From NCBI RefSeq assembly GCF_001584725.1, contig NZ_CP014606.1, forward strand, positions 1 through 64,000: 64,000 nucleotides of DNA. The letters run 5' to 3'. Shown here piece after piece: positions 1 to 64,000 of the stretch; the stretch's first letter is position 1, and every line of letters starts with the position of its first letter. The translations under genes were made by a program, and so were the position numbers. The notes beneath the pieces are model-generated. The model saw only the letters and a list, made by a program, of their open reading frames with translations, was not told the origin of the DNA and did not search any database. Origin of the DNA: an endosymbiont 'TC1' of Trimyema compressum. GTDB taxonomy: Bacteria > Bacillota > TC1.

Positions 1-198
1 GGATATTTAATTGTGGTATTCTATTGAAATTGTGGACAATTTTTGTTATCATTCTTATTACGTACTAGATTACTTTTCATAATTTATGGATATGTTAAAA
101 AACAGTGGATAATTACCTTTAAACCAAAAACTTATCCACAGTTTCCCCATATTCGGCTTTAAATAAAATGTGAATATACCATAGATAGGAGATTTACA
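1..198. other. oriC: oriC, upstream DnaA-box cluster
   Basis: AT-rich region in front of dnaA. A perfect DnaA box (TTATCCACA) lies at 132-140 on the + strand. Near matches in the opposite orientation are TGTGGACAA at 31-39 and AGTGGATAA at 104-112. Together with boxes downstream of dnaA this resembles the two-part origin known from Bacillota. The dnaA promoter must lie here, but I cannot fix its -35/-10 with confidence. Confidence 0.75.
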
Positions 199-1545
199 AT
201 GTCCCTTGAGTCAATTAATACACAATTTCTTAAATTACTTAGAAAAAATGTGAAAAATGACAGCACATATAATGCTTGGTTTAAAGATGCAACTATCATT
301 AGCATCAATACAACTAACGCTGTTATAGCAGTTCCCAACAGTTTTACTAAAAAACTTTTAATGAAAACTTATTTTGAACTTATCAATAATACTATCAATA
401 GTTTATGCAATAGTATCTTATCTGTTGATTTTGTGGAAAACCAATCAGATGTATACAATTCAATCATTAATAAAAGTACTAAAAAACCCAAAGAAGCAAA
501 CTTATCCACTAATAACCTTAATCCTAAATACACTTTTGAAGGATTTATAATTGGCGAAAATAACCGTTTTGCCCATGCTGCTTGTTTAGCTGCAGCTGAA
601 ACGCCTGCTAAAATTTATAACCCTATTTTTATTTACGGAGGAGTTGGATTAGGTAAAACCCACTTAATGCATGCTATGGGTCACCACTATTTATCATCAA
701 ATTCAAAAGCTAATGTGCTTTATGTCTCAACAGAAACATTTACTAATGAATTAATTAATGCTATTCAAAAGGGTAAAATTGACGCATTTAGAGATAAATA
801 CAGAAATATTGATTTCTTATTAATTGATGACATTCAATTTTTAGAAAATAAGGAAAAAACTCAAGATGAGTTTTTCCATACTTTTAATACGTTAAAAGAT
901 GCTAATAAGCAAATAGTAATTAGCAGTGATGAAGCTCCTAATAAATTGAAAATAGAAGAAAGATTAACTTCTCGTTTCGCTTGGGGTTTACTCACAGATA
1001 TCAGTCAACCTGATTTTGAAACTAGAGTAGCTATTCTAAAAAAGAAAGCCTCCCTTGATGATATTGAATTACCAGAGGAAACTTACCATTTGATTGCTCA
1101 AAAAATCACATCTAACATTAGAGAATTAGAAGGCGCATTGCTCAGAGTTGACGCTTATGTTACATTAAATAACATGCAACGGGATGATATTACAGAAGAA
1201 TTTATTCAAAGTATTTTAAAAGATATTGCCAATAATCAAATACATATGCGTATTACAGATGATACAATAAAAAAAACAGTTGCAACTTTTTATGGCATTC
1301 GTGAAGAGGATTTAAATTCTAAGCGACGTTCTAGAAATATTGCTTTTCCAAGACAAATTGCTATGTATTTAATCAGAGAATTAACAGAATTATCCCTACC
1401 TAAAATTGGCAAATGTTTTGGAGGTAAAGATCATACAACAGTAATACATGCTTGTGATAAAATTGCCATTTCAATGGCTACAAATCCAGAAGTAAAACAA
1501 GTAGTAAATCAAATTAAGGAGTCACTAGAAACTGGCAAATTTTAA
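199..1545 (+). CDS. dnaA: Chromosomal replication initiator DnaA
   Basis: AAA+ ATPase that binds DnaA boxes and melts oriC. At 448 aa it has the usual length. The N-terminal DnaB-interaction domain covers about residues 1-85, followed by a short linker. The AAA+ domain starts near 115, with Walker A GGVGLGKTHL at about 147-156 and Walker B LLIDDIQF at about 207-214. The C-terminal DnaA signature FGGKDHTTVIHACDKI sits near 413-428 and reads the 9-mer boxes. The ATG is preceded by TAGGAG. Flanking DnaA boxes suggest autoregulation, as in other Bacillota. Intact. Confidence 0.99.
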   Translation: MSLESINTQFLKLLRKNVKNDSTYNAWFKDATIISINTTNAVIAVPNSFTKKLLMKTYFELINNTINSLCNSILSVDFVENQSDVYNSIINKSTKKPKEANLSTNNLNPKYTFEGFIIGENNRFAHAACLAAAETPAKIYNPIFIYGGVGLGKTHLMHAMGHHYLSSNSKANVLYVSTETFTNELINAIQKGKIDAFRDKYRNIDFLLIDDIQFLENKEKTQDEFFHTFNTLKDANKQIVISSDEAPNKLKIEERLTSRFAWGLLTDISQPDFETRVAILKKKASLDDIELPEETYHLIAQKITSNIRELEGALLRVDAYVTLNNMQRDDITEEFIQSILKDIANNQIHMRITDDTIKKTVATFYGIREEDLNSKRRSRNIAFPRQIAMYLIRELTELSLPKIGKCFGGKDHTTVIHACDKIAISMATNPEVKQVVNQIKESLETGKF

Positions 1546-1714
1546 GATTTTGTGGAAACTGTTAATAACTTTCACAAGAAATTCACAGGATTCCCACAGT
1601 CTAAGGTTACTATTCTAGAGAGAATTTTTAGACTTATACACGTTATACACATAACTGATGATGATAATGATGATAAAAAAGAAAAAAAAGAAAAAGAAAA
1701 GAGGACCTGGGAAA
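1546..1714. other. dnaA-dnaN intergenic origin segment
   Basis: Contains box-like 9-mers: TGTGGAAAC (1551-1559), TTATACACG (1634-1642) and TTATACACA (1643-1651); the last fits the relaxed DnaA box TTATNCACA. Just before dnaN comes an almost pure A/G stretch (about 1676-1704), an unusual low-complexity leader. The arrangement fits the second half of a bipartite oriC, where DNA unwinding usually happens in Bacillota; that role is inferred. Confidence 0.55.
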
Positions 1715-2833
1715 ATGAAGTTTGTCATTAATCAAAAAGATTTGGTTCAACAATTAAATATTGTCAATAAAGGAATTTCAAATAATAATATTCAGCCAAT
1801 ACTAAGTGGTATTTACATAGAAACTACAACTTACAATACATTAATTCTAAGAGGAACAGATATGGAACTCGGCATTGAATGCCAGTTAGATATTACTGTA
1901 GAGGAACCCGGCAAAATTGTAATTCCTTCAAAGTATTTTGTTGAAATGATGAAAAAATTACCTGCAATTGATTTGTATTTTACAACAGGTGAGAATAAAC
2001 AATTGAAAATTGATTATGGTGCATCAGAATTAAAATTAAATTTTTATGATGGGGAAGAATATCCTGCTATTCATGATTTTATTGGCAATATTATTTTTAC
2101 AATGAAAGGTGAAGATTTAAATAAAGGTATTCAAAGAGTTCAAGTTGCAGTATCAAATGATTCAAATCGCCCAATTTTTACAGGTGTTTTACTTGAAATA
2201 AAAGAAAATAGAATTCACTTTGTATCCTCAGATACTCATAGACTTTGTCATACATCAATGGCACTAGATTTGGATAATATTGAGAATACTGAAGTTATTG
2301 TACCAGCAAAATCTTTAAAAGAAATTGCCAGCATTATTAATCCAGAAGACAATGTAGAAATTCATTTAACGGATAATAGAATTTTATTTAAAATTGAAAA
2401 TAGAAAAATTGTATCTAGACTAATTGAAGGTAAGTTTGTTAACTATAGCCAAGTAATACCTAGTCAGTTTGGTATTGAATTAAAAATTATGAGAAGAAGT
2501 TTCCTTGAAACTTTAGATAGAGCTTTTCTCTTAACAAGAGATGAATTAAAATCAAAGCTAAATACAGTTAAATTAAATATTGAGGAAAATAAATTAATTG
2601 TTTCTTGTAAATCCTCTGAAATTGGAGACATTTATGAAGAAATTCCTATTTATTCAAATGGTGGAGATTTGGAATTAGGATTTAATGCCAAATATTTAAT
2701 AGAGGTATTAAGAGCCCTTGATACAGAAGAAGTTGTTGTTAAATTAAGCACACCTCAAAATCCAGGTATTATTGAGCCGATCAGTGATACAGAAGACGTT
2801 CTCTATTTAATTTTACCAGTGAGACTACAATAA
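1715..2833 (+). CDS. dnaN: DNA polymerase III sliding clamp, beta subunit
   Basis: Ring-shaped processivity clamp for the replicative polymerase, 372 aa, the usual size. I place the start at the ATG at 1715 (MKFVINQKDLVQQL), which has GAGG about ten bases upstream. A longer reading from 1658 would add an implausible poly-lysine leader. The three-fold clamp repeat fits the length, and the end ...LYLILPVRLQ is typical: MPVR-like residues line the peptide-binding pocket. Follows dnaA at oriC and precedes recF by 17 bases. Intact. Confidence 0.97.
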   Translation: MKFVINQKDLVQQLNIVNKGISNNNIQPILSGIYIETTTYNTLILRGTDMELGIECQLDITVEEPGKIVIPSKYFVEMMKKLPAIDLYFTTGENKQLKIDYGASELKLNFYDGEEYPAIHDFIGNIIFTMKGEDLNKGIQRVQVAVSNDSNRPIFTGVLLEIKENRIHFVSSDTHRLCHTSMALDLDNIENTEVIVPAKSLKEIASIINPEDNVEIHLTDNRILFKIENRKIVSRLIEGKFVNYSQVIPSQFGIELKIMRRSFLETLDRAFLLTRDELKSKLNTVKLNIEENKLIVSCKSSEIGDIYEEIPIYSNGGDLELGFNAKYLIEVLRALDTEEVVVKLSTPQNPGIIEPISDTEDVLYLILPVRLQ

Positions 2834-2850
2834 ATCTTTGAGGAAAATAG

Positions 2851-3981
2851 ATGATTTTAAATAATATAAAACTAGAAAATTTTACCAATTATGATTCTGT
2901 TCAGTGTAATCTAGATGAGTGTATTAATATTTTCATTGGCGATAATGGACAGGGGAAAAGTAATTTACTAGATAGTATTTACTATGTGGCCACTGAAAAT
3001 TCAGCTAGAAATAATAAAGATCGAGATTTAATACTTTGGGGCAGAGATTATTTTAAAATTTCTGCTTCTTTTTTGAACAAATTTGGTTCCAATAATATTG
3101 AAATTAGTTATGATAAAAAGAAAAAAGATGGTAAAAAATCACTTTTTTTAAATCATTATGAAATAGAAAAATTAAAAGACTATATAGGTTATTTTAGTGC
3201 TGTTTTTTTCTCTCCTGAGGATTTATATATAGTTAAAGGAGACCCAATTCTGAGAAGAAAATATATGGATGATGAATTAATTCAAACCGAAAATAAGTAT
3301 TTTATTTATATTAATCAATATAAGAAAATTCTAGAACAGAGAAATTCTTTACTTAAGGAAGCTTATAGAAGGCAGAATCTATTAAATTCTATGGATGTTT
3401 GGGAAGAACAGTTAAGTAAATATGGCACAGTTATTTTAAAAAGTAGAATAGATATGGTTCATCATTTGAAAAATATGGCTGGGGAAATTCATAATTATTT
3501 AACGGATGGTGAGGAAACTTTAGATGTTATTTATAAATCAAAATTACCTATATCCTTATTAGAAACAGGACAGCTTGCTTCTTTTCAATCTTTGTATTTT
3601 AATCAATTAAAAGAATCTAGAATGAAGGATTTAGAAAAGGGATATACATTAATAGGACCCCACAGAGATGATTTAAATTTAATGATAAATGGTACTTCTG
3701 CTAGAAAATTTGGTTCTCAGGGACAGCAAAGAACTGCAGCTTTAAGTCTAAAAATAGCTGAAGTTAAATTAATAAAAAGCAAGAAAGGTGAATATCCAAT
3801 TTTACTTTTAGATGATGTATTATCAGAATTGGATAAAAAGAGAAAAAACAAATTATTTTTAAGCTTAGAAAAAGATATTCAAACAGTTATTACATCTACT
3901 GATTTAAATGATATAGATACTTTAATAAGAGAAAAAGCGAAAATAATTGAAATTAAAAAAGGAACACTTAAAGAAAGGTAG
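2851..3981 (+). CDS. recF: DNA replication and repair protein RecF
   Basis: SMC-like ABC ATPase that helps load RecA at gaps. Walker A GDNGQGKSN lies near residues 31-39. The C-terminal part has the ABC-type signature GSQGQQRTAALSL and Walker B YPILLLDDVLSELD. 376 aa, full length. Starts 17 bases after dnaN with GAGG upstream and is followed three bases later by the RecJ-like gene. The small S4-domain gene (yaaA/rlbA) that usually lies between dnaN and recF in Bacillota is absent. Confidence 0.97.
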   Translation: MILNNIKLENFTNYDSVQCNLDECINIFIGDNGQGKSNLLDSIYYVATENSARNNKDRDLILWGRDYFKISASFLNKFGSNNIEISYDKKKKDGKKSLFLNHYEIEKLKDYIGYFSAVFFSPEDLYIVKGDPILRRKYMDDELIQTENKYFIYINQYKKILEQRNSLLKEAYRRQNLLNSMDVWEEQLSKYGTVILKSRIDMVHHLKNMAGEIHNYLTDGEETLDVIYKSKLPISLLETGQLASFQSLYFNQLKESRMKDLEKGYTLIGPHRDDLNLMINGTSARKFGSQGQQRTAALSLKIAEVKLIKSKKGEYPILLLDDVLSELDKKRKNKLFLSLEKDIQTVITSTDLNDIDTLIREKAKIIEIKKGTLKER

Positions 3982-3984
3982 ATT

Positions 3985-5721
3985 ATGGCATATATTTGTG
4001 AAATTTGCGGAGAACAAGTAGAGGATGAATTAATTTGTTCTTGTGTAATTGAAAGTAAAAAAGAAGCATTAAAAAATAGAAAAAAGAAATATCTTTTAAT
4101 AAATAGTAATGGTGAAGATTTAATAACAGCCCTTTTAAAAGCTAGACAAATAGATGAAGATAGTCAAAAATTTATAGAAGGCAAAATTGATGGTTTACTA
4201 AATAATACTTTTTTAAATGAAGAAAAAGCTATCTCCATTATTTTAGATTATTTAGAAAATAAGAAAAAAATAGGTATTTACGGAGATTATGATGCAGATG
4301 GTATAACAGGCATTGCTGTAGCTATTTCTATTTTAAGAAAATTAGGTGGAGATGTTACTTATTATGTTAATAATCGTTTTACAGAAGGTTTTGGAATTGG
4401 ACCTACTGGCGTAGAAGCTTTAAAAAAAGAAAATGTAGATTTAATTATTACTGTGGATAATGGTATTGCAGGTATAGAAGGTGTTGGTAAAGCTAATGAA
4501 TTAGGAATGACTGTTATTGTTACGGATCATCATGAGCCAAATGATATATTGCCAAATGCTTTAATTGTAGATCCTAAACAAGATGGCTGTACTTATCCCA
4601 ATAAAGAAATTACAGGTGTTGGTGTTATCTTTAAAATACTTCTTAGAGTTTGCGAAAAATTAGATAGAAAAAATTTAGCATTAAAGCAACTGGATTTAGT
4701 GGCTTTAGGAACGGTAGCAGATTTAGGCGCTTTAGTTGGAGAAAACAGAGTTATAGTTAAAAATGGACTAATGTTATGGAATTGGGATAAATGTCGTTTG
4801 AATTTAAAGTTTTTAAAAGATAAGCTTAATTTAAAAAGAACAGTAACTAGTTATGATTTAGGTTTTATTTATGGCCCAATTTTAAATGCTGAAAGCAGAC
4901 TATATGGCAAACCTGAAAAAGCAGTAGAATGGTTAATTACTGAAAATCCAAAAAAAATGGAATCCTTATGCAGTGACTTAGTTAAAATGAATGAAGAAAG
5001 AAAATCCAATTTAGAAAAGCAATTAGTTATTAGTGATAGCCTTGTTGATCCAACAAAGGACTTTTTCTTTATTTATGATAGTTGCATTGAAGAAGGTTTA
5101 GCTGGCTTAATAGCTAGTAGAATTATGGATACTTATAAAAGACCAACCATTGTTTTAAAAAAAGATAGCAATAATAATGTTAAAGGATCAGGAAGATCTT
5201 TTGAACCTTTTAATTTAAAAGAGGCTTTAGATAATGTAAAATCTTTTCTTTTAAGTTATGGTGGACACGCTTTAGCCTGTGGTATTACATTAGATGAAAG
5301 CCAACTGGTAGTTGTAAAAAATATACTTGAGACTAAGGGATTACAGTTTTTTAAAGATAAAGATATAGTTGATGAGGTAATTATTGATGGCTCATTGGGA
5401 ACCCATCATTTAACAGAGTCTTTTATTGATTTACTAGAGCAACTAGAACCTTTTGGTATGGGTTTTAAAAGACCTTCATTTATTATGAAAGATATACCTG
5501 TTAGAGATTTACTTATCTTAAAGGAAAAGCATAGTAAATTCAGCTATAATAATATTAATTTTATTGCATTTAATAAAATTTTAGAGAGAAATAATGACTA
5601 TCATTTTATTGGCTATCCTAAATGGAATATCTATAATGGTAGAAAAAAAATCCAATTTGTTATTCATCATGTTTTAGATAAGGAGACGGAAATTTGCGAG
5701 TTAGAAACATCAACGGAATAG
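3985..5721 (+). CDS. recJ: RecJ-like single-stranded-DNA exonuclease with N-terminal Cys motif
   Basis: DHH/DHHA1 phosphoesterase, 578 aa. Metal-binding motifs are visible: GDYDADGITG at about 100-109, VDNG near 157-160 and TDHHEP near 180-185. A DHHA1-type SYGGHALACG segment lies near 430, followed by the OB-like C-terminus of RecJ. By homology it degrades 5' ssDNA ends during recombination and repair. The first 20 residues carry four cysteines (CEIC...CSC), which looks like a small zinc-binding knuckle. Its place right after recF, where gyrB is common, is unusual. The 3' end overlaps trmB by 28 bases. Confidence 0.9.
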   Translation: MAYICEICGEQVEDELICSCVIESKKEALKNRKKKYLLINSNGEDLITALLKARQIDEDSQKFIEGKIDGLLNNTFLNEEKAISIILDYLENKKKIGIYGDYDADGITGIAVAISILRKLGGDVTYYVNNRFTEGFGIGPTGVEALKKENVDLIITVDNGIAGIEGVGKANELGMTVIVTDHHEPNDILPNALIVDPKQDGCTYPNKEITGVGVIFKILLRVCEKLDRKNLALKQLDLVALGTVADLGALVGENRVIVKNGLMLWNWDKCRLNLKFLKDKLNLKRTVTSYDLGFIYGPILNAESRLYGKPEKAVEWLITENPKKMESLCSDLVKMNEERKSNLEKQLVISDSLVDPTKDFFFIYDSCIEEGLAGLIASRIMDTYKRPTIVLKKDSNNNVKGSGRSFEPFNLKEALDNVKSFLLSYGGHALACGITLDESQLVVVKNILETKGLQFFKDKDIVDEVIIDGSLGTHHLTESFIDLLEQLEPFGMGFKRPSFIMKDIPVRDLLILKEKHSKFSYNNINFIAFNKILERNNDYHFIGYPKWNIYNGRKKIQFVIHHVLDKETEICELETSTE

Positions 5722-6350
5722 AAGAAAAAATAGAAACCTTTGGCGGAGAGCGTTTTATTAAAGATGGTACAGTATATAAAGGTCAATGGCATGAATATTT
5801 TGGCAATAATAATCCTATATATATTGAAATTGGTTGTGGAAAAGGTCAATTTATTGATGCTATGTCTTGTTATTATAAAAATATTAATTTTATTGCTATT
5901 GAAAGAGTGGAAGAAATTTTATATAAAGCTGTTATAAAATTGAAAAATCAGAAAAATTTATGTTTTCTATTAATGGATGGTTCTTTATTAAGTGATATTT
6001 TTACAGAAAATGAAGTACAGAGAATTTATTTAAATTTTTCAGATCCCTGGCCTAAAAAAAGACATGCTAAAAGACGCTTAACTTCTCCTCTTTTTTTAAA
6101 AGAATATTATAATGTTTTAGACAGGGGGAGTGATATTCATTTTAAGACGGATAATAAAAATTTATTTGATTATAGTATAGAGATATTTAAAGAAGAAAAT
6201 TGGCAACTTAATAATGTAGATTATGACTATCATAAAAAAGAAGGTGCTATGGATTTTCCAACAGAATATGAAAATAAATTTAGAATAAAAGGACAGCCTA
6301 TTTTTAGATTAGAAGCTATTCGGCCTCAAACAAAAAACACAGAGAATTAA
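5694..6350 (+). CDS. trmB: tRNA (guanine-N7-)-methyltransferase
   Basis: SAM-dependent enzyme making m7G46 in the tRNA variable loop. 218 aa; SAM-binding EIGCGKGQF near residues 43-51 and the family signature NFSDPWPKKRHAKRRL near 112-127. I accept a TTG start at 5694 because AAGGAG (5680-5685) is ideally spaced inside the end of the upstream gene; no better ATG exists before the conserved N-terminus. Translationally coupled to the RecJ-like gene by the 28-base overlap. Its TAA lies inside the loop of the following terminator. Confidence 0.95.
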   Translation: MRVRNINGIEEKIETFGGERFIKDGTVYKGQWHEYFGNNNPIYIEIGCGKGQFIDAMSCYYKNINFIAIERVEEILYKAVIKLKNQKNLCFLLMDGSLLSDIFTENEVQRIYLNFSDPWPKKRHAKRRLTSPLFLKEYYNVLDRGSDIHFKTDNKNLFDYSIEIFKEENWQLNNVDYDYHKKEGAMDFPTEYENKFRIKGQPIFRLEAIRPQTKNTEN

Positions 6351-6365
6351 TTCTCTGTGTTTTTT
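6332..6365 (+). terminator. Rho-independent terminator after trmB
   Basis: Near-perfect inverted repeat AACACAGAGAA / TTCTCTGTGTT with TTAA at the centre, flanked by A and T runs, so it can work for both strands. It also faces the end of the small membrane gene on the minus strand. Confidence 0.9.
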
Positions 6366-6382
6366 ATAATGCCGATATAATA

Positions 6383-6697
6383 TTATTCTTCGATTTTTGG
6401 TGCGTTTACTTTAACTTCTTTGTTTGGTAAGTATTTTGCTTGGATAACGAAAATAATTCTGCCTAAAGCAAGTAAAGCAAAACCAGAAAAAGAGCTTAAG
6501 AATAAATTAACTAATGCTGTCAATACAGTTGTAAACTCAACAGTTTGAAATAACTGATCAATAGTTAATTGTCCTGTTGCTACTGGAGATACGAAATAAA
6601 GAATGAATTGAAGAATACTACATAATAATAGAATATATCCAGCTACTGTTAATACAGTTGTTAAAATGGGTTTTTTCTTGTCTGCTAATGTTTCCAT
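6383..6697 (-). CDS. Small membrane protein of unknown function
   Basis: 104 aa, not recognised. Two hydrophobic stretches (about 14-36 and 55-85) are separated by a polar loop; the tail is charged and the N-terminus lysine-rich. Good AAGGAGG six bases before ATG and a well-formed sigma-A promoter upstream support a real gene. Transcribed divergently from the response-regulator operon across a shared control region, so control by that regulator is plausible but not shown. Confidence 0.75.
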   Translation of the reverse strand: METLADKKKPILTTVLTVAGYILLLCSILQFILYFVSPVATGQLTIDQLFQTVEFTTVLTALVNLFLSSFSGFALLALGRIIFVIQAKYLPNKEVKVNAPKIEE

Positions 6698-6733
6698 AAT
6701 GACCCCTCCTTATAAAATATTAATGTCTACTTA

Positions 6734-6762
6734 ATATTAGGCTATTTTTTTCTTAAATGCAA
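6734..6762 (-). promoter_or_regulatory. Sigma-A promoter of the small membrane gene
   Basis: On the minus strand TTGCAT (plus 6757-6762) and TAATAT (plus 6734-6739) are separated by exactly 17 bases. It sits upstream of the 6697 start. Confidence 0.65.
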
Positions 6763-6768
6763 GAGAAT

Positions 6769-6810
6769 CATCTTAATCTTCATTTAAAATCCATCTTAAA
6801 GTGTTATAAT
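6769..6810 (+). promoter_or_regulatory. Promoter with three direct repeats upstream of the response regulator
   Basis: Three similar octamers in direct orientation, CATCTTAA (6769-6776), CATTTAAA (6781-6788) and CATCTTAA (6792-6799), are spaced 11-12 bases apart, about one helical turn. A perfect TATAAT follows at 6805-6810, with no good -35. OmpR/PhoB regulators bind such direct repeats and replace a weak -35, so autoregulation is the likely reading (inference). Confidence 0.6.
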
Positions 6811-6840
6811 AACTTTATTAACTAAAGAGAGGAATTAAAT

Positions 6841-7503
6841 ATGGCGGATAATATATTAGTTGTTGAAGATGATAAAGATATTCAAGAAATAATTGTAGAA
6901 ATATTGAGAGATAAGGGATATAGTGTAGACTTAGCTGATAATGGTAGAGAAGGGTTTACTGCTTATCAAAATAAGGAATATGATTTAATTATTATGGATG
7001 TTATGATGCCAGAAGTAGATGGCTATCAGATAGCCAAGCTCATTAGAAATAAAAATAAAGAAATTCCAATTTTAATGCTAACTGCATTAGAAGAAGAATA
7101 TGATCAGTTAAAAGCTTTTGAAATTGGTATTGATGACTATGTTACTAAACCATTTTCTTTTAATATACTCCTTAAGAGAGTAGAGGCTATTTTAAGAAGA
7201 ACTAAAGGTGTTTCGAGTAATAGTTATTCAAAAGAGGGCTTATTTGTAGATTTTGATGGTTATTCAGTAACAGTTGATGGTGAAGAAGTTGAATTAACAA
7301 CTAAAGAGTTTGAAATCTTATCTATTTTAATTAAAAATAAAGGTAAGGTATTGTCTAGGGAAAAATTATTAGATGATATTTGGGGATATGATTTTTATGG
7401 AGATACTCGTGTAATTGATACACATATTAAGAACATTAGAAGAAAAATTAAATTGGATTTTATTAAAACATTGAAAGGAGTAGGCTATAAATTTGAAGAT
7501 TAG
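6841..7503 (+). CDS. OmpR/PhoB-family response regulator
   Basis: 220 aa. Receiver domain 1-120: acidic pocket ED near 9-11, phospho-acceptor D53 in LIIMDVMMP, conserved K103 in YVTKPF. Winged-helix DNA-binding domain from about 125 to 220, with the wing sequence DTHIKNIRRKI and ending GVGYKFED. ATG with GAGAGG upstream. Overlaps the downstream kinase by 11 bases, so the two are made together. Direct repeats upstream suggest self-control. The stimulus is unknown; the neighbouring divergent membrane gene is the nearest candidate target. Confidence 0.95.
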   Translation: MADNILVVEDDKDIQEIIVEILRDKGYSVDLADNGREGFTAYQNKEYDLIIMDVMMPEVDGYQIAKLIRNKNKEIPILMLTALEEEYDQLKAFEIGIDDYVTKPFSFNILLKRVEAILRRTKGVSSNSYSKEGLFVDFDGYSVTVDGEEVELTTKEFEILSILIKNKGKVLSREKLLDDIWGYDFYGDTRVIDTHIKNIRRKIKLDFIKTLKGVGYKFED

Positions 7504-8947
7504 ATTCAAAATTAAAAGCATTTCATTAAAAATATTTTTTATTACTAGTATTATTTTAATAGTAGGAGTAAGTCTAATTTATTTTCTCATTTATTCTTTT
7601 TTACCTGGATTTTATTTGAATTATAAAAAAGAATCATTAGATAGAGAGGCTTACTATATTGTTTCTTCAGCCAGTGAGATGACTTTAAAAGAAGGTCAAT
7701 CTTTACTGGAAGATTTTGCTGTCCGCAATAATAATTCAGTAATGATTACAGATAATTACAATAACATAATTAGTATGTTTGGTTCAAAAATACCTATTAA
7801 TTTAAGAATGGCAAGTTCTGATGTAGGTGATATTCAAAAAGAAATATATGGTAGTAAAAATCCCAATAATTATACTTATTTAGTAAAAATTCCTGTTGTA
7901 TTTAAAAATGGAAATTATGTGGTTTATTTTTCCACCCACTTACAGCCAGTAGAGGAAGTATCTAAAGTTCTATATCTATTTATACCTTATATATTTTTAG
8001 GAACTCTTTTAATATCTTCAATAATAGCTATTATTTATTCTAAAATGATTACTATACCTTTAATTAAATTAAATGCTATTGCTAGTAAAATGGCTAACTT
8101 AGATTTTACTGTAAAAAACAATGTGAAAACACCAGATGAATTAGGGCAATTAGGTATGAGTTTTAATATGCTTTCAGATAATTTACATAAAACAATGACG
8201 GAGTTGGAAGAAGCCAATAGTGAATTAAAAGATGATATTAGAAGAGAAAAAATAAAAGAAGAGAAAAGAAGAACTTTTATTGCTATTATGTCTCATGAAT
8301 TAAAATCCCCGATTACTGCTGTTAAAGGCCAGCTTGAAGGTATGATAAATAATATTGGAGCCTATAAAAACAGAGATAAATATTTAAAAAGATCCTATAA
8401 TCTAATGGAAGAAATGGATACTTTAGTTAGAGAAATATTAATTTCATCAAAGCTTGAAAATCCAGGTTTTGAAAAGAAGCCACAATCAATTAATTTATCA
8501 GAATTAATTTCAAAATCCGTTGAACAAGCCAACTATCTTATGGAAGAAAAATCTTTAACTTATGCATTAGATGTTGGAGAAAATATTATGATTGAAGGAG
8601 ATCAGTCCCTTCTAAAAAAAGCATTTAATAATATTGTCATAAATGGTTTTAAATATGCTAATAGGGATAGTATAATAGCTATAGAGTTATATCATAAAAA
8701 TGATAAAATAATATTCAATGTCTACAATGATAGTGACCCATTAAGTGATGAAGATATTAAAGAAGAAAAGCTATTTAATGCTTTTTATAGAGGTGAAAAG
8801 TCAAGAAATAGAGAAACCGGTGGGAGCGGTATGGGTCTTTATATTGTTGGACAAATTCTTTCACTACATAACTTTAGCTATAAAATAGAAAACATTAATA
8901 ATGGTATTCTATTTACTGTAGAAATACCTAATGATAAAAAGAAGTAA
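7493..8947 (+). CDS. Membrane sensor histidine kinase
   Basis: 484 aa. TM1 about 12-35, extracellular sensor about 40-155, TM2 about 160-183, HAMP about 184-236. HisKA has H268 in SHELKSPIT; the C-terminal ATPase domain has an N-box around NNIVINGFKYAN and a GGSGMGLYIV glycine motif. Start is TTG at 7493 inside the regulator gene; GGAG lies about 12 bases upstream and the first residues MKIRFKIK suit a cytoplasmic N-terminus. Cognate partner of the preceding regulator. Ligand unknown. Intact. Confidence 0.93.
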   Translation: MKIRFKIKSISLKIFFITSIILIVGVSLIYFLIYSFLPGFYLNYKKESLDREAYYIVSSASEMTLKEGQSLLEDFAVRNNNSVMITDNYNNIISMFGSKIPINLRMASSDVGDIQKEIYGSKNPNNYTYLVKIPVVFKNGNYVVYFSTHLQPVEEVSKVLYLFIPYIFLGTLLISSIIAIIYSKMITIPLIKLNAIASKMANLDFTVKNNVKTPDELGQLGMSFNMLSDNLHKTMTELEEANSELKDDIRREKIKEEKRRTFIAIMSHELKSPITAVKGQLEGMINNIGAYKNRDKYLKRSYNLMEEMDTLVREILISSKLENPGFEKKPQSINLSELISKSVEQANYLMEEKSLTYALDVGENIMIEGDQSLLKKAFNNIVINGFKYANRDSIIAIELYHKNDKIIFNVYNDSDPLSDEDIKEEKLFNAFYRGEKSRNRETGGSGMGLYIVGQILSLHNFSYKIENINNGILFTVEIPNDKKK

Positions 8948-8957
8948 GGAGAGGATA

Positions 8958-9522
8958 TGAAAATGGATAATATCTTAGAAGCAATAATAATAAGAAAAGT
9001 ACCCGGTCCTATAAAACAATACAAATTAAAAATAATGAGGAAAGAGATGCCATTTTAACAGCAGCAACCTATGCACCAAGTGGCATGAATAGCCAGTGTT
9101 GGCAATTTACTGCTGTTCAAAATCCTGCTATTTTAAAGGAATTAAATGAAAATGTTATCAGAATATTCCAATCTATAAAAATAACAAATGAAACTAGTTT
9201 AGGGTTAGAAGATATAAAAATGTCAGGAGAAAAAGACTATAATTTTTATTTTAATGCGCCCGCTTTGGTAATTGCTTCAGCACCTAAAGATTATGAAAAT
9301 AAAATTGCTGATTGTTCCTTGGCTTTAGAAAATATTTTTCTTCAGGCAACAGAATTAAATATTGGTTCTTGTTGGGTGAGTCAGTTGACAAATTTGTGTA
9401 ATGAACATTATGTTCGTAGAGTATTGGATAAAATTGAAATTCCAGAAGACCATCAAGTAATTGGTTGTGCTACTTTAGGCTATAGCAATGAGTCGGAAGA
9501 AGTTGAGATTCATCGTAATTAA
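8958..9522 (+). pseudogene. Nitroreductase-family protein, frameshifted
   Basis: FMN-dependent nitroreductase fold, about 188 codons if repaired. The start ATG at 8958 reads MKMDNILEAIIIRK. The canonical next residues (S)TRSYKTIQIKNEERDAILTAATYAPSG appear in another frame from about 8998 and continue to 9522. One A missing from the AAAA run near 8993-8996 explains the break. The rest (PSGMNSQCWQF, GSCWVSQL, the C-terminal CATLGY) is well conserved, so the lesion is recent, or a sequencing error. Lies ten bases after the kinase, probably in its operon. Confidence 0.85.
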
Positions 9523-9569
9523 AATGTTATTCATATTATTGACTAATTTAAGAAATATAAGTTTTGTTT

Positions 9570-9602
9570 TAGAAGCTACTATATATAGTAGCTTCTATTT
9601 TT
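9570..9602 (+). terminator. Rho-independent terminator after the nitroreductase
   Basis: Perfect 14-base stem TAGAAGCTACTATA / TATAGTAGCTTCTA followed by TTTTT. Confidence 0.85.
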
Positions 9603-9691
9603 ATACTTATTATCGAAATAAGTTATTTTAAAGGTTAAGATAAAGTCAATGATTAATTAAAATATAAAATAAATGTAAATAGAGTTAAATA

Positions 9692-10349
9692 ATGTTAGAA
9701 GAAGTTCTCGTATTTTGGAAAAATCTTTCTGAAAAAGAAAAAGCTACTATTAATAATAATACGACTCTTTTAAATTATAAAAAAGGAGAAAGTATTCACA
9801 GCCCCTTAAATGAGTGTACTGGCTTTATAGTTGTTCAAAAAGGAATACTAAGAGTATATATATTGTCTGAAGAAGGAAAAGAGATTACTTTATTTAGGGT
9901 CAATAAAGCGAGGTATGTGTTTTATCGGCATCTTGCTTGTTAAAAAATATTACATTTGATGTGTATATTAATGCTGAGGAAGACTCAGATGTACTACTCA
10001 TTAATCCAACTGTATTTTCTCAAATAATGGAGAAAAATATTTATGTTGAGAATTATATTTTAAAGGCTACTGCTGAGAAATTTTCTAATATTATTAAAGG
10101 GATGGAAAATATGCTTTTTTAACTTTTGATAAAAGACTGGCTATGTTTCTACTAGAAGAAATAGGTAATAGTGATTCATTAACTATTTATTTTACTCATG
10201 AGCAAATTGCTAAAAATATAGGTAGTGCTCGTGAGGTTGTCACGCGAACATTAAAAGAATTTTTAAAAAAGGGCTTAGTCGAATTACATAGAGGGCGGGT
10301 TAAAATACTCGATGTTGAACAATTACAAAATTTAGTTAATAATTATTAA
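9692..10349 (+). pseudogene. Crp/Fnr-family regulator, two frameshifts
   Basis: Three adjoining frames together give a complete regulator of about 220 residues. The cyclic-nucleotide-binding-like domain (GFIVVQKGILRVYILSEEGKEITLF...) runs into CVLSASCLLKNITFDVYI in another frame from about 9910; one G is probably missing near 9908. The second break is in the T run at 10115-10120 (one T short), after which the helix-turn-helix follows (FTHEQIAKNIGSAREVVTRTLKEF). The cysteines near CVLSASC resemble the redox-active CRP-like proteins of Clostridia, but no FNR-type iron-sulfur cysteine set is visible. Confidence 0.85.
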
Positions 10350-10362
10350 TATAGCTTCAGAA

Positions 10363-10396
10363 AAAAAAGAAGGTAACAGCTGTTACCTTCTTTTTT
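10363..10396. terminator. Bidirectional terminator between the Crp/Fnr relic and trxA
   Basis: Long perfect inverted repeat centred on AACAGCTGTT (arms GAAGGTAACAG / CTGTTACCTTC), bordered by A8 on one side and T6 on the other, so it ends both convergent genes. Confidence 0.9.
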
Positions 10397-10415
10397 AATA
10401 ATTATTTAGAGTTTA

Positions 10416-10721
10416 TTATTTTAGCATTTCCAAAATAGCCTCTTTAGGCCGAACACCTGAAACACGGTTTACTATTTGCCCTTCTTTCACTACTGCTAAA
10501 GTTGGGATACTCATTATCTGAAAAGAAGCAGCTAATTCTGATTCCTTATCTACATTTATTTTTACAACTTTAATATCGCTATTTTCTTTTGCAATTTCAT
10601 CAATAATAGGGGAAATCATTTTACATGGACCACACCATGCTGCCCAAAAATCTATAAGCACCGGTTTTTCAGATTTTATAACTTCTAAATCAAAATTTTC
10701 TTTTGTTACTGTTAGTGGCAT
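10416..10721 (-). CDS. trxA: Thioredoxin
   Basis: About 101 aa. Active-site WCGPC at residues 29-33 in the standard FWAAWCGPCKM context; the cis-proline SIPTL motif lies near 72-76. I choose the ATG at 10721 (MPLTVTK) because AAGGAG is spaced eight bases upstream; an in-frame GTG three codons earlier is less likely. Cytosolic disulfide reductant. Stand-alone gene with a shared terminator. Intact. Confidence 0.95.
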   Translation of the reverse strand: MPLTVTKENFDLEVIKSEKPVLIDFWAAWCGPCKMISPIIDEIAKENSDIKVVKINVDKESELAASFQIMSIPTLAVVKEGQIVNRVSGVRPKEAILEMLK

Positions 10722-10844
10722 TTTTATCACTCCTTATCTTTAGATATATAACAACATCCTTGAGAAATGAATTCTGTAAATTAGTCACATATTGAATATT
10801 GATTTTATAATTATAATAATTATAAATATATATAGCATATAATA

Positions 10845-10873
10845 TTGTTATGAATATCCAATTATGGTATAAT
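10845..10873 (+). promoter_or_regulatory. Strong sigma-A promoter of the surface-protein relic
   Basis: TTGTTA (10845-10850) and TATAAT (10868-10873) with a 17-base spacer and an extended TGG just before the -10. It points at the broken surface protein gene, so the promoter has outlived its gene. Confidence 0.65.
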
Positions 10874-10931
10874 AAAAAAGCATGAAGAAAAGACTGTAAA
10901 GTATGCAAATAAATATAAAGAAGGTAAGAAA

Positions 10932-12511
10932 TATGAAGCAGATGAAAAAATTATTATTTTGATATTTTTAGTTAGCTTGCTACTGGGTATTTTTTTACCA
11001 GTCTCAACTGTAATAGCCAATGAAGAAAAGCTTGAAATTGTAAAAAATGGTGATTATTTTCCTAAAGATCAAGCAAGCAGTTTGCTGGTTGATAAAGATG
11101 GTAATGACTTACAAAATATACAAAAAGGAAAAGGCTTATATGAATTAGAACAAGTTGGCATTACTAGATATCGTCATAAAGTTAGTATTGAGTATTATTC
11201 AGGAGATTACCTTAATAGTAGCTTAATTGGCATAGATGAGGGTTATGCTGATTATGGAGATTATGTAAGTGATTATATGTTGAAAATTCCAGCAATCAAT
11301 GCAAAATTTGGTGTTAGTATTCCTACAAATTATAAATTAGCACCTTATAGTAAAACTGATAGAAGTGTCTATTAAAAAATTCCAGCATATACAGGCACTG
11401 ATGAAATTATAACAGTAAAAGTATTAGCAGCTGAGGTCAAAAAATACAGTGTTTCAGCAGCGAAGTACCAGAATAGTCAAGATTTAGCTGAACAGCCAAA
11501 TCCTATTGGCAAAAGCAAAACAAATATTGAAGCTTAACTGAGTATTGGAAAGTAAATGAACTATCTATAGACTTCAGTGCAGTTGTTGGTCAAGAAATAG
11601 ATTTTAAAGAAGTTGGTCAATTTACGGATACTTATGTAGCAGGTTCAAGAGTTGGTGATTTAAAATATTTTGGGATGTATGATGCCAATGGAAATTTTAC
11701 TGAAACAAGTACATTTATTGTACCATCTGGATTAACAGGAACCGTTTATTTAGCAGGATTTTATGCAGTGGACGATTTAGGGGAACACCTGCTGTAAAGC
11801 CAAGCTATAGTAGCTCTATAACAAGTGGTGCTGGTGTTGGCTTTGCCGGTGATGAAATGACATGGAAATCAGAAAAAGTAAGCGAAATTCTTTTTACATC
11901 AAATGGTACAAATTTTCAGAAGTTGTCAGCTTATCCATTTCATTTAGCAGCAGATCCATTTGATAATCCTGAGTATCCAGCAACATACTGGACACCAGCA
12001 AACTTTGCTTTAGGTCATAAAATTGAGTTAACATATTATTATAATCAATCTGGAACTATTGACAGTATATATACTGTCAATTTTGAATCAAATGGCGGTA
12101 GTCCTGTCCAAGCAATAGAAAATGTTGATGAATGTACATTAATAGTTGCTCCAGATGCTCCTTACTCACAGCGGGCATAGTTTTGCTGGATGGCATAAAG
12201 AAGCAACTCTTGAAAATAAATGGGACTTTGATAATGATGTTGTTAATACTGATATAACGCTTCATGCAAAATGGCTTCCAACTGAAAATCAAGAAAATAG
12301 TGGAACAATATCTTCAGAGAATAACAATGAAAAAAATCAAGGTTCTTCTGCAAATAATTTAATTAAATCAAAATCTTCAATCAATTTAGCCAAAACAGGT
12401 AATAATAATATTTTAGTAAGTAGTATGACATCATTATTATTTGGTCTTGTTATTGTAATAGTTGGATTAAATAGTTTCAGAAAAAAAGAGATCATAACAA
12501 ATAGAATATAA
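10932..12511 (+). pseudogene. Sortase-anchored surface protein with InlB B-repeat, degraded
   Basis: Joining the frames gives: a signal peptide (MKQMKKL, hydrophobic LVSLLLGIFLPVSTVIA, broken near 10953), a long extracellular region, one Listeria-Bacteroides (InlB B) repeat (VNFESNGGSP...FAGWHKEATLENKWDF...LHAKW, about 12076-12283), a low-complexity linker, and a sorting signal LAKTG (about 12390) with a hydrophobic span and basic tail RKKEIITNRI. Defects: an in-frame TAA at 11373 (CAA to TAA likely) and frameshifts near 10953, 11535, 11780 and 12165. Multiple hits rule out one sequencing slip. It was probably an adhesin-type wall protein. Confidence 0.85.
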
Positions 12512-12513
12512 AT

Positions 12514-12552
12514 AAAAAAGAGAATATACTGCACTTAGATATTCTCTTTTTT
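12514..12552 (+). terminator. Terminator after the surface-protein relic
   Basis: AAAAAAGAGAATAT / ATATTCTCTTTTTT hairpin with an 11-base loop. Confidence 0.85.
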
Positions 12553-12925
12553 ATTTCCTGTTTGAAAGTATTATTTGATAGAAAATATCTCTTTTAGAAT
12601 AGATTTCAAGATAAGGAGCATTGATGCTTTTATATCCAGAATTTGGAAAGCATTTAGTAAATATCCTTTTCTAAACAGCAATCATAGCATTGGGAATGGA
12701 CCTACTACTTTAAATACAGACCAATCAAGGGCAGGAATATCCAGACTCTCTTAGTTATCGGCAACATTTTTATTAAAATTTACACATATAAAATAAAAAT
12801 ATGTATCATCTTGATTTTTTGAATTTGCTTTTTTAAATCAAGTACTGTAAATGCTCTTTATTAATTTCATTTGCTTGTTTATGACGTTACGTAATGAGTT
12901 ATACTAGTATATAGGAGGTGTAAGT
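12553..12925. promoter_or_regulatory. Gene-free stretch with a candidate MerR operator
   Basis: No coding sequence that I can support. Near its end lies the partly palindromic CGTTACGTAATG (about 12885-12896), followed by TATACT at 12900-12905 and AGGAGGTG before the MerR gene. MerR-family activators bind a dyad between -35 and -10, so this may be the autoregulatory site. The -35 is not clear, so confidence is low. Confidence 0.35.
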
Positions 12926-13729
12926 ATGGAAAAGAATAGAGCAATTCCTGAAGGATATATGATTGTTGGAGAGCTAGCAAGGAAAATGAATACGACTGTG
13001 CGTACTTTGCAATATTATGATAAAGAGAATCTACTTCCTCCCTCAGCTGAAAGCTTGGGACGACGACGACTTTATACAGATAAAGATCTCATTCTTCTTC
13101 ATTAAATTCAGTCTATGAAATATTTAGGCTTTACATTAGATGATATTAAAAACAGACTTGTACTTCTTGATACTCCTGAAGATGTAGCTGTTGCATTAGA
13201 AGAACAGGCAAAAGCAGTTAGGGAAAAGATTACATCTTTATCAGATGTTTTACAGGCTATTGAAAAATTGCGTTTAGAAACAATGCAAATGAAAACCGTA
13301 GATTTCAAGAGGCATTCTGATATTGTTGTAAATTTGCAGATGAAAAATCAGTTTTATGGATTGATTAAACATTTTGATGATCAGGTACTGGATCAGATTC
13401 GTAATCGCTTTAATATGGAAAGCGGTACAGCAATCATGAATACCATGTGTAAGTTGTGTGATAAATCAGAGGAGCTTCAAAATAAAGAAAGACCATCAGA
13501 AAGTGAGGAGGGGCAGATTCTTGCTAAAGAATGGTGGGACATGGTTATGAAATTTACTGATGGAGATATGTCTTTGTTACCTTCACTTATGAAATTAGCT
13601 GAAAGCAAAGATGGTGAAAATGATAACTGGAGCGCTAAATGGAAAACGCTAAGGCCTTATTTAGAAAAAGCGCTGGAAATTTATTTTACTAACCTTAACG
13701 ACAATCCCTTTGAGGAGCCAGAACAATGA
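12926..13729 (+). pseudogene. MerR-family activator with TipAS-like domain, in-frame stop
   Basis: 267 codons in one frame, interrupted only by TAA at 13103-13105. The N-terminal MerR helix-turn-helix reads VGELARKMNTTVRTLQYYDKENLLPPS...RLYTDKDLILLH, stop, IQSMKYLGFTLDDIK; the family expects glutamine (CAA) at the stop. A coiled-coil dimer helix follows, then a ligand-binding region resembling TipAS (about residues 140-265) that senses thiopeptide-like drugs in relatives. Good AGGAGG before the ATG. The downstream ABC genes overlap (ATGA) and are its likely targets. Confidence 0.85.
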
Positions 13730-14424
13730 TAGAAATGAATAATATTGCTAAAAGCTTTGCTGGGAAATCTGTGTTGTCCAATGTAACCTATGAGGTGAAA
13801 GAACAGGAAATTTTTGGCTTAATTGGACCCTCTAGTTCAGGTAAAACCACTATTATCAATATTCTTCACATCAGCTTAATAGGGATAAGGGTAACTATAA
13901 AATTGGAGCCTCTCCTTTTGAAATAGGTCTTATGCTAGATGAAGATGGATTATACACCCGTTTAAATTGTATTGAAAATTTAAATGTATTTGCTGAAATA
14001 TATGGTATTTCTCAGAAAAAAATCACTTGAAGCACTGCAAAGTGTTGGACTTGAAGAGGTATCAAAGAAAGCTGTTCACACATTATCTAAAGGTATGCGT
14101 CAACGGCTGGCATTAGCAAGAGCAACTTTACATGAACCTAAAATCTTGTTTTTTGACGAGCCAACAAGTGGTCTTGATCCTACAACAGCTCGTGGTATTC
14201 ATAAACTGATACAGAATTTGCGCAAAAAAGGAGCAACTATATTTCTAACGACTCACAATATGGAAGAAGCTGCTAACCTTTGCGACAAGGTAGCACTTTT
14301 ACATAATGGCAGAATTATTGAGCGAGGAGCACCATATGAAATATGCAAACGACACAATGCTATAAAAACGGTGCCAGATCTAGAGTCGGTTTTCATTAAA
14401 CTGACAGGAGTTGAAATAGAATGA
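13726..14424 (+). pseudogene. ABC-2 type transporter ATPase, frameshifted
   Basis: Walker A GPSSSGKTTI is in the first frame, then the reading shifts near 13867. The middle (DEDGLYTRLNCIENLNVFAEIYG) lies in a second frame up to about 14030, and the signature LSKGMRQRLALARA, Walker B ILFFDEPTSGLDP and H-loop TTHNMEEA in a third. Two indels are needed; the second looks like an extra T at about 14030. Start overlaps the MerR stop. It probably powered drug efflux with the following permease. Confidence 0.85.
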
Positions 14425-15115
14425 AAAGCATAAAATCTATTTTTATTAAGCAGGCCAAAGATACTTTAAAGATGCCAATGGTATTGATACAGTTTATTAT
14501 TTATCCTGTAGTGGCTTTTATTATGACAGAGCTTATTGCAAAATCCAATGAAGCTATCTCCAATAACCTTTTTGTTACAATGATGGTAGCTATTTTTGCT
14601 GGAATGGCTCTCATTACTTCAACTGCAGGGGTTATAGCAGAAGATATTGAAAAGAAAAGTCTTCGTTTTCTTGTTATGGCCGGCGTAAAGCCCCGTGAAT
14701 ATTTAATTGGTACAGGTGGATTTATCTTTCTTGCAGGCCTAATTGTATCCGTTGTTTTTGGTTTCATTGGTTCCTTTACTGTTTTAGAATTTACGAAATT
14801 TTTTTAATTTTAATCCTTTGCGTCATGACTTACATCATACTTGGTGTATCTATTGGTATGCTGGCTAAAAATCAGCAGGTGGCTACTGCTGATAGTGTGC
14901 CTATAGCTATGAGTTTAGGATTTATTCCCATGATTGCTAACTTTAATGAACCAGTGGAAAAATTGGCAGGATTTCTTTACACACAACAGCTAAATGTAAT
15001 TGTTAATGACTTTTCAGCTAATTTTATACAAGCAATAACTATCATTGGCATCAATATTGCTATGCTCTTTAATTTGTTTATTGTGGCATATAAGAAAAAT
15101 GGATTAAAAGGATGA
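14421..15115 (+). pseudogene. ABC-2 type transporter permease, frameshifted
   Basis: Hydrophobic protein of about 231 residues with about six membrane spans once repaired. The break is in the T run at about 14799-14805 (one T short): EFTKFF continues as LILILCVMTYIILGVSIGMLAKNQQ in the next frame. Overlaps the ATPase stop by four bases, so MerR, ATPase and permease form one operon. Only one lesion, in a homopolymer, so this gene alone could be a read error; its two upstream partners are clearly broken. Confidence 0.8.
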
Positions 15116-15159
15116 GCCTAAAGCGCAAAAAAAGAACTTTTATGTAATTGAATATTAGA

Positions 15160-15345
15160 ATGGGAAAAAATCTTCTAAAAGTATTTTGTTGCTTTTTATT
15201 ATAATGTTTTTTCATAGCAATTAATCTACTATTGAACATTGGGACAGAAGAAAGGACTTTACAGTTTATAATAATTCTAGCTAGAATATTTTGTATTTTG
15301 ACTGTTGAGATATCTGTTTTACAGTACTGTAAAAGGAAAGAATAA
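15160..15345 (+). pseudogene. Small hydrophobic protein with in-frame TAA
   Basis: A 61-codon reading frame (MGKNLLKVFCCFLL, stop, CFFIAINLLLNIG...QYCKRKE) with two hydrophobic segments and one internal TAA at 15202-15204. No family recognised. It trails the broken ABC operon and may be its last gene. Without the stop it would be a plausible two-span membrane protein; it may also be chance. Confidence 0.35.
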
Positions 15346-15556
15346 TTATAGTATGGGGGATTTTAAAAGGATTTTAAAGAATTGTGCTTTTAACAATAGA
15401 AATATGCATAGTCATCGTAGTTATAAATGTTTTTAAATCAAAAAAATATAATAAAAGTGTTGTATATGATAAATCTATATGTTAGAATAATAGGTACACG
15501 AAAGAGAATAATGAGTGAAATTCATAAAGAAATACAGAAGAAAGAGGTGAGCATTC

Positions 15557-15766
15557 ATGAAGAAAGGAATTCACCCAGAATACAAACAAACAACGATTAC
15601 CTGTGCGTGCGGCAACGTTATTAATACAGGTTCAACAAAAGAAAATTTAAAAATTGAGGTTTGTTCTGCTTGTCATCCATTCTACACAGGTGCAAAATCT
15701 AGAATGGTAGATAAAGGCGGCCGGGTAGAGAGATTTAAGAAAAAATACGAGAAAAAAGCACAATAA
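15557..15766 (+). CDS. rpmE: 50S ribosomal protein L31, zinc-binding type
   Basis: 69 aa. Two cysteine pairs typical of the C+ form: CACGN near 16-20 and [10 protein letters not shown] near 37-46. ATG with GAGGTGA upstream. A longer overlapping frame from 15427 is not coding. First gene of the 18-kb housekeeping block and followed by a terminator-like hairpin. Confidence 0.97.
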
Positions 15767-15770
15767 TAAT

Positions 15771-15806
15771 AAAGGGAAGCGCTTAATGGGGCTTCCTTTT
15801 GTTTTT
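15771..15806 (+). terminator. Terminator-like hairpin after rpmE
   Basis: GGAAGC / GCTTCC stem with a 10-base loop, followed by TTTTGTTTTTT. The stem is short, so some read-through into prfA is likely. Confidence 0.6.
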
Positions 15807-15831
15807 TATTTATATATTAAGGAGAAATATT

Positions 15832-16899
15832 ATGCTAGAAAAACTAAAAAGTATAGAAGAAAAGTATGAGGCTATTAGTCAAGAACTAATGAATCCTAAT
15901 ATTGCTAGTGATCATAAAGCCTATCAAAAGTTAATGAAAAGCCATAAGAGCATGGAAAATGTTGTTCAGGCCTTTAGAAGATATCAGGTTGTAGATTCAG
16001 AAATTACAGATACTGAAAGTCTTTTAGAAATTGAAACTGACAAAAGTATGAAGGAAATGGTTGAAGACGAATTAAAGGAATTAAAAGAAGAGAGAATTAA
16101 ACTGGAAGAAGAGTTAAAAGTTTTACTTTTACCTAAAGACCCTAATGATGACAAGAGTGTTATTATTGAAATTAGAGGAGGGGCTGGTGGCAATGAGGCT
16201 GCATTATTTGCTGGCGATCTTTTCAGAATGTACAGCCGTTTTGCTGAAAGTAAAAACTGGAAAATAGATATTTTAGATTCTCATGAAAATGATGTTGGAG
16301 GCTATAAGGAAATTGTTTTTTCTATTGAGGGACAAGGGACTTATAGTCAATTGAAGTATGAAAGTGGTGTCCATAGAGTCCAGAGAATTCCAACTACAGA
16401 ATCAGGTGGCCGTATTCATACCTCAACAGTAACAGTTGCTGTTTTACCTGAGGCTGAGGAAGTAGACGTAGATATTAATCCTAATGATGTTCGTGTTGAT
16501 TTATTCTGTTCTAGTGGACCAGGAGGACAGTCTGTTAATACAACTCAGTCCGCTGTTCGCTTAACTCACGTTCCAAGTGGTATAGTGGTTTCTTGTCAGG
16601 ACGAAAAGAGTCAGCATAAGAATAAGGACAAAGCTATGAAGGTTTTAAGGGCTAGACTTTATGAAAAGACTATGGAAGAAGAAGCAGCAAAAATTGCTAG
16701 TGAAAGAAAAAGCCAAGTTGGTACAGGTGATAGAAGTGAGAGAATTAGAACCTATAACTTTCCTCAAAATAGAATTACGGACCACCGTATTGGTTTAACA
16801 ATTCACCGTTTAGATGGTTTTCTTGAAGGTGATTTAGAAGAAATTATCAATGCTTTAATTACAACCAATCAAGCAGAAAGATTAAAAGAATCTGTTTAA
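15832..16899 (+). CDS. prfA: Peptide chain release factor 1
   Basis: 355 aa. The GGQ peptidyl-tRNA hydrolysis motif is in [18 protein letters not shown] near residues 227-244. The codon-recognition PxT motif appears as [14 protein letters not shown] near 183-196. ATG at 15832 has AAGGAG upstream; an earlier in-frame start is not supported. Terminates at UAA/UAG. Its glutamine is the methylation target of the next gene, prmC, one base downstream. Intact. Confidence 0.98.
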
Positions 16900-16900
16900 G

Positions 16901-17742
16901 ATGACTATTTATGATTTATTAAAAGAAGCTAAAAAAAAGCTAAGGCAGTGGGTTATTGTGGAACAGAAGTGGAAGCTATTTTAGCGGATGTCTTAAATAA
17001 AGAAAGAGTTTACTTACATATGCATGGCGAAAAAAATGTAGATTCATTAATTGAGAGTACTTTTTTAAAAAAGATAGATATGCTTGAAGCTGGCTATCCT
17101 TTTCACTATGTTATGGGAAAAAAAGAGTGGATGGGATTGGATTTTTTAGTCAATGAAGCTACTTTAATACCAAGAGAAGATACGCGAATTTTATTGGAAG
17201 CTATTCTATCCTTGAAAGATAAGGCGAGCAATCCTGTTTTAGTCGAAATTGGCACAGGTTCTGGTATTCTACCTGTCCTTGTCAAGAAAAATTGGGAAGA
17301 TAGTGTGATTTACACAGTTGAGGTTAATGAAACAACGTTAGCTGTCGCTAAGGCAAATTTTAAAAACCATCATGTTGAGATTAGAGCTTTAAAAGGGGAT
17401 TTTTTAGAACCTTTAAAAGAAAGAAACATAACTTGTAAGGTGCTTTTTTCAAATCCGCCTTACATCAGTAAGGAAGAAATGGAAGTTTTAGATGCTTCAG
17501 TAAAAAAAGAACCTTATGGGGCATTTTTTGGTGGTGAAGATGGATTGGATTATTACAGACGTCTAAGTAATGAGTATTCCTTAGTTTTAGAAAAATCAGG
17601 TTATTTGATTGTAGAAATAGGCTGGTTGCAAGGTTTAGCTGTAAAAGAGATTTTTGAAAGTAAAGGGCTCATTCATGTAGCAACTTTTAAGGATGATGGT
17701 AATCGAGATAGAGTTATTATGATGCAGAGGAAATTAAAATGA
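16901..17742 (+). pseudogene. prmC: Release-factor glutamine methyltransferase, one-base frameshift in poly(A)
   Basis: N5-glutamine methyltransferase for the GGQ of release factors, about 280 codons. The start MTIYDLLKEAKKK is followed by an 8-A run (16931-16938); nine As would restore KKKAKAVGYCGTEVEAIL, which opens the second frame. Everything after is conserved: SAM motif VEIGTGSGILPV and catalytic NPPYI. Loss of PrmC slows growth badly in studied bacteria. So either the read is one A short, or poly(A) slippage restores some product, or the gene is lost. Overlaps tsaC by four bases. Confidence 0.85.
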
Positions 17743-18791
17743 AAACAGAGTATTTCAAAGCTTTAGAATCACTGGATAATGTTGCTTTAAACTTAATTAT
17801 AGATGCTTATAAAAAGGGAGAGCTCATTGCTTTTCCTACTGAAACTGTTTATGGCTTAGGCGCAGATGCATTTAATGAAGAAGCAGTTAATTTAGTTTAT
17901 AAAGTTAAGGGACGGCCTAGTGATAATCCCCTTATTTTACATATTGGACAATTATCTCAGCTAGAAGAGATTGTTGAAACTATTCCCGAAAAAGGAAAAT
18001 CTTTAATTAAGGCTTTTTGGCCTGGACCATTAACATTAGTCTTAAACGAAAAGAAAAACTTGTTTCCTAAAAATATAGGTATTAATGGCACTATTGGTGT
18101 AAGAATGCCTAACCAGTTGGTTACAGAAGCTATATTTTCTCAAGGTAATTTAGTTATTGCAGCGCCTAGTGCTAATTTATCAGGGAGACCAAGTCCTACA
18201 ACCGCTAGTCATGTTTTAGAAGACTTAAATGGAAAAATATGGGGAATTATTGATAGTGGGCCTTGTGAAGAAGGAATAGAATCCACCATTGTTTCTCTTG
18301 TTGACACTGAGCCAATACTTTTAAGACCTGGATCAATTACTCAGGAAATGATTGAGGAAATAATTGGACCAATTAAAATAGACGACAGTTTGTTATCGGA
18401 TTATCAAGTTAGGGTAGCTTTAGCGCCTGGTATGAAATATAAGCATTATGCACCTGAGGGTAAAAGCTATATTATTAAACCTAGAGAGTCTAATGATGCC
18501 ATTCTTAAAATAATAGAGAAAGAAAATATTAAGGAAGAAAAAATTGCGTTATTGGTTTTTGAGAATAATAAAAGTCACTATCAAATTAATGCTGGTCATT
18601 TTTTTACCTTAGGAAAAGAGAATAAATTACAAGAAGTTATTCATAATTTCTACAGAGTTCTTAGAGAATGTGATAAACTAGGAGTAGAGCTTTTATTTAT
18701 TGAATCATCTAAAGAGGAAGGTTTAGGTTTTTCTTATATGAATCGTTTAAAAAAAGCTGCTAATTATAACTATTTAGACAAGGGGGATTAA
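17739..18791 (+). CDS. tsaC: L-threonylcarbamoyladenylate synthase (Sua5/YwlC type)
   Basis: Makes threonylcarbamoyl-AMP from threonine, bicarbonate and ATP for t6A37 of tRNA. 350 aa: YrdC domain about 20-210 with the KxR...SxN-type pattern (KVKGRPSDNPL, APSANLSGRPSPT, ESTIV), linker, then a Sua5 C-terminal domain ending near 345. The long form is typical of Bacillota. Coupled to prmC by ATGA overlap. Intact. Confidence 0.95.
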   Translation: MKTEYFKALESLDNVALNLIIDAYKKGELIAFPTETVYGLGADAFNEEAVNLVYKVKGRPSDNPLILHIGQLSQLEEIVETIPEKGKSLIKAFWPGPLTLVLNEKKNLFPKNIGINGTIGVRMPNQLVTEAIFSQGNLVIAAPSANLSGRPSPTTASHVLEDLNGKIWGIIDSGPCEEGIESTIVSLVDTEPILLRPGSITQEMIEEIIGPIKIDDSLLSDYQVRVALAPGMKYKHYAPEGKSYIIKPRESNDAILKIIEKENIKEEKIALLVFENNKSHYQINAGHFFTLGKENKLQEVIHNFYRVLRECDKLGVELLFIESSKEEGLGFSYMNRLKKAANYNYLDKGD

Positions 18792-19241
18792 ATGGTTATC
18801 TTGTTCGTATGTACAGGAAATACATGTAGAAGTCCTATGGCAGAAGTAATGGCTAGGGACTTTTTTACAAAAAAATAATTTAGATATAAAGGTTTTATAA
18901 GCAGGGCTTCAAGGATTAGAAGGGGTACCTGCTAGTTCTCGTGAAAAAGCATTGGAAAATATTGGTTTATCTAGTGAGGATCATAGAAGTCAAGGTCTTA
19001 CATTAGAATTAATTGAAAATACTGATAAAATTTTAACCATGACCAAAGGTCATGAAGAAGCTATCAAGGCTTATTTTTCTGATGTAGAGAAAATTGAAGA
19101 GAAAGCGGAGACCCTAAATTTTTTGCTACAGGCACGGAAGGTGATGTAACAGATCCCTTTATGGGTTCTTTAGCAATATATGAAGTTTGTAGAGATCTTA
19201 TAAAAGAATTAATTGAACAAGGAAGATGGGAGGATATTTAA
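18792..19241 (+). pseudogene. Low-molecular-weight protein phosphatase (YwlE type), degraded
   Basis: The P-loop CTGNTCRSPMAE is intact at the start (CX5R motif). The frame then breaks in the A run 18869-18875, meets an in-frame TAA at 18898-18900 (VL, stop, AGLQG, where serine is expected), runs open, and breaks again in the T run near 19120. Only after that does the catalytic DPF motif (GDVTDPFMGSLAIYEVC) appear. Three lesions mean a true pseudogene. In relatives the enzyme removes phosphate from protein arginine or tyrosine, and the gene sits at exactly this place before rpiB. Confidence 0.88.
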
Positions 19242-19708
19242 TGAAAATAGCAATTGCTTCTGACCATGGTGGTTTTGAGTTAAAGGAAACTATAGGCGAA
19301 GCACTATTAAAAAAAGGTATCGAAACTATGGATTTTGGAACATTTTCAGAAGAGTCTGTAGATTATCCAGATTTTGCTTTAAAAGTTGGAGAAGCTATTA
19401 ACAATAAGGAAGCTGATTTAGGTATTTTAGTATGTGGTACAGGCATTGGCATGTCTATAGCTGCCAATAAAATAGATGGCATTCGCTGCGCTTTGTGTAG
19501 TGATGTTTATTCTGCAAAAATGACGAGAGGTCATAACAATGCAAATGTATTAGCATTAGGACAAAGAGTGCTTGGCGATGGTTTAGCAATGATGATTGTA
19601 GATACATTTATTAATAGCCATTTTGAGGGTGGTCGTCATCAAAGAAGGCTAGATAAAATAAAAGACATAGAAAATGGCTATAAAGGAAATGATGGCAATG
19701 AAGCGTAA
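19241..19708 (+). CDS. rpiB: Ribose-5-phosphate isomerase B
   Basis: 155 aa RpiB/LacAB fold. MKIAIASDHGGFELK at the start, active-site cysteine in VCGTGIGMSIAANK near 67-80, and a typical arginine-rich end. The start is the ATG at 19241 with GGGAGG eight bases before it; it shares a base with the stop of the ywlE relic. Interconverts ribose-5-P and ribulose-5-P. Intact although its upstream neighbour is decayed. Confidence 0.95.
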   Translation: MKIAIASDHGGFELKETIGEALLKKGIETMDFGTFSEESVDYPDFALKVGEAINNKEADLGILVCGTGIGMSIAANKIDGIRCALCSDVYSAKMTRGHNNANVLALGQRVLGDGLAMMIVDTFINSHFEGGRHQRRLDKIKDIENGYKGNDGNEA

Positions 19709-20126
19709 AAGCTGGGATACATACTTTATGGAAATAGCTGATCGCGTTAAAGATAGAAGTACTTGCCAAAGAAGACAGGTAGGTGCTTTAGTTGTTAAAG
19801 ATAAAAGAATTAAGGGAACAGGCTACAATGGTAGCCCACCTGGGTTGCCTCACTGTACAGAAGTTGGATGTTATGAGGTCAATGGTCGTTGTAAGAGAAC
19901 AATTCATGCTGAGATTAATGCTATTTTAGAGTGTACACCAGAGGAAAGAGCAGGTGCAACTATTTATATTACAGACCAACCTTGTTTTGAATGTACAAAA
20001 GTAATAATTGCTTCAGGGATTACGAGGGTTCTATACAGAAATCCATACGATAATGATGTAGATTTATTTTTAGAAGCGCCGCATATTGAAGTAATTAAAT
20101 GGGAGGATAAAAATGAAAGTAATTAG
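19698..20126 (+). CDS. comEB: dCMP deaminase (ComEB type)
   Basis: 142 aa cytidine-deaminase fold. Zinc site: HAE in [10 protein letters not shown] near 69-78 and PCFEC near 96-100. Deaminates dCMP to dUMP for thymidylate synthesis. I prefer the ATG at 19698 ([11 protein letters not shown]), which overlaps the rpiB end; two in-frame ATGs lie slightly upstream. Ends overlapping wecB by 14 bases. The same rpiB-comEB-wecB order is common in Clostridia. Confidence 0.9.
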
Positions 20127-21225
20127 TGTTTTTGGCACGAGACCAGAAGCCATTAAAATGGCACCATTAGTGAAGGCCTTAGAAAAAGAACCTTCTATTA
20201 ATTCTAAAGTAATAGTAACGGCACAACATAGAGATATGTTAGACCAAGTGTTAGGCTTATTTGATATTGTTCCTGACTATGATTTGGATATTATGAAAAG
20301 CGGACAAACATTGACAGATGTGACAACAAGAATATTAGAAGGTCTATCTCCAATTTTAAAGGAAGAAAAACCAGATGTTGTTTTAGTTCATGGTGATACC
20401 AGCACAACTTTTGCATCTGCATTAGCTGCTTTTTATGAAAAAATTGCTGTAGGACATGTTGAGGCAGGTTTGAGAACTGGTAATAAGTATTCTCCTTATC
20501 CAGAAGAGATGAACAGACAGTTAACTACAAAATTAACAGATTATCATTTTGCGCCAACTGAAAAAGCAAAAAACAATTTACTAGCAGAAGGTATTGATCC
20601 AAAGACTATTTATGTTACAGGCAATACAGTTATTGATGCTCTTTTATCTGTAGCTAAAAAGCCTTTTGATGTTCAGACAATTCCTGGACTTGAAAATATT
20701 GATTTTAATAAGAAAATAATTTTAGTAACAGCACATAGAAGAGAAAATCTAGGCGTTCATATGGAAAATATTTTCTCTGCAATTAAAGATATTTTAAATG
20801 AAGAAAAGGGCGTAGAAGTTATTTTTCCTATTCATAAAAATCCAAAAGTAAGAGAAATTGCCTATAGCTTTTTAGGAGATAATAAACAGGTTCATTTTAT
20901 TGAACCATTAGATTATCAACCTTTTGTGAAAGTAATGGAAAAAGCCAACCTTATTTTAACAGATTCTGGTGGCATTCAAGAAGAAGCGCCTTCTTTAGCA
21001 AAACCAGTTTTAGTTTTAAGAGACACAACTGAAAGACCTGAAGCTGTTGAAGCAGGAACGGTTGTTTTAGCAGGTGTTAACAAAGAGGACATCTACAATG
21101 AAGCAATGCTTTTATTAAGAGATAAGGAAGTTTATAATAAAATGGCAAATGCTACTAACCCTTATGGTGATGGTAAAACAAGTGAACGCATTGCTTCTAT
21201 TCTATCTAGAGGAGGCAATGACTAA
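20113..21225 (+). CDS. wecB: UDP-N-acetylglucosamine 2-epimerase, non-hydrolysing
   Basis: 370 aa. [13 protein letters not shown] at the N-terminus, EAGLRTGN near 118, the TAHRREN motif near 210 and [13 protein letters not shown] near 285 are the family hallmarks. Makes UDP-ManNAc, the substrate used by TagA-type transferases such as the one encoded at 26844, so both probably serve wall-polymer linkage-unit synthesis. AGGAG-like RBS inside the comEB end. Intact. Confidence 0.96.
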
Positions 21226-21707
21226 TGCTAAAAGGAGTAGTAGGATTTCTAGGTATGTTTTTTGTTATGTTACCATTTTTCTTAATTAATATTAAAATTA
21301 TTAAAATTAAAAATAATGGTAAATTTGTTAGAGTTTTTCTTGTTCTTTTAGTTTTAATGATCGCAGCAGCAGTAGTAGTTGGTCTAAGTTTATATCCAAT
21401 TGGAGAAAACACTTTAATTGGTGGACTTTTTGCATTTGCCGTTTATGTAGTATTAATTGTTATTCAACTTTTTTTACATGCTCGTTACGTAAAAGAGGAA
21501 GAAACGCATTTGGACATAGGTAATGACTCTTTTAAAAATGAAATGGATATGGATAGTGAATTAGAAGAGACAGAGGCAGATCCAACTTTAGCTGTGGAAC
21601 CGGAAGAATATGAAAATCTTGAAGAAACACAAACTATTAGAAGAGAAGAGCTTCAAAACAGTGAAGAGTGGAAAAAACAATGGATGATTTATTTAAATAG
21701 GAAGTAG
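21225..21707 (+). CDS. Membrane protein with acidic cytoplasmic tail, unknown
   Basis: 160 aa, not recognised. Three hydrophobic spans (about 4-25, 34-60, 65-88), then a strongly acidic tail (about 92-160) rich in E and D. Start overlaps the wecB stop by one base. In many Clostridia this slot is next to atpZ/atpI-type genes, but no similarity to them is obvious. Probably a real gene: good coupling and no competing frame. Confidence 0.75.
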   Translation: MLKGVVGFLGMFFVMLPFFLINIKIIKIKNNGKFVRVFLVLLVLMIAAAVVVGLSLYPIGENTLIGGLFAFAVYVVLIVIQLFLHARYVKEEETHLDIGNDSFKNEMDMDSELEETEADPTLAVEPEEYENLEETQTIRREELQNSEEWKKQWMIYLNRK

Positions 21708-21719
21708 GAGACTATCAAT

Positions 21720-22892
21720 ATGGATAAAGAATTTCAAAAAATTGTTTTTCAATTTATAGAAAGCAAAAGCTATACCGGACAAGAAAAATCAATGGTAGAA
21801 ACTGTAAAAAAAGTTATGGAATCTTTGGATTATGATGAAATAATTATTGATGATGCTGGAAATATTATTGGCGGTATTCATGGCTTAGAAGAGGGACCAG
21901 TAGTTCTTTTTGATGGCCATATTGATACAGTAGAAGCTGATAATGTTACAGAGTGGACAGAAAGTCCTTTTTCACATTATATTGCTGATGGCAAATTATT
22001 TGGAAGAGGGACTTCTGATATGAAGGGTGCTTTTGCGGCTATGGTTTATGCTGCTGGTACACTTGAAAGAGGCAAACTTAAAGGTTCTGCTTATGTATCT
22101 GGAACTATTCATGAAGAAACAGCGGAAGGTTATTCAATTAATAATGTTTTAGATATTGTTAAACCAGACGTTGTGGTTATTGGTGAAGCAACAGAGTTAA
22201 GGATTAATATTGGACAACGGGGAAGAGGAGAAATAGTTTTAGAAACTTACGGTAAATCAGCTCATTCTTCTAATCCTAATATTGGTATTAACAGTGTTTT
22301 AAAAATGAATAAAGCGTTACTTGCTATTGAAGAAAAATATGTGGAAAAAGAAGATGTTTTAGGAAAAGGTATTTTAGTGTTAACCGATATTATTTCTACA
22401 CCGTATCCAGGACAATCAGTTATTCCTAGAGTATGCCAAGTGACTTTCGATAGGAGACTGTTATTAGGGGAAACAAGAGAAAATGTTTTAGAAGGTATTG
22501 CAGCTGTTTTAGAGCCTTTAAAAGAACAAGATTCTGAATTTTCCTATAAATTATATTTTAGAGAAAATAATTTTAAAACATATACTGGATTTTCATTTTC
22601 AGGAGATAAGTTTTATCCACCCTGGAAAATTGATGAAGAGGACACGGTAGTTGTGAAAGCAAAAGAAGCTTTAATAAAGGCGGGAATTAAACCTGAAATA
22701 AGTGTTTATTCCTTTTGCACAAATGGTAGCACAACCTGTGGTGAAAGAGGTATAAAAACAATTGGTTTTGGTCCGGGTAGAGAGCAAGAAGCCCATATTA
22801 CTAATGAATTTATAAGTATAGATGATTTGGAAAAAAGTATTATTGGGTATCGCTTCCTAGCTTTGGCTTTAACAGGAGAAGGAGAAATTTAA
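21720..22892 (+). CDS. M20-family metallohydrolase, YgeY-like
   Basis: 390 aa. Zinc-ligand motifs of M20: DGHIDTV (about 65-71), [10 protein letters not shown] (about 98-107) and HEETAEG near 135. The NIGQRGRGE segment and the C-terminal [16 protein letters not shown] resemble YgeY-type hydrolases linked to selenium-dependent purine breakdown. Alternatives are N-acetyl-ornithine/succinyl-diaminopimelate deacylases; the position directly before argH (TAATG overlap) would also suit an acyl-amino-acid deacylase. Family certain, substrate not. Confidence 0.8.
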
Positions 22893-24268
22893 TGAAGCTA
22901 TGGGGCGGACGTTTTAGTAAAGAAACAGATGAGTTAGTTGAAGAGTTTCATTCTTCAATAACCTTTGACAAAAGATTATATAAAGAAGATATAGAAGGCA
23001 GTATTGCTCATGGAACAATGCTGGTTGCTACAGGGATTATTTCACAAGAAGAAGGAGAAGCTATTGTAAGGGGACTAAAAGAGCTTTTAGTTGAAATCGA
23101 AGCTAGAACAGTTAAATTTACACCTGGAGCTGAAGATATTCATATGAATATTGAAACTTTATTAACTGAAAAAATTGGTGAGCCAGGTAAGAAACTCCAT
23201 ACAGGTAGAAGTAGAAATGATCAAGTAGCAACTGATTTAAAATTATTTGCGAAAAATGAAGGGCAAGAAATATTAAATTTATTAAAAGGCTTATTAGATA
23301 CAATTATTACAATAAGCAGTGGTAATTTAGATACAGTTATGCCAGGCTATACTCATTTACAAAAGGCACAGCCTATTACATTTGCTCATCATATGATGGC
23401 TTATTTTGAAATGTTTAAAAGAGACTATGGGAGAATTGAAGATGCTTTAAAAAGAGCGGATACGTCTCCTTTAGGATCAGGAGCCTTAGCAGGGACAACG
23501 TTCCCTTTAGATAGAGAAATGACCAAATCTTTACTGGGTTTTAAATACGTCTCTCTAAACAGTTTAGATGGTGTTAGCGACCGCGACTATGTAATTGAAA
23601 TGGAAAGTGCTTGTGCTATCATTATGGTTCATTTAAGCAGAATCTGTGAAGAAGTAATTCTTTGGAGCAGTGATGAATTTCAATTTGCTACATTAGATGA
23701 TGCTTATTCTACAGGATCTAGTATTATGCCACAAAAGAAAAATCCTGATGTTGCAGAATTAGTCAGAGGAAAATCTGGAAGAGTATTTGGCCATTTAATG
23801 GCGACTTTGACAATGCTTAAGGGATTACCTTTAGCTTATAATAAAGATATGCAAGAAGACAAAGAAGGCTTTTTTGATACAATAGATACTATTAAAAAAA
23901 GTCTTTTAACTATGACACCTATGTTACTAACAATGAAAGTTAATAAAGAGGTAATGGAAAAAGGAGCTGCTGGTGGCTTTACAAATGCTACTGATGTAGC
24001 TGATTATTTAGCTAAAAAAGGTATTCCTTTTAGAGAAGCCCATCATATTACAGGTGAGCTAGTAGCTAAGTGTTTAATGGAAAAAAGAACATTAGAATCT
24101 TTATCTCTTGAAGAATTTAAAGAATATTCGACTGTCTTTGATAATGATATTTATGAAGCAATTGCTTTACTCACGTGTGTAAACGAAAGAAAAAGCATAG
24201 GTGGACCGGCAAAAGAGCAAGTCGAAAAGCATATAGCTATTAGTAAAAAATGGCTACTAACACTATAA
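22892..24268 (+). CDS. argH: Argininosuccinate lyase
   Basis: 458 aa, full length. Fumarase/aspartase superfamily signature [11 protein letters not shown] near 275-285; also [19 protein letters not shown] at the start and [12 protein letters not shown] near 106. Splits argininosuccinate into arginine and fumarate. Starts inside the stop of the M20 gene. argG is not in this window. Intact. Confidence 0.97.
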
Positions 24269-24284
24269 GGGGGGGGAACAGGAC

Positions 24285-25553
24285 GTGGAAAAAATTGTTG
24301 TCAAAGGAGGCAATCCTTTAAAAGGTACTATCTCGATTAAAGGTTCGAAAAACTCTGTATTGCCTATTCTGACAGCGGCACTTCTGGCATCGGATGGCGT
24401 TTCTGTTATTCATGATGTGCCAAAGCTAAGCGATGTCTATATTATTATTGATATTCTTGAACACTTAGGCGCTAAATGTTCTTGGGATGGCAATACCGTT
24501 ACTATTGATAGTACAAAAGTAGTTCGTTTAGATGCAAGTCTTAATTGTGTTGGTGATATGAGGGCTTCGTTTTTATTGTTGGGGCCATTGCTTGCCCGTT
24601 TTAAATCATCTGAAATATTACAACCTGGAGGTTGTGCTATTGGTGTAAGACCTATTGATTTACACTTAAAAGGTTTAGAAGCTTTAGGTGCTGATTTTGC
24701 ACAAACACATGGTGTTATTAAAGGCTCAACACAAGGCCTTAAAGGTGCGAGAATTTATTTGGATTTTCCAAGTGTTGGCGCTACTGAAAATCTAATGATG
24801 GCAGGGGCTTTAGCAGAAGGCTTAACTATTTTGGAGAATGTGGCAGAAGAACCAGAAATTGTGGATTTAGCAAACTTTTTAAATAATATGGGGGCTAAGA
24901 TTACAGGGGCTGGAACTAATATTATTAAAATTAAAGGGGTTCCTTCCTTAAAGGGAACGGTTCATACTGTTATTCCTGATCGCATAGAAGCAGGGACTTA
25001 TATGATTGCAGTGGGAGCTGCTGGTGGTGATGCCTTCTTTGAAAATACAATTTCTGATCATTTAAAACCTGTTGTAGCTAAATTAAGAGAAGCAGGTGTT
25101 ACAGTAATTGAAGAAGCCAATGGTATTCGCATAATTTCTGAAGGGAGCAAATTCTGTAAAGGTCTTTATATTAAGACTATGCCTTATCCAGGTTTTCCTA
25201 CAGATATGCAATCTCAACTTCTAGCTATGCTCCTTTGTTCAAATGGTAGAAGCTATGTAACAGAAACTATTTTTGAAAGCCGTTTTCAACATATAGAAGA
25301 GTTTAGAAAAATGGGTGCAGATATTATCTTAGCGGGTAATACAGTAGCACTTACTGGTGTAGATAAAATATATGGTGCTAATGTGAATGCAACAGACTTA
25401 AGAGCAGGAGCAGCTCTTATAATTGCAGGTCTTTATGCTGAAGGAGAAACTCATGTAGGGAACATTCATTTTATCGATAGAGGATATGATGGATTAGTTG
25501 AGAATCTTAAGGCTTTAGGAGCAGATATTAAGCGGGCTAAATTTGACGAATAG
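24285..25553 (+). CDS. murA: UDP-N-acetylglucosamine 1-carboxyvinyltransferase
   Basis: First committed step of peptidoglycan synthesis. 422 aa; KGSKNSVLPIL near 19-29 and the fosfomycin-reactive C117 in PGGCAIGVRPIDLH. GTG start at 24285, preceded by an unusual G run (AAGGGGGGGGAA) that acts as RBS. Cytosolic. Two murA paralogues are usual in Bacillota; this one opens the wall-related run murA-LCP-TagA. Confidence 0.97.
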   Translation: MEKIVVKGGNPLKGTISIKGSKNSVLPILTAALLASDGVSVIHDVPKLSDVYIIIDILEHLGAKCSWDGNTVTIDSTKVVRLDASLNCVGDMRASFLLLGPLLARFKSSEILQPGGCAIGVRPIDLHLKGLEALGADFAQTHGVIKGSTQGLKGARIYLDFPSVGATENLMMAGALAEGLTILENVAEEPEIVDLANFLNNMGAKITGAGTNIIKIKGVPSLKGTVHTVIPDRIEAGTYMIAVGAAGGDAFFENTISDHLKPVVAKLREAGVTVIEEANGIRIISEGSKFCKGLYIKTMPYPGFPTDMQSQLLAMLLCSNGRSYVTETIFESRFQHIEEFRKMGADIILAGNTVALTGVDKIYGANVNATDLRAGAALIIAGLYAEGETHVGNIHFIDRGYDGLVENLKALGADIKRAKFDE

Positions 25554-25616
25554 TCAGAAATCTGTTAACCTATAAACTAGCTTTTAAAGCAAGCATTTTA
25601 AATTAGGAGAAGAAAT

Positions 25617-26831
25617 ATGAGTCGTGTAGATAGAAATCATGGAAAGAAAAACGGCAATAAAAAAAGAAGTAGCCATAAAACTGCTGAAGAAGAAGTTTTC
25701 GGGAGTAAGAATAGTAGACCCAGAAAAAAGAAGAAGAAAAAAAGAAAAGGGCTACGGGTTTTTCTCGGAGTTGTTTTAGCTCTAATTCTAATTATTGGTG
25801 GTGGTCTGTTATATGCGGCACTTTCAACTGGCTTAGTTCAAGATCCTACAGGCATAATTAAAGTACAAGATCAATTTAAGGATGATAAAGTTAACATTTT
25901 AATTGTTGGTTCAGATATTAGACCTGAAGATGAAGCTTCAAGATCTGATACTTTAATTGTTGGTTCAGATATTAGACCTGAAGATGAAGCTTCAAGATCT
26001 GATACTTTGATTGTTGGTTCATTTGATTTTAAGGCTAGAACAGCAAACCTATTATCTATTCCTAGAGATACAATGATTCCAATTTCTGGACATGGTAAGG
26101 ATAAAATCAATCATGCTTATGCTTATGGTGGTTTAGCTTTAACTGAACAGACTGTAGAGGATTTCTTAGGAATAAAAATTGATAGAACCGTTGAAATTAA
26201 TTTTGATTCTTTTAAAAATGCAGTTGATCAAATTGGTGGCGTTGATATAGATGTTGACCAGAAGATGTATTATCCGGAAGAAGGTATCGATTTAGTTGCT
26301 GGACAACAAACTTTAAATGGAAAAGATGCATTAGCCTATGTTCGTTTTAGAGGTACCCCAACAGGAGACTTAGGCCGTGCAGAAAGACAACAGAAATTTT
26401 TAATGGCTTTAGCCTCTGGTATTAAAAATAAAGCCAATGTATTTCGGCAAGCAGGTATATTAGCCGATATGTTAGGAAAAATTAAAACCAATATTACTTT
26501 CCAAGAGGCAAGCTATATGTTCAGTAAACATAGAGAACTTGATAACTTTACTATTTCTACATGGACATCACAGGGCATTCCAGAAACCATTAATGGTGTT
26601 TCCTATCTAATTCCAGAGGATCACTCTGATGATGAATCAAGAGAATTTTTAGAAGGAATATTATTTGCTGTGACAGATCCTAACGACTCAGAGAAGAAAA
26701 TTTTAGTTACTGAAGAAGAAAAAGCACAAATAAAAGCAGGTACTTTTACGGGCTCAACTAGAAACAACAGCACCAATAGTAACAGTAACAATAATAGCAA
26801 TAGTAATTCAAATAACTACAATAGCTACTAA
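25617..26831 (+). CDS. LytR-CpsA-Psr family wall-polymer ligase
   Basis: 404 aa type II membrane protein. A very basic N-terminal tail (1-43), TM about 45-68, then the LCP catalytic domain: RSDTLIVGSFD, LSIPRDTMIPI, KINHAYAYGG, VRFRGTPTGDLGRAERQQ. It ends in a flexible Asn/Ser-rich tail (about 380-404). LCP enzymes join anionic polymers to peptidoglycan. Odd: an exact 18-residue tandem duplication (VGSDIRPEDEASRSDTLI twice, from residue 96) just before the first catalytic strand. Forms a wall-polymer set with wecB and tagA. Confidence 0.93.
   Translation: MSRVDRNHGKKNGNKKRSSHKTAEEEVFGSKNSRPRKKKKKKRKGLRVFLGVVLALILIIGGGLLYAALSTGLVQDPTGIIKVQDQFKDDKVNILIVGSDIRPEDEASRSDTLIVGSDIRPEDEASRSDTLIVGSFDFKARTANLLSIPRDTMIPISGHGKDKINHAYAYGGLALTEQTVEDFLGIKIDRTVEINFDSFKNAVDQIGGVDIDVDQKMYYPEEGIDLVAGQQTLNGKDALAYVRFRGTPTGDLGRAERQQKFLMALASGIKNKANVFRQAGILADMLGKIKTNITFQEASYMFSKHRELDNFTISTWTSQGIPETINGVSYLIPEDHSDDESREFLEGILFAVTDPNDSEKKILVTEEEKAQIKAGTFTGSTRNNSTNSNSNNNSNSNSNNYNSY
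25899..26006 (+). repeat. Exact 54-bp tandem duplication inside the LCP gene
   Basis: Unit 25899-25952 is repeated without a mismatch at 25953-26006. A third partial copy of the unit start (one T to G change) follows at 26007. In frame, 18 residues per unit. The 15-base TTAATTGTTGGTTCA at the unit edge is the likely site of slippage. Confidence 0.97.
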
Positions 26832-26843
26832 ATAGGAGATGTA

Positions 26844-27584
26844 ATGGAAAGAATAAATATTTTAGGGGCTTTCATCCATAGTATAACTATGGATGAAGCC
26901 CTTTTAAAAATTAAGGAATATGTTAAGAAGAGAGAATCTGTTCAAATCATTACTATTAATCCAGAAATGGTTTATGAAAGTACTAACAACTGCAGATTTC
27001 AGAAAATAATTAATAGCTGTAAGCTAGTAGTACCAGATGGTTATGGAATTGTTTGGGCTGCAGAAAAATTTGGCTACCATTTAAAAGAAAGAGTACCTGG
27101 TATTGAGCTAATGGATAAAATACTTTTATTTGCTAATGAAACAGAATATAAAGTGTTTTTTTATGGAGGCCATCAAAAAGCAATTGAAAAAGCTGTAGAT
27201 AATATTAAAAATAAATACCCTAATTTAAATATTTGTGGTTATGCCAATGGTTTTTTAAATGAAGATGAGAGAGATAGTCTCATTAACAGACTAGAAACCA
27301 TTGAACCAGATTTCCTCTTTGTAGGTACGGGAACACCTAAACAGGAGCTTTTTATTCATAAGTTTTTGCCTAATTTAAAATCTTGTATAGCCATGGGTGT
27401 TGGTGGTAGTTTTGATGTCTATTCTGGAATGGTAAAAAGAGCCCCAAAGATTTGGCAAACCCTACATTTAGAATGGCTTTATAGAGGTATTACAGATCCT
27501 GAAAGAAGAAAACGCCTTCTTGTTATCCCTAAATATATGAAAGCAGTAAGAAAACAAAAAAAGAATAATAAAGAATTAAAATAA
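26844..27584 (+). CDS. tagA: WecG/TagA/CpsF-family glycosyltransferase
   Basis: 246 aa GT26 enzyme. Motifs: TINPEMVYES near 38-47, VPDGYGIVWAA near 63-73, FFYGGHQKAI near 108, VGTGTPKQE near 159 and GGSFDVYSGMVKRAPKIWQ near 185. TagA adds ManNAc to the GlcNAc-lipid of wall teichoic acid linkage units; WecB upstream supplies UDP-ManNAc and the LCP protein would attach the product. RBS AGGAG, 12 bases after the LCP gene. Ends in a terminator. Confidence 0.92.
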   Translation: MERINILGAFIHSITMDEALLKIKEYVKKRESVQIITINPEMVYESTNNCRFQKIINSCKLVVPDGYGIVWAAEKFGYHLKERVPGIELMDKILLFANETEYKVFFYGGHQKAIEKAVDNIKNKYPNLNICGYANGFLNEDERDSLINRLETIEPDFLFVGTGTPKQELFIHKFLPNLKSCIAMGVGGSFDVYSGMVKRAPKIWQTLHLEWLYRGITDPERRKRLLVIPKYMKAVRKQKKNNKELK

Positions 27585-27606
27585 CATCTTAAGATGTTAT
27601 TTTTTC
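27577..27606 (+). terminator. Terminator after tagA
   Basis: Perfect palindrome AATAACATCTTAAGATGTTATT followed by TTTT; the tagA stop codon lies in its 5' arm. Confidence 0.88.
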
Positions 27607-27656
27607 TGTAATAAGGTATAATTTAAAGAGATAAGAAAAAATATGGAGGAAAGATA

Positions 27657-28871
27657 ATGAAATACATGGTTATCTTAATTGATGGAGCAGCGGATGAAAA
27701 TGTAGAGGCATTAGGAAATAAAACACCATTAATGGTGGCCAAAATGCCTAATATAGAAAAATTATCAAAAACTGGACAAATTGGTTTAGTGCAAACAGTA
27801 CCAGAAGGAATGTCACCTGGTAGCGATGTAGCCAACTTAAGTATTATGGGTTATGAACCTGAAAAATATCATACTGGTCGCTCACCACTAGAAGCATTAT
27901 CTGCTGGTGTTGAGATGAAGGATACAGATGTAGCAATACGTTTAAATCTAGTCACTTTAGGGGATGAAGAATCCTTTAGTGAAAAAACAATAATTGATTA
28001 TAGCGGTGGCGAAATTGAGACTGTAGAGAGTATCCAACTAATAAATGCTCTTAAGGAAGCTTTTGATAAGAGCCCATATCATATTTATCCAGGTATTAGC
28101 TATCGACATGTATTTATTTGGGAAAATGGTTCAGTTAATGTTGAAATGGTACCACCACATAATATTTTAGATAAAAAAATTGGCTCTTATTTACCAAAAG
28201 GAGATAATGAAGCCTTTTTTAGAGATTTTATTGAAAAGGGATATGAATTATTAAAAAATCATCCAATTAATCTTGCAAGAGTAAAAAGAGGTTTAAAGCC
28301 AGCCAATGCTCCTTGGTTGTGGGGAGAGGGCAAAAAGCCTCTATTAGATAAATTCTCTGAAAAGAATAATTTAAAAGGTGGCGTTATTAGTGCTGTAGAT
28401 TTAATTAAAGGTATTGGAATGGGCGCCAATATGACTGTTATTGAAGCGCCGGATGTAACGGGAACAATTGATACTAACTTTACAGGTAAAAGTGAAGCGG
28501 CTTTAGAAGGTTTATTAAATGGCTTAGACTATGTTTATGTACATCTTGAAGCACCAGACGAATGTGGACATCAAGGGGATGTTGCAGGTAAAGTTCGTTC
28601 ATTAGAATTAATAGATGAAAAAATTATTGGTCCCATACTTAAAGGATTAGAAGAGGCTAATGAAGATTTTAGAATGCTGGTTGTACCGGATCACAGAACA
28701 CCTTTAAATAAAAGAACCCATACAATGGACCCTGTTCCTTATCTTATATTTGATTCAAGAAAAGCATTAGGGAATGGAAATCTATATGATGAAGAACATG
28801 CTAAATCAGGTGTTTTTGTATCAACAGGACCTAAACTCCATGATATTCTTATTGAAAAAAGTGATCAATAA
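27657..28871 (+). CDS. apgM: Cofactor-independent phosphoglycerate mutase, archaeal type
   Basis: 404 aa alkaline-phosphatase-superfamily enzyme. LIDGAAD at 8-14 gives a metal-binding aspartate; the nucleophile is S56 in MSPGSDVANLSIMGY. Further metal ligands lie in DECGHQGDV and VPDHRTPLNKRTHT. Interconverts 2- and 3-phosphoglycerate in glycolysis. This ApgM form, shorter than GpmI, is frequent in anaerobic Clostridia. GGAGGAAAG before the ATG. Monocistronic start after the tagA terminator. Confidence 0.93.
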   Translation: MKYMVILIDGAADENVEALGNKTPLMVAKMPNIEKLSKTGQIGLVQTVPEGMSPGSDVANLSIMGYEPEKYHTGRSPLEALSAGVEMKDTDVAIRLNLVTLGDEESFSEKTIIDYSGGEIETVESIQLINALKEAFDKSPYHIYPGISYRHVFIWENGSVNVEMVPPHNILDKKIGSYLPKGDNEAFFRDFIEKGYELLKNHPINLARVKRGLKPANAPWLWGEGKKPLLDKFSEKNNLKGGVISAVDLIKGIGMGANMTVIEAPDVTGTIDTNFTGKSEAALEGLLNGLDYVYVHLEAPDECGHQGDVAGKVRSLELIDEKIIGPILKGLEEANEDFRMLVVPDHRTPLNKRTHTMDPVPYLIFDSRKALGNGNLYDEEHAKSGVFVSTGPKLHDILIEKSDQ

Positions 28872-28917
28872 TGGTATCATCGAAAGGATATAAAAACACG
28901 TCAATTAGGAGTTTCAG

Positions 28918-29286
28918 ATGTTTCCTATAGACATTATCTTAAATACATCAGAAGGAAAATTTCACTATCAAGGTACTTTAAAAAGAGAAAACAGTAAAAC
29001 CATAATACAGTATGAAGAACAAATCATTGAAACAAAAAAAGATACTGTAGTTTTTCTTGTTGAAGAGAATAAAATAGTAGTTAAAAGACTTGGTGGAGAA
29101 ATGATTTTTTGTGAAGATGAGGAAAAAGAATTTCATTATGAAACCCCCTATGGTTTTTTGGTGTTTCAAATAAAAACCCATCAAATCATCAAAGAAAAAG
29201 ATAAAATCACAATCTGCTATTCTTTATGTGCAGAAAATGAAAAAATCAAAGAAGAAAAAATAATTCTATCATATTATGAAAGGTGA
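28918..29286 (+). CDS. DUF1934 beta-barrel protein
   Basis: 122 aa, all-beta pattern (alternating hydrophobic strands, FHYQGTLKRENSKTIIQY, FHYETPYGFLVFQIKT). Size, composition and position directly before argS match DUF1934, a calycin-like family of unknown function found next to argS in Clostridia. No catalytic residues are evident. RBS TAGGAG, 12 bases before argS, co-transcribed. Confidence 0.8.
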   Translation: MFPIDIILNTSEGKFHYQGTLKRENSKTIIQYEEQIIETKKDTVVFLVEENKIVVKRLGGEMIFCEDEEKEFHYETPYGFLVFQIKTHQIIKEKDKITICYSLCAENEKIKEEKIILSYYER

Positions 29287-29298
29287 AGGAGTTTATTC

Positions 29299-32594
<3,296 letters not shown>

Positions 32595-32615
32595 GGATCT
32601 TTGAAAGGATATATT

Positions 32616-33911
32616 ATGTTAACAAAAGAACAGCTAGAGGATCGTAAGTTAATAGAGCTTTATCAAATAGCAAAAGAATATATGATTCCAAGTTACTATA
32701 AGTTTAGAAAACAAGAATTAATTTTTGAAATTTTAAAAGCACAAGCAAAAAAAGAAGCCCATAATTTAACCGATGCAACTAGACCTAGAGCTGAAGGGGT
32801 ACTGGAAATTTTACCAGATGGATTTGGTTTTTTAAGACCATTTAAATATACTCAAGGACAAGACGATATTTATGTATCACCTTCTCAAATTAGGCGTTTT
32901 AATCTTTTAACAGGAGATAAAATTGAAGGTTTATTAAGACCCCCAAAAGATGGAGAACGCTACTATGCCTTATTGAGAGTTGAACATGTAAATGGCTTTG
33001 ACCCAGATGTTACTGCTAAGAGAATTCATTTTGATGCTTTAACACCAATCTATCCTACAGAAAGATTAAAATTAGAACATGGTAGTAACAACAAGGCTAT
33101 GCGTATAATTGATTTAGTTTCACCTATTGGCAAAGGGCAAAGAGGTTTAATTGTAGCTCCACCAAAAGCTGGTAAAACTACATTAATTAAAACCATTGCC
33201 AACTCTATTACTGCTAACTATCCGGAAATAGAACTGATAGTCTTACTTATAGATGAAAGACCTGAGGAAGTAACTGATATTGAGCGTTCTGTTAAAGGCG
33301 AAGTTGTGGCTTCAACTTTTGACGAGCCTGCAGAAAACCATGTTAAAATAACGGAAATGGTTTTAGAGAAAGCTAAACGACAAGTTGAATCAAAAAAAGA
33401 TGTCGTCATACTTTTAGACAGTATTACCCGTTTAGCAAGAGCTCAAAACTTAGTAACACAACCTAGTGGGAGAACCCTTTCTGGTGGTGTGGATCCAGCT
33501 TCACTTCATAGACCTAAAAGAGTTTTTGGCGCTGCCAGAAACATTGAAGAAGGCGGCAGCTTAACAATACTGGCTACGGCACTAGTTGAGACTGGAAGTC
33601 GCATGGACGAAGTTATTTTTGAAGAATTTAAAGGGACAGGTAATATGGAGCTAATCTTAGATAGACGTCTGGCAGACAGCAGACTATTCCCCGCTGTAGA
33701 TGTGAACCGTTCTGGCACTAGAAAAGAAGAGTTGCTTTTAGATGAAAAAGAACAGGAATTTATTTGGGGCTTTAGAAAAGAAATTCATTCACTATCTACT
33801 CAGGATGCTACAACTATGTTAGTAGATGCTATGAAAAAAACTAAAACCAACCAAGAGCTTATTAAGGCTTTTGAAATTATGTTTGGGAAAAATAAAAAAA
33901 GCAATAAATAA
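32616..33911 (+). CDS. rho: Transcription termination factor Rho
   Basis: 431 aa RNA-dependent ATPase. N-terminal Rho_N helix bundle (1-45), cold-shock-like RNA-binding domain (about 50-125, GFGFLRPF), then the RecA-type core: Walker [10 protein letters not shown] near 178 and Walker [15 protein letters not shown] near 266; Q-loop [11 protein letters not shown] near 286. ATG at 32616 has AAAGGA upstream; the TTG at 32601 is less likely. Last gene of the housekeeping block, and the island of relics begins right after it. Confidence 0.97.
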
Positions 33912-33922
33912 GTATAAAATAG

Positions 33923-33956
33923 AAAACTCAACCTCAATTAGAGTTTGAGTTTTTTA
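33923..33956 (+). terminator. Terminator after rho
   Basis: AAAACTCAA / TTGAGTTTT stem with a loop of about 13 bases and T6 tail. Confidence 0.85.
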
Positions 33957-33990
33957 TGTGGAAAACAGATAAAGGGAGATTGATAATCAT

Positions 33991-34932
33991 TTACCAGCCC
34001 TTCTCTTGCTTATTTTGCCAGTGGTGTTGTCTGTACTCCTTTGGTGATAATCCGCATTTTAACTTAAATACTGCTGAAAAAGCAGCATGGGTTTGGTATC
34101 CCACAATATTAGCAATTTGCTCTATATTTTTTCCAGTGGCAACTAAAAGCTCTTTAGATTTTTCGACACGTAAATATTGATAATATTCTGAAATTGTTTT
34201 ATTTGTTATCTGTCGAAAGATAAAGGATAGTTTGCCTTTGCTCATACAGGTGTATTTTCTACATTCGCTGATAGGTAGGGGTTTCTTCAATTTTTGAGAT
34301 AATAACGCTATTAAACCTTCAATGGCTTTTCTATCTGTATCTAAAATTTTGTCTGAATTTTTATAAGCATTGCGATTATCATACCATTCCACAAGCAATG
34401 CTAACATTTCTTTTATTTTAGCATCATAATACATAGCTATTCCACGACCGCTAACTGCCATATTTTTTATTTGGTTCAAAATTTCTTTTCCAGTATAGAA
34501 AGAAGTTGATGAACTTAAAAGCAATAAAGCTTCAAAAAGATCATTTTCTGAGACCTTTTCCATCTGCTTTAAAACTCTTGAGTAATACTCTGGCATTAGA
34601 GAAATCCCTATGCCTGAGACTTTTTTCATAGAAGGTAATATAAAGTTGAAAGCATTGCTTTACTCCAATAGCTATTTAGATTATTTTTTTAGTGTCCTCA
34701 TAATCGATATGGAGATATTCTGGCTGTTGCCATCTAATCTCAGCACTATTATAAAAAAATTTAGAGGTAATTGAAAATATATTTTCTCTTGTAAAGATAT
34801 TATAATATCCTTCACCAACGGTTTTTGTGGTACAAAAGAATAATAGTTGCCTACGGTTTTAGCATTGCAATCTAGATAAAATCCGCATTGTTTCATTTGC
34901 TGTAAAAATAATGTATTAAGGATTTTATTCAT
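33991..34932 (-). pseudogene. AraC-family regulator, degraded
   Basis: Minus-strand gene of about 314 codons. The start is clear (ATG 34932, AAGGAA upstream) and reads MNKILNTLFLQQMKQ. The frame breaks in the T run of about 34750-34760 (one base short): SAEIRWQQPEYLHIDYEDTKK lies in the next frame, followed by an in-frame stop. The rest (GIGISLMPEYYSRVLKQ...) with a double helix-turn-helix (MSKGKLSFIFRQITNKTISEYYQYLR; NIEQIANIVGYQTHAAFSAVFK) is open to 33991. Similar AraC regulators often accompany Trep_Strep ECF/ABC clusters, one of which lies 5 kb away. Confidence 0.82.
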
Positions 34933-35125
34933 AATATTCCTTTCTTCTTTTTTATATTTTAGGGTACCACAAAATTTTAAAATGTCAATAAAAATTGTTC
35001 AAGCAGCTACAGGGAGAATAGTTAGCCAAATAAATAACACACAAATAGTTAATTAGTTTTTTAAAATAACAAATTGAATTATTGAACAAAAAGTATAATA
35101 AAAAATAAGAATGAGGAGGGATATA

Positions 35126-35529
35126 ATGAGTAACATAGAAAATATAGTCCTTTGAATAAAGTAGTTCAAGATAATGATTTGGTTGGAGCAATTCATCGAA
35201 TGAATAGAAATGAATTCATATTTTTTAAATAAGCTGTTAGTCAAATTAATACTGATAACCCTATAGAAGTAGCGAACGTTGAAAGTCATTAGTTATTGAT
35301 TTATATGGAAATAGGAAAATGATGAGGTTATAATGAAATTTAATCTTGATTTATTGCAAATATTGCTAAATTTAAAAGAAAAATTCACGCTATATGAAAT
35401 AGATTATCCGGGCTATTTAAAAAGTAAATGTTAATACGACTTTATTAATTGCTTAAAATGCAAGAATATACTGGTATCTGGGATGTTTCTATTGAAAGAT
35501 TTAAAGAAATATTGGATTTGAAAAAATAA
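35126..35529 (+). pseudogene. Rep_3-family plasmid replication initiator relic
   Basis: Three pieces match the Rep_3 initiator order. First, NKVVQDNDLVGAIHRMNRNE (about 35155-35214), the N-terminal winged-helix start, after ATG 35126 with GAGGAGG. Second, NLKEKFTLYEIDYPGYLKSK (about 35371-35430), the FT-Y-LKSK linker. Third, RLY, TAA, LLKMQEYTGIWDVSIERFKEI (35437-35511), the RLYELLK helix and second winged helix. It contains in-frame stops (one at 35446 replacing glutamate), frameshifts and a missing middle. Recognised by motif pattern only. It implies a plasmid integrated here and decayed. Confidence 0.6.
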
Positions 35530-35674
35530 ACAGATAGAACTGCTTCAAAAAATAGTTGAAAATCAATAATCAATAACACTGGAAATGAAACATTAATTTT
35601 ATTTTCAACATTTAGCCCACCAATTAATTGAAAAATAGTCAAATAAAAAGTTAAGTAAAAGGATATTATTAAAA

Positions 35675-36349
35675 ATGAATGATAATAAAACAGCGTATAT
35701 ACCAACTACTTATGACAAACAAGTTATGAAAACAATTCCTTATTATAATTTATTTCATGAAACCACTATTGATTTAGTTACTAATGCTAATATTAAAGTG
35801 CATAGCTGGTTAGATATTGGTTGTGGAACTGGAACATTTATCAAGAAAGCTAAAGAAATATTTGTTGAAACACAATTTGTTCTAGCAGACCCTTCAATAA
35901 AAATGCTTGACCTTGCTAGAAGTAAAATAAACAGCAAATCAAAAATTACCCTCATTGTTTCTGATTCACAAAATCTAGACTATAAAGATGAAAGCTTTGA
36001 TGTAATCACAGCTATTCAATCTCATCATTATATGAGTAAAACCGAAAGAGTAAAAGCAATTAACAATTGCTATAGAATGCTAAAAAATAATGGTATTCTT
36101 ATTGTATTTGAAAATATAATGCCATTATCTAATGATGGTGTTAAGATTGGACTAAAAAGATGGGGGAATTATCAATTGAGAAATGGTAAGGCAATAAATG
36201 AAATAAACCAGCATATTGATAGGTTTGGAAAAGAGTATTTTCCAATTTCAATCATTGAGCATATAAATTTATTAAATAAAGTGGGATTTAGAAGCGTTGA
36301 GATACTGTGGACTTCATATATGCAAGCACTATTTTATGCAATAAAATAG
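35675..36349 (+). CDS. Class I SAM-dependent methyltransferase
   Basis: 224 aa, intact. SAM-binding motif I WLDIGCGTGTF near 48-58, acidic residue at the end of strand 2 (VLADPS near 75), motif III-like DVITAIQSHHYM near 108-119. Most like Methyltransf_25/UbiE-type small-molecule enzymes; the substrate cannot be told. AAAGGA lies about 11 bases upstream. One of very few intact genes between rho and galE, so it may still be under selection or a recent arrival. Followed by a terminator. Confidence 0.85.
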   Translation: MNDNKTAYIPTTYDKQVMKTIPYYNLFHETTIDLVTNANIKVHSWLDIGCGTGTFIKKAKEIFVETQFVLADPSIKMLDLARSKINSKSKITLIVSDSQNLDYKDESFDVITAIQSHHYMSKTERVKAINNCYRMLKNNGILIVFENIMPLSNDGVKIGLKRWGNYQLRNGKAINEINQHIDRFGKEYFPISIIEHINLLNKVGFRSVEILWTSYMQALFYAIK

Positions 36350-36436
36350 TGCGAATAAATATATATATGTATTGATATATGCTTTTTATTGGAGCAAACA
36401 GGAAACCGTAAAATGGTTACCAACATTACTTAACTA

Positions 36437-36475
36437 AAAGTAACTGCTGTGTACAAAGAGGCAGTTGCTTTTTTG
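36437..36475 (+). terminator. Terminator downstream of the methyltransferase
   Basis: GTAACTGC / GCAGTTGC stem (one G-T pair) with T6 after it. It lies about 90 bases after the methyltransferase stop. The remaining gene-free stretch to 36790 holds nothing else I can name. Confidence 0.65.
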
Positions 36476-36790
36476 TTGTTTTATTATGGCAACAATTAAT
36501 GACGCAAAAGAAATCATTAGTATCAATGATTCAAATATGTTCATTAGCACTACCTCCCTCCAATTTACTAAATTGAAAGATTGTGAGTAACCGCTCAAAG
36601 CTCCTATATACTAGAGATAATTATAGTATGAAAATTTAAATATTTGTATAATTCAATCAAGGTATTTTTGCCTATTTTTCCGAGTTTTGCACCCAATAAT
36701 GTATGATACCATCCATTTCAGAAAATGTACTTTTTGAAATAACTGGATTTCTCTTGTTTATATGTGTCATAATTATAACATAAATATTTT

Positions 36791-36826
36791 TGAAACGTTT
36801 TAGTTTCATTGTAGATATTTTGAAAC
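36791..36826. repeat. TGAAAC repeats upstream of the resolvase (possible res/operator site)
   Basis: TGAAACGTTTTAGTTTCA (36791-36808) is an inverted repeat with a 6-base centre. A third direct TGAAAC lies at 36821-36826. Serine resolvases bind such imperfect 12-bp repeats just upstream of their own gene. Position and form fit; function is inferred. Confidence 0.4.
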
Positions 36827-36871
36827 AAAAAAGAGCCAATCGAATTGGAAAAAGAACATGAGATAATACTA

Positions 36872-37242
36872 ATGAGACAATTATTTTACATACGCGTAAG
36901 TAGTCGGGATCAATCTGTAGAACGGCAAATTGCTGTAGCAAAAGAATTAGGGATTTCAGAAGAGGAGTATATTTTTATAGAAAAAGCAAGTGGAAAAGAT
37001 TTTAAACGACCAGAATATCGGATAATGAAGCGAATGTTTCGAAGTGAAGATATTCTTTATATTCATTCTTTAGATCGATTAGGCAGAAATCAAAAAAATT
37101 GAATTATCTGAAAGCTTCTCTTATATATAATAACTGGAAAGTAAACATAATAATGGCAGTTAATGCTATGAATCAGTTAGGGCTGAAACGAAACACTTTT
37201 TATCGAAGATTTAAAGAATATGATGAAAATCTAAAAAATTAA
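36872..37242 (+). pseudogene. Serine recombinase (resolvase/invertase), internal deletion
   Basis: The N-terminal catalytic half is present: LFYIRVSSRDQSVERQ with nucleophilic serine near residue 10, then IHSLDRLGRNQKN with the catalytic arginine, ending at a TGA at 37100-37102. After about 40 unreadable bases the C-terminal helix-turn-helix reappears in another frame (AVNAMNQLGLKRNTFYRRFKEY, to 37242). The helix E region (about residues 80-150) is deleted. Full-length relatives are 180-200 aa. Typical plasmid or transposon resolvase, matching the nearby Rep_3 relic. Confidence 0.85.
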
Positions 37243-37243
37243 C

Positions 37244-37284
37244 CGGGAGTGTTTCAAATTTTGTGCAAACTTAAGTCACTCCCG
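37244..37284. repeat. Inverted repeat CGGGAGTG...CACTCCCG
   Basis: Perfect 8-base arms (37244-37251, 37277-37284) around AT-rich DNA containing TTTGTGCAAACTT. The GTGTnnAAnnTTTGTGcAAAC look recalls IS256-family ends, which would suit the IS256-like scrap at 50.4 kb. It could instead be a terminator for the resolvase. Confidence 0.4.
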
Positions 37285-37382
37285 TATTCATTTAATATGA
37301 CTAGTCATTTTTCAAAGCTTAAGACGCCCTTTTTTAGCTTTTTTTATTAATTAAATATCTAATCATTTAAAATATTTAATAT

Positions 37383-38513
37383 TTACCAGGGCTTACCAGG
37401 TAACTTTTCAAATTCATTTACTTGCGTATATCCATTAGTGTCAATAACAAAAGGTTTCTCTACCGTTTCATTTTCCTTAAAACTTTCAAAATAAATTTTA
37501 TAAAGAGAAATGCCTTCTTCAAAATATTCTTGATAAAGTGGTATGCCTGTCTCTTCATCAACTAAAAAATTTACAGAAGTAATTATGTGAGATGTATCCC
37601 CCGTAGTAGTTCTAATACTGCTTGTTCCTCTAATTCTAATTACATTTCTATCAACATACGTTTCATTGCCTATTATTTCCCAATTAGAATCATCAGTTAA
37701 AAAAGAGTTAAGATCTCATTAAAATTAATATGATTTGGACCGATCGTTTTAGCAAGTTCAACATTATCTAATTTCATAATAGTAAACTCTTTATTTTTTA
37801 TCAGTTGCTATTAATTCATTATTCAGTAATAATAATTCTCCAAAGTCATCCGAGCCATAATATTTTATGTTAGGTTGATCTAATCTCACTTCTTTTCTTG
37901 TCAATTTATAATCAGTACTCGCATAGTCAGGAATCCAATACACACCTTCAAGAGTATTAATTTTTTCAGCATATGTTGTCATTTTATTCTTAAGTTTTTC
38001 TTTTTCAGCAGCTCTTTTATTTTCATCCCTATAAAACCACCAGCTTATTCTCCAAAGCAGAGGCTCATTCCCAATTTGTTCTTCATATTGAACAGCAAAA
38101 TAAAATGAAACTGTATTCTTCTTCCCTGGCTCTACAAACAATGAATTTTTATTGGAATTAAAATCCATTTTTCCATTAGATGCAATTAATAGTTGCTCCT
38201 TATCTAAAAAAGGAAAACTATCACCACCTAATAAAATATCATTTCCGCCTACTAGATTAGAAAAATCCATATTCTTATCTCCAGAGTTTTCTAACACTAC
38301 ATCCATCTTATATATTTACTGTTGGTTTTCAGTAGCTATTGTCTCAATATTACTAACCATTATTGAGCTTTGATTATCAATGGGCACTTTCATTCCTATA
38401 GTGTATTCTTTAACTTCAAGATTGCCTGTAATATCTTTATTTGCACTATATACTCTGAATAAAAACAATGTAATCAATAGCAATATAACTATTACTAATA
38501 TTCCTTTTTTCAT
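37383..38513 (-). pseudogene. Membrane-anchored extracellular protein, degraded
   Basis: Read from 38513 (MKKGILVIVILLLITLFLF, an N-terminal anchor; AGAGG upstream). An Ig-like region follows (MKVPIDNQSSIMVSNIET) to an in-frame TAA at 38316-38318, then the same frame reopens as IYKMDVVLENSGDKNMDFSNL, DUF4352-like in style, to 37791. The rest (NKEFTIMKLDNVELAKTIGPN, ETYVDRNVIRIRG, FLVDEETGIPLYQEYFEEG, ending LPGKPW) needs two more frameshifts and resembles lipoprotein/sigma-regulator-like domains. It is the last member of a peptide/ABC cassette. No function named. Confidence 0.6.
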
Positions 38514-38524
38514 GTTTGCGCCTC

Positions 38525-38713
38525 TTAAATGATTTCTCCACAATCCATTGTAAATATCTTATCTGCCAAAAATTCTAAATCCTCACTACTGTGACTGGCA
38601 ACTAAAATAAGTTTACCTTCTTCTTTATACTTTAAAAGAGATTGATAAATAACAATTTTTCTATCAATCTCCTCGTATAATGTATTATAGCTGATAATCA
38701 GTGATATACCCAA
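38525..38713 (-). pseudogene. C-terminal scrap of a bacteriocin-type ABC ATPase
   Basis: Only the D-loop-to-end part remains: NTLYEEIDRKIVIYQSLLKYKEEGKLILVASHSSEDLEFLADKIFTMDCGEII. The H-loop ASHS and the KYKEEGKL style match the ATPases of the lactococcin-972-group exporter family. Walker A, signature and Walker B are missing, so it is deleted, not just shifted. It lies just upstream of the anchored protein and downstream of the secreted peptide. Confidence 0.65.
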
Positions 38714-38731
38714 TGTTACTATACACCACTA

Positions 38732-39058
38732 TCAGGTGACCGTGGACCACCAGAATAACCATGTATAGCCTGTTTGACCTGGTGCACAAGCTTTTAATCT
38801 AACACTCACAGGATTTTGAACTCGACTTTGAGCATATGTTATAGCTTTTTGGCAATAAAATACAGAAGTAGCATTCTCTTTCCATCTTGCTTCATCATTA
38901 CCTTCCATTAATTCCCCGTCATTAAAACTAAATTGAATCCATGTTTGGGATTGATTTGCAAATAATACGCTAGGCGTAAATAGTAAACCTATCAATAGCA
39001 AAACACTAAATGCAACTACTCTTGTATCATCGCCTAATTCGATTTTTTGAATATGCAC
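38732..39058 (-). CDS. Small secreted protein, possible bacteriocin-like peptide
   Basis: 108 aa with a clear signal peptide (hydrophobic VVAFSVLLLIGLLFTPSVLFA, cleavage likely after ANQ) and a mature part of about 72 residues with two cysteines (FYCQKA, LKACAPGQTG) and many aromatic residues. Not recognised. Context (an ABC ATPase of the lactococcin-972 group immediately downstream) suggests a secreted peptide or immunity partner. The C-terminus may be shifted, since another frame gives a smoother ending (YSGGPRSPDSGV). The start codon has no strong RBS. Confidence 0.5.
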   Translation of the reverse strand: MHIQKIELGDDTRVVAFSVLLLIGLLFTPSVLFANQSQTWIQFSFNDGELMEGNDEARWKENATSVFYCQKAITYAQSRVQNPVSVRLKACAPGQTGYTWLFWWSTVT

Positions 39059-39620
39059 TTAATGTACATGCTCATTTACCAAATGTTATCATTTTTTATT
39101 TTACTTGTCAATCAGACAAATCTGACATTTAACAAAAAACATATCCATGCGTGTAGATACGTTTTTTGCTTTTAAATTTTAAAACAATAATAAAAATAGT
39201 TAGGCTATTTATAAATGAATATAATTCATTGCATTTATATTTTACAATAGTTTTTCGCAAAAATACAATATTTTTCACTTAAGAGAGTAATATAATGGCT
39301 CGTCAGCTTATATTTAAGAATGTTATAGTAGAATCCAAATTTACGACTTTCGAATTCATCAATCCATCTAACGCTTAGTTCTTAGTTGATTTTGCAATTT
39401 TTAAAAGCTTAAAATATATCTTGTATTGTTCTGTGGATAACTTTTTAAGTGGGGTAACCCCTCCTAACTATCGCCATTATTCAAGTGACTATTCACTAAA
39501 TGCCATTGAATAACTAGTTGAAAAATTTTATCCTTAGACTAGTTAGCCGAGCCTAACAATTATATTAGTAGTAGCATGGTTTGGTATTAGCTTCAAGGAC
39601 TATGTTCACAGGATAGGAGC
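39059..39620. promoter_or_regulatory. Gene-free stretch with terminator and candidate operator
   Basis: No supported gene. At 39134-39167 there is an A6/T6-flanked imperfect hairpin (TATC...GATA core) that can act as a terminator. At 39542-39557 GTTAG and CTAAC form a dyad (GTTAGCCGAGCCTAAC). It resembles half of a DtxR/IdeR-type box and sits 60 bases before an exporter gene of the siderophore-transporter type. Operator function is a guess. Confidence 0.3.
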
Positions 39621-40078
39621 GTGTGTAAAGTTGAAAGAGAAGAAAGAAAAAGAGGCTTTAGCCGTCTCATAGAATTAGTAGCACAAAAACGTCTATTAAT
39701 TATTTTAGGCTGTGTATTAGGAGCTGTTGCTACAGTCATTCAATTTTTGCCTGCAATTTTATCCTATTTGGCAATGATAACAGTAACGGAAGGTATGTTC
39801 ACAACTGGAACTATTGATTTCGAATATATTAGTAAGCTTGCTTTTGCTGCACTGGGTTGTTTTATTGCTTATTGTGTTTTATTTTACTTTGACAGTATGT
39901 GTATCCATGTGGCAGCGTTTGATATTTTGTACTCACTGCGCATTAAGATTGCTGAGAAGTTATCACGCTTGGTGGGAATGGGCTATTTTCTGACGAAATC
40001 AACGGGTAGTATTAAACAGGTAATGAATAATGATGTAGAGAATATTGAAAAGTTTATTGCCCATCATAAAACGAACTT
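39621..40078 (+). pseudogene. N-terminal fragment of an ABC exporter (membrane domain)
   Basis: About 150 residues: a cytoplasmic start, two or three membrane spans (LLIILGCVLGAVATVI; LAFAALGCFIAYCVLFYF), then the ABC type-1 coupling region (LRIKIAEKLSRL...STGSIKQVMNNDVENIEKFIAHH). GTG start with GGAG. It stops abruptly at HHK; the rest of the membrane domain and the whole ATPase are gone. The next bases encode the middle of a different ATPase, so a deletion joined two genes near 40069. Confidence 0.82.
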
Positions 40079-41254
40079 GCTTTTGGTTGTGAAAACCTAG
40101 GACTAAGCAGAGCTGAAATGAAACAAAGAATGGATTATAAGGTGAAAAGTCTTTGTATTGAAAATCTGATGAATCGAAATATATTCACTTTTTCAGGTGG
40201 CGAAAAACAGATGCTTTCCATTGCCTCTGCTTATGCTATGGGATCAGACATATTTGTGTTGGATGAACCTACGGCAAATCTTGATTCTTTTGCTACAGAG
40301 CAACTAGCTATTATGATTGACAGGCTGAAAAAGAAGGCAAAACCATTATTATATGTGAGCATAGGCTTTATTTTTAAAAGATTTAGCAGATAGAATATTA
40401 TACATTAATGAAGGGCAAATTGAAAAAGAGTGGTCCAATGTGAGGAATTTGGGAATCTTACTAAGACAGAGCGCCAAAAAATGGGGCTAAGAGCATGGAA
40501 TCTTAATAATATAACTATTACAGATGCTTAGGTTAATTCTAAAGATAGGGATTACTTTAATTTTCAAAATCTTACTATTGGATACAACAAGAAAGAACCT
40601 GTATTTTGTAACCTTTCTGGTTCAGTAAAGAAAGGTGAAATTACTGGGATTATTGGTCGCAATGGAGAAGGAAAATCCACCCTTGCTCGGTTGTTTATGT
40701 GGCTTATGTAAGGAATACTCTGGGAAAGTTTTTTTCAAAGGAAAAGAACTTTCTTTTCGAAAAAGATGTGGTGAGATATATCTTGTGATGCAGTAAACAA
40801 ATTATCAACTTTTTAGTGATAGTGTCAAAGGTGAAGTATTGATGTCTTTGAAGGTAAGCAATGATACGAATAAGGAGGATCATAATGAACTTTCAACCTC
40901 GCTACTTGCAGCACTTTCTTTGGATAGGTTTGCTGAAAGACACCCCATGACCATTTCAGGGGGGAGAAAAATAGCGTTTGGCTATTGCTGCATGAATTGC
41001 ACAAAATGCAAAATTATGGCACTAGATGAGCCTACCAGTGGCTTGGATTATACTAATATGTATAATAACGAGTTAAAGCTTTAATGGAGATGATGTTAGA
41101 TAAGGGCAAAACACTAATTGTAATTACTCATGATTATGAATTTCTTGTCTCAACTTGCAACGCTGTAATTGAATTAGGGGGGTGGAACTATAAAAGATAC
41201 TTATCCCGTATTAAAAAACAATTCAAAAAATTTGAAAAACTTTTTGAAATATAA
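40069..41254 (+). pseudogene. Two-domain ECF transporter ATPase, N-terminus deleted and decayed
   Basis: The first ABC domain enters at ELAFGCENLGLSRAEM (40070-40120) and has signature FSGGEKQML and Walker B IFVLDEPTANLD. The second has FQNLTIGYNKKEPVF, Walker A GRNGEGKST, Q-loop VMQ, signature TISGG, Walker B IMALDEPTSGLD and H-loop ITHDYEF. The first Walker A is lost to the deletion; stops and frameshifts lie near 40350, 40450, 40530, 40710, 40797, 40965 and 41070. Dual ABC domains followed by the S-component gene mark an ECF-type importer of the MptD/Trep_Strep cluster type. Confidence 0.82.
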
Positions 41255-41275
41255 TAGAATTTTGGAGGAGTAAAA

Positions 41276-41728
41276 ATGAAAAGTAAAAATGAACTGAAAA
41301 GTAAAGATTTAATTGTTGTAGCTATATTTTCTCTCTTATACAGTATATGCTTATTTATAATAGCGGGAATTGCTGGCATGATTCCCATAGGATTTATTAT
41401 GTTTGGCTTAGTTGGCTTTATTCCTTGTGGAATTATTTATATGTATCTGAGAGCTAAAGCGCTCTAAAAAGCTATAAATTAAATACTTTGGGATATATTG
41501 TTTTTTCTTTGGCTTGGTTTTGTTTTACCAATGGTCATTATGAAAGACTGCTATATTGAATATGCAGCATTGAGAGGCATTTCGGCTGATTATATTAGTT
41601 CAATTGTAACTATGATGAATAGTCCTGTAGCTTTAGCAGGTCTAATTGGTTTTGTTGTAGGAGCTCATATTGGATCTATTTTAGGTAAAAGATTACTAAA
41701 AAACATTTTGAAAAAGCAGTTAATATAA
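41276..41728 (+). pseudogene. ECF transporter S component (MptD/Trep_Strep family), internal deletion
   Basis: The N-terminal part KSKDLIVVAIFSLLYSICLF...PIGFIMFGLVGFIPCGIIYMYLRAKA and the C-terminal part FFLWLGFVLPMVIMKDCYIEYAALRGISADYI...GALIG-like end (AHIGSILGKRLLKN) match the two ends of a Trep_Strep protein. The middle (about two membrane spans) is missing and the frame is broken at 41465. RBS GGAGG before the ATG. Substrate of this family unknown. EcfT is not present nearby. Confidence 0.78.
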
Positions 41729-41816
41729 TAGTATATTTATTAATCTCTATATTTCTTTATGCGAAATCTAAAAAGAATAATAGGAAGCAAAAGAGAGGAG
41801 CTCATTAGAATATTAG

Positions 41817-42089
41817 CTAGGAAACTATTAATAGCCAGATTAAAAAAAGTAATAGTGAAATGACAAGGAGGGATAGGATAGATAAAATTATTATGCCATT
41901 TAAAGTCTTAATAATTTCTTTTTGTAAGATGGAAACAGTAATACTTTCATCTTTTTTATAAATAATATTAAGAAAATCCATATACATGGGATTTTTTCGA
42001 ATTAATAGATTTAAAATGCCTATGAACAGTATTATTAAGCATAAGATAAAATAGAATCCTCCAATGGAGTTAGGTGTCATTGTATTCAT
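41817..42089 (-). CDS. Small two-span membrane protein
   Basis: 90 aa: a first span about 10-28 (FYFILCLIILFIGILNLLI), a polar middle (RKNPMYMDFLNIIYKKDES), a second long span about 63-88. ATG with TAGGAG five bases upstream, so it is translated in principle. No family recognised. Isolated between the ECF relics and the ABC-2 cassette. One of few unbroken genes in the island. Confidence 0.55.
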   Translation of the reverse strand: MNTMTPNSIGGFYFILCLIILFIGILNLLIRKNPMYMDFLNIIYKKDESITVSILQKEIIKTLNGIIILSILSLLVISLLLFLIWLLIVS

Positions 42090-42194
42090 TTTTTCTCCTA
42101 TATAATTACTTTGGAATTTGTATTGCTAATAAAAGAATACATTGAATATAGATTCTTGTCAAAAATAGCTAAAAATAAAGCGTATTTTATAAAG

Positions 42195-42231
42195 TGAAAG
42201 CTACCCTTTAGGAGTGTAAGGGTAGCTTTCA
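42195..42231. repeat. 14-bp perfect hairpin without T tract
   Basis: TGAAAGCTACCCTT (42195-42208) and AAGGGTAGCTTTCA (42218-42231) around a 9-base loop. No poly-T follows. It may be a terminator remnant or a small mobile-hairpin relic. Confidence 0.7.
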
Positions 42232-42304
42232 GAGATTTATGAGGAAGGTAACGAGAGTCATATTAATTTTATAAATTATAACATATATCAAATAAAAAAT
42301 GCAA

Positions 42305-42341
42305 ATATGAGACAGTCCTTAAGGACTGTCTCATATTTTTG
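42305..42341. terminator. Perfect 32-bp palindromic terminator
   Basis: ATATGAGACAGTCCTT / AAGGACTGTCTCATAT with T5 on the + side and A/T-rich sequence on the other. It ends the minus-strand ABC-2 cassette, whose last stop is at 42361. Confidence 0.85.
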
Positions 42342-42360
42342 AAAATTTTATTAAAGGGTC

Positions 42361-43424
42361 TTATTCAATATTAGAGTGCACTTGGTTTGTTCTGTTTAGC
42401 TTTTCAAATAAACTTGCTAATATGAAGTAGAATACTGTTAGTGCTAAAGCCATAGTAATTGGGAAGATAATGGCATCACTATTCATTACATTATAGGCTA
42501 TATTGTTAATCCAGTACATTAGGAATAGATAACCGATAATTTTTAGACTGCCATTTAAATAATCAAAAGGCATCCAAGAGCCACTGCTAAAGCCAACAAT
42601 AAGCGGTATAACAATTGCTAGTATAAAAAACATATTATTTTGCTTTGGCAACAGCGGAGGCAAAGTAACCTAAGACTAAGGCTCCTAAGACTGTTAATAT
42701 TTGTGTATCTACTGCAAGGGGTAGAACTTCAATATACTGAGGATTCATTATAGTGGAACCAAAATTAATAGTAAGTACTGGAATAATGAGGAATGTAATA
42801 ATTCCTAAAAATTCAAATAGTCTAATTTGTCTAGGATTGTTATTAGCTAATTTTTGTCTAACAAGCACATTGCTTCTTTTGCTGTTGTTAAAAAGTATTA
42901 CTGTAACAGGAATTGTTAACTTTACTAATAAATAAACATTAAAGTAGAGAAAATTTTTCATACCAATATCTTTGTTAGTCGATAGTACTGTAACATTATT
43001 ACGATTGTCTTCGAGCTTTTTCTACTTCATCATAGTTTTGTCCAGAGGCAATGATACCATGATAACGACTGATAAATTTTTCTAGACTATCTTTGATTTT
43101 TCTTCATTAACAGTGCCATAATAGGTAAGCTTTAAGGGTGTTTGCTTTTTAATATTTTCACTAAATTCTTTATCGAGTATTAATGTATTCGTGGTATTAG
43201 CATTTTTATCTACTGTAGAAACTTGATAGGATTCATTTAAGTAGCTAATGAGTGCTTGGCTTTCTACTGTATTTGACTGATCTAAAATTTGTAAGTTTTC
43301 TTTGTAGGTTACTGCATCAACATTATTAAAAAAATGTTGATAACACTAAGGATACGAAGGCAATGCCAATGATATAGACAATATATTTTTTTAATCTTTT
43401 TAAAGTAACAAAATAGTTAATCAT
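42361..43424 (-). pseudogene. ABC-2 permease, second copy, degraded (LnrN-like)
   Basis: Start ATG 43424 with AAGGAGG (MINYFVTLKRLKKYIVYIIG, first span). The reading is shifted near 43330 (run of T), again near 43090 and 43010, and again at 42640. Identifiable pieces: a long extracellular loop (ESQALISYLNESYQVSTVDKN), then four or five spans (FEFLGIITFLIIPVLTI; QILTVLGALVLGYFASA; NNMFFILAIVIPLIVGF; IIFPITMALALTVFYFI). Same architecture as its upstream neighbour. At least four lesions. Confidence 0.72.
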
Positions 43425-44486
43425 GTTTTACCCTCCTTAAAATATAGCTTCCTAAGAGTAGTACACTTGTTAAAATAGCTGAAATAATTAAAACATCATT
43501 AAATCCTTTATTAAAAGGCACACCTACTAAAGACATATTGTAGGCTTCTGTTAAAAGTAAATATTTACTCATTGTTAAAGGATTATAGTTTAGCATAAAC
43601 TCTGAGTAGTTAATTAAGTAAATACCAGAAATAAAGCCAATAAGTGTGACTATAAAGTCTTCAATTTCAATTTTCTCACCAAATGGTCGCAAAAAGCTTC
43701 TGAGGAAACTTCTTAAGGCAACTGCTAAAACAGACATAATAATAATTAAAAGCATATAGATACCATAATTAAAGTTTGCTCGTTGGTTAATATTGAAAAA
43801 GATTATGCCGTAAATTAAAACCGTTGTTCCTGAGACAATAGAAAAATCATACTTGAGAAATTTAAAGCCAATGTTTTAGCTAAAGAATCACGACCTAATT
43901 CAAAGCGTTTAAATTGGCTTGAATCAGAATATTTTTTCAGTCTCGTATAGGCCGGCCAGCTGCAATAAATGGGGCCAGTAAACTCATACCAATAATCACA
44001 TGATCAATACCAGAAACACTTTTTTGTTTTTTCCCATTAGTAATTTCGGTCCGTTCTATTGTGTCGTTTATTGGGTAAATATTAAGTTCATTTAAGGTAA
44101 ATGAATCTTCTAAGCTATGAAGATAAAACTGTAATAAATCTGGTTTTGAGCTGGAATGAATTTCAAAAGTATCTCCAGCTATTACGTAACCAGTTAATTT
44201 ATTGTCATTAAATGCTTGAATAGCTTCTTCCTTACTCTTATAAGTTGTAAAGTTAAAATTATCAGAGTCACCAAAGGACAAGAAGTAAGGGGTTTTTATT
44301 GTTTCTTTTTCTACATAGACAGCATAGCTATAGGTATTGTTAGAATATGTTTTAGGAATATCTTCAATGGAATTATACATTAATCCTAAACCTGTAGCCA
44401 TTAAAATGGCAAAACCAATGCCTCAAAACCAACCCTCTTTTGATTTTAATAGGAGCTTGAAAAATAGCTGTATGTAGACTAATAAG
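43417..44486 (-). pseudogene. ABC-2 permease, first copy, degraded (LnrM-like)
   Basis: Pieces on the minus strand: a starting span around 44401 (GIGFAILMATGLGLMYN, shifted just before), an extracellular loop of about 130 residues (NSIEDIPKTYSNNTYSYAVYV...), a stop at 43937, an unreadable span region, and the last spans (MLLIIIMSVLAVALRSFLR; DFIVTLIGFISGIYLINY; VLIISAILTSVLLLGSYIL) ending at 43417. ABC-2/DUF3533-like layout: one span, big loop, five spans. Overlaps the next permease start. At least three lesions. Confidence 0.72.
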
Positions 44487-45419
44487 TTAGTCACGGAGGC
44501 GGTTTTCTGTTAATTGAATAAATATGTGCTGAAGATTTTTTGCTTCCGTTTGGAAGTTTGTATAACTAATGTTATTTTCATTTAAGAGGGAGAGAATGCC
44601 TTCAACTTGAATATCTTTATTGACACCTAACTTTATTTTGCTATGGTCAAAATTAATATCTATAATGCCATCAAAGCTACTGAGAGCTTCTGTTATTTTT
44701 TCAGGCTCATCATAACTAAAAAAGCTAACGGTTAAGGAAGCACTAATCCTATCAAGGAGTTGTTCTTTAGTACCATAAGCAATTATTTTCCCTTGGTCCA
44801 TAATAGCAATTTTATTAAAAAGCAATTCAACTTCTTCCATGTAGTGGGAAGTATATATTATGGCAGTACCATTTTTATTTAAATCTTTAACAATACTCAT
44901 AATATTGTTTCTTGATTGTGGGTCAATAGCTACTGTTGGTTCATCTAAAAAAAGAATTTTTGGTTTATGAACAATGCCACAAGCAATATTTACACGAACT
45001 CTTAAACCTGTTGAGAGTTTTGATGTTCTTACTTTAGTTTTTTTCATCAAGACCAAGTAGGTGAATAACATTTAAGGTAGCTTTTTTGCTGCTTCTTTTG
45101 CCATGCCATTTAATCTTGCAAAATAATAGATATTATCATAAACAGATAATTCAGTAAAAATGGCAATTTCCTGAGGCACAATACCTATGGAATGTCTTTC
45201 ATCACGTGTTAACTTATTAAGAGGTTTTCCCAAAAAAGTAATCTCGCCACTTTCATAGGCAATAGAGCCAATCATAGCAGAGATTGCAGTTGTTTTTCCT
45301 GTTCCGTTAGGTCCTAGAAAACCAAGTATTTCCCCTTCCTTAACTTCTAGATTTAGTTTATCTAAAACTTTTAGATGACCATAGTTTTTGTTTAAATTCT
45401 TTACTTCAATTACATTCAT
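44487..45419 (-). pseudogene. ABC transporter ATPase, frameshifted (LnrL-like)
   Basis: About 310 codons. Walker A GPNGTGKTTA near 40; GIVPQEIAIFTELSV Q-loop; signature LSTGLRVRVNIA (unusual T-G in place of S-G-G); Walker B ILFLDEPTVAIDP; H-loop TSHYMEEVE; C-terminal domain like drug-ABC ATPases. Two nearby indels in A runs (about 45084 one short, about 45048 one extra) shift the frame and shift it back, so a near-normal product could survive if both are slippage-prone. Part of the HK-RR-ATPase-permease-permease cassette. Confidence 0.82.
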
Positions 45420-45497
45420 TTTTTCACCTCTCCTAAAGTATAGACTAGAAGGCTATATTACAGAAGTGAGGTGAAGCTAAAATTCAGATGACATTTG

Positions 45498-46085
45498 TCA
45501 TAATAGCAAAAGCTGAGTTCTATCTCTCATTGCAGTCTTATCTAAGAGCTGGCTGACAGTATTTCTAACCGTACCATTATTGAGATATAAAGCATCAGCA
45601 ATTTCTTGATTTGAAAGGCCCTCTGCAAGTAGTTTAATGACTTCATCTTCTTTTGGTGTTAAATTGAGAAAATCTTTTTTTACATAGAGTTTTTCTCGAA
45701 TACTAGCTAACACTTCTTTTTCAATAATCACCTTATTATCTAAAACAACATTTAAAGCATTGGTGATAGAAGCAGAACCTGAGGATTTAAGTAAGTAGCC
45801 ATCAGCACCATATTTTAATGCTGTAATAATATTTTGATCATCATCAAAAGTGGTTAGCATAACTACTTTTGGTTTTGTATCTATTTCTTTAATTTTTCTT
45901 AATAATTCTATGCCATTATCAGTTCCTAGACGAATATCTAAAAGTGTTAAATCAAGAGAATAGTTTTTAAGGTGGCTTAATGCTTCATTGGCATTTTTAC
46001 CAGAAGCAACTACCTTAAAATTTGAGTCTTTTTCTATAAGCATAGACAATAGTTCTACAATTATTTGATCATCATCAATAATCAT
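45498..46085 (-). CDS. NarL/LuxR-family response regulator (LnrK-like)
   Basis: 195 aa. Receiver: acidic MIIDDDQI, phospho-acceptor D in LTLLDIRLG near 50, T and K positions in MLTTFDDD and GYLLKSS. LuxR helix-turn-helix: NLTPKEDEVIKLLAEGLSNQEIADALYLNNGTVRNTVSQLL. Start chosen at 46085 (MIIDDDQ) inside the end of the kinase. The C-terminus RTQLLLL is slightly odd but near normal length. With its kinase and the ABC genes it forms an LnrJKLMN-like drug-response set. The only member without an obvious lesion. Confidence 0.85.
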   Translation of the reverse strand: MIIDDDQIIVELLSMLIEKDSNFKVVASGKNANEALSHLKNYSLDLTLLDIRLGTDNGIELLRKIKEIDTKPKVVMLTTFDDDQNIITALKYGADGYLLKSSGSASITNALNVVLDNKVIIEKEVLASIREKLYVKKDFLNLTPKEDEVIKLLAEGLSNQEIADALYLNNGTVRNTVSQLLDKTAMRDRTQLLLL

Positions 46086-47102
46086 TATTTCGCTGGCTAT
46101 AGGAATCAATCCTTTCGATAGATATTTTGAAACCATCATAGTTTCGAATGGTTATTTTAGCATTGTGAATCGTAAATCGGTTACGGATGCCCTGTAATCC
46201 CATTCCTTCTTTATAGGCTTTGTTTATAGTGCCATTATCAAAAAGAATAAAATTAAGGAAATTATTTTCTTCATATAGCAAAATAGTGAGTTTATTACCA
46301 TTTGAATGTTTTTTATATTGGTTTTAAATTCCTTAATCGTCTGAATTATTTTTGTTTGCACACTTTTTGTAAGTTTAGAAAATAGGAGATAGCTACTAAA
46401 AATAACTTCAATTTGTTTATTTTTAGAGTCAACAAATTCTTTTAGTAAAGCTAAGTTAGTTAAATTATCCTTTGTATTATAAATACTGGACCTAATTTCT
46501 TTATGAATATCTTTTAAGGTTGCATCTAATTTTAAAAGAATATCTTCATTGTATTCTGCTTTTAGAAAATCTACATAAAAAATAGAACGTGTAAGAATAT
46601 GACCTACATTATCATGAAGTGTTTGAATCATTCTACTTCTTTCTTTTTCAGATAATTCAAGAACTGTTTTTCTTATAAATTATAGTATTGATTAAGAAGC
46701 GCTTTGTATTGCGCTACTTCCTCTTGAGATTTTTTGTTCATTAATAAGTTTTTGACGTACCTGTTCAATATAGAGGATAAGAAGGAGTACAATTACTACA
46801 GCTATTTGAATAAGATTTGTATTAATTAAAATAATAGCATAGAGGGTTAAAATAGGCCAGTACTTTCTAAAACTACTTAAGAGGATTGGAAATAGGGGTA
46901 AATATAATTGTGGAATAAGGATTAGAAGTAGTATCCATTCCCCTTTTTCATTAATTAAGAGAAAAGGTATAGCGCCTATTACCGATGCCAACAAGTAGAA
47001 ATTGTTTATTTCTGGTCCTAATAAAACAATATTAATATAAGTTAAGAGTAAAGTCCCTATTTTATAAAGAAGAGGAATAAAATCCTCTTCTTTATAATGC
47101 AT
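46075..47102 (-). pseudogene. NarL-type sensor histidine kinase, degraded (LnrJ-like)
   Basis: The N-terminal membrane domain of about five spans (47102 to about 46780) is intact in frame. The frame breaks near 46690; the HisKA_3 phospho-acceptor segment MIQTLHDNVGHILTRSI then appears, breaks again near 46310, and the ATPase end GMGLQGIRNRFTIHNAKI closes at 46075. Start MHYKEEDF lies inside the 3' end of the lipoprotein gene. Short extracellular loops suggest intramembrane sensing. Two or more frameshifts. Confidence 0.8.
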
Positions 47103-47527
47103 TAATGGCAGTTGCATATTCTTTAGACTTTTCTGCTCCCTCTTTTAGCAGCTTAGTCCCTTCAATTTGTTTATCAATGTTATTTTCTTTTTTACCTTCA
47201 AAATATTTGTTAGTGCCATTCTTCAATAAACTCATTGATTTCTTTACGAGATTATCAACTTTATTAAATTTTTCTTCAGGAACTTTAAGATTTAAAGCTC
47301 TGTCTGCATTATTATTGATTTTTTTAACAATTGCTTCCATGTCAGCAAACCATTTTTCATCTACAGGTTTTTTCTTCTAATTTGTTTAAAGCTTGTATTT
47401 GCTGAGATAAATCTAAAGTAATTTCATTTATATCTGTAAAATATGCACTCTGTTCTTCACTATTACATCCAACACCTATAAAGAGTATCATTGGAATGAG
47501 TAAGAGAAATAGTAATTTATTCTTCAT
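47092..47527 (-). pseudogene. Small lipoprotein, frameshifted
   Basis: Signal peptide and lipobox are clear: MKNKLLFLLLIPMILFIGVGC, cysteine 21. The mature part is a charged helical protein (QQIQALNKLEEK, then shifted, PVDEKWFADMEAIVKKIN...). One extra A in the run at about 47375-47380 (plus-strand T run) separates the halves. Strong AAAGGAGG RBS. It is the first gene of the LnrJKLMN-like operon and might be a surface partner of the sensor. Confidence 0.8.
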
Positions 47528-47695
47528 AAATACGCCTCCTTTAAATTACATAATTTCCTCTATATTATATCATATATACTAATATAAAAAAATAGGCCGG
47601 TTTTTCCTTTATTAGAGCCATTCTTCAATTGCTAAAAAGGACTAAAAAGGATACAATTAAGAAGTAATATTTAAAAAAATAAAGGTGGGATTAAG

Positions 47696-48736
47696 GTGAT
47701 TTTAGTTTGTGGCGGGGCTGGCTATATTGGCAGTCACATGGTTCGTTATTTAAGAGAAAAAAACAAAGAAGTGCTAGTAGTGGATAATCTGCGAACAGGT
47801 CATAGGGAGTCTGTGCCAGAGGATGTACCTCTCTATGTTGGCGATGTTAGAGACATGTCATTTTTAAAACGAGTTTTTAGTAATAATCAGATAGATGGGG
47901 TTATTCATTTCTGTGCCCATTCATTAGTGGCAGAAAGCATGGAAGACCCTTTAAGATATTATGATAATAATGTAGGAGGAGCCATTAGCCTGCTTTCTGT
48001 CATGAGAGATTTTAAGGTGCCTAATATTATATTTTCTTCAACAGCAGCTACTTATGGGGAACCAAAGACAGTTCCTATAACTGAAGATTTAGAAACTGTA
48101 CCGACTAATCCTTATGGAGAAACAAAATTAGCCATGGAAAAAATGTTTAAATGGGCTGATGTAGCCTATGGGATTCATTATGTAGCTTTACGCTATTTTA
48201 ATGTAGCTGGTGCTTATAAAACAGGAAAAATAGGAGAGGATCATAATCCAGAAACCCATTTAATTCCTCTTTTGCTTCAAGTACCATTAGGTAAAAGAAA
48301 AGAAGCCTATATTTTTGGTACAGATTACCCTACATCAGATGGTACCTGTGTGAGAGACTATATTCATGTTATGGACATAGTTGATGCTCATGTCAAAGCT
48401 TTAGACTATTTAGAGAAGGGCAATCCTTCAAATACTTTTAATTTAGGAACGGGACAGGGCTTTTCTGTTAAGGAAATTGTAGACATGACAGGGCAGGTTA
48501 CGGGGAAACCTTTACCAACTATTTTAAAAGAGAGAAGAGCTGGAGACCCTGCTGTTCTCGTAGCCGACAATAAGAAAGCAAAAGAAATGTTAGGTTGGGA
48601 ACCAAAACATTCAAATATAGAAAAGATGATTGCTTCAGCTTGGCTGTGGCATAAAAATCATTCGGAAGGATATTATGAGCAAGAAGAAATTTTATGCAGT
48701 TTTAAATGGAAAAGAAGGCAAACCGAGAATTTATGA
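47696..48736 (+). CDS. galE: UDP-glucose 4-epimerase
   Basis: 346 aa extended SDR. NAD motif GGAGYIGSHM at 5-14 and catalytic YGETK in TNPYGETKLAMEK near 142-154; also RYFNVAGA near 170. The usual family end is near WLWHKNHSEGYYE; here the frame continues 17 codons and overlaps the next gene by 62 bases, so the original stop may have been lost. Start GTG at 47696 with GGTGGGA-type spacing. Supplies UDP-galactose/glucose for surface sugars. Probably functional. Confidence 0.93.
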   Translation: MILVCGGAGYIGSHMVRYLREKNKEVLVVDNLRTGHRESVPEDVPLYVGDVRDMSFLKRVFSNNQIDGVIHFCAHSLVAESMEDPLRYYDNNVGGAISLLSVMRDFKVPNIIFSSTAATYGEPKTVPITEDLETVPTNPYGETKLAMEKMFKWADVAYGIHYVALRYFNVAGAYKTGKIGEDHNPETHLIPLLLQVPLGKRKEAYIFGTDYPTSDGTCVRDYIHVMDIVDAHVKALDYLEKGNPSNTFNLGTGQGFSVKEIVDMTGQVTGKPLPTILKERRAGDPAVLVADNKKAKEMLGWEPKHSNIEKMIASAWLWHKNHSEGYYEQEEILCSFKWKRRQTENL

Positions 48737-49304
48737 AGATTGGGCAACTTGTCAGGAGAATGTTAAAGGTATTAAAGGTGGTGTCATCTTTAAAAGTTTT
48801 CCCACTAAAGAAGAAGCCTTAGATTTTTTAAATAAAGGGGGACCTTTAGAGGGCGACGATAATCATGTAAATATTAAAACCCCTTTAGCCATTTTTGTAG
48901 ATGGTAGCTTTAAAGAATCCGATAATATGTATAGTTATGGGATGGCGGTTGTTGATGTTGCTACAGATACAGCTATTTATGAAGAATATGGCTTAGGAAC
49001 CAGTAAGGAGGCTTCTGAGCTCCGTAATGTTGCTGGGGAAATGAAAGGGGCTATGCGTGCTTTACAATATTGTAAAGGGGGGAATATTACAGCTGTTAGT
49101 CTCTGTTATGATTACATAGGTATTGAAGCATGGGCAACAGGAAAATGGAGAAGAAAAAATAAGTTTACTGAAGCTTATTATAACTATATGAACAAACTAT
49201 TTAATGATGTAGAAGTTACTTTTGTAAAAATCAAAGGTCATTCTAATAATAAGTGGAATGATGTAGCTGACGCTTTAGCAAAAGAAGCTTTAGGGATTAA
49301 GTAA
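48675..49304 (+). CDS. rnhA: Ribonuclease HI with viroplasmin-type N-terminal domain
   Basis: 209 aa. N-terminal RNA/DNA-hybrid-binding domain (about 3-45: KKFYAVLNGKEGKPRIYEDWATCQENVKG). RNase H fold about 75-209 with catalytic Asp in FVDGSF, Glu in AGEMKGAM and Asp in CYDYIGIE, plus the last Asp in NDVADALAKEAL. ATG 48675 has GGAAGGA upstream, inside galE. Removes RNA from RNA-DNA hybrids. Intact. Confidence 0.93.
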   Translation: MSKKKFYAVLNGKEGKPRIYEDWATCQENVKGIKGGVIFKSFPTKEEALDFLNKGGPLEGDDNHVNIKTPLAIFVDGSFKESDNMYSYGMAVVDVATDTAIYEEYGLGTSKEASELRNVAGEMKGAMRALQYCKGGNITAVSLCYDYIGIEAWATGKWRRKNKFTEAYYNYMNKLFNDVEVTFVKIKGHSNNKWNDVADALAKEALGIK

Positions 49305-49377
49305 AAATTTTAAGCATAAGTTAGTTATAAATAACTAAAAGTTTCATAAAACAAGTAGCAAGAAAGGGGTTCTCATT

Positions 49378-50318
49378 TTGAGTTTATTCACTAAAGTACA
49401 ACCAGTATTTATTCTTAGTGCTGCCTTAGTAGGTCTTTTCCTCGGTGGTGTAACCTCTTTTGGCAATTATTCTGTTAATTTAATAGAACCCTTTCTAATG
49501 GCACTATTATTTGTGGTGTTTTTATCTGTTGATTTAAAGCATATAAAAAGCTTTTTCCAACTATAAATTCACCATTACATCTCTTTTAGTAAATTTTATC
49601 TGAACCCCTATTTTTGCAGTAGTCCTAGGTATGATTTTTTAGAAGGCTCTTCTGATTTACAAATCGGTTTTTAATGCTAATGGCAACTCCTTGTACCGAC
49701 TGGTATTTAGTGTTTACGGGAATTGCTAAAGGCAATGTAGCTTTAGGCACTACTATTTTACCTTTAAATCTTATTTTGCAGATTATTTTACTCCCAGTCT
49801 ACCTATTTATTTTTATGGCAGTCAAGTAGATGTAAATGGAGGGCATATTCTTTTAAGTATTATTATGGTACTGGCACAACTAGTAAAATGGGTAGCTCGA
49901 AATTAAAGGCTATCCAGAGAGGTGTAAATAAGGTGTTGGATAAAAGTGATACTTTACAGCTTGTTTTTTATGCATAGCCATTATTGCTATGTTTGCCTAA
50001 GAAGGAAAAGCCCTTTTAAATAATCCCATATTGTTATTGCAAATGCTCTTGCCATTATACTGTTTCTTTATAGTTAACTTTTTGTTAGTATACTTTATTG
50101 CTAAAAAGCTGAAAATGAGTTTTTATGATACAATACCTCTAATTATGACAACCCTAGCTAGAAACTCCCCATTATCTCTTGCTATTGCTGTAGTAGCATT
50201 TCCAGACATACCTTTAATTTCTCTTGCTTTAGTAATAGGTCCTTTAATTGAGTTATCTGTTATGGGAATAGTCTCTAATATTCTATTGAGATTAGGTAAA
50301 AAGAGAATGGTAGAGTAA
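49378..50318 (+). pseudogene. Arsenite/bile-acid-symporter-family transporter, degraded
   Basis: Pieces of one BASS/ACR3-like protein of about 310 residues. The first spans are MSLFTKVQPVFILSAALVGLFLGG...LMALLFVVFLSVDLKHIKSFF. The conserved [37 protein letters not shown], with the ACR3-type cysteine, lies in another frame (about 49673-49790). The last spans (YFIAKKLKMSFYDTIPLIMTTLARNSPLSLAIAV) close at 50318. At least four indels or stops. Likely an arsenite efflux pump once. Confidence 0.82.
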
Positions 50319-50352
50319 AGGAAATGAAAAAGACAGTCCACAAAAAGCAGTA

Positions 50353-50535
50353 ATGAGAAAATTAATGAAAGAATATCTAAGTAACAATGATATGAGCCAA
50401 AGATGGAAATGATGTAAACTTTGTTATTAGAGATATAATATCTTACATAAAACCATTCGTCATAGAACTCCTAGACACAATAGTAAGGCTGAACCTTCTC
50501 ATCGTAATGATAACAACAGATTTTATTAATTCTTA
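50353..50535 (+). mobile_element. Two transposase scraps: IS256-like and rve-type
   Basis: Scrap one (50353-50445): MRKLMKEYLSNNDMS then KDGNDVNFVIRDIIS in a shifted frame, like the N-terminus of IS256-family transposases. Scrap two (about 50450-50535): KTIRHRTPRHNSKAEPSHRNDNNRFY, like the rve integrase-core end PRHNGKVERSHRNDxERFY. They abut directly, so two different elements decayed and were fused. Identified by motif memory only. The rest of the gap to greA has no gene. Confidence 0.6.
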
Positions 50536-50645
50536 ACATTTACATTCTTACATGATTAAAATGTTAAACATTCTAACTTTCTTTTTGAAATTTGTCTCAC
50601 ATCATTGTACAATTAAATTTAAAATACTAAACTTAGTGAAATGTA

Positions 50646-50675
50646 TTGACCTTCATAAAGGATATCAGATATAAT
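50646..50675 (+). promoter_or_regulatory. Sigma-A promoter of greA-lysS
   Basis: TTGACC (50646-50651) and TATAAT (50670-50675), 18-base spacer, about 55 bases before the greA ATG. Confidence 0.75.
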
Positions 50676-50686
50676 GAAAGAATAAG

Positions 50687-50704
50687 GACTGCCTATAGGC
50701 AGTC
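50687..50704 (+). promoter_or_regulatory. Palindrome in the greA leader
   Basis: Perfect 18-base palindrome GACTGCCTATAGGCAGTC directly after the expected transcription start, followed by ATTCTTCTT. It could be a leftover terminator for upstream transcripts, an RNA stem that shields the mRNA 5' end, or an operator. Confidence 0.6.
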
Positions 50705-50730
50705 ATTCTTCTTATATTAGGAGGGAAACT

Positions 50731-51207
50731 ATGAAAGAACAAGAACAAGAAACGATTCTTACCAAAGAAGGGTATGAAAAGTTAAAGGAAGAGTTAGAGT
50801 ACTTAAAAAATGACAAGAGAAATGAAGTAGCAGAGAGAATTAAGATTGCCATTAGTTTTGGTGATTTAAGTGAAAACTCAGAGTATGAAGATGCTAAGAG
50901 AGAGCAGGCCCATTTAGAGGGTAGAATTGCTGACTTAGAAAAAAGTTTAAGTCGCGTTAAGATTATTGAAGAGAAGTCTGATTCTCAAAGAGTGAAGCTA
51001 GGTTCTAAGATTAAAGTGAGAAATATAGATACTAATGATGAGTTAGTCATTACAATAGTAGGTTCTATGGAGTTTGATCCAGAAAATCTAAAGATTTCTA
51101 ATGAATCTCCTATTGGTAAAGGTCTGCTTGATAAAAAAGTTGGCAGTACTGTGAAAATTACGTTGCCAGCAGGTATTGTTTCTTATAAGATTTTAGAAAT
51201 TATTTAA
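50731..51207 (+). CDS. greA: Transcription elongation factor GreA
   Basis: 158 aa. The N-terminal coiled coil (1-75) has the tip acidic motif GDLSENSEYEDAKREQ that enters the RNA polymerase secondary channel. The C-terminal FKBP-like domain ends ...SPIGKGLLDKKVGSTVKI. Rescues backtracked polymerase. TAGGAGGG before ATG. Forms an operon with lysS, 20 bases downstream, as is usual in Bacillota. Confidence 0.97.
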   Translation: MKEQEQETILTKEGYEKLKEELEYLKNDKRNEVAERIKIAISFGDLSENSEYEDAKREQAHLEGRIADLEKSLSRVKIIEEKSDSQRVKLGSKIKVRNIDTNDELVITIVGSMEFDPENLKISNESPIGKGLLDKKVGSTVKITLPAGIVSYKILEII

Positions 51208-51227
51208 GGGATTAAGGAGGGTGTTTC

Positions 51228-52691
51228 ATGGAAGAGAATTTAACAGAATTATTGCAGATTAGACGTGATAAAATAGATGCTTTAAAAGAAAAGGGCATTG
51301 AACCTTTTCATGGTCAATTCAAGAGGACCCATCAAACTAAAGAAATCCTGGATAATTTTGAAGCTTTAGAAGGACAAAAAGCCATTATTAGAGGTCGTTT
51401 AATGTCTAAAAGAGGTCATGGAAAAGCTGCTTTTGTCAATGTGGCAGATATGAGTGGCAATATGCAGGTCTATATTAGAAAAGACCGTTTAGGTGAAGAT
51501 GCATTTGATGTTTTTACATCTTTAATTGATATTGGAGATATTATTGGTGTTGAGGGAGAAATCTTTAGAACACAAAAAGGAGAAATCTCTATTAGAGCTG
51601 AAAAAGTTACATTGTTAACTAAAAGCTTACTGCCTTTACCTGAAAAATTCCATGGCTTAAAGGATGTTGATTTAAGATATAGACAGCGTTATTTAGATAT
51701 GATTATGAATGCTGATGTCAAAGATACATTTGTAACTAGAAGTAAGGTTTTAAGAGAAATTAGACATTTCTTAGATAATAAAGACTTTTTAGAAGTGGAA
51801 ACACCTGTTTTAACGTCTATAGCTGGAGGGGCTTCCGCCCGTCCATTTATTACCCATCACAATACACTTGATATGGACTTATTCTTGAGGATTTCTTTAG
51901 AGTTACCATTAAAAAGATTAATGGTAGGTGGTATTGAGAGAGTCTATGAACTGGGTAGAGTATTTAGAAATGAAGGTGTTTCAACAAAACACAATCCAGA
52001 ATTTACTTTACTAGAAGTTTATCAAGCTTATGGGGATTTAAGAGATATGATGTCTTTAACAGAAAATATGGTAGCAACAGTTGCTGAAAATGTTTTAGGG
52101 AAAACAGAAGTTGTCTATCAAGGAACACCGATTGATTTTAAACAACCTTGGAGAAAAATTTCCATGGTTGATGCTGTTAAAGAACATACAGGTATTGATT
52201 TTGAAGCTATTGGCTCTGACGAAGAGGCTATGGCTATCTGTAAAGATCAGTTAGATATTGAAGGTAATTTATCTAAGGGCGAGCTTTTAAATGAAATGTT
52301 TGAAGCTCATGTTGAAGAGCAATTAATTCAACCAACATTTGTTTATGATTATCCTCTGGAAATTTCACCATTGGCGAAAAAATTAAGGGATAATCCAATG
52401 CTGACCGATCGTTTTGAAGCGTTTGTATTTGGTCGTGAGCTAGCTAATTCATTTAGTGAGCTAAATGACCCTATTGATCAAAAAGAGCGTTTCTTAGATC
52501 AGGTTGCTCGTAAAGAAGCTGGCGATGATGAGGCTCAACCTTATGACAGCGATTTTATTACTGCCTTAGAATATGGTATGCCTCCTGCTGGTGGTATGGG
52601 TATGGGGATTGACAGATTGGTTATGTTTTTAACGGATGCCCTGTCTATTAGGGATATTATTATCTATCCAGCCATGAAAAACAAAAATTAA
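51228..52691 (+). CDS. lysS: Lysyl-tRNA synthetase, class II
   Basis: 487 aa. N-terminal OB-fold anticodon domain (about 50-150), catalytic domain with class II motif 2 RVFRNEGVSTKHNPEFTLLE near 244-263 and motif 3 GMGMGIDRLVMFL near 465. Charges tRNA-Lys. GGAGGGTG upstream of ATG. Ends in a terminator. Intact. Confidence 0.98.
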   Translation: MEENLTELLQIRRDKIDALKEKGIEPFHGQFKRTHQTKEILDNFEALEGQKAIIRGRLMSKRGHGKAAFVNVADMSGNMQVYIRKDRLGEDAFDVFTSLIDIGDIIGVEGEIFRTQKGEISIRAEKVTLLTKSLLPLPEKFHGLKDVDLRYRQRYLDMIMNADVKDTFVTRSKVLREIRHFLDNKDFLEVETPVLTSIAGGASARPFITHHNTLDMDLFLRISLELPLKRLMVGGIERVYELGRVFRNEGVSTKHNPEFTLLEVYQAYGDLRDMMSLTENMVATVAENVLGKTEVVYQGTPIDFKQPWRKISMVDAVKEHTGIDFEAIGSDEEAMAICKDQLDIEGNLSKGELLNEMFEAHVEEQLIQPTFVYDYPLEISPLAKKLRDNPMLTDRFEAFVFGRELANSFSELNDPIDQKERFLDQVARKEAGDDEAQPYDSDFITALEYGMPPAGGMGMGIDRLVMFLTDALSIRDIIIYPAMKNKN

Positions 52692-52697
52692 GGAATC

Positions 52698-52730
52698 CTA
52701 AAAGGCTGCTTTTTTAAGGCAGCCTTTATT
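52698..52730 (+). terminator. Terminator after lysS
   Basis: AAAGGCTGC / GCAGCCTTT stem around TTTTTTAAG, then TATTATAT; the T tract is short. Confidence 0.75.
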
Positions 52731-52766
52731 ATATGCAAATTAAGATAGAAGGAGATGAATGCTAAT

Positions 52767-53813
52767 ATGAATATAGCTGTTTCTTTAATTGTTACCATTA
52801 TTTTAGTAGCAGCTAACGGCTTTTTTGTTGCTGCTGAGTTTTCTATGGTTAAAGTGCGCAGAACAAGACTTGAGACAATGGCCAACGAGGGTAATAAGAT
52901 GGCGGCTAGAACCGTTGGTGTTGTTGACCGACTCAATGCCTATTTGTCAGCCTGCCAGTTAGGGATTACACTGGCTTCTCTTGGTTTAGGTTGGATTGGA
53001 GAGCCTGCTGTTTCTCAGTTACTAATGCCTGTTTTTGAATGGTTTAATGTGCCTGAAAGTGCTACCCATTCAATTTCGTTTATTGTCGGCTTTTCCATTA
53101 TTACAACACTTCATATTGTATTGGGAGAGTTAGCGCCTAAGTCACTGGCCATTGTTAGTACTGAAAAAATTGCTAATTATACAGCATTGCCGTTGATTAT
53201 ATTCTATAAGATTACCTATCCAATTATTTGGTTATTTAATAAAGTGACAGAATTAATTTTAAGAATGGTTGGTATTAAGCAGGTGGATAATCATGATGTA
53301 GCCCATACTGATGAGGAAATTCGCCTCTTGGTAGAAGATAGTTATGAACAGGGTTTAATTGATGAAACTGAAATGCAATTTGTGGACAATGTAATTGATT
53401 TTTCTGATACCCACATTGTGGAAATTATGATTCCTAAAGAGGAAATGGTAACTGTTAAGGAAACAGATTCCATAGAATCCATTAATAAGATGATTTTAGA
53501 ATCAAAGTTAGAACATACTCGTTATCCAGTATATTCAGAAAAAGATACTATTATTGGCTTTATCCATATTAAGGACTTATATCAAGAGCTTTTGTCAAAA
53601 GAAGATAAATCTTTAGAGGAGATTATTAGACCAATTCGATTTGTACCTAAAAATGCTTCTATTAGTAACGTCTTAAAAATCTTTCAAAAAGAAAATAACC
53701 ACTTAGTTATTGTTAAGGATGGTTATGGCACTATCGTAGGAATGGCTACTATGGAGGATATTTTAGAAGAAATTGTAGGGGAAATTGATGATGAGTTTGA
53801 TATAGAAGATTAA
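52767..53813 (+). CDS. CNNM/CorC-like (hemolysin-family) membrane protein, short form
   Basis: DUF21 membrane domain of about four spans (1-190; VSLIVTIILVAANGFFVAAEFSMVKVRRTRLE), then a CBS pair (about 205-335). The usual C-terminal CorC_HlyC domain of about 80 residues is absent: the protein ends right after VGEIDDEFDIED. Relatives are linked to Mg/Co efflux or tolerance. I take the ATG at 52767: the one at 52755 overlaps GGAG and cannot be used. Clean stop and terminator follow, so the short form may be natural. Confidence 0.85.
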   Translation: MNIAVSLIVTIILVAANGFFVAAEFSMVKVRRTRLETMANEGNKMAARTVGVVDRLNAYLSACQLGITLASLGLGWIGEPAVSQLLMPVFEWFNVPESATHSISFIVGFSIITTLHIVLGELAPKSLAIVSTEKIANYTALPLIIFYKITYPIIWLFNKVTELILRMVGIKQVDNHDVAHTDEEIRLLVEDSYEQGLIDETEMQFVDNVIDFSDTHIVEIMIPKEEMVTVKETDSIESINKMILESKLEHTRYPVYSEKDTIIGFIHIKDLYQELLSKEDKSLEEIIRPIRFVPKNASISNVLKIFQKENNHLVIVKDGYGTIVGMATMEDILEEIVGEIDDEFDIED

Positions 53814-53829
53814 AGAATATATGTGTATT

Positions 53830-53861
53830 AAAAACCCCATCTAGAATTAGATGGGGTTTTT
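53830..53861. terminator. Bidirectional terminator, CNNM gene and MATE gene
   Basis: AAAAACCCCATCTA / TAGATGGGGTTTTT with a GAAT loop. Confidence 0.93.
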
Positions 53862-53868
53862 GTTATGT

Positions 53869-55260
53869 TTATTCTTCAGAGGAAATTACTTCCTGTTCTT
53901 TTCTTAAAGCAATTTCTGTTTTAAGTTTTCTAACCACCAGTATTAAGGCAATTATGATAATGATACAAGTAATCCCGTCAACTAATGGATAGACTGCCCA
54001 GACTGCCCAAATATTACTAGTTATGTTAGCCATAATTATAGTCAGCGGCACAAACAGTATAAGGGGACTGAATAGGGAGAAGAAAAAAGCCATTTTATTT
54101 CTTTTAATGGATTGGAAGAACATGCCACCTATGAGATTAAAGCCAATAATACTTAAACCAGCATGGGTAAGCACTAAAATTGGAATACCGTATTCAATTA
54201 ACTCTATATCATTAACAAAGATTCCCATAATTTGTGGTGTCAGTGTCACAATTAAAATAAACATTGCTGTTAGAAAAACTGTAGCACTAATTAAAGCAAT
54301 TTTTAAACAATCCTTAATTCTATCATAGTTATTGCCACCATAGGCATAGCCAACAATAGGTCTTAAGCCATGGGTAATACCGAAGACTGGTATCACAACA
54401 AAACTATCGAGACGGGTAATAATACCTACCATAATAAGAGCATTTTCACCACCTAACCTTAAAGCTAAAATATTCAGCACTAAGGCTCTAATACTAAAAG
54501 CCAATTGGTTGGCAAAAGCGGCAAAGCCACTGGCGACTACTTCTCTAAATATTTTAAAGGATACAGCGAATTTATTAAAGGTTGCTCTTAGATGATGAGC
54601 TTTGGCTCTGATATAAATAAAGAGTACAATAAAACCAAATGTTTCAGCCATACCTGTAGCAAGACCCGCACCTACCGTTCCCATTTCTAAAACTGGAATA
54701 AAAATATAACCTAATAAAATATTCACTATAGCTCCTGAAATCATGGTAATCATAGGCATAATACTATTGCCACTTGACCGTAAGAAGTTTTCATAAATTA
54801 AGGCTAACCCTTGGGAGGTAAAAAAAGGCAGGAGTAGAAGCAGGTAGGTTTTACCGTGTTCCAGTGTTGCTCCAGTACCACCAAAGGCGATTAGAATAGG
54901 TTCTATAAAAATAAATGTTAAAATACAAAGTGCAATATAAGTAATAACCCCAAAGATAAGTGTTGAGGCGATAATTTTCTTAACTTTACTATTATCTTTT
55001 GCGCCATAGGCAATAGAGAGAAGGGTTCCCCCGCCGGTTCCAAATAACAGCGTAAAAGCAAAGAGAATCATTTGCATTGGGTAGGCCACTGTCACACCGC
55101 CAAGAGCTTCAGGGCCTACAAATTTACCTAAATAGACACCATTAATAATCATATAGAGTGCATTGGCTAGTAAACCAGCCATAGAAGGAATGGATAGTTT
55201 AAATAGGAGTTGGCCAACAGGTGTTTTTCCTAAATTTAAATTACTCATTTTACTAGCCAT
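53869..55260 (-). CDS. MATE-family multidrug/solute antiporter
   Basis: 463 aa, 12 spans in two six-span repeats. Typical MATE start NLGKTPVGQLLFKLSIPSMAGLLANALYMIINGVYLGKF, and the second-half NQLAFSIRALVLN. Closest in style to the MepA/DinF-like Na- or H-driven exporters. Overlaps the end of pepA by eight bases, so it is the last gene of patB-pepA-MATE. Substrate unknown; a peptide or amine seems possible from its partners. Intact. Confidence 0.9.
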   Translation of the reverse strand: MASKMSNLNLGKTPVGQLLFKLSIPSMAGLLANALYMIINGVYLGKFVGPEALGGVTVAYPMQMILFAFTLLFGTGGGTLLSIAYGAKDNSKVKKIIASTLIFGVITYIALCILTFIFIEPILIAFGGTGATLEHGKTYLLLLLPFFTSQGLALIYENFLRSSGNSIMPMITMISGAIVNILLGYIFIPVLEMGTVGAGLATGMAETFGFIVLFIYIRAKAHHLRATFNKFAVSFKIFREVVASGFAAFANQLAFSIRALVLNILALRLGGENALIMVGIITRLDSFVVIPVFGITHGLRPIVGYAYGGNNYDRIKDCLKIALISATVFLTAMFILIVTLTPQIMGIFVNDIELIEYGIPILVLTHAGLSIIGFNLIGGMFFQSIKRNKMAFFFSLFSPLILFVPLTIIMANITSNIWAVWAVYPLVDGITCIIIIIALILVVRKLKTEIALRKEQEVISSEE

Positions 55261-56698
55261 TAGACATTTCCTTCGCTAACTGATAAAGGAGTCGTGTCCC
55301 AAAACCAGTTGCTCCCTTACTAAAATAGCCTGTATCTTTTTCGGCCCAAGAAGGACCGGCTATATCAATGTGAATCCATGGTGTTTCCCCAACCACTGCG
55401 CCTACAAAAAGACCTGCAGTAATGGTGCCGGCAAAACGGCCTCCAGAGTTGGTTAAATCAGCATATGGACTTTTAATCAATTCTAAATAGTCTTCATCAT
55501 GAGGTAATTCCCATGTTCTTTCTCCTGTAACCTTGCTGGCTTTTTTAAGCTTCTTATAAAAAGCCTCATCATTGGTTACTGTTGGAGCAATTTTTTGACC
55601 TAGGGCGATTTCAGCAGCTCCTGTTAAGGTAGCAATATCCACTATATAATCTACTTTTTTTTCTGTGAGAATATAGTCTACAGCATCAATTAATGTTAAA
55701 CGACCTTCAGCATCTGTATTGGCAACAAAAATAGTTTTACCACTTCTTGATGTTAAAATATCGTTAGGACGATAGCTTTTCCCAGAAACAGCATTATCAC
55801 AAGCAGCAATAACAGCGGTTACATTTATAGGGAGTTTTTGTTCAGCAATAGCCCCCATAGCCGTTAATACGCTGGCGGCACCACCCATATCCCCTTGCAT
55901 TGTCGACATACTGTTAGCTGGTTTTAAGGATAAACCACCTGTATCAAATGTAATACCTTTACCAACTAGTCCTAGTGTTTCACCATCAGTATTACCAGTA
56001 TATTCCATTACTATTAGAACAGGCTCAAAGCTTGAGCCACTGGCTACAGCTAAAAAAGCATTCATTTTTAATTTTTCTATAGCTTTTTTATCATAAACTG
56101 TAGTTGAGAAGCCTGCCCCTTTACCTAATTCTTTGGCTTTATTAGCTAAGTAGACAGGTGTTACAACATCGCCAGGTTCATTGGTTAATTCTCTAGCTTC
56201 AATAGTCATAGCCCCTAAGAAAATACCTTCATCTAAAGCATCTTTAAAGGATGGTGCAGCTGGAATAGCTAACACAATATTATCCAGGGTTTTTTCTTTT
56301 TTATCTGAAAGATATTTATCAAAAGCATATTGGGCTAATGTTAAACCTTCACCAATAGCTCTAATCCATTTATCTTTCATAAAAACTTGATCTAAGAAAA
56401 ATGTAAGCTCTCTTTCTTTTAGCTTATTGGCTTGTTTTGTAGCTTTAGCTACAGCCATTCTCAAAGCTTCCTCTGTGAGTTCTTTGCGTTTACCTAAACC
56501 CAGCAAACAAATAGTTTTTAATTCATGATCTTCAATAAATGATGTAGTATAAAAACTATCTTTTTTACCAGAAAATACATCCTTGTTTTTTAATTCAGTG
56601 AATAAGGATGACTGTTGCTTTTCTTCATAATCTTCTTCAAATAATAAATAGGCACAAATGCCTTTTGGATTATCAACTGTATTTTTTAATTGAATCAT
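55253..56698 (-). CDS. pepA: Leucyl aminopeptidase (M17)
   Basis: 481 aa. C-terminal catalytic domain with dinuclear metal motifs: GKGITFDTGGLSLKP near 256-270, DMGGAASV near 282, and NTDAEGRL near 340. N-terminal macro-like domain 1-160. Cytosolic hexamer releasing N-terminal residues from peptides. One base downstream of patB. Intact. Confidence 0.95.
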   Translation of the reverse strand: MIQLKNTVDNPKGICAYLLFEEDYEEKQQSSLFTELKNKDVFSGKKDSFYTTSFIEDHELKTICLLGLGKRKELTEEALRMAVAKATKQANKLKERELTFFLDQVFMKDKWIRAIGEGLTLAQYAFDKYLSDKKEKTLDNIVLAIPAAPSFKDALDEGIFLGAMTIEARELTNEPGDVVTPVYLANKAKELGKGAGFSTTVYDKKAIEKLKMNAFLAVASGSSFEPVLIVMEYTGNTDGETLGLVGKGITFDTGGLSLKPANSMSTMQGDMGGAASVLTAMGAIAEQKLPINVTAVIAACDNAVSGKSYRPNDILTSRSGKTIFVANTDAEGRLTLIDAVDYILTEKKVDYIVDIATLTGAAEIALGQKIAPTVTNDEAFYKKLKKASKVTGERTWELPHDEDYLELIKSPYADLTNSGGRFAGTITAGLFVGAVVGETPWIHIDIAGPSWAEKDTGYFSKGATGFGTRLLYQLAKEMSNG

Positions 56699-56699
56699 T

Positions 56700-57863
56700 T
56701 TAACACCCCTTTAATGTTTTATAAATGCTCATTAAACCTTTTTCTAATTCTTCTCTTGAACAACCGATGTTGAGTCTAAAGAAACCATTACCTTCTTCAC
56801 CATAAGTTAAACCATTAGTTAAAGCAATATTTCCCTTAAATATTAAGGCTTTTTCAATAGACTTATTATCGCCATAGGCACTTAAATCAAGCCACATTAA
56901 AAATGTGCCTTCAGTTCCATAGGTTTTAGCTTGAGGCAGGTTTTCTTTTAAGAAATTAACAACAAAATCTCTGCTGCCTGTTAGGTAAGTCCTTAAATCA
57001 AAAAGCCATTGATCACAATCAGTATAGGCTGCCTCTAAAGCTTCTACTCCAAATGTATTTCCCTCATGACCACCAATTGCATTAAAAGCCTGACTGAAAT
57101 TTTTTCTAATTTCTGGATTAGGAATAATGGCTACGGATGTTGATAGACCGGGTACATTAAATGTTTTGCTTGGAGCAATCATTGTAATGGAATGGCCTTC
57201 AACCCAAGAATCAATTGAAACAATAGGATAATGTTTTCTATTATCAAAAATTACATCACTGTGAATTTCATCTGAAACTATAGGCACATTATATTTTTTT
57301 GCTAAAGTAGCTATTTCATGTAATTCTTCTTTGGTAAATACACGGCCTGTTGGATTATGAGGACTGGAGAGAAGCAGGAGTTTTCCTTCTTTTAAGACTT
57401 CCTCTAACTGTTTAAAGTTAATTTTAAATCCTACTTCTTCTAAAAGAAGGGGGTTTTTAAAAATTTTTCTTTTATTGGCTAGAATAACCTCATAAAATGG
57501 GTTGTAGACAGGAGGCTGTACAATAACCTCATCTCCAACTTCAGTTAGTGACTGAATGCCAAAGCCGACCCCGGCCATAACACCTGGCGTAATATAAATC
57601 CATTCTTTTTTAATAGTCCAGTTATGATGTCTTTTAACAAAATCAATAATAGATTGGTAAAAAGAATCTGTTTGGATAGTATAGCCAAAAACAGGATGTT
57701 CTGCTCTCTTTTTTATTGCTTTTTCAATTGCTTCTGGTACTCTGAAATCCATGTCGGCTACCCAAAAAGGTCTTGCTTCTGAATTTCCGAATTTCTCTTC
57801 TAATGTATCCCATTTATAGGATTTAGTATTTTTTCTATTAATTTTTTTGCTAAATTTTTCCAT
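56700..57863 (-). CDS. patB: PatB/MalY-type PLP-dependent C-S lyase
   Basis: 387 aa fold-type I enzyme. PLP lysine in APSKTFNVPGL near 229-239; SSPHNPTGRVF near 164 and the C-terminal arginine in FFRLNIGCSREE. Cleaves cystathionine and related C-S bonds, giving homocysteine or thiols. RBS GGAGG just before ATG 57863. First gene of the patB-pepA-MATE operon, a peptide/amino-sulfur degradation set. Could also act as an aminotransferase. Confidence 0.92.
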   Translation of the reverse strand: MEKFSKKINRKNTKSYKWDTLEEKFGNSEARPFWVADMDFRVPEAIEKAIKKRAEHPVFGYTIQTDSFYQSIIDFVKRHHNWTIKKEWIYITPGVMAGVGFGIQSLTEVGDEVIVQPPVYNPFYEVILANKRKIFKNPLLLEEVGFKINFKQLEEVLKEGKLLLLSSPHNPTGRVFTKEELHEIATLAKKYNVPIVSDEIHSDVIFDNRKHYPIVSIDSWVEGHSITMIAPSKTFNVPGLSTSVAIIPNPEIRKNFSQAFNAIGGHEGNTFGVEALEAAYTDCDQWLFDLRTYLTGSRDFVVNFLKENLPQAKTYGTEGTFLMWLDLSAYGDNKSIEKALIFKGNIALTNGLTYGEEGNGFFRLNIGCSREELEKGLMSIYKTLKGC

Positions 57864-57986
57864 TTATGAACCTCCGAATTTCTTTTTTCATTAGTCACTA
57901 TTTAAAACTTACTTTAATTGTAACAAATCTCAGGTTTATTTGATATAATAAAAACAAGGTTAAATAAATAAATAGAGGTGTTTTAT

Positions 57987-58664
57987 ATGTTTTATCGAAT
58001 CGCTTGGCATATTTGTCATTTTTTTGTTTTTTAACAGGGCGGACAGAATATTATCAAAAAAAACAATCTCTTTGAAGAGTAATCATTCCTATTAGTATCT
58101 AATCATCTAAGCAATTTTGATCCTTTTCTAGTAGCATTAAGAATGAAAAGAGAAGTAGCTTTTTTAGCTAAGGATTCTCTATTTGATAATAATATTTTAA
58201 ATTGGATATTAAGAAAGGTAAATGCTTGGCCTGTAAAAAGAGGTGGGGATCCAAGAGAGGCTATTGAGCAAATGGTCTTATTTTTAAAAGAAGGCAAGCC
58301 TATTACCCTTTTTCCAGAAGGTCAGAGAAATAAGACAGATCGTCCTCTTTTGCCTTTTAAACAGGGAGCAGCTCTGATTGCTATTAAAGCGCAAATTCCT
58401 GTTATTCCAGTGGCTATTAAAGGGTCTCAATACTTTTTTGGAAAAAAGGAAATTGTCTATGGAGAACCTATGATGCCACCAACTAAAGGAGGTAAGGCTC
58501 AGCGAGAAGCTTTTACCAAGGATTTAGAATTTTCTATTGCCTATATGTTAGAGCAATTAGACTATTACGGAAGCAAGGAATATAAAAAGCACATAATTAA
58601 GGAAGAAGGCGTTGTAACGAATGTTATACTATATTGTTGTTTTTGGAGCCAAACTTTATTTTAA
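57987..58664 (+). pseudogene. 1-acyl-glycerol-3-phosphate acyltransferase, first copy, frameshifted
   Basis: Start MFYRIAWHICHFFVF (57987) breaks in the T runs near 58020-58032. The HX4D acyltransferase motif SNHLSNFD reappears at about 58100 after a further shift near 58075. The later motifs are clean: FPEGQRNKTDRPLLPFKQGAAL and IPVIPVAIKGS. So at least two frameshifts at the N-terminus only. It is a tandem paralogue of the next gene, with which its 3' end overlaps by 44 bases. Redundancy probably allowed decay. Confidence 0.8.
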
Positions 58665-59220
58665 AATAATTGGGCGTTTAAAAAATTTAGGCAAAGAGAA
58701 CATTCCTAATAAAGGAAGCTATATGATTGTCTCTAATCACATTAGCAATAAGGATCCTTTTATTTTAGCTTCTGGGAAATTAAAGCCCTTAACATTTATT
58801 GCAAAGAAAAGTCTTTTTAGAGGTTCTCTAGGCCTCTTATTTAGATTTCTAAAAGCAAAACCCATTGATCGCGATGGGGATCCAAGAGCAATATTAAATT
58901 TAGCTGTTGAATTACTGGGTACGGGTCATCTTATTGGTATTTTTCCTGAAGGTACTAGAAATAAAACAGGGGAGTTATTAGGGCCTTTTAAGAAAGGGCC
59001 AGCCTATATTGCCTGTAAAGCTCAAGTTCCCATTATTCCAGCATCTGTATGGGGGACTAATTGTGGTGGTTTTCATAAAATTGTTTGTGAGTATGGTGAA
59101 CCATTTATGCCACCAGAAGGCAGTGGTAAAAAACAGGTTGAAGAATGTAATCAGATGATGGAGCAGAGGATACGCCAACTCCTTGAGGGTATTATTGAAA
59201 AATATGATAAGAAAAAATAA
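58621..59220 (+). CDS. plsC: 1-acyl-sn-glycerol-3-phosphate acyltransferase, second copy
   Basis: 199 aa. HX4D motif SNHISNKDP near 40-48, KKSLFRGSLGLLFRFLKAKPIDR, FPEGTRNKTGELLGPFKKGPAYIA near 108-131 and IPASVWGT. Peripheral membrane enzyme turning lysophosphatidate into phosphatidate. Start ATG 58621 (MLYYIVVFGAKLYFKI, membrane-facing helix) lies within the tail of the broken paralogue. Intact. Terminator follows. Confidence 0.9.
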   Translation: MLYYIVVFGAKLYFKIIGRLKNLGKENIPNKGSYMIVSNHISNKDPFILASGKLKPLTFIAKKSLFRGSLGLLFRFLKAKPIDRDGDPRAILNLAVELLGTGHLIGIFPEGTRNKTGELLGPFKKGPAYIACKAQVPIIPASVWGTNCGGFHKIVCEYGEPFMPPEGSGKKQVEECNQMMEQRIRQLLEGIIEKYDKKK

Positions 59221-59235
59221 GTTGAATATATAAAG

Positions 59236-59270
59236 AAAAAGGGATTCCAAGAATTTGGAATCCCTTTTTA
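59236..59270 (+). terminator. Terminator after plsC
   Basis: AAAAAGGGATTCCAA / TTGGAATCCCTTTTT with a short GAA-type loop. Confidence 0.93.
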
Positions 59271-59289
59271 AAGGAGGGGGTAATAGTTT

Positions 59290-60598
59290 AATGAAGCTCT
59301 TCTTCTTTTTGGTTTTTTAAATAATGTTTTGTAATTAAAGAGAATATTTAGAAGAATAGCCGTTAGAGCAGTCACTAAAATACCACTTTTCCCTGTAAGC
59401 ATTTGGATAGATTCAGGTAAGCCAGCAAAATAAGCCTGGAACTACAGATAGTCCTAGCCCTAAAGCAATTGAAACACCTACAATTAACATATTTTTGTTA
59501 TCATCTAAATCAGCTTTCTTAAGCATATTAATACTACCCATAACAACCATGGAAAACATAACAACAGCTGCACCACCAAAGACTGCTGGAGGAATAATAG
59601 TAGCTAATGCGGCAAATTTAGGAATAGTACCTAAAATAAGTAAAATAATACCAGCGGCAACAGTTACCATTCTATTGGTGACTTTTGTTAATGCTAGAAG
59701 GCCTATATTTTGACCAAATGTAGTATAAGCGAAACAGTTGAAAACACCACCTAAAACAGCGCCTAACCCTTCAGCTCGATAGCCTCTTTTTAAAGCATTT
59801 TGATCTACTTTAGTATTGGGCAATATTACCGATTGTAAAAAACATACCTGTAGATTCTGTCATAACCACTAACATTACAATACAAATGGAAATAATGCCT
59901 TGAATATTAAAAGTAGGTAAACCAAAAGCAAAAGGTGTAATAAATCTGAAAAATTCTGCTGACTGAAGCTGAGAAAAATCAGACATACCTACTGCTGTAG
60001 CTACAATAGTTTCTAAAACAAGACCAATAATAACAGCTAAGGTTCGAATAAACCCAGAAAAAGCGATTAACGATTAATATAATTAAAATTACAAGTATTG
60101 AGATTAAGAGATATTTCATTGCTCCAAATTCTGGATTAGTTACACCGCCAGCTGCATTTCTCATGGCTGTTGGAATTAAACTCAAACCAACAACTGTGAC
60201 AATGGAGCCATTTACAATATTTGGGAAAAAGCGCACCAGCTTACTTAAGAAAGGGGCTACTAGAAAAGAGAAAATACCGGCTACAATTACACTTCCAAAA
60301 ATAGCTGTAATTCCAAATTTGTTACCAATGCCAATCATGGGACCTACTGTGACAAAGGAAACCCCCATGACTACAGGCAATTTAATACCAATAAAATTTC
60401 CGATACCAAAGGATTGAATAATAGTTGCAATCCCGCAAGTAAATAAATCCGGCCGCTACTAAAAAGGAGATTTCATCTGGACTTAGGCCTATACCACCAC
60501 CCTACAATAATAGGAGCAACGATAGCTCCAGCATACATGGCTAGGACGTGTTGTAAGCTCAGTACTGAAAGCCTGCCAAGGGATAGTTTTTCGTTCAT
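59290..60598 (-). pseudogene. NCS2 xanthine/uracil permease, degraded
   Basis: Start ATG 60598 with GGGAG (MNEKLSLGRLSVLSLQHVLAMYAGAIVAPIIV, a classic purine-permease N-terminus). Breaks occur near 60500, 60440, 60070, 59820 and 59430. Clear pieces: GIGNFIGIKLPVVMGVSFVTVGPMI, VGLSLIPTAMRNAAGGV (NCS2 signature region), YTTFGQNIGLLALTKVTNRMV, VFGGAAVVMFSMVVMG. Together about 430 residues. Xanthine/urate type is likely, matching the xanthine-dehydrogenase-like operon 3 kb away, whose small subunit is also broken. Confidence 0.85.
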
Positions 60599-60760
60599 TT
60601 TACTCACTCCCGTTAAATTAGTTAAGTTCACATAAATAATGCCTTGTACGTAGATTATAGCCATCTTCATCATAAAAATCTTTAGTTGGAAATACAAAGT
60701 TTGAAATTCTAAACACATTAAATTCAGATTAAAATACAAGGAAATATACAGATTGTAAAA

Positions 60761-60798
60761 AAGAAAACTGATTCAGTTTTGGCTGAATCAGTTTTCTT
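60761..60798 (-). terminator. Terminator of the ppaC-SDR operon
   Basis: Perfect 16-base stem AAGAAAACTGATTCAG / CTGAATCAGTTTTCTT with a 6-base loop, 20 bases past the SDR stop. Confidence 0.9.
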
Positions 60799-60819
60799 AC
60801 TATTATAATACTATTCTGT

Positions 60820-61548
60820 TTAAATACCATAGCCTCCATCAATGGAAACTGTTAAACCATTTAGGTAAGTGCCTTTTTCCATCATAAATACTGCTAGCTC
60901 AGCTACTTCATCAGGTTTACCTATTCTTTTAAGAGGAACTTCTTTAAGAAATTCTATGATATCCTCTTGAGAGTAAGAGGCTGTCATATCTGTATTAATA
61001 TAGCCAGGAGCTATACCCATTGTACGAATATGACAAGGGCCTAATTCTTTTCCTAAGGAAGTTGTCATTTGGTTAAGGGCACCCTTAGTCATAGCATATA
61101 CTGTTTCACAACTGGCACCTTTGGCACCCCAAATAGAACTTATATTTAAAATAAAAGGCTTATTACATGATTGTCTTAAATAGGGTATGGTATCTTTGGT
61201 TAAAATTAAACTACCTTCAATATTAGTAGCTAGACAATTCTTGATTGCTTTTACAGGTGTTGTTTCTAAAAGACCTTCAAGAGAAATTGAAGCATTATTA
61301 ATAAGGCCGTCTATTTGTCCCCATTTTTTTAAGACTGCTGCTAGAAAGTGTTTATTAGCGTGAGAATCCTGTAAATCACTTTGATAAGGAAGCACTCTAT
61401 CTTGGTACTGATTGCTAATTTCTTTAGCAATTACATTGCTATTTAAGTAAGTGAAGCCAATGTAATAAGAGGTCTTTTTTATAAGTTGATTCAGTATAGC
61501 ATTGCCTATGCCTTTAGTGCCTCCAGTTAAGAGTATTACTTTTTTCAT
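60820..61548 (-). CDS. Short-chain dehydrogenase/reductase
   Basis: 242 aa. Cofactor motif TGGTKGIG at 8-15, NNAS near 88, catalytic S in LNISSIWG and YxxxK in VYAMTK. FabG-like length and C-terminus (YLNGLTVSIDGGYGI). Candidates are 3-oxoacyl-ACP reductase or the EF-P 5-aminopentanone reductase type; I cannot decide. Start overlaps the pyrophosphatase stop (TAATG). Intact. Confidence 0.88.
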   Translation of the reverse strand: MKKVILLTGGTKGIGNAILNQLIKKTSYYIGFTYLNSNVIAKEISNQYQDRVLPYQSDLQDSHANKHFLAAVLKKWGQIDGLINNASISLEGLLETTPVKAIKNCLATNIEGSLILTKDTIPYLRQSCNKPFILNISSIWGAKGASCETVYAMTKGALNQMTTSLGKELGPCHIRTMGIAPGYINTDMTASYSQEDIIEFLKEVPLKRIGKPDEVAELAVFMMEKGTYLNGLTVSIDGGYGI

Positions 61549-63173
61549 TACAAGTTACTGCTACTAATAAATTCCATTACTTTAGGCATAACTTGTTTTT
61601 TTCTAGAAACAATGCCTTCCAGGAATTTGCCTTTATGAATATTAGGTCCAAAACAGTAAGTCGCTAAATACTTAGAATCAGGTTCATAGTAGATATAGGA
61701 ACCTTTTTTGAGAATATCTGTTATTGAAAGGATAACATAGGCATTTTTATTTTCAGTTTTAATTTTAATCATTAGATTTTCTAATTCTTCTTCTCTTTCT
61801 TTTAGGGTATCGATATCTAATGTGAATATTTGGCTAATACAAGCTTTTTTCTCATCACTTTCAAACCATTTTAAATCCTTATAGAAAAGCTCTTTAGTTG
61901 AAATAGTGCCTAGGGCTGTTCCTGCTTTAAACATATCTCTAGCAAAATCATTTACATCAAGGTCTAAATGTTTTTCTAAAAGTGCAACATATCTTCTATC
62001 GGTATCAGTTGTTGTAGGAGAAGTTAACATTAAAGTATCAGATATGATTCCTCCTAAAATTAAACCGCAGTAAGCATCATCAGGCATCATATGTCTTTCT
62101 AAAAATTCTTGCAGGAGTAAGGTGCTGGTACTGCCTAATGGCAGGTTTTTAAATTGTAGAGGATAAGTGGTTTTAATATCCCCTAATTTATGATGATCAT
62201 AAATTTCTAAAATAACAGCTTCCCTAAGGCCTTCAGCACTTTGAATATATTCATTATGGTCAACAAGGATAACACTTTTACCTTGAGCGCCAATTAAATT
62301 TTTACGAGAAAGCATTCCTAAGTAGCGGTTTTTTTCATCAACTACGGGGAAGGCTGATTGATTAGGTTTATTTTTCATGTCCTCTACTACCCAAGAAAGA
62401 TAATCTTGGTCACCAAAATAATCAGCATCTCTTTTTAAATAGGTTGCAATTGTTTTGCAAAGGGGTAGTTTTTTTGATGTTTCATAACTATCAAAAGGGG
62501 TAGAGATAATGGTAATATCTTTAGCATCAGCTTTGTCAATTAATTCTTGAGGTAAATTATGATTACCAGTAACAATAATTAAAGAAACATTTTTTTCAAT
62601 AGCCAATGCTGTAATATCATGGCGATCACCAACAATAGCAATATGATAATCTTTTAAAATATCTTTCTTTTTAAGAGTATCATAGTGATAGGCTAAAACA
62701 ATGATTTCTCCATTAATATAGAAGGGTGGTGTTGTCCTAGTTAAAGGACTGGAAGATAAGCCTTCGCAAATATTATTGAAAGGGGCATTTAGCTCCTTTT
62801 CATAAGTTCTAATGAAAGTCAGGGCTAGTTCTTGCAAATCAACAATGCCCATAACATGGTTGTGCTTACTCACAACAGCAAGAGAACGGAGTTCTTCTTT
62901 TTCCATTAAATGAATGGCTTCCATAATACTAGTAGTTAAGGTTCCTACTGACGCTTTTGTATATGGAATATCAGCTACCTGTGTTTTAACATTTTTTAGA
63001 TAGCGAGGAGCATTGATTTTAAATCTATTTAAAATGTATTGGGATTCTTCATTAATAGGACCTAAACGACAAGCTTGGGTTTTAATGCCTAACTTCTTTT
63101 TTAGATGGGCTAAGACAAGAGATGCCACTATGGAATCTGTGTCAGGATTTTTATGGCCGAATATATAAATCAT
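61548..63173 (-). CDS. ppaC: Manganese-dependent (family II) inorganic pyrophosphatase with CBS-DRTGG insert
   Basis: 541 aa. DHH-family N-terminus IFGHKNPDTDSIVASL; after the inserts the core resumes: VDHNEY near 305, DHHKLGD near 326, GGIISDTLMLTSPTTTDTDR near 368. A pair of CBS motifs with a DRTGG domain between them is inserted at about 70-300; in relatives it binds adenine nucleotides (AMP inhibits, ApnA activates), tying activity to energy state. Hydrolyses PPi. Intact. Confidence 0.95.
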   Translation of the reverse strand: MIYIFGHKNPDTDSIVASLVLAHLKKKLGIKTQACRLGPINEESQYILNRFKINAPRYLKNVKTQVADIPYTKASVGTLTTSIMEAIHLMEKEELRSLAVVSKHNHVMGIVDLQELALTFIRTYEKELNAPFNNICEGLSSSPLTRTTPPFYINGEIIVLAYHYDTLKKKDILKDYHIAIVGDRHDITALAIEKNVSLIIVTGNHNLPQELIDKADAKDITIISTPFDSYETSKKLPLCKTIATYLKRDADYFGDQDYLSWVVEDMKNKPNQSAFPVVDEKNRYLGMLSRKNLIGAQGKSVILVDHNEYIQSAEGLREAVILEIYDHHKLGDIKTTYPLQFKNLPLGSTSTLLLQEFLERHMMPDDAYCGLILGGIISDTLMLTSPTTTDTDRRYVALLEKHLDLDVNDFARDMFKAGTALGTISTKELFYKDLKWFESDEKKACISQIFTLDIDTLKEREEELENLMIKIKTENKNAYVILSITDILKKGSYIYYEPDSKYLATYCFGPNIHKGKFLEGIVSRKKQVMPKVMEFISSSNL

Positions 63174-63340
63174 TTAGTCACCTCTCTGGAATTTATTTTA
63201 ATTATTTAGAAAAAATTACTTAAATTCTTTTTATCTACTATTATCTATCATAGTACTTCCATTATAGTAAAAATGAAAGGTTTTTACAAAAAAGATTTTA
63301 ATTTTTTGGAAAAATATAGCTAAAGAAAAGAGGAAAATAG

Positions 63341-63369
63341 TGGCAGAAAAAGGAGTAATATGGTATGAT
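63341..63369 (+). promoter_or_regulatory. Possible promoter of the molybdenum hydroxylase operon
   Basis: Extended -10 TGGTATGAT (TATGAT at 63364-63369) with a weak TGGCAG at 63341-63346, spacer 17. Only the -10 is convincing. Confidence 0.4.
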
Positions 63370-63441
63370 TTAGGAAAATAGGCATTTGAAATACATGTTT
63401 TTGTGAAAATGTTTTCAATTTAAGGGAGGCTATAGTGTACA

Positions 63442-63916
63442 ATGAGAGACATGACGTTATTAATTAATAGTAAAGAGGTCAATGTATCAGTAGATGAAAG
63501 TTGGACTCTGTTATATGTATTAAGAGAAGTATTAGGATTAACTGGCACTAAAGAAGGCTGTGGAACAGCGGATTGTGGAGCCTGTAAGGTTATTCTAGGC
63601 GGGAAAGCAGTTAATTCTTGTGTCATCAAACATTAAGAAAGCAGAAGGCAAATCAATTACTACAATTGAAGGTCTAGCAGCGGGCGAAAAACTGCATCCT
63701 ATTCAACAAGCCTATATTGATGCTGGTGCTGTTCAATGTGGATTTTGTACACCTGGAATGGTCATGACTACAAAAGCATTGCTGGATGTAAATAGCAACC
63801 CAACTGAAATGGAAATTAGAGAGAGTTTTAAAAACAATCTTTGTCGTTGTACTGGTTATGCGAAGATTGTTGATGCTGTAAAAATGGCAGCAACTGCAAT
63901 GAAGGAGGGGAAGTAA
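63442..63916 (+). pseudogene. Molybdenum hydroxylase [2Fe-2S] subunit, frameshifted
   Basis: XdhC/CoxS-type small subunit of about 158 codons. The plant-ferredoxin cluster motif GTKEGCGTADCGACKV and the second cluster CGFCTPGM...CRCTGYAKI are both intact, but in different frames. The break lies at about 63620-63632, just after NSCV (a GT-repeat change of two bases, or one extra base). Passes electrons from the molybdenum centre. GGAGG before ATG. Directly followed by the catalytic subunit. A single lesion, so a sequencing error remains possible. Confidence 0.85.
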
Positions 63917-64000
63917 ATGTATAAAGTTATTAGTTCAAGCCTTCCAATTCATGATGCTGTAGGTAAAGTAACAGGTGAAATTGAATACACAGGTGATATT
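63917..64000 (+). CDS. Molybdenum hydroxylase catalytic subunit, partial
   Basis: The first 28 codons only (MYKVISSSLPIHDAVGKVTG, then EIEYTGDI). DAxGKVTGEIxYTGD is the opening of the aldehyde oxidase/xanthine dehydrogenase a/b hammerhead domain. RBS GGAGGGGAAG. The gene runs off the window, so completeness is unknown. Xanthine dehydrogenase is favoured by the nearby purine permease relic. Confidence 0.8.
   Translation, partial: MYKVISSSLPIHDAVGKVTGEIEYTGDI

Follow-up and report, generated by a model that had tools for sequence, protein, structure and literature searches.

The genome of TC1 is very probably undergoing genome-wide pseudogene formation, at an early stage of genome reduction in an intracellular symbiont. 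Gene-breaking lesions are in excess over those in a relative and cluster within individual genes, core genes are spared, the mismatch-repair genes mutS and mutL are broken, and the insertion-sequence load is heavy. TC1 lives in the cytoplasm of the ciliate Trimyema compressum, where it is mutualistic rather than parasitic; its authors conclude that reduction of the genome is under way, and the cultured strains are only distantly related to it (PMC5034148). An initial annotation, made without knowledge of the organism, had proposed recent host restriction or a population bottleneck from the sequence alone, and the identity of the symbiont bears out the first of these. Life inside a ciliate would relax the constraint on genes for regulators, transporters and surface proteins and on several biosynthetic genes. 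Such genes would then collect frameshifts, stops, deletions and insertion sequences, and selection would keep the genes of replication, transcription, translation and wall synthesis clean. Breakage of mutS and mutL would raise homopolymer slippage and add further mutations. We infer that relaxed selection is the cause of the decay and that loss of mismatch repair has been an accelerator.

Distribution of lesions across the genome

The assembly consists of a chromosome of 1,586,453 bp that starts at dnaA (CP014606) and a plasmid of 35,795 bp (CP014607). The closest genomes compared come from a different genus within the TC1 family (DnaA identity about 71%), and these family-level relatives are metagenome bins labelled Bacillota or Fusobacteria. 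The whole TC1 genome, in which 2,500 bases of the chromosome (1205001-1207500) read as N, was compared with 1.18 Mb of one relative, G002, so that the counts cover genes with a counterpart there. Protein identity between the two is about 60%, a distance at which synonymous sites are expected to be saturated.

Orthologues were aligned with a purpose-written protein-to-DNA aligner that tolerates frameshifts and stops, and were counted only if the alignment covered 60% or more of their length. Before filtering, 114 of 491 orthologues carried lesions in TC1 (270 frameshifts and 74 stops), against 16 of 512 in the reverse control. Short antisense reading frames of the relative, for example opposite rplN and rplL, gave false broken calls and were removed. 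After filtering, 110 of the 477 TC1 orthologues were broken, with 332 lesions in 496 kb. The filtered reverse control showed 16 broken of 489 (Fisher p about 2e-21 versus TC1), a broken-looking share of about 3%.

Lesions were strongly clustered. Broken genes held about three each, or 3.1 per kb, and most had two or more. Under uniform scatter about 260 of the 491 unfiltered orthologues would have stayed intact (maximum 299 in 10,000 simulations), whereas 377 were observed. The broken fraction fell with conservation: it was 42% for orthologues at 35-45% identity and 7% for those at 75% identity or above. Broken homologues identified through G002 included hisB, metF, cysK, purL, glpK, pfkA and a UbiD-type decarboxylase. 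The phosphofructokinase orthologue (chromosome 1583548-1584598) has seven frameshifts, which may interrupt standard glycolysis if no other enzyme stands in. Single-lesion calls at the ends of conserved genes (ribose-phosphate diphosphokinase, a GcvH-like gene and typA) are probably alignment artefacts.

Core genes were assessed separately in a set of 70 found through E. coli proteins and totalling 61 kb, which spans ribosomal proteins, RNA polymerase, translation factors, wall synthesis, secretion, dnaE and others. The mean rate predicts 41 lesions for this set; a single doubtful one was seen, where rseP ends (P about 6e-17). Indel density in essential genes elsewhere in the genome, which the initial annotation had named as a point on which its reading could fail, is therefore far from equal to that in broken genes.

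Genes of the window

The window is the whole stretch of DNA that was first annotated, bases 1-64000 of the chromosome (64,000 nucleotides). Its features are listed below.

199-8947, + strand: dnaA, dnaN, recF, RecJ-like DHH protein, response regulator and WalK-like histidine kinase; intact block, with family matches and no internal frameshift or stop versus relatives
9085-9522, + strand: nitroreductase-family fragment lacking its N-terminus, likely broken; the Pfam match starts at profile position 34 of 167
9692-10337, + strand: Crp/Fnr-type regulator, firmly broken; -1 frameshifts at 9906 and 10121 versus the G002 orthologue, with a family match
11857-12511, + strand: surface repeat protein in pieces, likely broken as judged from short reading frames with weak matches to surface-protein repeats
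13726-14415, + strand: ABC transporter ATPase, firmly broken; frameshifts at 13868 and 14013, with a reading frame for the second half of the domain only
15832-16896, + strand: prfA, intact by NCBIfam and by alignment to relatives
16901-17727, + strand: prmC-like gene, likely broken but of uncertain state; a single frameshift near its start, in an A8 run
18792-19232, + strand: low-molecular-weight phosphotyrosine phosphatase, firmly broken; frameshifts at 18870 and 19118, TAA at 18898, with a family match
19241-33911, + strand: wecB, M20 peptidase, argininosuccinate lyase, murA, LCP transferase, tagA-type transferase, argS, pyrG and rho; intact block, with family matches and no internal frameshift or stop
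33991-34629, - strand: AraC regulator, C-terminal part only, likely broken; matches only the C-terminal parts of longer regulators
39621-41143, + strand: ABC exporter genes, broken; membrane and ATPase pieces are separate, with frameshifts and a stop
44487-45419, - strand: ABC ATPase (ATPase 44505-45416), firmly broken by a stop at 45074, from alignment and family match
47690-53813, + strand: galE, greA, lysS and a CNNM/CorC-type gene, intact by alignment and families; about 49.3-50.7 kb holds no recognised gene
57987-58550, + strand: plsC-like acyltransferase, firmly broken; TAA at 58032 and 58080, with a family match
59413-60739, - strand: xanthine/uracil permease in three pieces, firmly broken; three reading frames cover consecutive parts of a single Pfam profile
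63442-63907, + strand: [2Fe-2S] subunit of molybdenum-hydroxylase type, firmly broken; one frameshift near 63622 followed by a stop, with a family match

The exporter region contains two firmly broken ABC ATPases (40073-40427 and 40601-41143), and a MerR-like fragment in the window is likely a further broken gene. An intact second acyltransferase lies at 58621-59208. The initial annotation had put the number of broken genes in the window at about 25. About nine are firm, and a small number of others are likely. The total falls short of 25 because many of the fragments in the 36-44 kb interval have no family match. An Rfam search of the window gave no match. The accompanying claim, that dispensable genes are broken and essential ones clean, held up: dnaA, dnaN, recF, prfA, murA, argS, pyrG, rho and lysS are all full length by NCBIfam and show no internal lesion versus relatives. 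A frameshift called at 15825, 5' of the prfA start, was an artefact of a longer reference reading frame.

The prmC-like gene takes its name from its place after prfA and from its sequence rather than from a family match. With an internal start at 16948, most of the frame is still open. The gene would be expected to matter, and it is possible that the internal start or slippage rescues it.

Mismatch repair and an IS3-type element

Versus an order-level relative, mutS (chromosome 1008850-1011183) carries eight frameshifts, one stop and deletions. Its neighbour mutL keeps the first 83 and about the last 175 residues; some 340 residues between them are missing, and an insertion-sequence copy (1007308-1008576) sits in the gap within the mutL-mutS region (1006638-1011183). 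In eight family and order relatives both genes score over the family cut-off and are free of stops. MutS2 is fragmentary in TC1; recA, uvrA and uvrB are intact, uvrA as judged from a 1143-residue open frame. Frameshifts were enriched near homopolymer runs of at least five bases (125 of 267 versus 44 expected). Broken mutS and mutL would raise the rate of slippage in such runs, and the decay has likely been speeded by the loss of repair.

The published genome lists 35 complete and 147 partial insertion sequences (PMC5034148). We found an IS3-type element of about 1.27 kb in 30 full-length copies that are 99.7-100% identical, and about 35 near-identical places of the element in the chromosome (for example 81463-82742). 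Repeats make up 3.7% of the chromosome and almost none of the relative, which as a metagenome bin may under-represent them. Aligned to a Listeria relative with account taken of the natural frameshift of the element, all 30 full copies show the same TAG in orfA and the same three frameshifts in orfB. No intact IS3-type transposase was found in the assembly, and the other IS3-type matches are fragments. At two variant sites the copies show all four combinations; one of the sites is a single-base deletion and could recur. A consistent 3-base target duplication around the copies was not found. A script search for copies that split a G002-matched gene returned none, and the mutL case was detected separately. 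Both the broken repair genes and the expansion of the element lie outside the window.

In Wolbachia wBm, dead insertion sequences with stops and frameshifts likewise persist as highly similar copies, which are attributed to gene conversion (work cited in PMC3196728). The TC1 case differs in that the element is of IS3 type, the bacterium is a Bacillota symbiont and conversion is presumed. Tentatively, TC1 may be a mismatch-repair-null mutator in mid-reduction, a scheme that we hold with less than even confidence. An insertion sequence or an adjoining deletion would have removed the middle of mutL, slippage would then have broken genes that selection did not hold, and the transposase-dead element would persist in its 30 copies through gene conversion or helper-driven spread.

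Alternative explanations and stage of reduction

The assembly was made from long reads only, whose homopolymer errors can create false frameshifts, and the enrichment of frameshifts near runs points the same way. Sequencing or assembly error is nevertheless extremely improbable as the source of the lesions. The initial annotation had looked to polished reads as a check, and the assembly is already a PacBio consensus at 839x coverage with two rounds of Quiver polishing (PMC5034148). Runs of at least seven bases are about as frequent in intact genes (1.12 per kb) as in broken ones (1.02 per kb), and errors would strike both; the lesions are concentrated in a fifth of the genes. None of the 437 such runs in intact genes carries a frameshift, compared with 36 of 112 in broken genes. 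Intact genes are frameshift-free by definition, so it is the clustering that carries the homopolymer argument. One third of the frameshifts are two-base, in-frame stops and deletions occur as well, and the core-gene test contradicts read error. The earlier dismissal of a uniform error rate therefore stands. Recoding is also very unlikely, although slightly less so: stops and frameshifts would be read through, for example where transcription slips on a run of A or T, and the protein would still be made. Slippage rescue of this kind is known in Buchnera and Blochmannia, and some single lesions in TC1 do lie within runs, as in the A8 of the prmC-like gene. However, frames and stops are normal in the core genes, the tRNAs found included no suppressor of TAA or TAG, and the multiple lesions of most broken genes argue against it.

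A more substantial rival, though still a doubtful one, makes mismatch-repair loss the main cause: in a mutator lineage, slippage would have broken those genes that selection could not hold. The state of mutS, mutL and MutS2 beside intact recA, uvrA and uvrB favours it, as does the homopolymer enrichment. Yet homopolymer slippage dominates indels in repair-proficient cells too, many of the lesions are stops, two-base shifts or deletions, and mutS may be simply one more victim of decay. We prefer relaxed selection in an intracellular symbiont, with repair loss as a probable contributor to the pace of decay.

Relaxed selection of this sort is a process well known in kind, and reduction of the TC1 genome has already been described; the announcement gives no pseudogene count, repair-gene status or transposase state (PMC5034148). 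The loss of mismatch repair and the dead IS3-type element were not found in the accessible TC1 literature, although this does not prove them unpublished. Clostridial endosymbionts of termite-gut protists are, like TC1, low-GC Bacillota in anaerobic protists, and carry 94-248 pseudogenes, many of them in mobilome and replication or repair genes; they belong to a different family, and their genomes are 1.0-1.3 Mb, whereas that of TC1 is still the size of its relatives (PMC10579323). The young Sodalis endosymbionts of lice have, as TC1 has, inactivated dispensable genes and retained others. Some of these lineages have intact mutH and mutS and only in-frame deletions in mutL, in contrast to the clearly broken mutS and mutL of TC1 (PMC11137140).

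TC1 provides one of the few complete symbiont genomes from anaerobic ciliates. With its measured pseudogene load, the control in a relative and the broken repair genes, it can serve to illustrate the earliest stage of reduction in a symbiont from the Bacillota, in which function is lost before DNA. A smaller and more AT-rich genome is expected only at later stages of reduction. At 1.62 Mb, TC1 is not smaller than its relatives (1.1-1.7 Mb), and with a GC content of 0.327 versus 0.320-0.337 it is not more AT-rich. Coding density is low: reading frames of at least 80 residues cover 75% of the chromosome versus 91-94% in the relative. Size and GC like those of relatives suggest that function decayed before much DNA was lost, which fits the initial proposal that host restriction was recent. 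Despite the insertion-sequence load, GC skew is symmetric and switches cleanly once, near 0.8 Mb, suggesting that few large rearrangements have lasted.

Follow-up and report, generated by a model that had tools for sequence, protein, structure and literature searches.

The interval between rho and galE in the chromosome of the Trimyema compressum endosymbiont 'TC1' raises the question of where the broken replication and recombination genes found there came from, and whether they arrived together. The window analyzed here covers the first 64 kb of a contig of 1,586,453 bases that starts just before dnaA; this main contig and a second contig, C2 (35,795 bases), make up the genome. rho ends at 33911, galE starts at 47696, and the 13.8-kb interval between them is mostly made of broken genes, with a G+C content of 25.7% at 35-36 kb versus ~35% in rho. 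The original prediction had read part of this interval as the relic of an integrated plasmid, composed of a Rep_3 initiator in three pieces, a serine resolvase with a deleted middle and an intact methyltransferase that might have been plasmid cargo. For comparison, one genome of the genus, relatives from the family outwards and ~400 genomes drawn from the phylum were used. No close precedent for a Rep_3/resolvase locus of this kind appeared in the titles and abstracts of a literature search.

The initiator is represented by three pieces on the + strand. By three-frame reading, 35152-35289 gives the N-terminal part (VVQDNDL...AVSQINTDNP) with one in-frame stop, as LNKVVQDNDLVGAIHRMNRNEFIFFK-stop-AVSQINTDNP. 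The end of the first winged-helix domain (KFNLDLL...EKFTLYEIDYPGYLKSK) follows in a different frame at 35333-35431, reads MKFNLDLLQILLNLKEKFTLYEIDYPGYLKSKC and corresponds to positions 100-131 of Pfam Rep3_N, and the linker region (RLY-stop-LLKMQEYTGIWDVSIERFKEILDL) lies at 35437-35526, reading RLY-stop-LLKMQEYTGIWDVSIERFKEILDLKK. A local Rep_3 HMM was run on every stop-to-stop piece of the whole 64-kb window in six frames, with no preselection of pieces. Its top three hits were 35449-35526 (E 1.8e-6), 35315-35431 (E 8.6e-6) and 35134-35229 (E 3.1e-4), and the next-best piece reached only E 2.1, so that the predicted fragments, their coordinates and their order all hold. The order is also right along the profile, where positions 1-33 are followed by 98-141; the middle of the gene is deleted. 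Since this HMM was partly built from plasmid proteins that had themselves been retrieved via the relic, the scan was repeated with an HMM of the three intact Rep_3 proteins of C2 only, which were chosen independently of it. The first two fragments were recovered again (E 1.7e-7 and 7.7e-4), and the third fell to noise level (E 4).

Curated models gave a compatible picture. In a whole-genome profile search, Pfam Rep3_N matches 35306-35428 at E 5e-4. Read jointly, the fragments score 36.2 bits, above the curated cut-off of 22.4 for Rep3_N; singly, two of them remain below it (18.9 and 13.7 bits) and the third has no score. These weak single scores are what could be expected if A+T-rich non-coding DNA resembled Rep_3 by chance. 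However, the fragments are the top three of all pieces in the window and stand in the correct order, two of them are found with the independent HMM, and the top plasmid matches are named replication initiators, and we therefore give a chance resemblance next to no credence. At E 1e-5, a plasmid protein search with the relic gave no match, and at relaxed E the matches were weak and consistently initiators: the nearest plasmid proteins are ~35-45% identical and mostly named replication initiation protein. Because the closest ones are spread over many phyla, no close parent of the relic is known. A plasmid DNA search with the Rep_3 stretch found no match, and a phage search with the relic returned one weak match.

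Rep_3 initiators are theta-type, iteron-binding proteins that open the plasmid origin. The relic agrees with these initiators of theta-replicating plasmids (PF01051, Rep3_N) in its first winged-helix domain and linker, both in order and in residues. In contrast to them, it is broken and chromosomal, has a deleted middle and has lost the second winged-helix domain, of which the six-frame scan of the window detected no additional fragment. Given this loss, it is a pseudogene relic, a non-working member of the family. Neither iterons nor other origin features were found beside it. On the chromosome it is the sole trace of Rep_3, the three intact genes being located elsewhere, on C2, and none was found in nine relatives from the family or order. 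Taken together, these results indicate that the fragments are genuine, of plasmid type and foreign to the family, and a plasmid-type (or phage-plasmid-type) origin is well supported.

The presence of intact Rep_3 genes on C2 suggests a possible source within the same genome. C2 (L005, L006) is a phage-like replicon with terminase, major head and tape-measure proteins identified by profile and portal- and amidase-like genes identified by reading. It carries three divergent Rep_3 genes, one of which is immediately preceded by an array of 22-bp tandem repeats. The C2 terminase is ~34% identical to those of Geobacillus phages, and no relatives of C2 were found in IMG/VR. Within a 581-aa open frame of this contig, an 18-bp unit is repeated perfectly 18.3 times (L005:10671-10999) and reads as INIYLC repeats. 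The chromosomal relic could thus come from an integrated phage-plasmid like C2, which combines phage head, tail and terminase genes with Rep_3 genes, and its N-terminus is indeed nearest to one of the C2 proteins (20/35 residues). The remainder of the relic, however, is no nearer to C2 than to unrelated plasmids, the window has no DNA similarity to C2, and the insert has no recognised phage gene. We consider such a source improbable. The broader proposal, in which the locus would be the fossil of an earlier C2-type phage-plasmid in a lineage that repeatedly acquired Rep_3 phage-plasmids and integrated one of them once, is in our judgement quite improbable as well.

The surroundings of the relic indicate how it may have reached the chromosome. 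In four relatives of the family, the gap between rho and rnhA is just 0.5-0.75 kb and contains one or two small unrelated genes; a fifth shows the same short gap after rho, with its contig ending just inside rnhA. Therefore, the whole stretch, including galE, is either extra here or was lost there. To the left of the relics lies an AraC-type regulator (33991-34932, - strand; HTH_18, E 2e-18), broken between 34629 and 34690. To their right, at 39621-41728 on the + strand, Pfam and tblastn from five AraC/ECF loci identify a broken ABC exporter fragment, double ECF ATPase fragments and a Trep_Strep-type membrane protein. The same kinds of genes occur in the same divergent arrangement in five other genomes of the phylum (L160-L164), with the AraC gene ~0-135 nt from the ECF/ABC operon. 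Here, in contrast, the locus is broken, and a gap of 4.7 kb, partly filled by the relics, separates its two halves. As the AraC homologues are only ~30% identical, the compact layout should be taken as a pattern of these gene types and not as a direct view of the locus before insertion.

At both the family and the phylum level, the Rep_3/resolvase segment is absent from the same place in relatives. Judging from gene order, this supports a probable insertion into the AraC/ECF locus, whose edges would fall somewhere between about 34,933 and 39,620. The rho-galE synteny comparison that had been proposed thus established the absence of the segment from relatives but did not yield the exact edges. 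Neither direct flanking repeats nor the sharp edges of a single integration were found beyond A+T-rich chance matches, and no RNA families or tRNAs that could have served as integration targets were detected in the whole 64-kb window. Within the insert, nothing was recognised as a gene for mobilisation, partition or a toxin-antitoxin system. Other broken genes occupy 37.3-39.1 kb, outside the Rep_3 and resolvase relics, so the insert may be composite. At 38732-39058, a secreted-looking 108-aa protein has no family assigned; its reading as a lactococcin-972-like bacteriocin was dropped, as no profile match supported it.

Several further features of the window were recorded. Between 43417 and 47117, broken ABC-2 transporter and ABC ATPase genes stand beside a two-component system whose response regulator is intact. 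A perfect 36-bp palindrome (AAATATGAGACAGTCCTTAAGGACTGTCTCATATTT) occupies 42303-42338 and a second palindrome (89%) lies at 47062-47097. A LytR-like protein (25617-26831) contains the internal repeat VGSDIRPEDEASRSDTLIVGSDIRPEDEASRSDTLI.

The second component of the proposed relic is the serine resolvase, for which the reported deletion of the middle proved real. A 76-aa N-terminal relic, in which the catalytic domain begins (36872-37102, + strand), matches PF00239 at E 5e-14 over profile positions 3-80 of 145, leaving the catalytic domain incomplete. Measured against the intact 205-aa resolvase of Enterococcus faecalis pPD1 (NZ_KT290268), ~244 nt net are missing from the middle. The C-terminal helix-turn-helix tail (37132-37239, + strand; 77% DNA identity to pPD1) lies in another frame because of this central deletion. 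DNA similarity to pPD1 continues for ~160 nt upstream of the gene, which corresponds to the res recombination site (36710-36830, + strand; ~72-78% DNA identity to pPD1 and Tn3-type loci). The TGAAAC repeats seen originally (at 36791, 36803 and 36821) all fall within this conserved site, together with GTTTCA motifs. Directly after the tail, at 37244-37284, there is a terminator-like inverted repeat. From its letters it was suspected to be an insertion-sequence end, a candidate that was rejected as the repeat is unique in the genome.

Resolvases split dimers or cointegrates at res, and the relatives of this one are found on two kinds of elements. The relic shares ~74% DNA identity with pPD1 through the res site and the gene ends, and unlike pPD1 it lacks the central 244 nt and the RepA, uvrA and ParA neighbours; compared with Enterococcus plasmids, its resolvase and res are 72-74% identical at the DNA level. 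The nearest resolvases share 72-80% amino acid identity with the N-terminal relic. Among the 15 nearest, about half have a divergent Tn3-type transposase ~120-180 nt upstream, while others, such as that of pPD1, do not, and in this nearest group carriage on Tn3-type transposons is as frequent as carriage on plasmids. As examples, the Tn3-family TnpR proteins of Oceanobacillus bengalensis (L059) and Cytobacillus (L061), each with a divergent TnpA, are 76-77% identical in amino acids and have the same res layout; in contrast to these loci, the relic has no trace of a transposase. A scan of bacterial genomes collected 74 related resolvases, and no Rep_3 gene occurs in the flanks of any of them, examined to at most 6 kb on each side. 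With kin on both plasmids and Tn3-type transposons and no Rep_3 neighbour in that set, the resolvase alone is no argument for a plasmid. Of the claim that both proteins belong to a plasmid backbone, the Rep_3 half stands, whereas the resolvase half fails to discriminate, its subfamily being equally at home on Tn3-type transposons.

These relationships open the possibility of two events, in which a Rep_3 plasmid or phage fragment would have been joined by a separate Tn3-type transposon later reduced to tnpR and res. The frequent upstream transposases argue for it, as does the resolvase tree, where the entries at the shortest path from the relic are carried by transposons. However, the tree does not firmly group the relic with either the plasmid or the transposon kind, and the highest DNA score to the relic belongs to pPD1. 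A remnant of the Tn3 transposase (TnpA, DDE) was considered and rejected, with no trace in the window or the genome; the only weak match near the resolvase is a reading of the res palindrome. We regard two events as a reasonable conjecture that falls somewhat short of probable.

Between the two relics lies a class I SAM-dependent methyltransferase of 224 aa (35675-36349, + strand), whose open reading frame is intact, as originally described (Methyltransf_25, E 5e-21). Its nearest solved structure is 3dtn (E 6e-18), and it resembles UbiE/CmoA-type proteins, with scores well under all the NCBIfam cut-offs shown. No relatives were found in the family or order, nor did a search of genome_contigs give a match. 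Among 398 sampled genomes of the phylum, the best relative is 41% identical and has chromosomal-looking neighbours. No plasmid relative exceeds 60% identity, the best-covering plasmid matches being ~25% identical. The gene may have been plasmid cargo, its tie to the plasmid being one of neighbourhood alone. The intact gene may still be in use.

The original reading would have the initiator, the methyltransferase and the resolvase arrive on a single Rep_3 plasmid that integrated whole and later decayed. The three genes share a strand and fall within 2.1 kb with little else in between, the G+C content of each is below that of rho, and the resolvase with its res site resembles the stand-alone resolvases of plasmids, pPD1 among them. 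Several observations speak against it. The lack of Rep_3 genes around the related resolvases and of close plasmid relatives of the methyltransferase, both described above, are two of them; in addition, pPD1 has its own initiator, annotated 'replication initiator protein A', ~8 kb away from the resolvase. No intact plasmid with the same gene set as the insert was found. Given that the resolvase subfamily occurs on both plasmids and Tn3-type transposons, the adjacency of rep and resolvase need not mean one plasmid, and a common plasmid for all three genes is possible though doubtful. The proposed integrated plasmid is therefore retained in part: the absence of the segment from relatives and the split of the AraC/ECF locus agree with it, while sharp edges, iterons and the union of the genes in one plasmid do not emerge. 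Of the two outcomes named beforehand as fatal to it, a lack of Rep_3 profile hits for every fragment and the segment as chromosomal genes in all relatives, neither occurred.

The explanation that we consider likely combines a Rep_3 relic of plasmid or phage-plasmid type with a resolvase/res relic of plasmid or Tn3-type origin, both within a 4.7-kb insert at the AraC/ECF locus. The initiator (35152-35526) would have been brought into the chromosome by a plasmid or a plasmid-like phage, and the resolvase and res (36710-37239) would derive from a plasmid or a Tn3-type transposon, both now lying between the AraC regulator and an ECF/ABC operon that was presumably once adjacent to it. While the genes were active, the initiator would have opened a plasmid origin, with the resolvase acting at res to split dimers or cointegrates. 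The initiator is now non-functional because of its stops, frame breaks, deleted middle and missing second DNA-binding domain, and the resolvase because its central part is lost. Entry as a plasmid, like any shared origin of the parts, is what we infer from this arrangement, and the best reading is a fragment of a Rep_3 plasmid or phage-plasmid that decayed within a chromosomal graveyard. Genomic fossils of this kind are common and ordinary, and this one opens no new mechanism; the locus records that a small chromosome once received a plasmid-type insertion, and it sets outer limits to that event.
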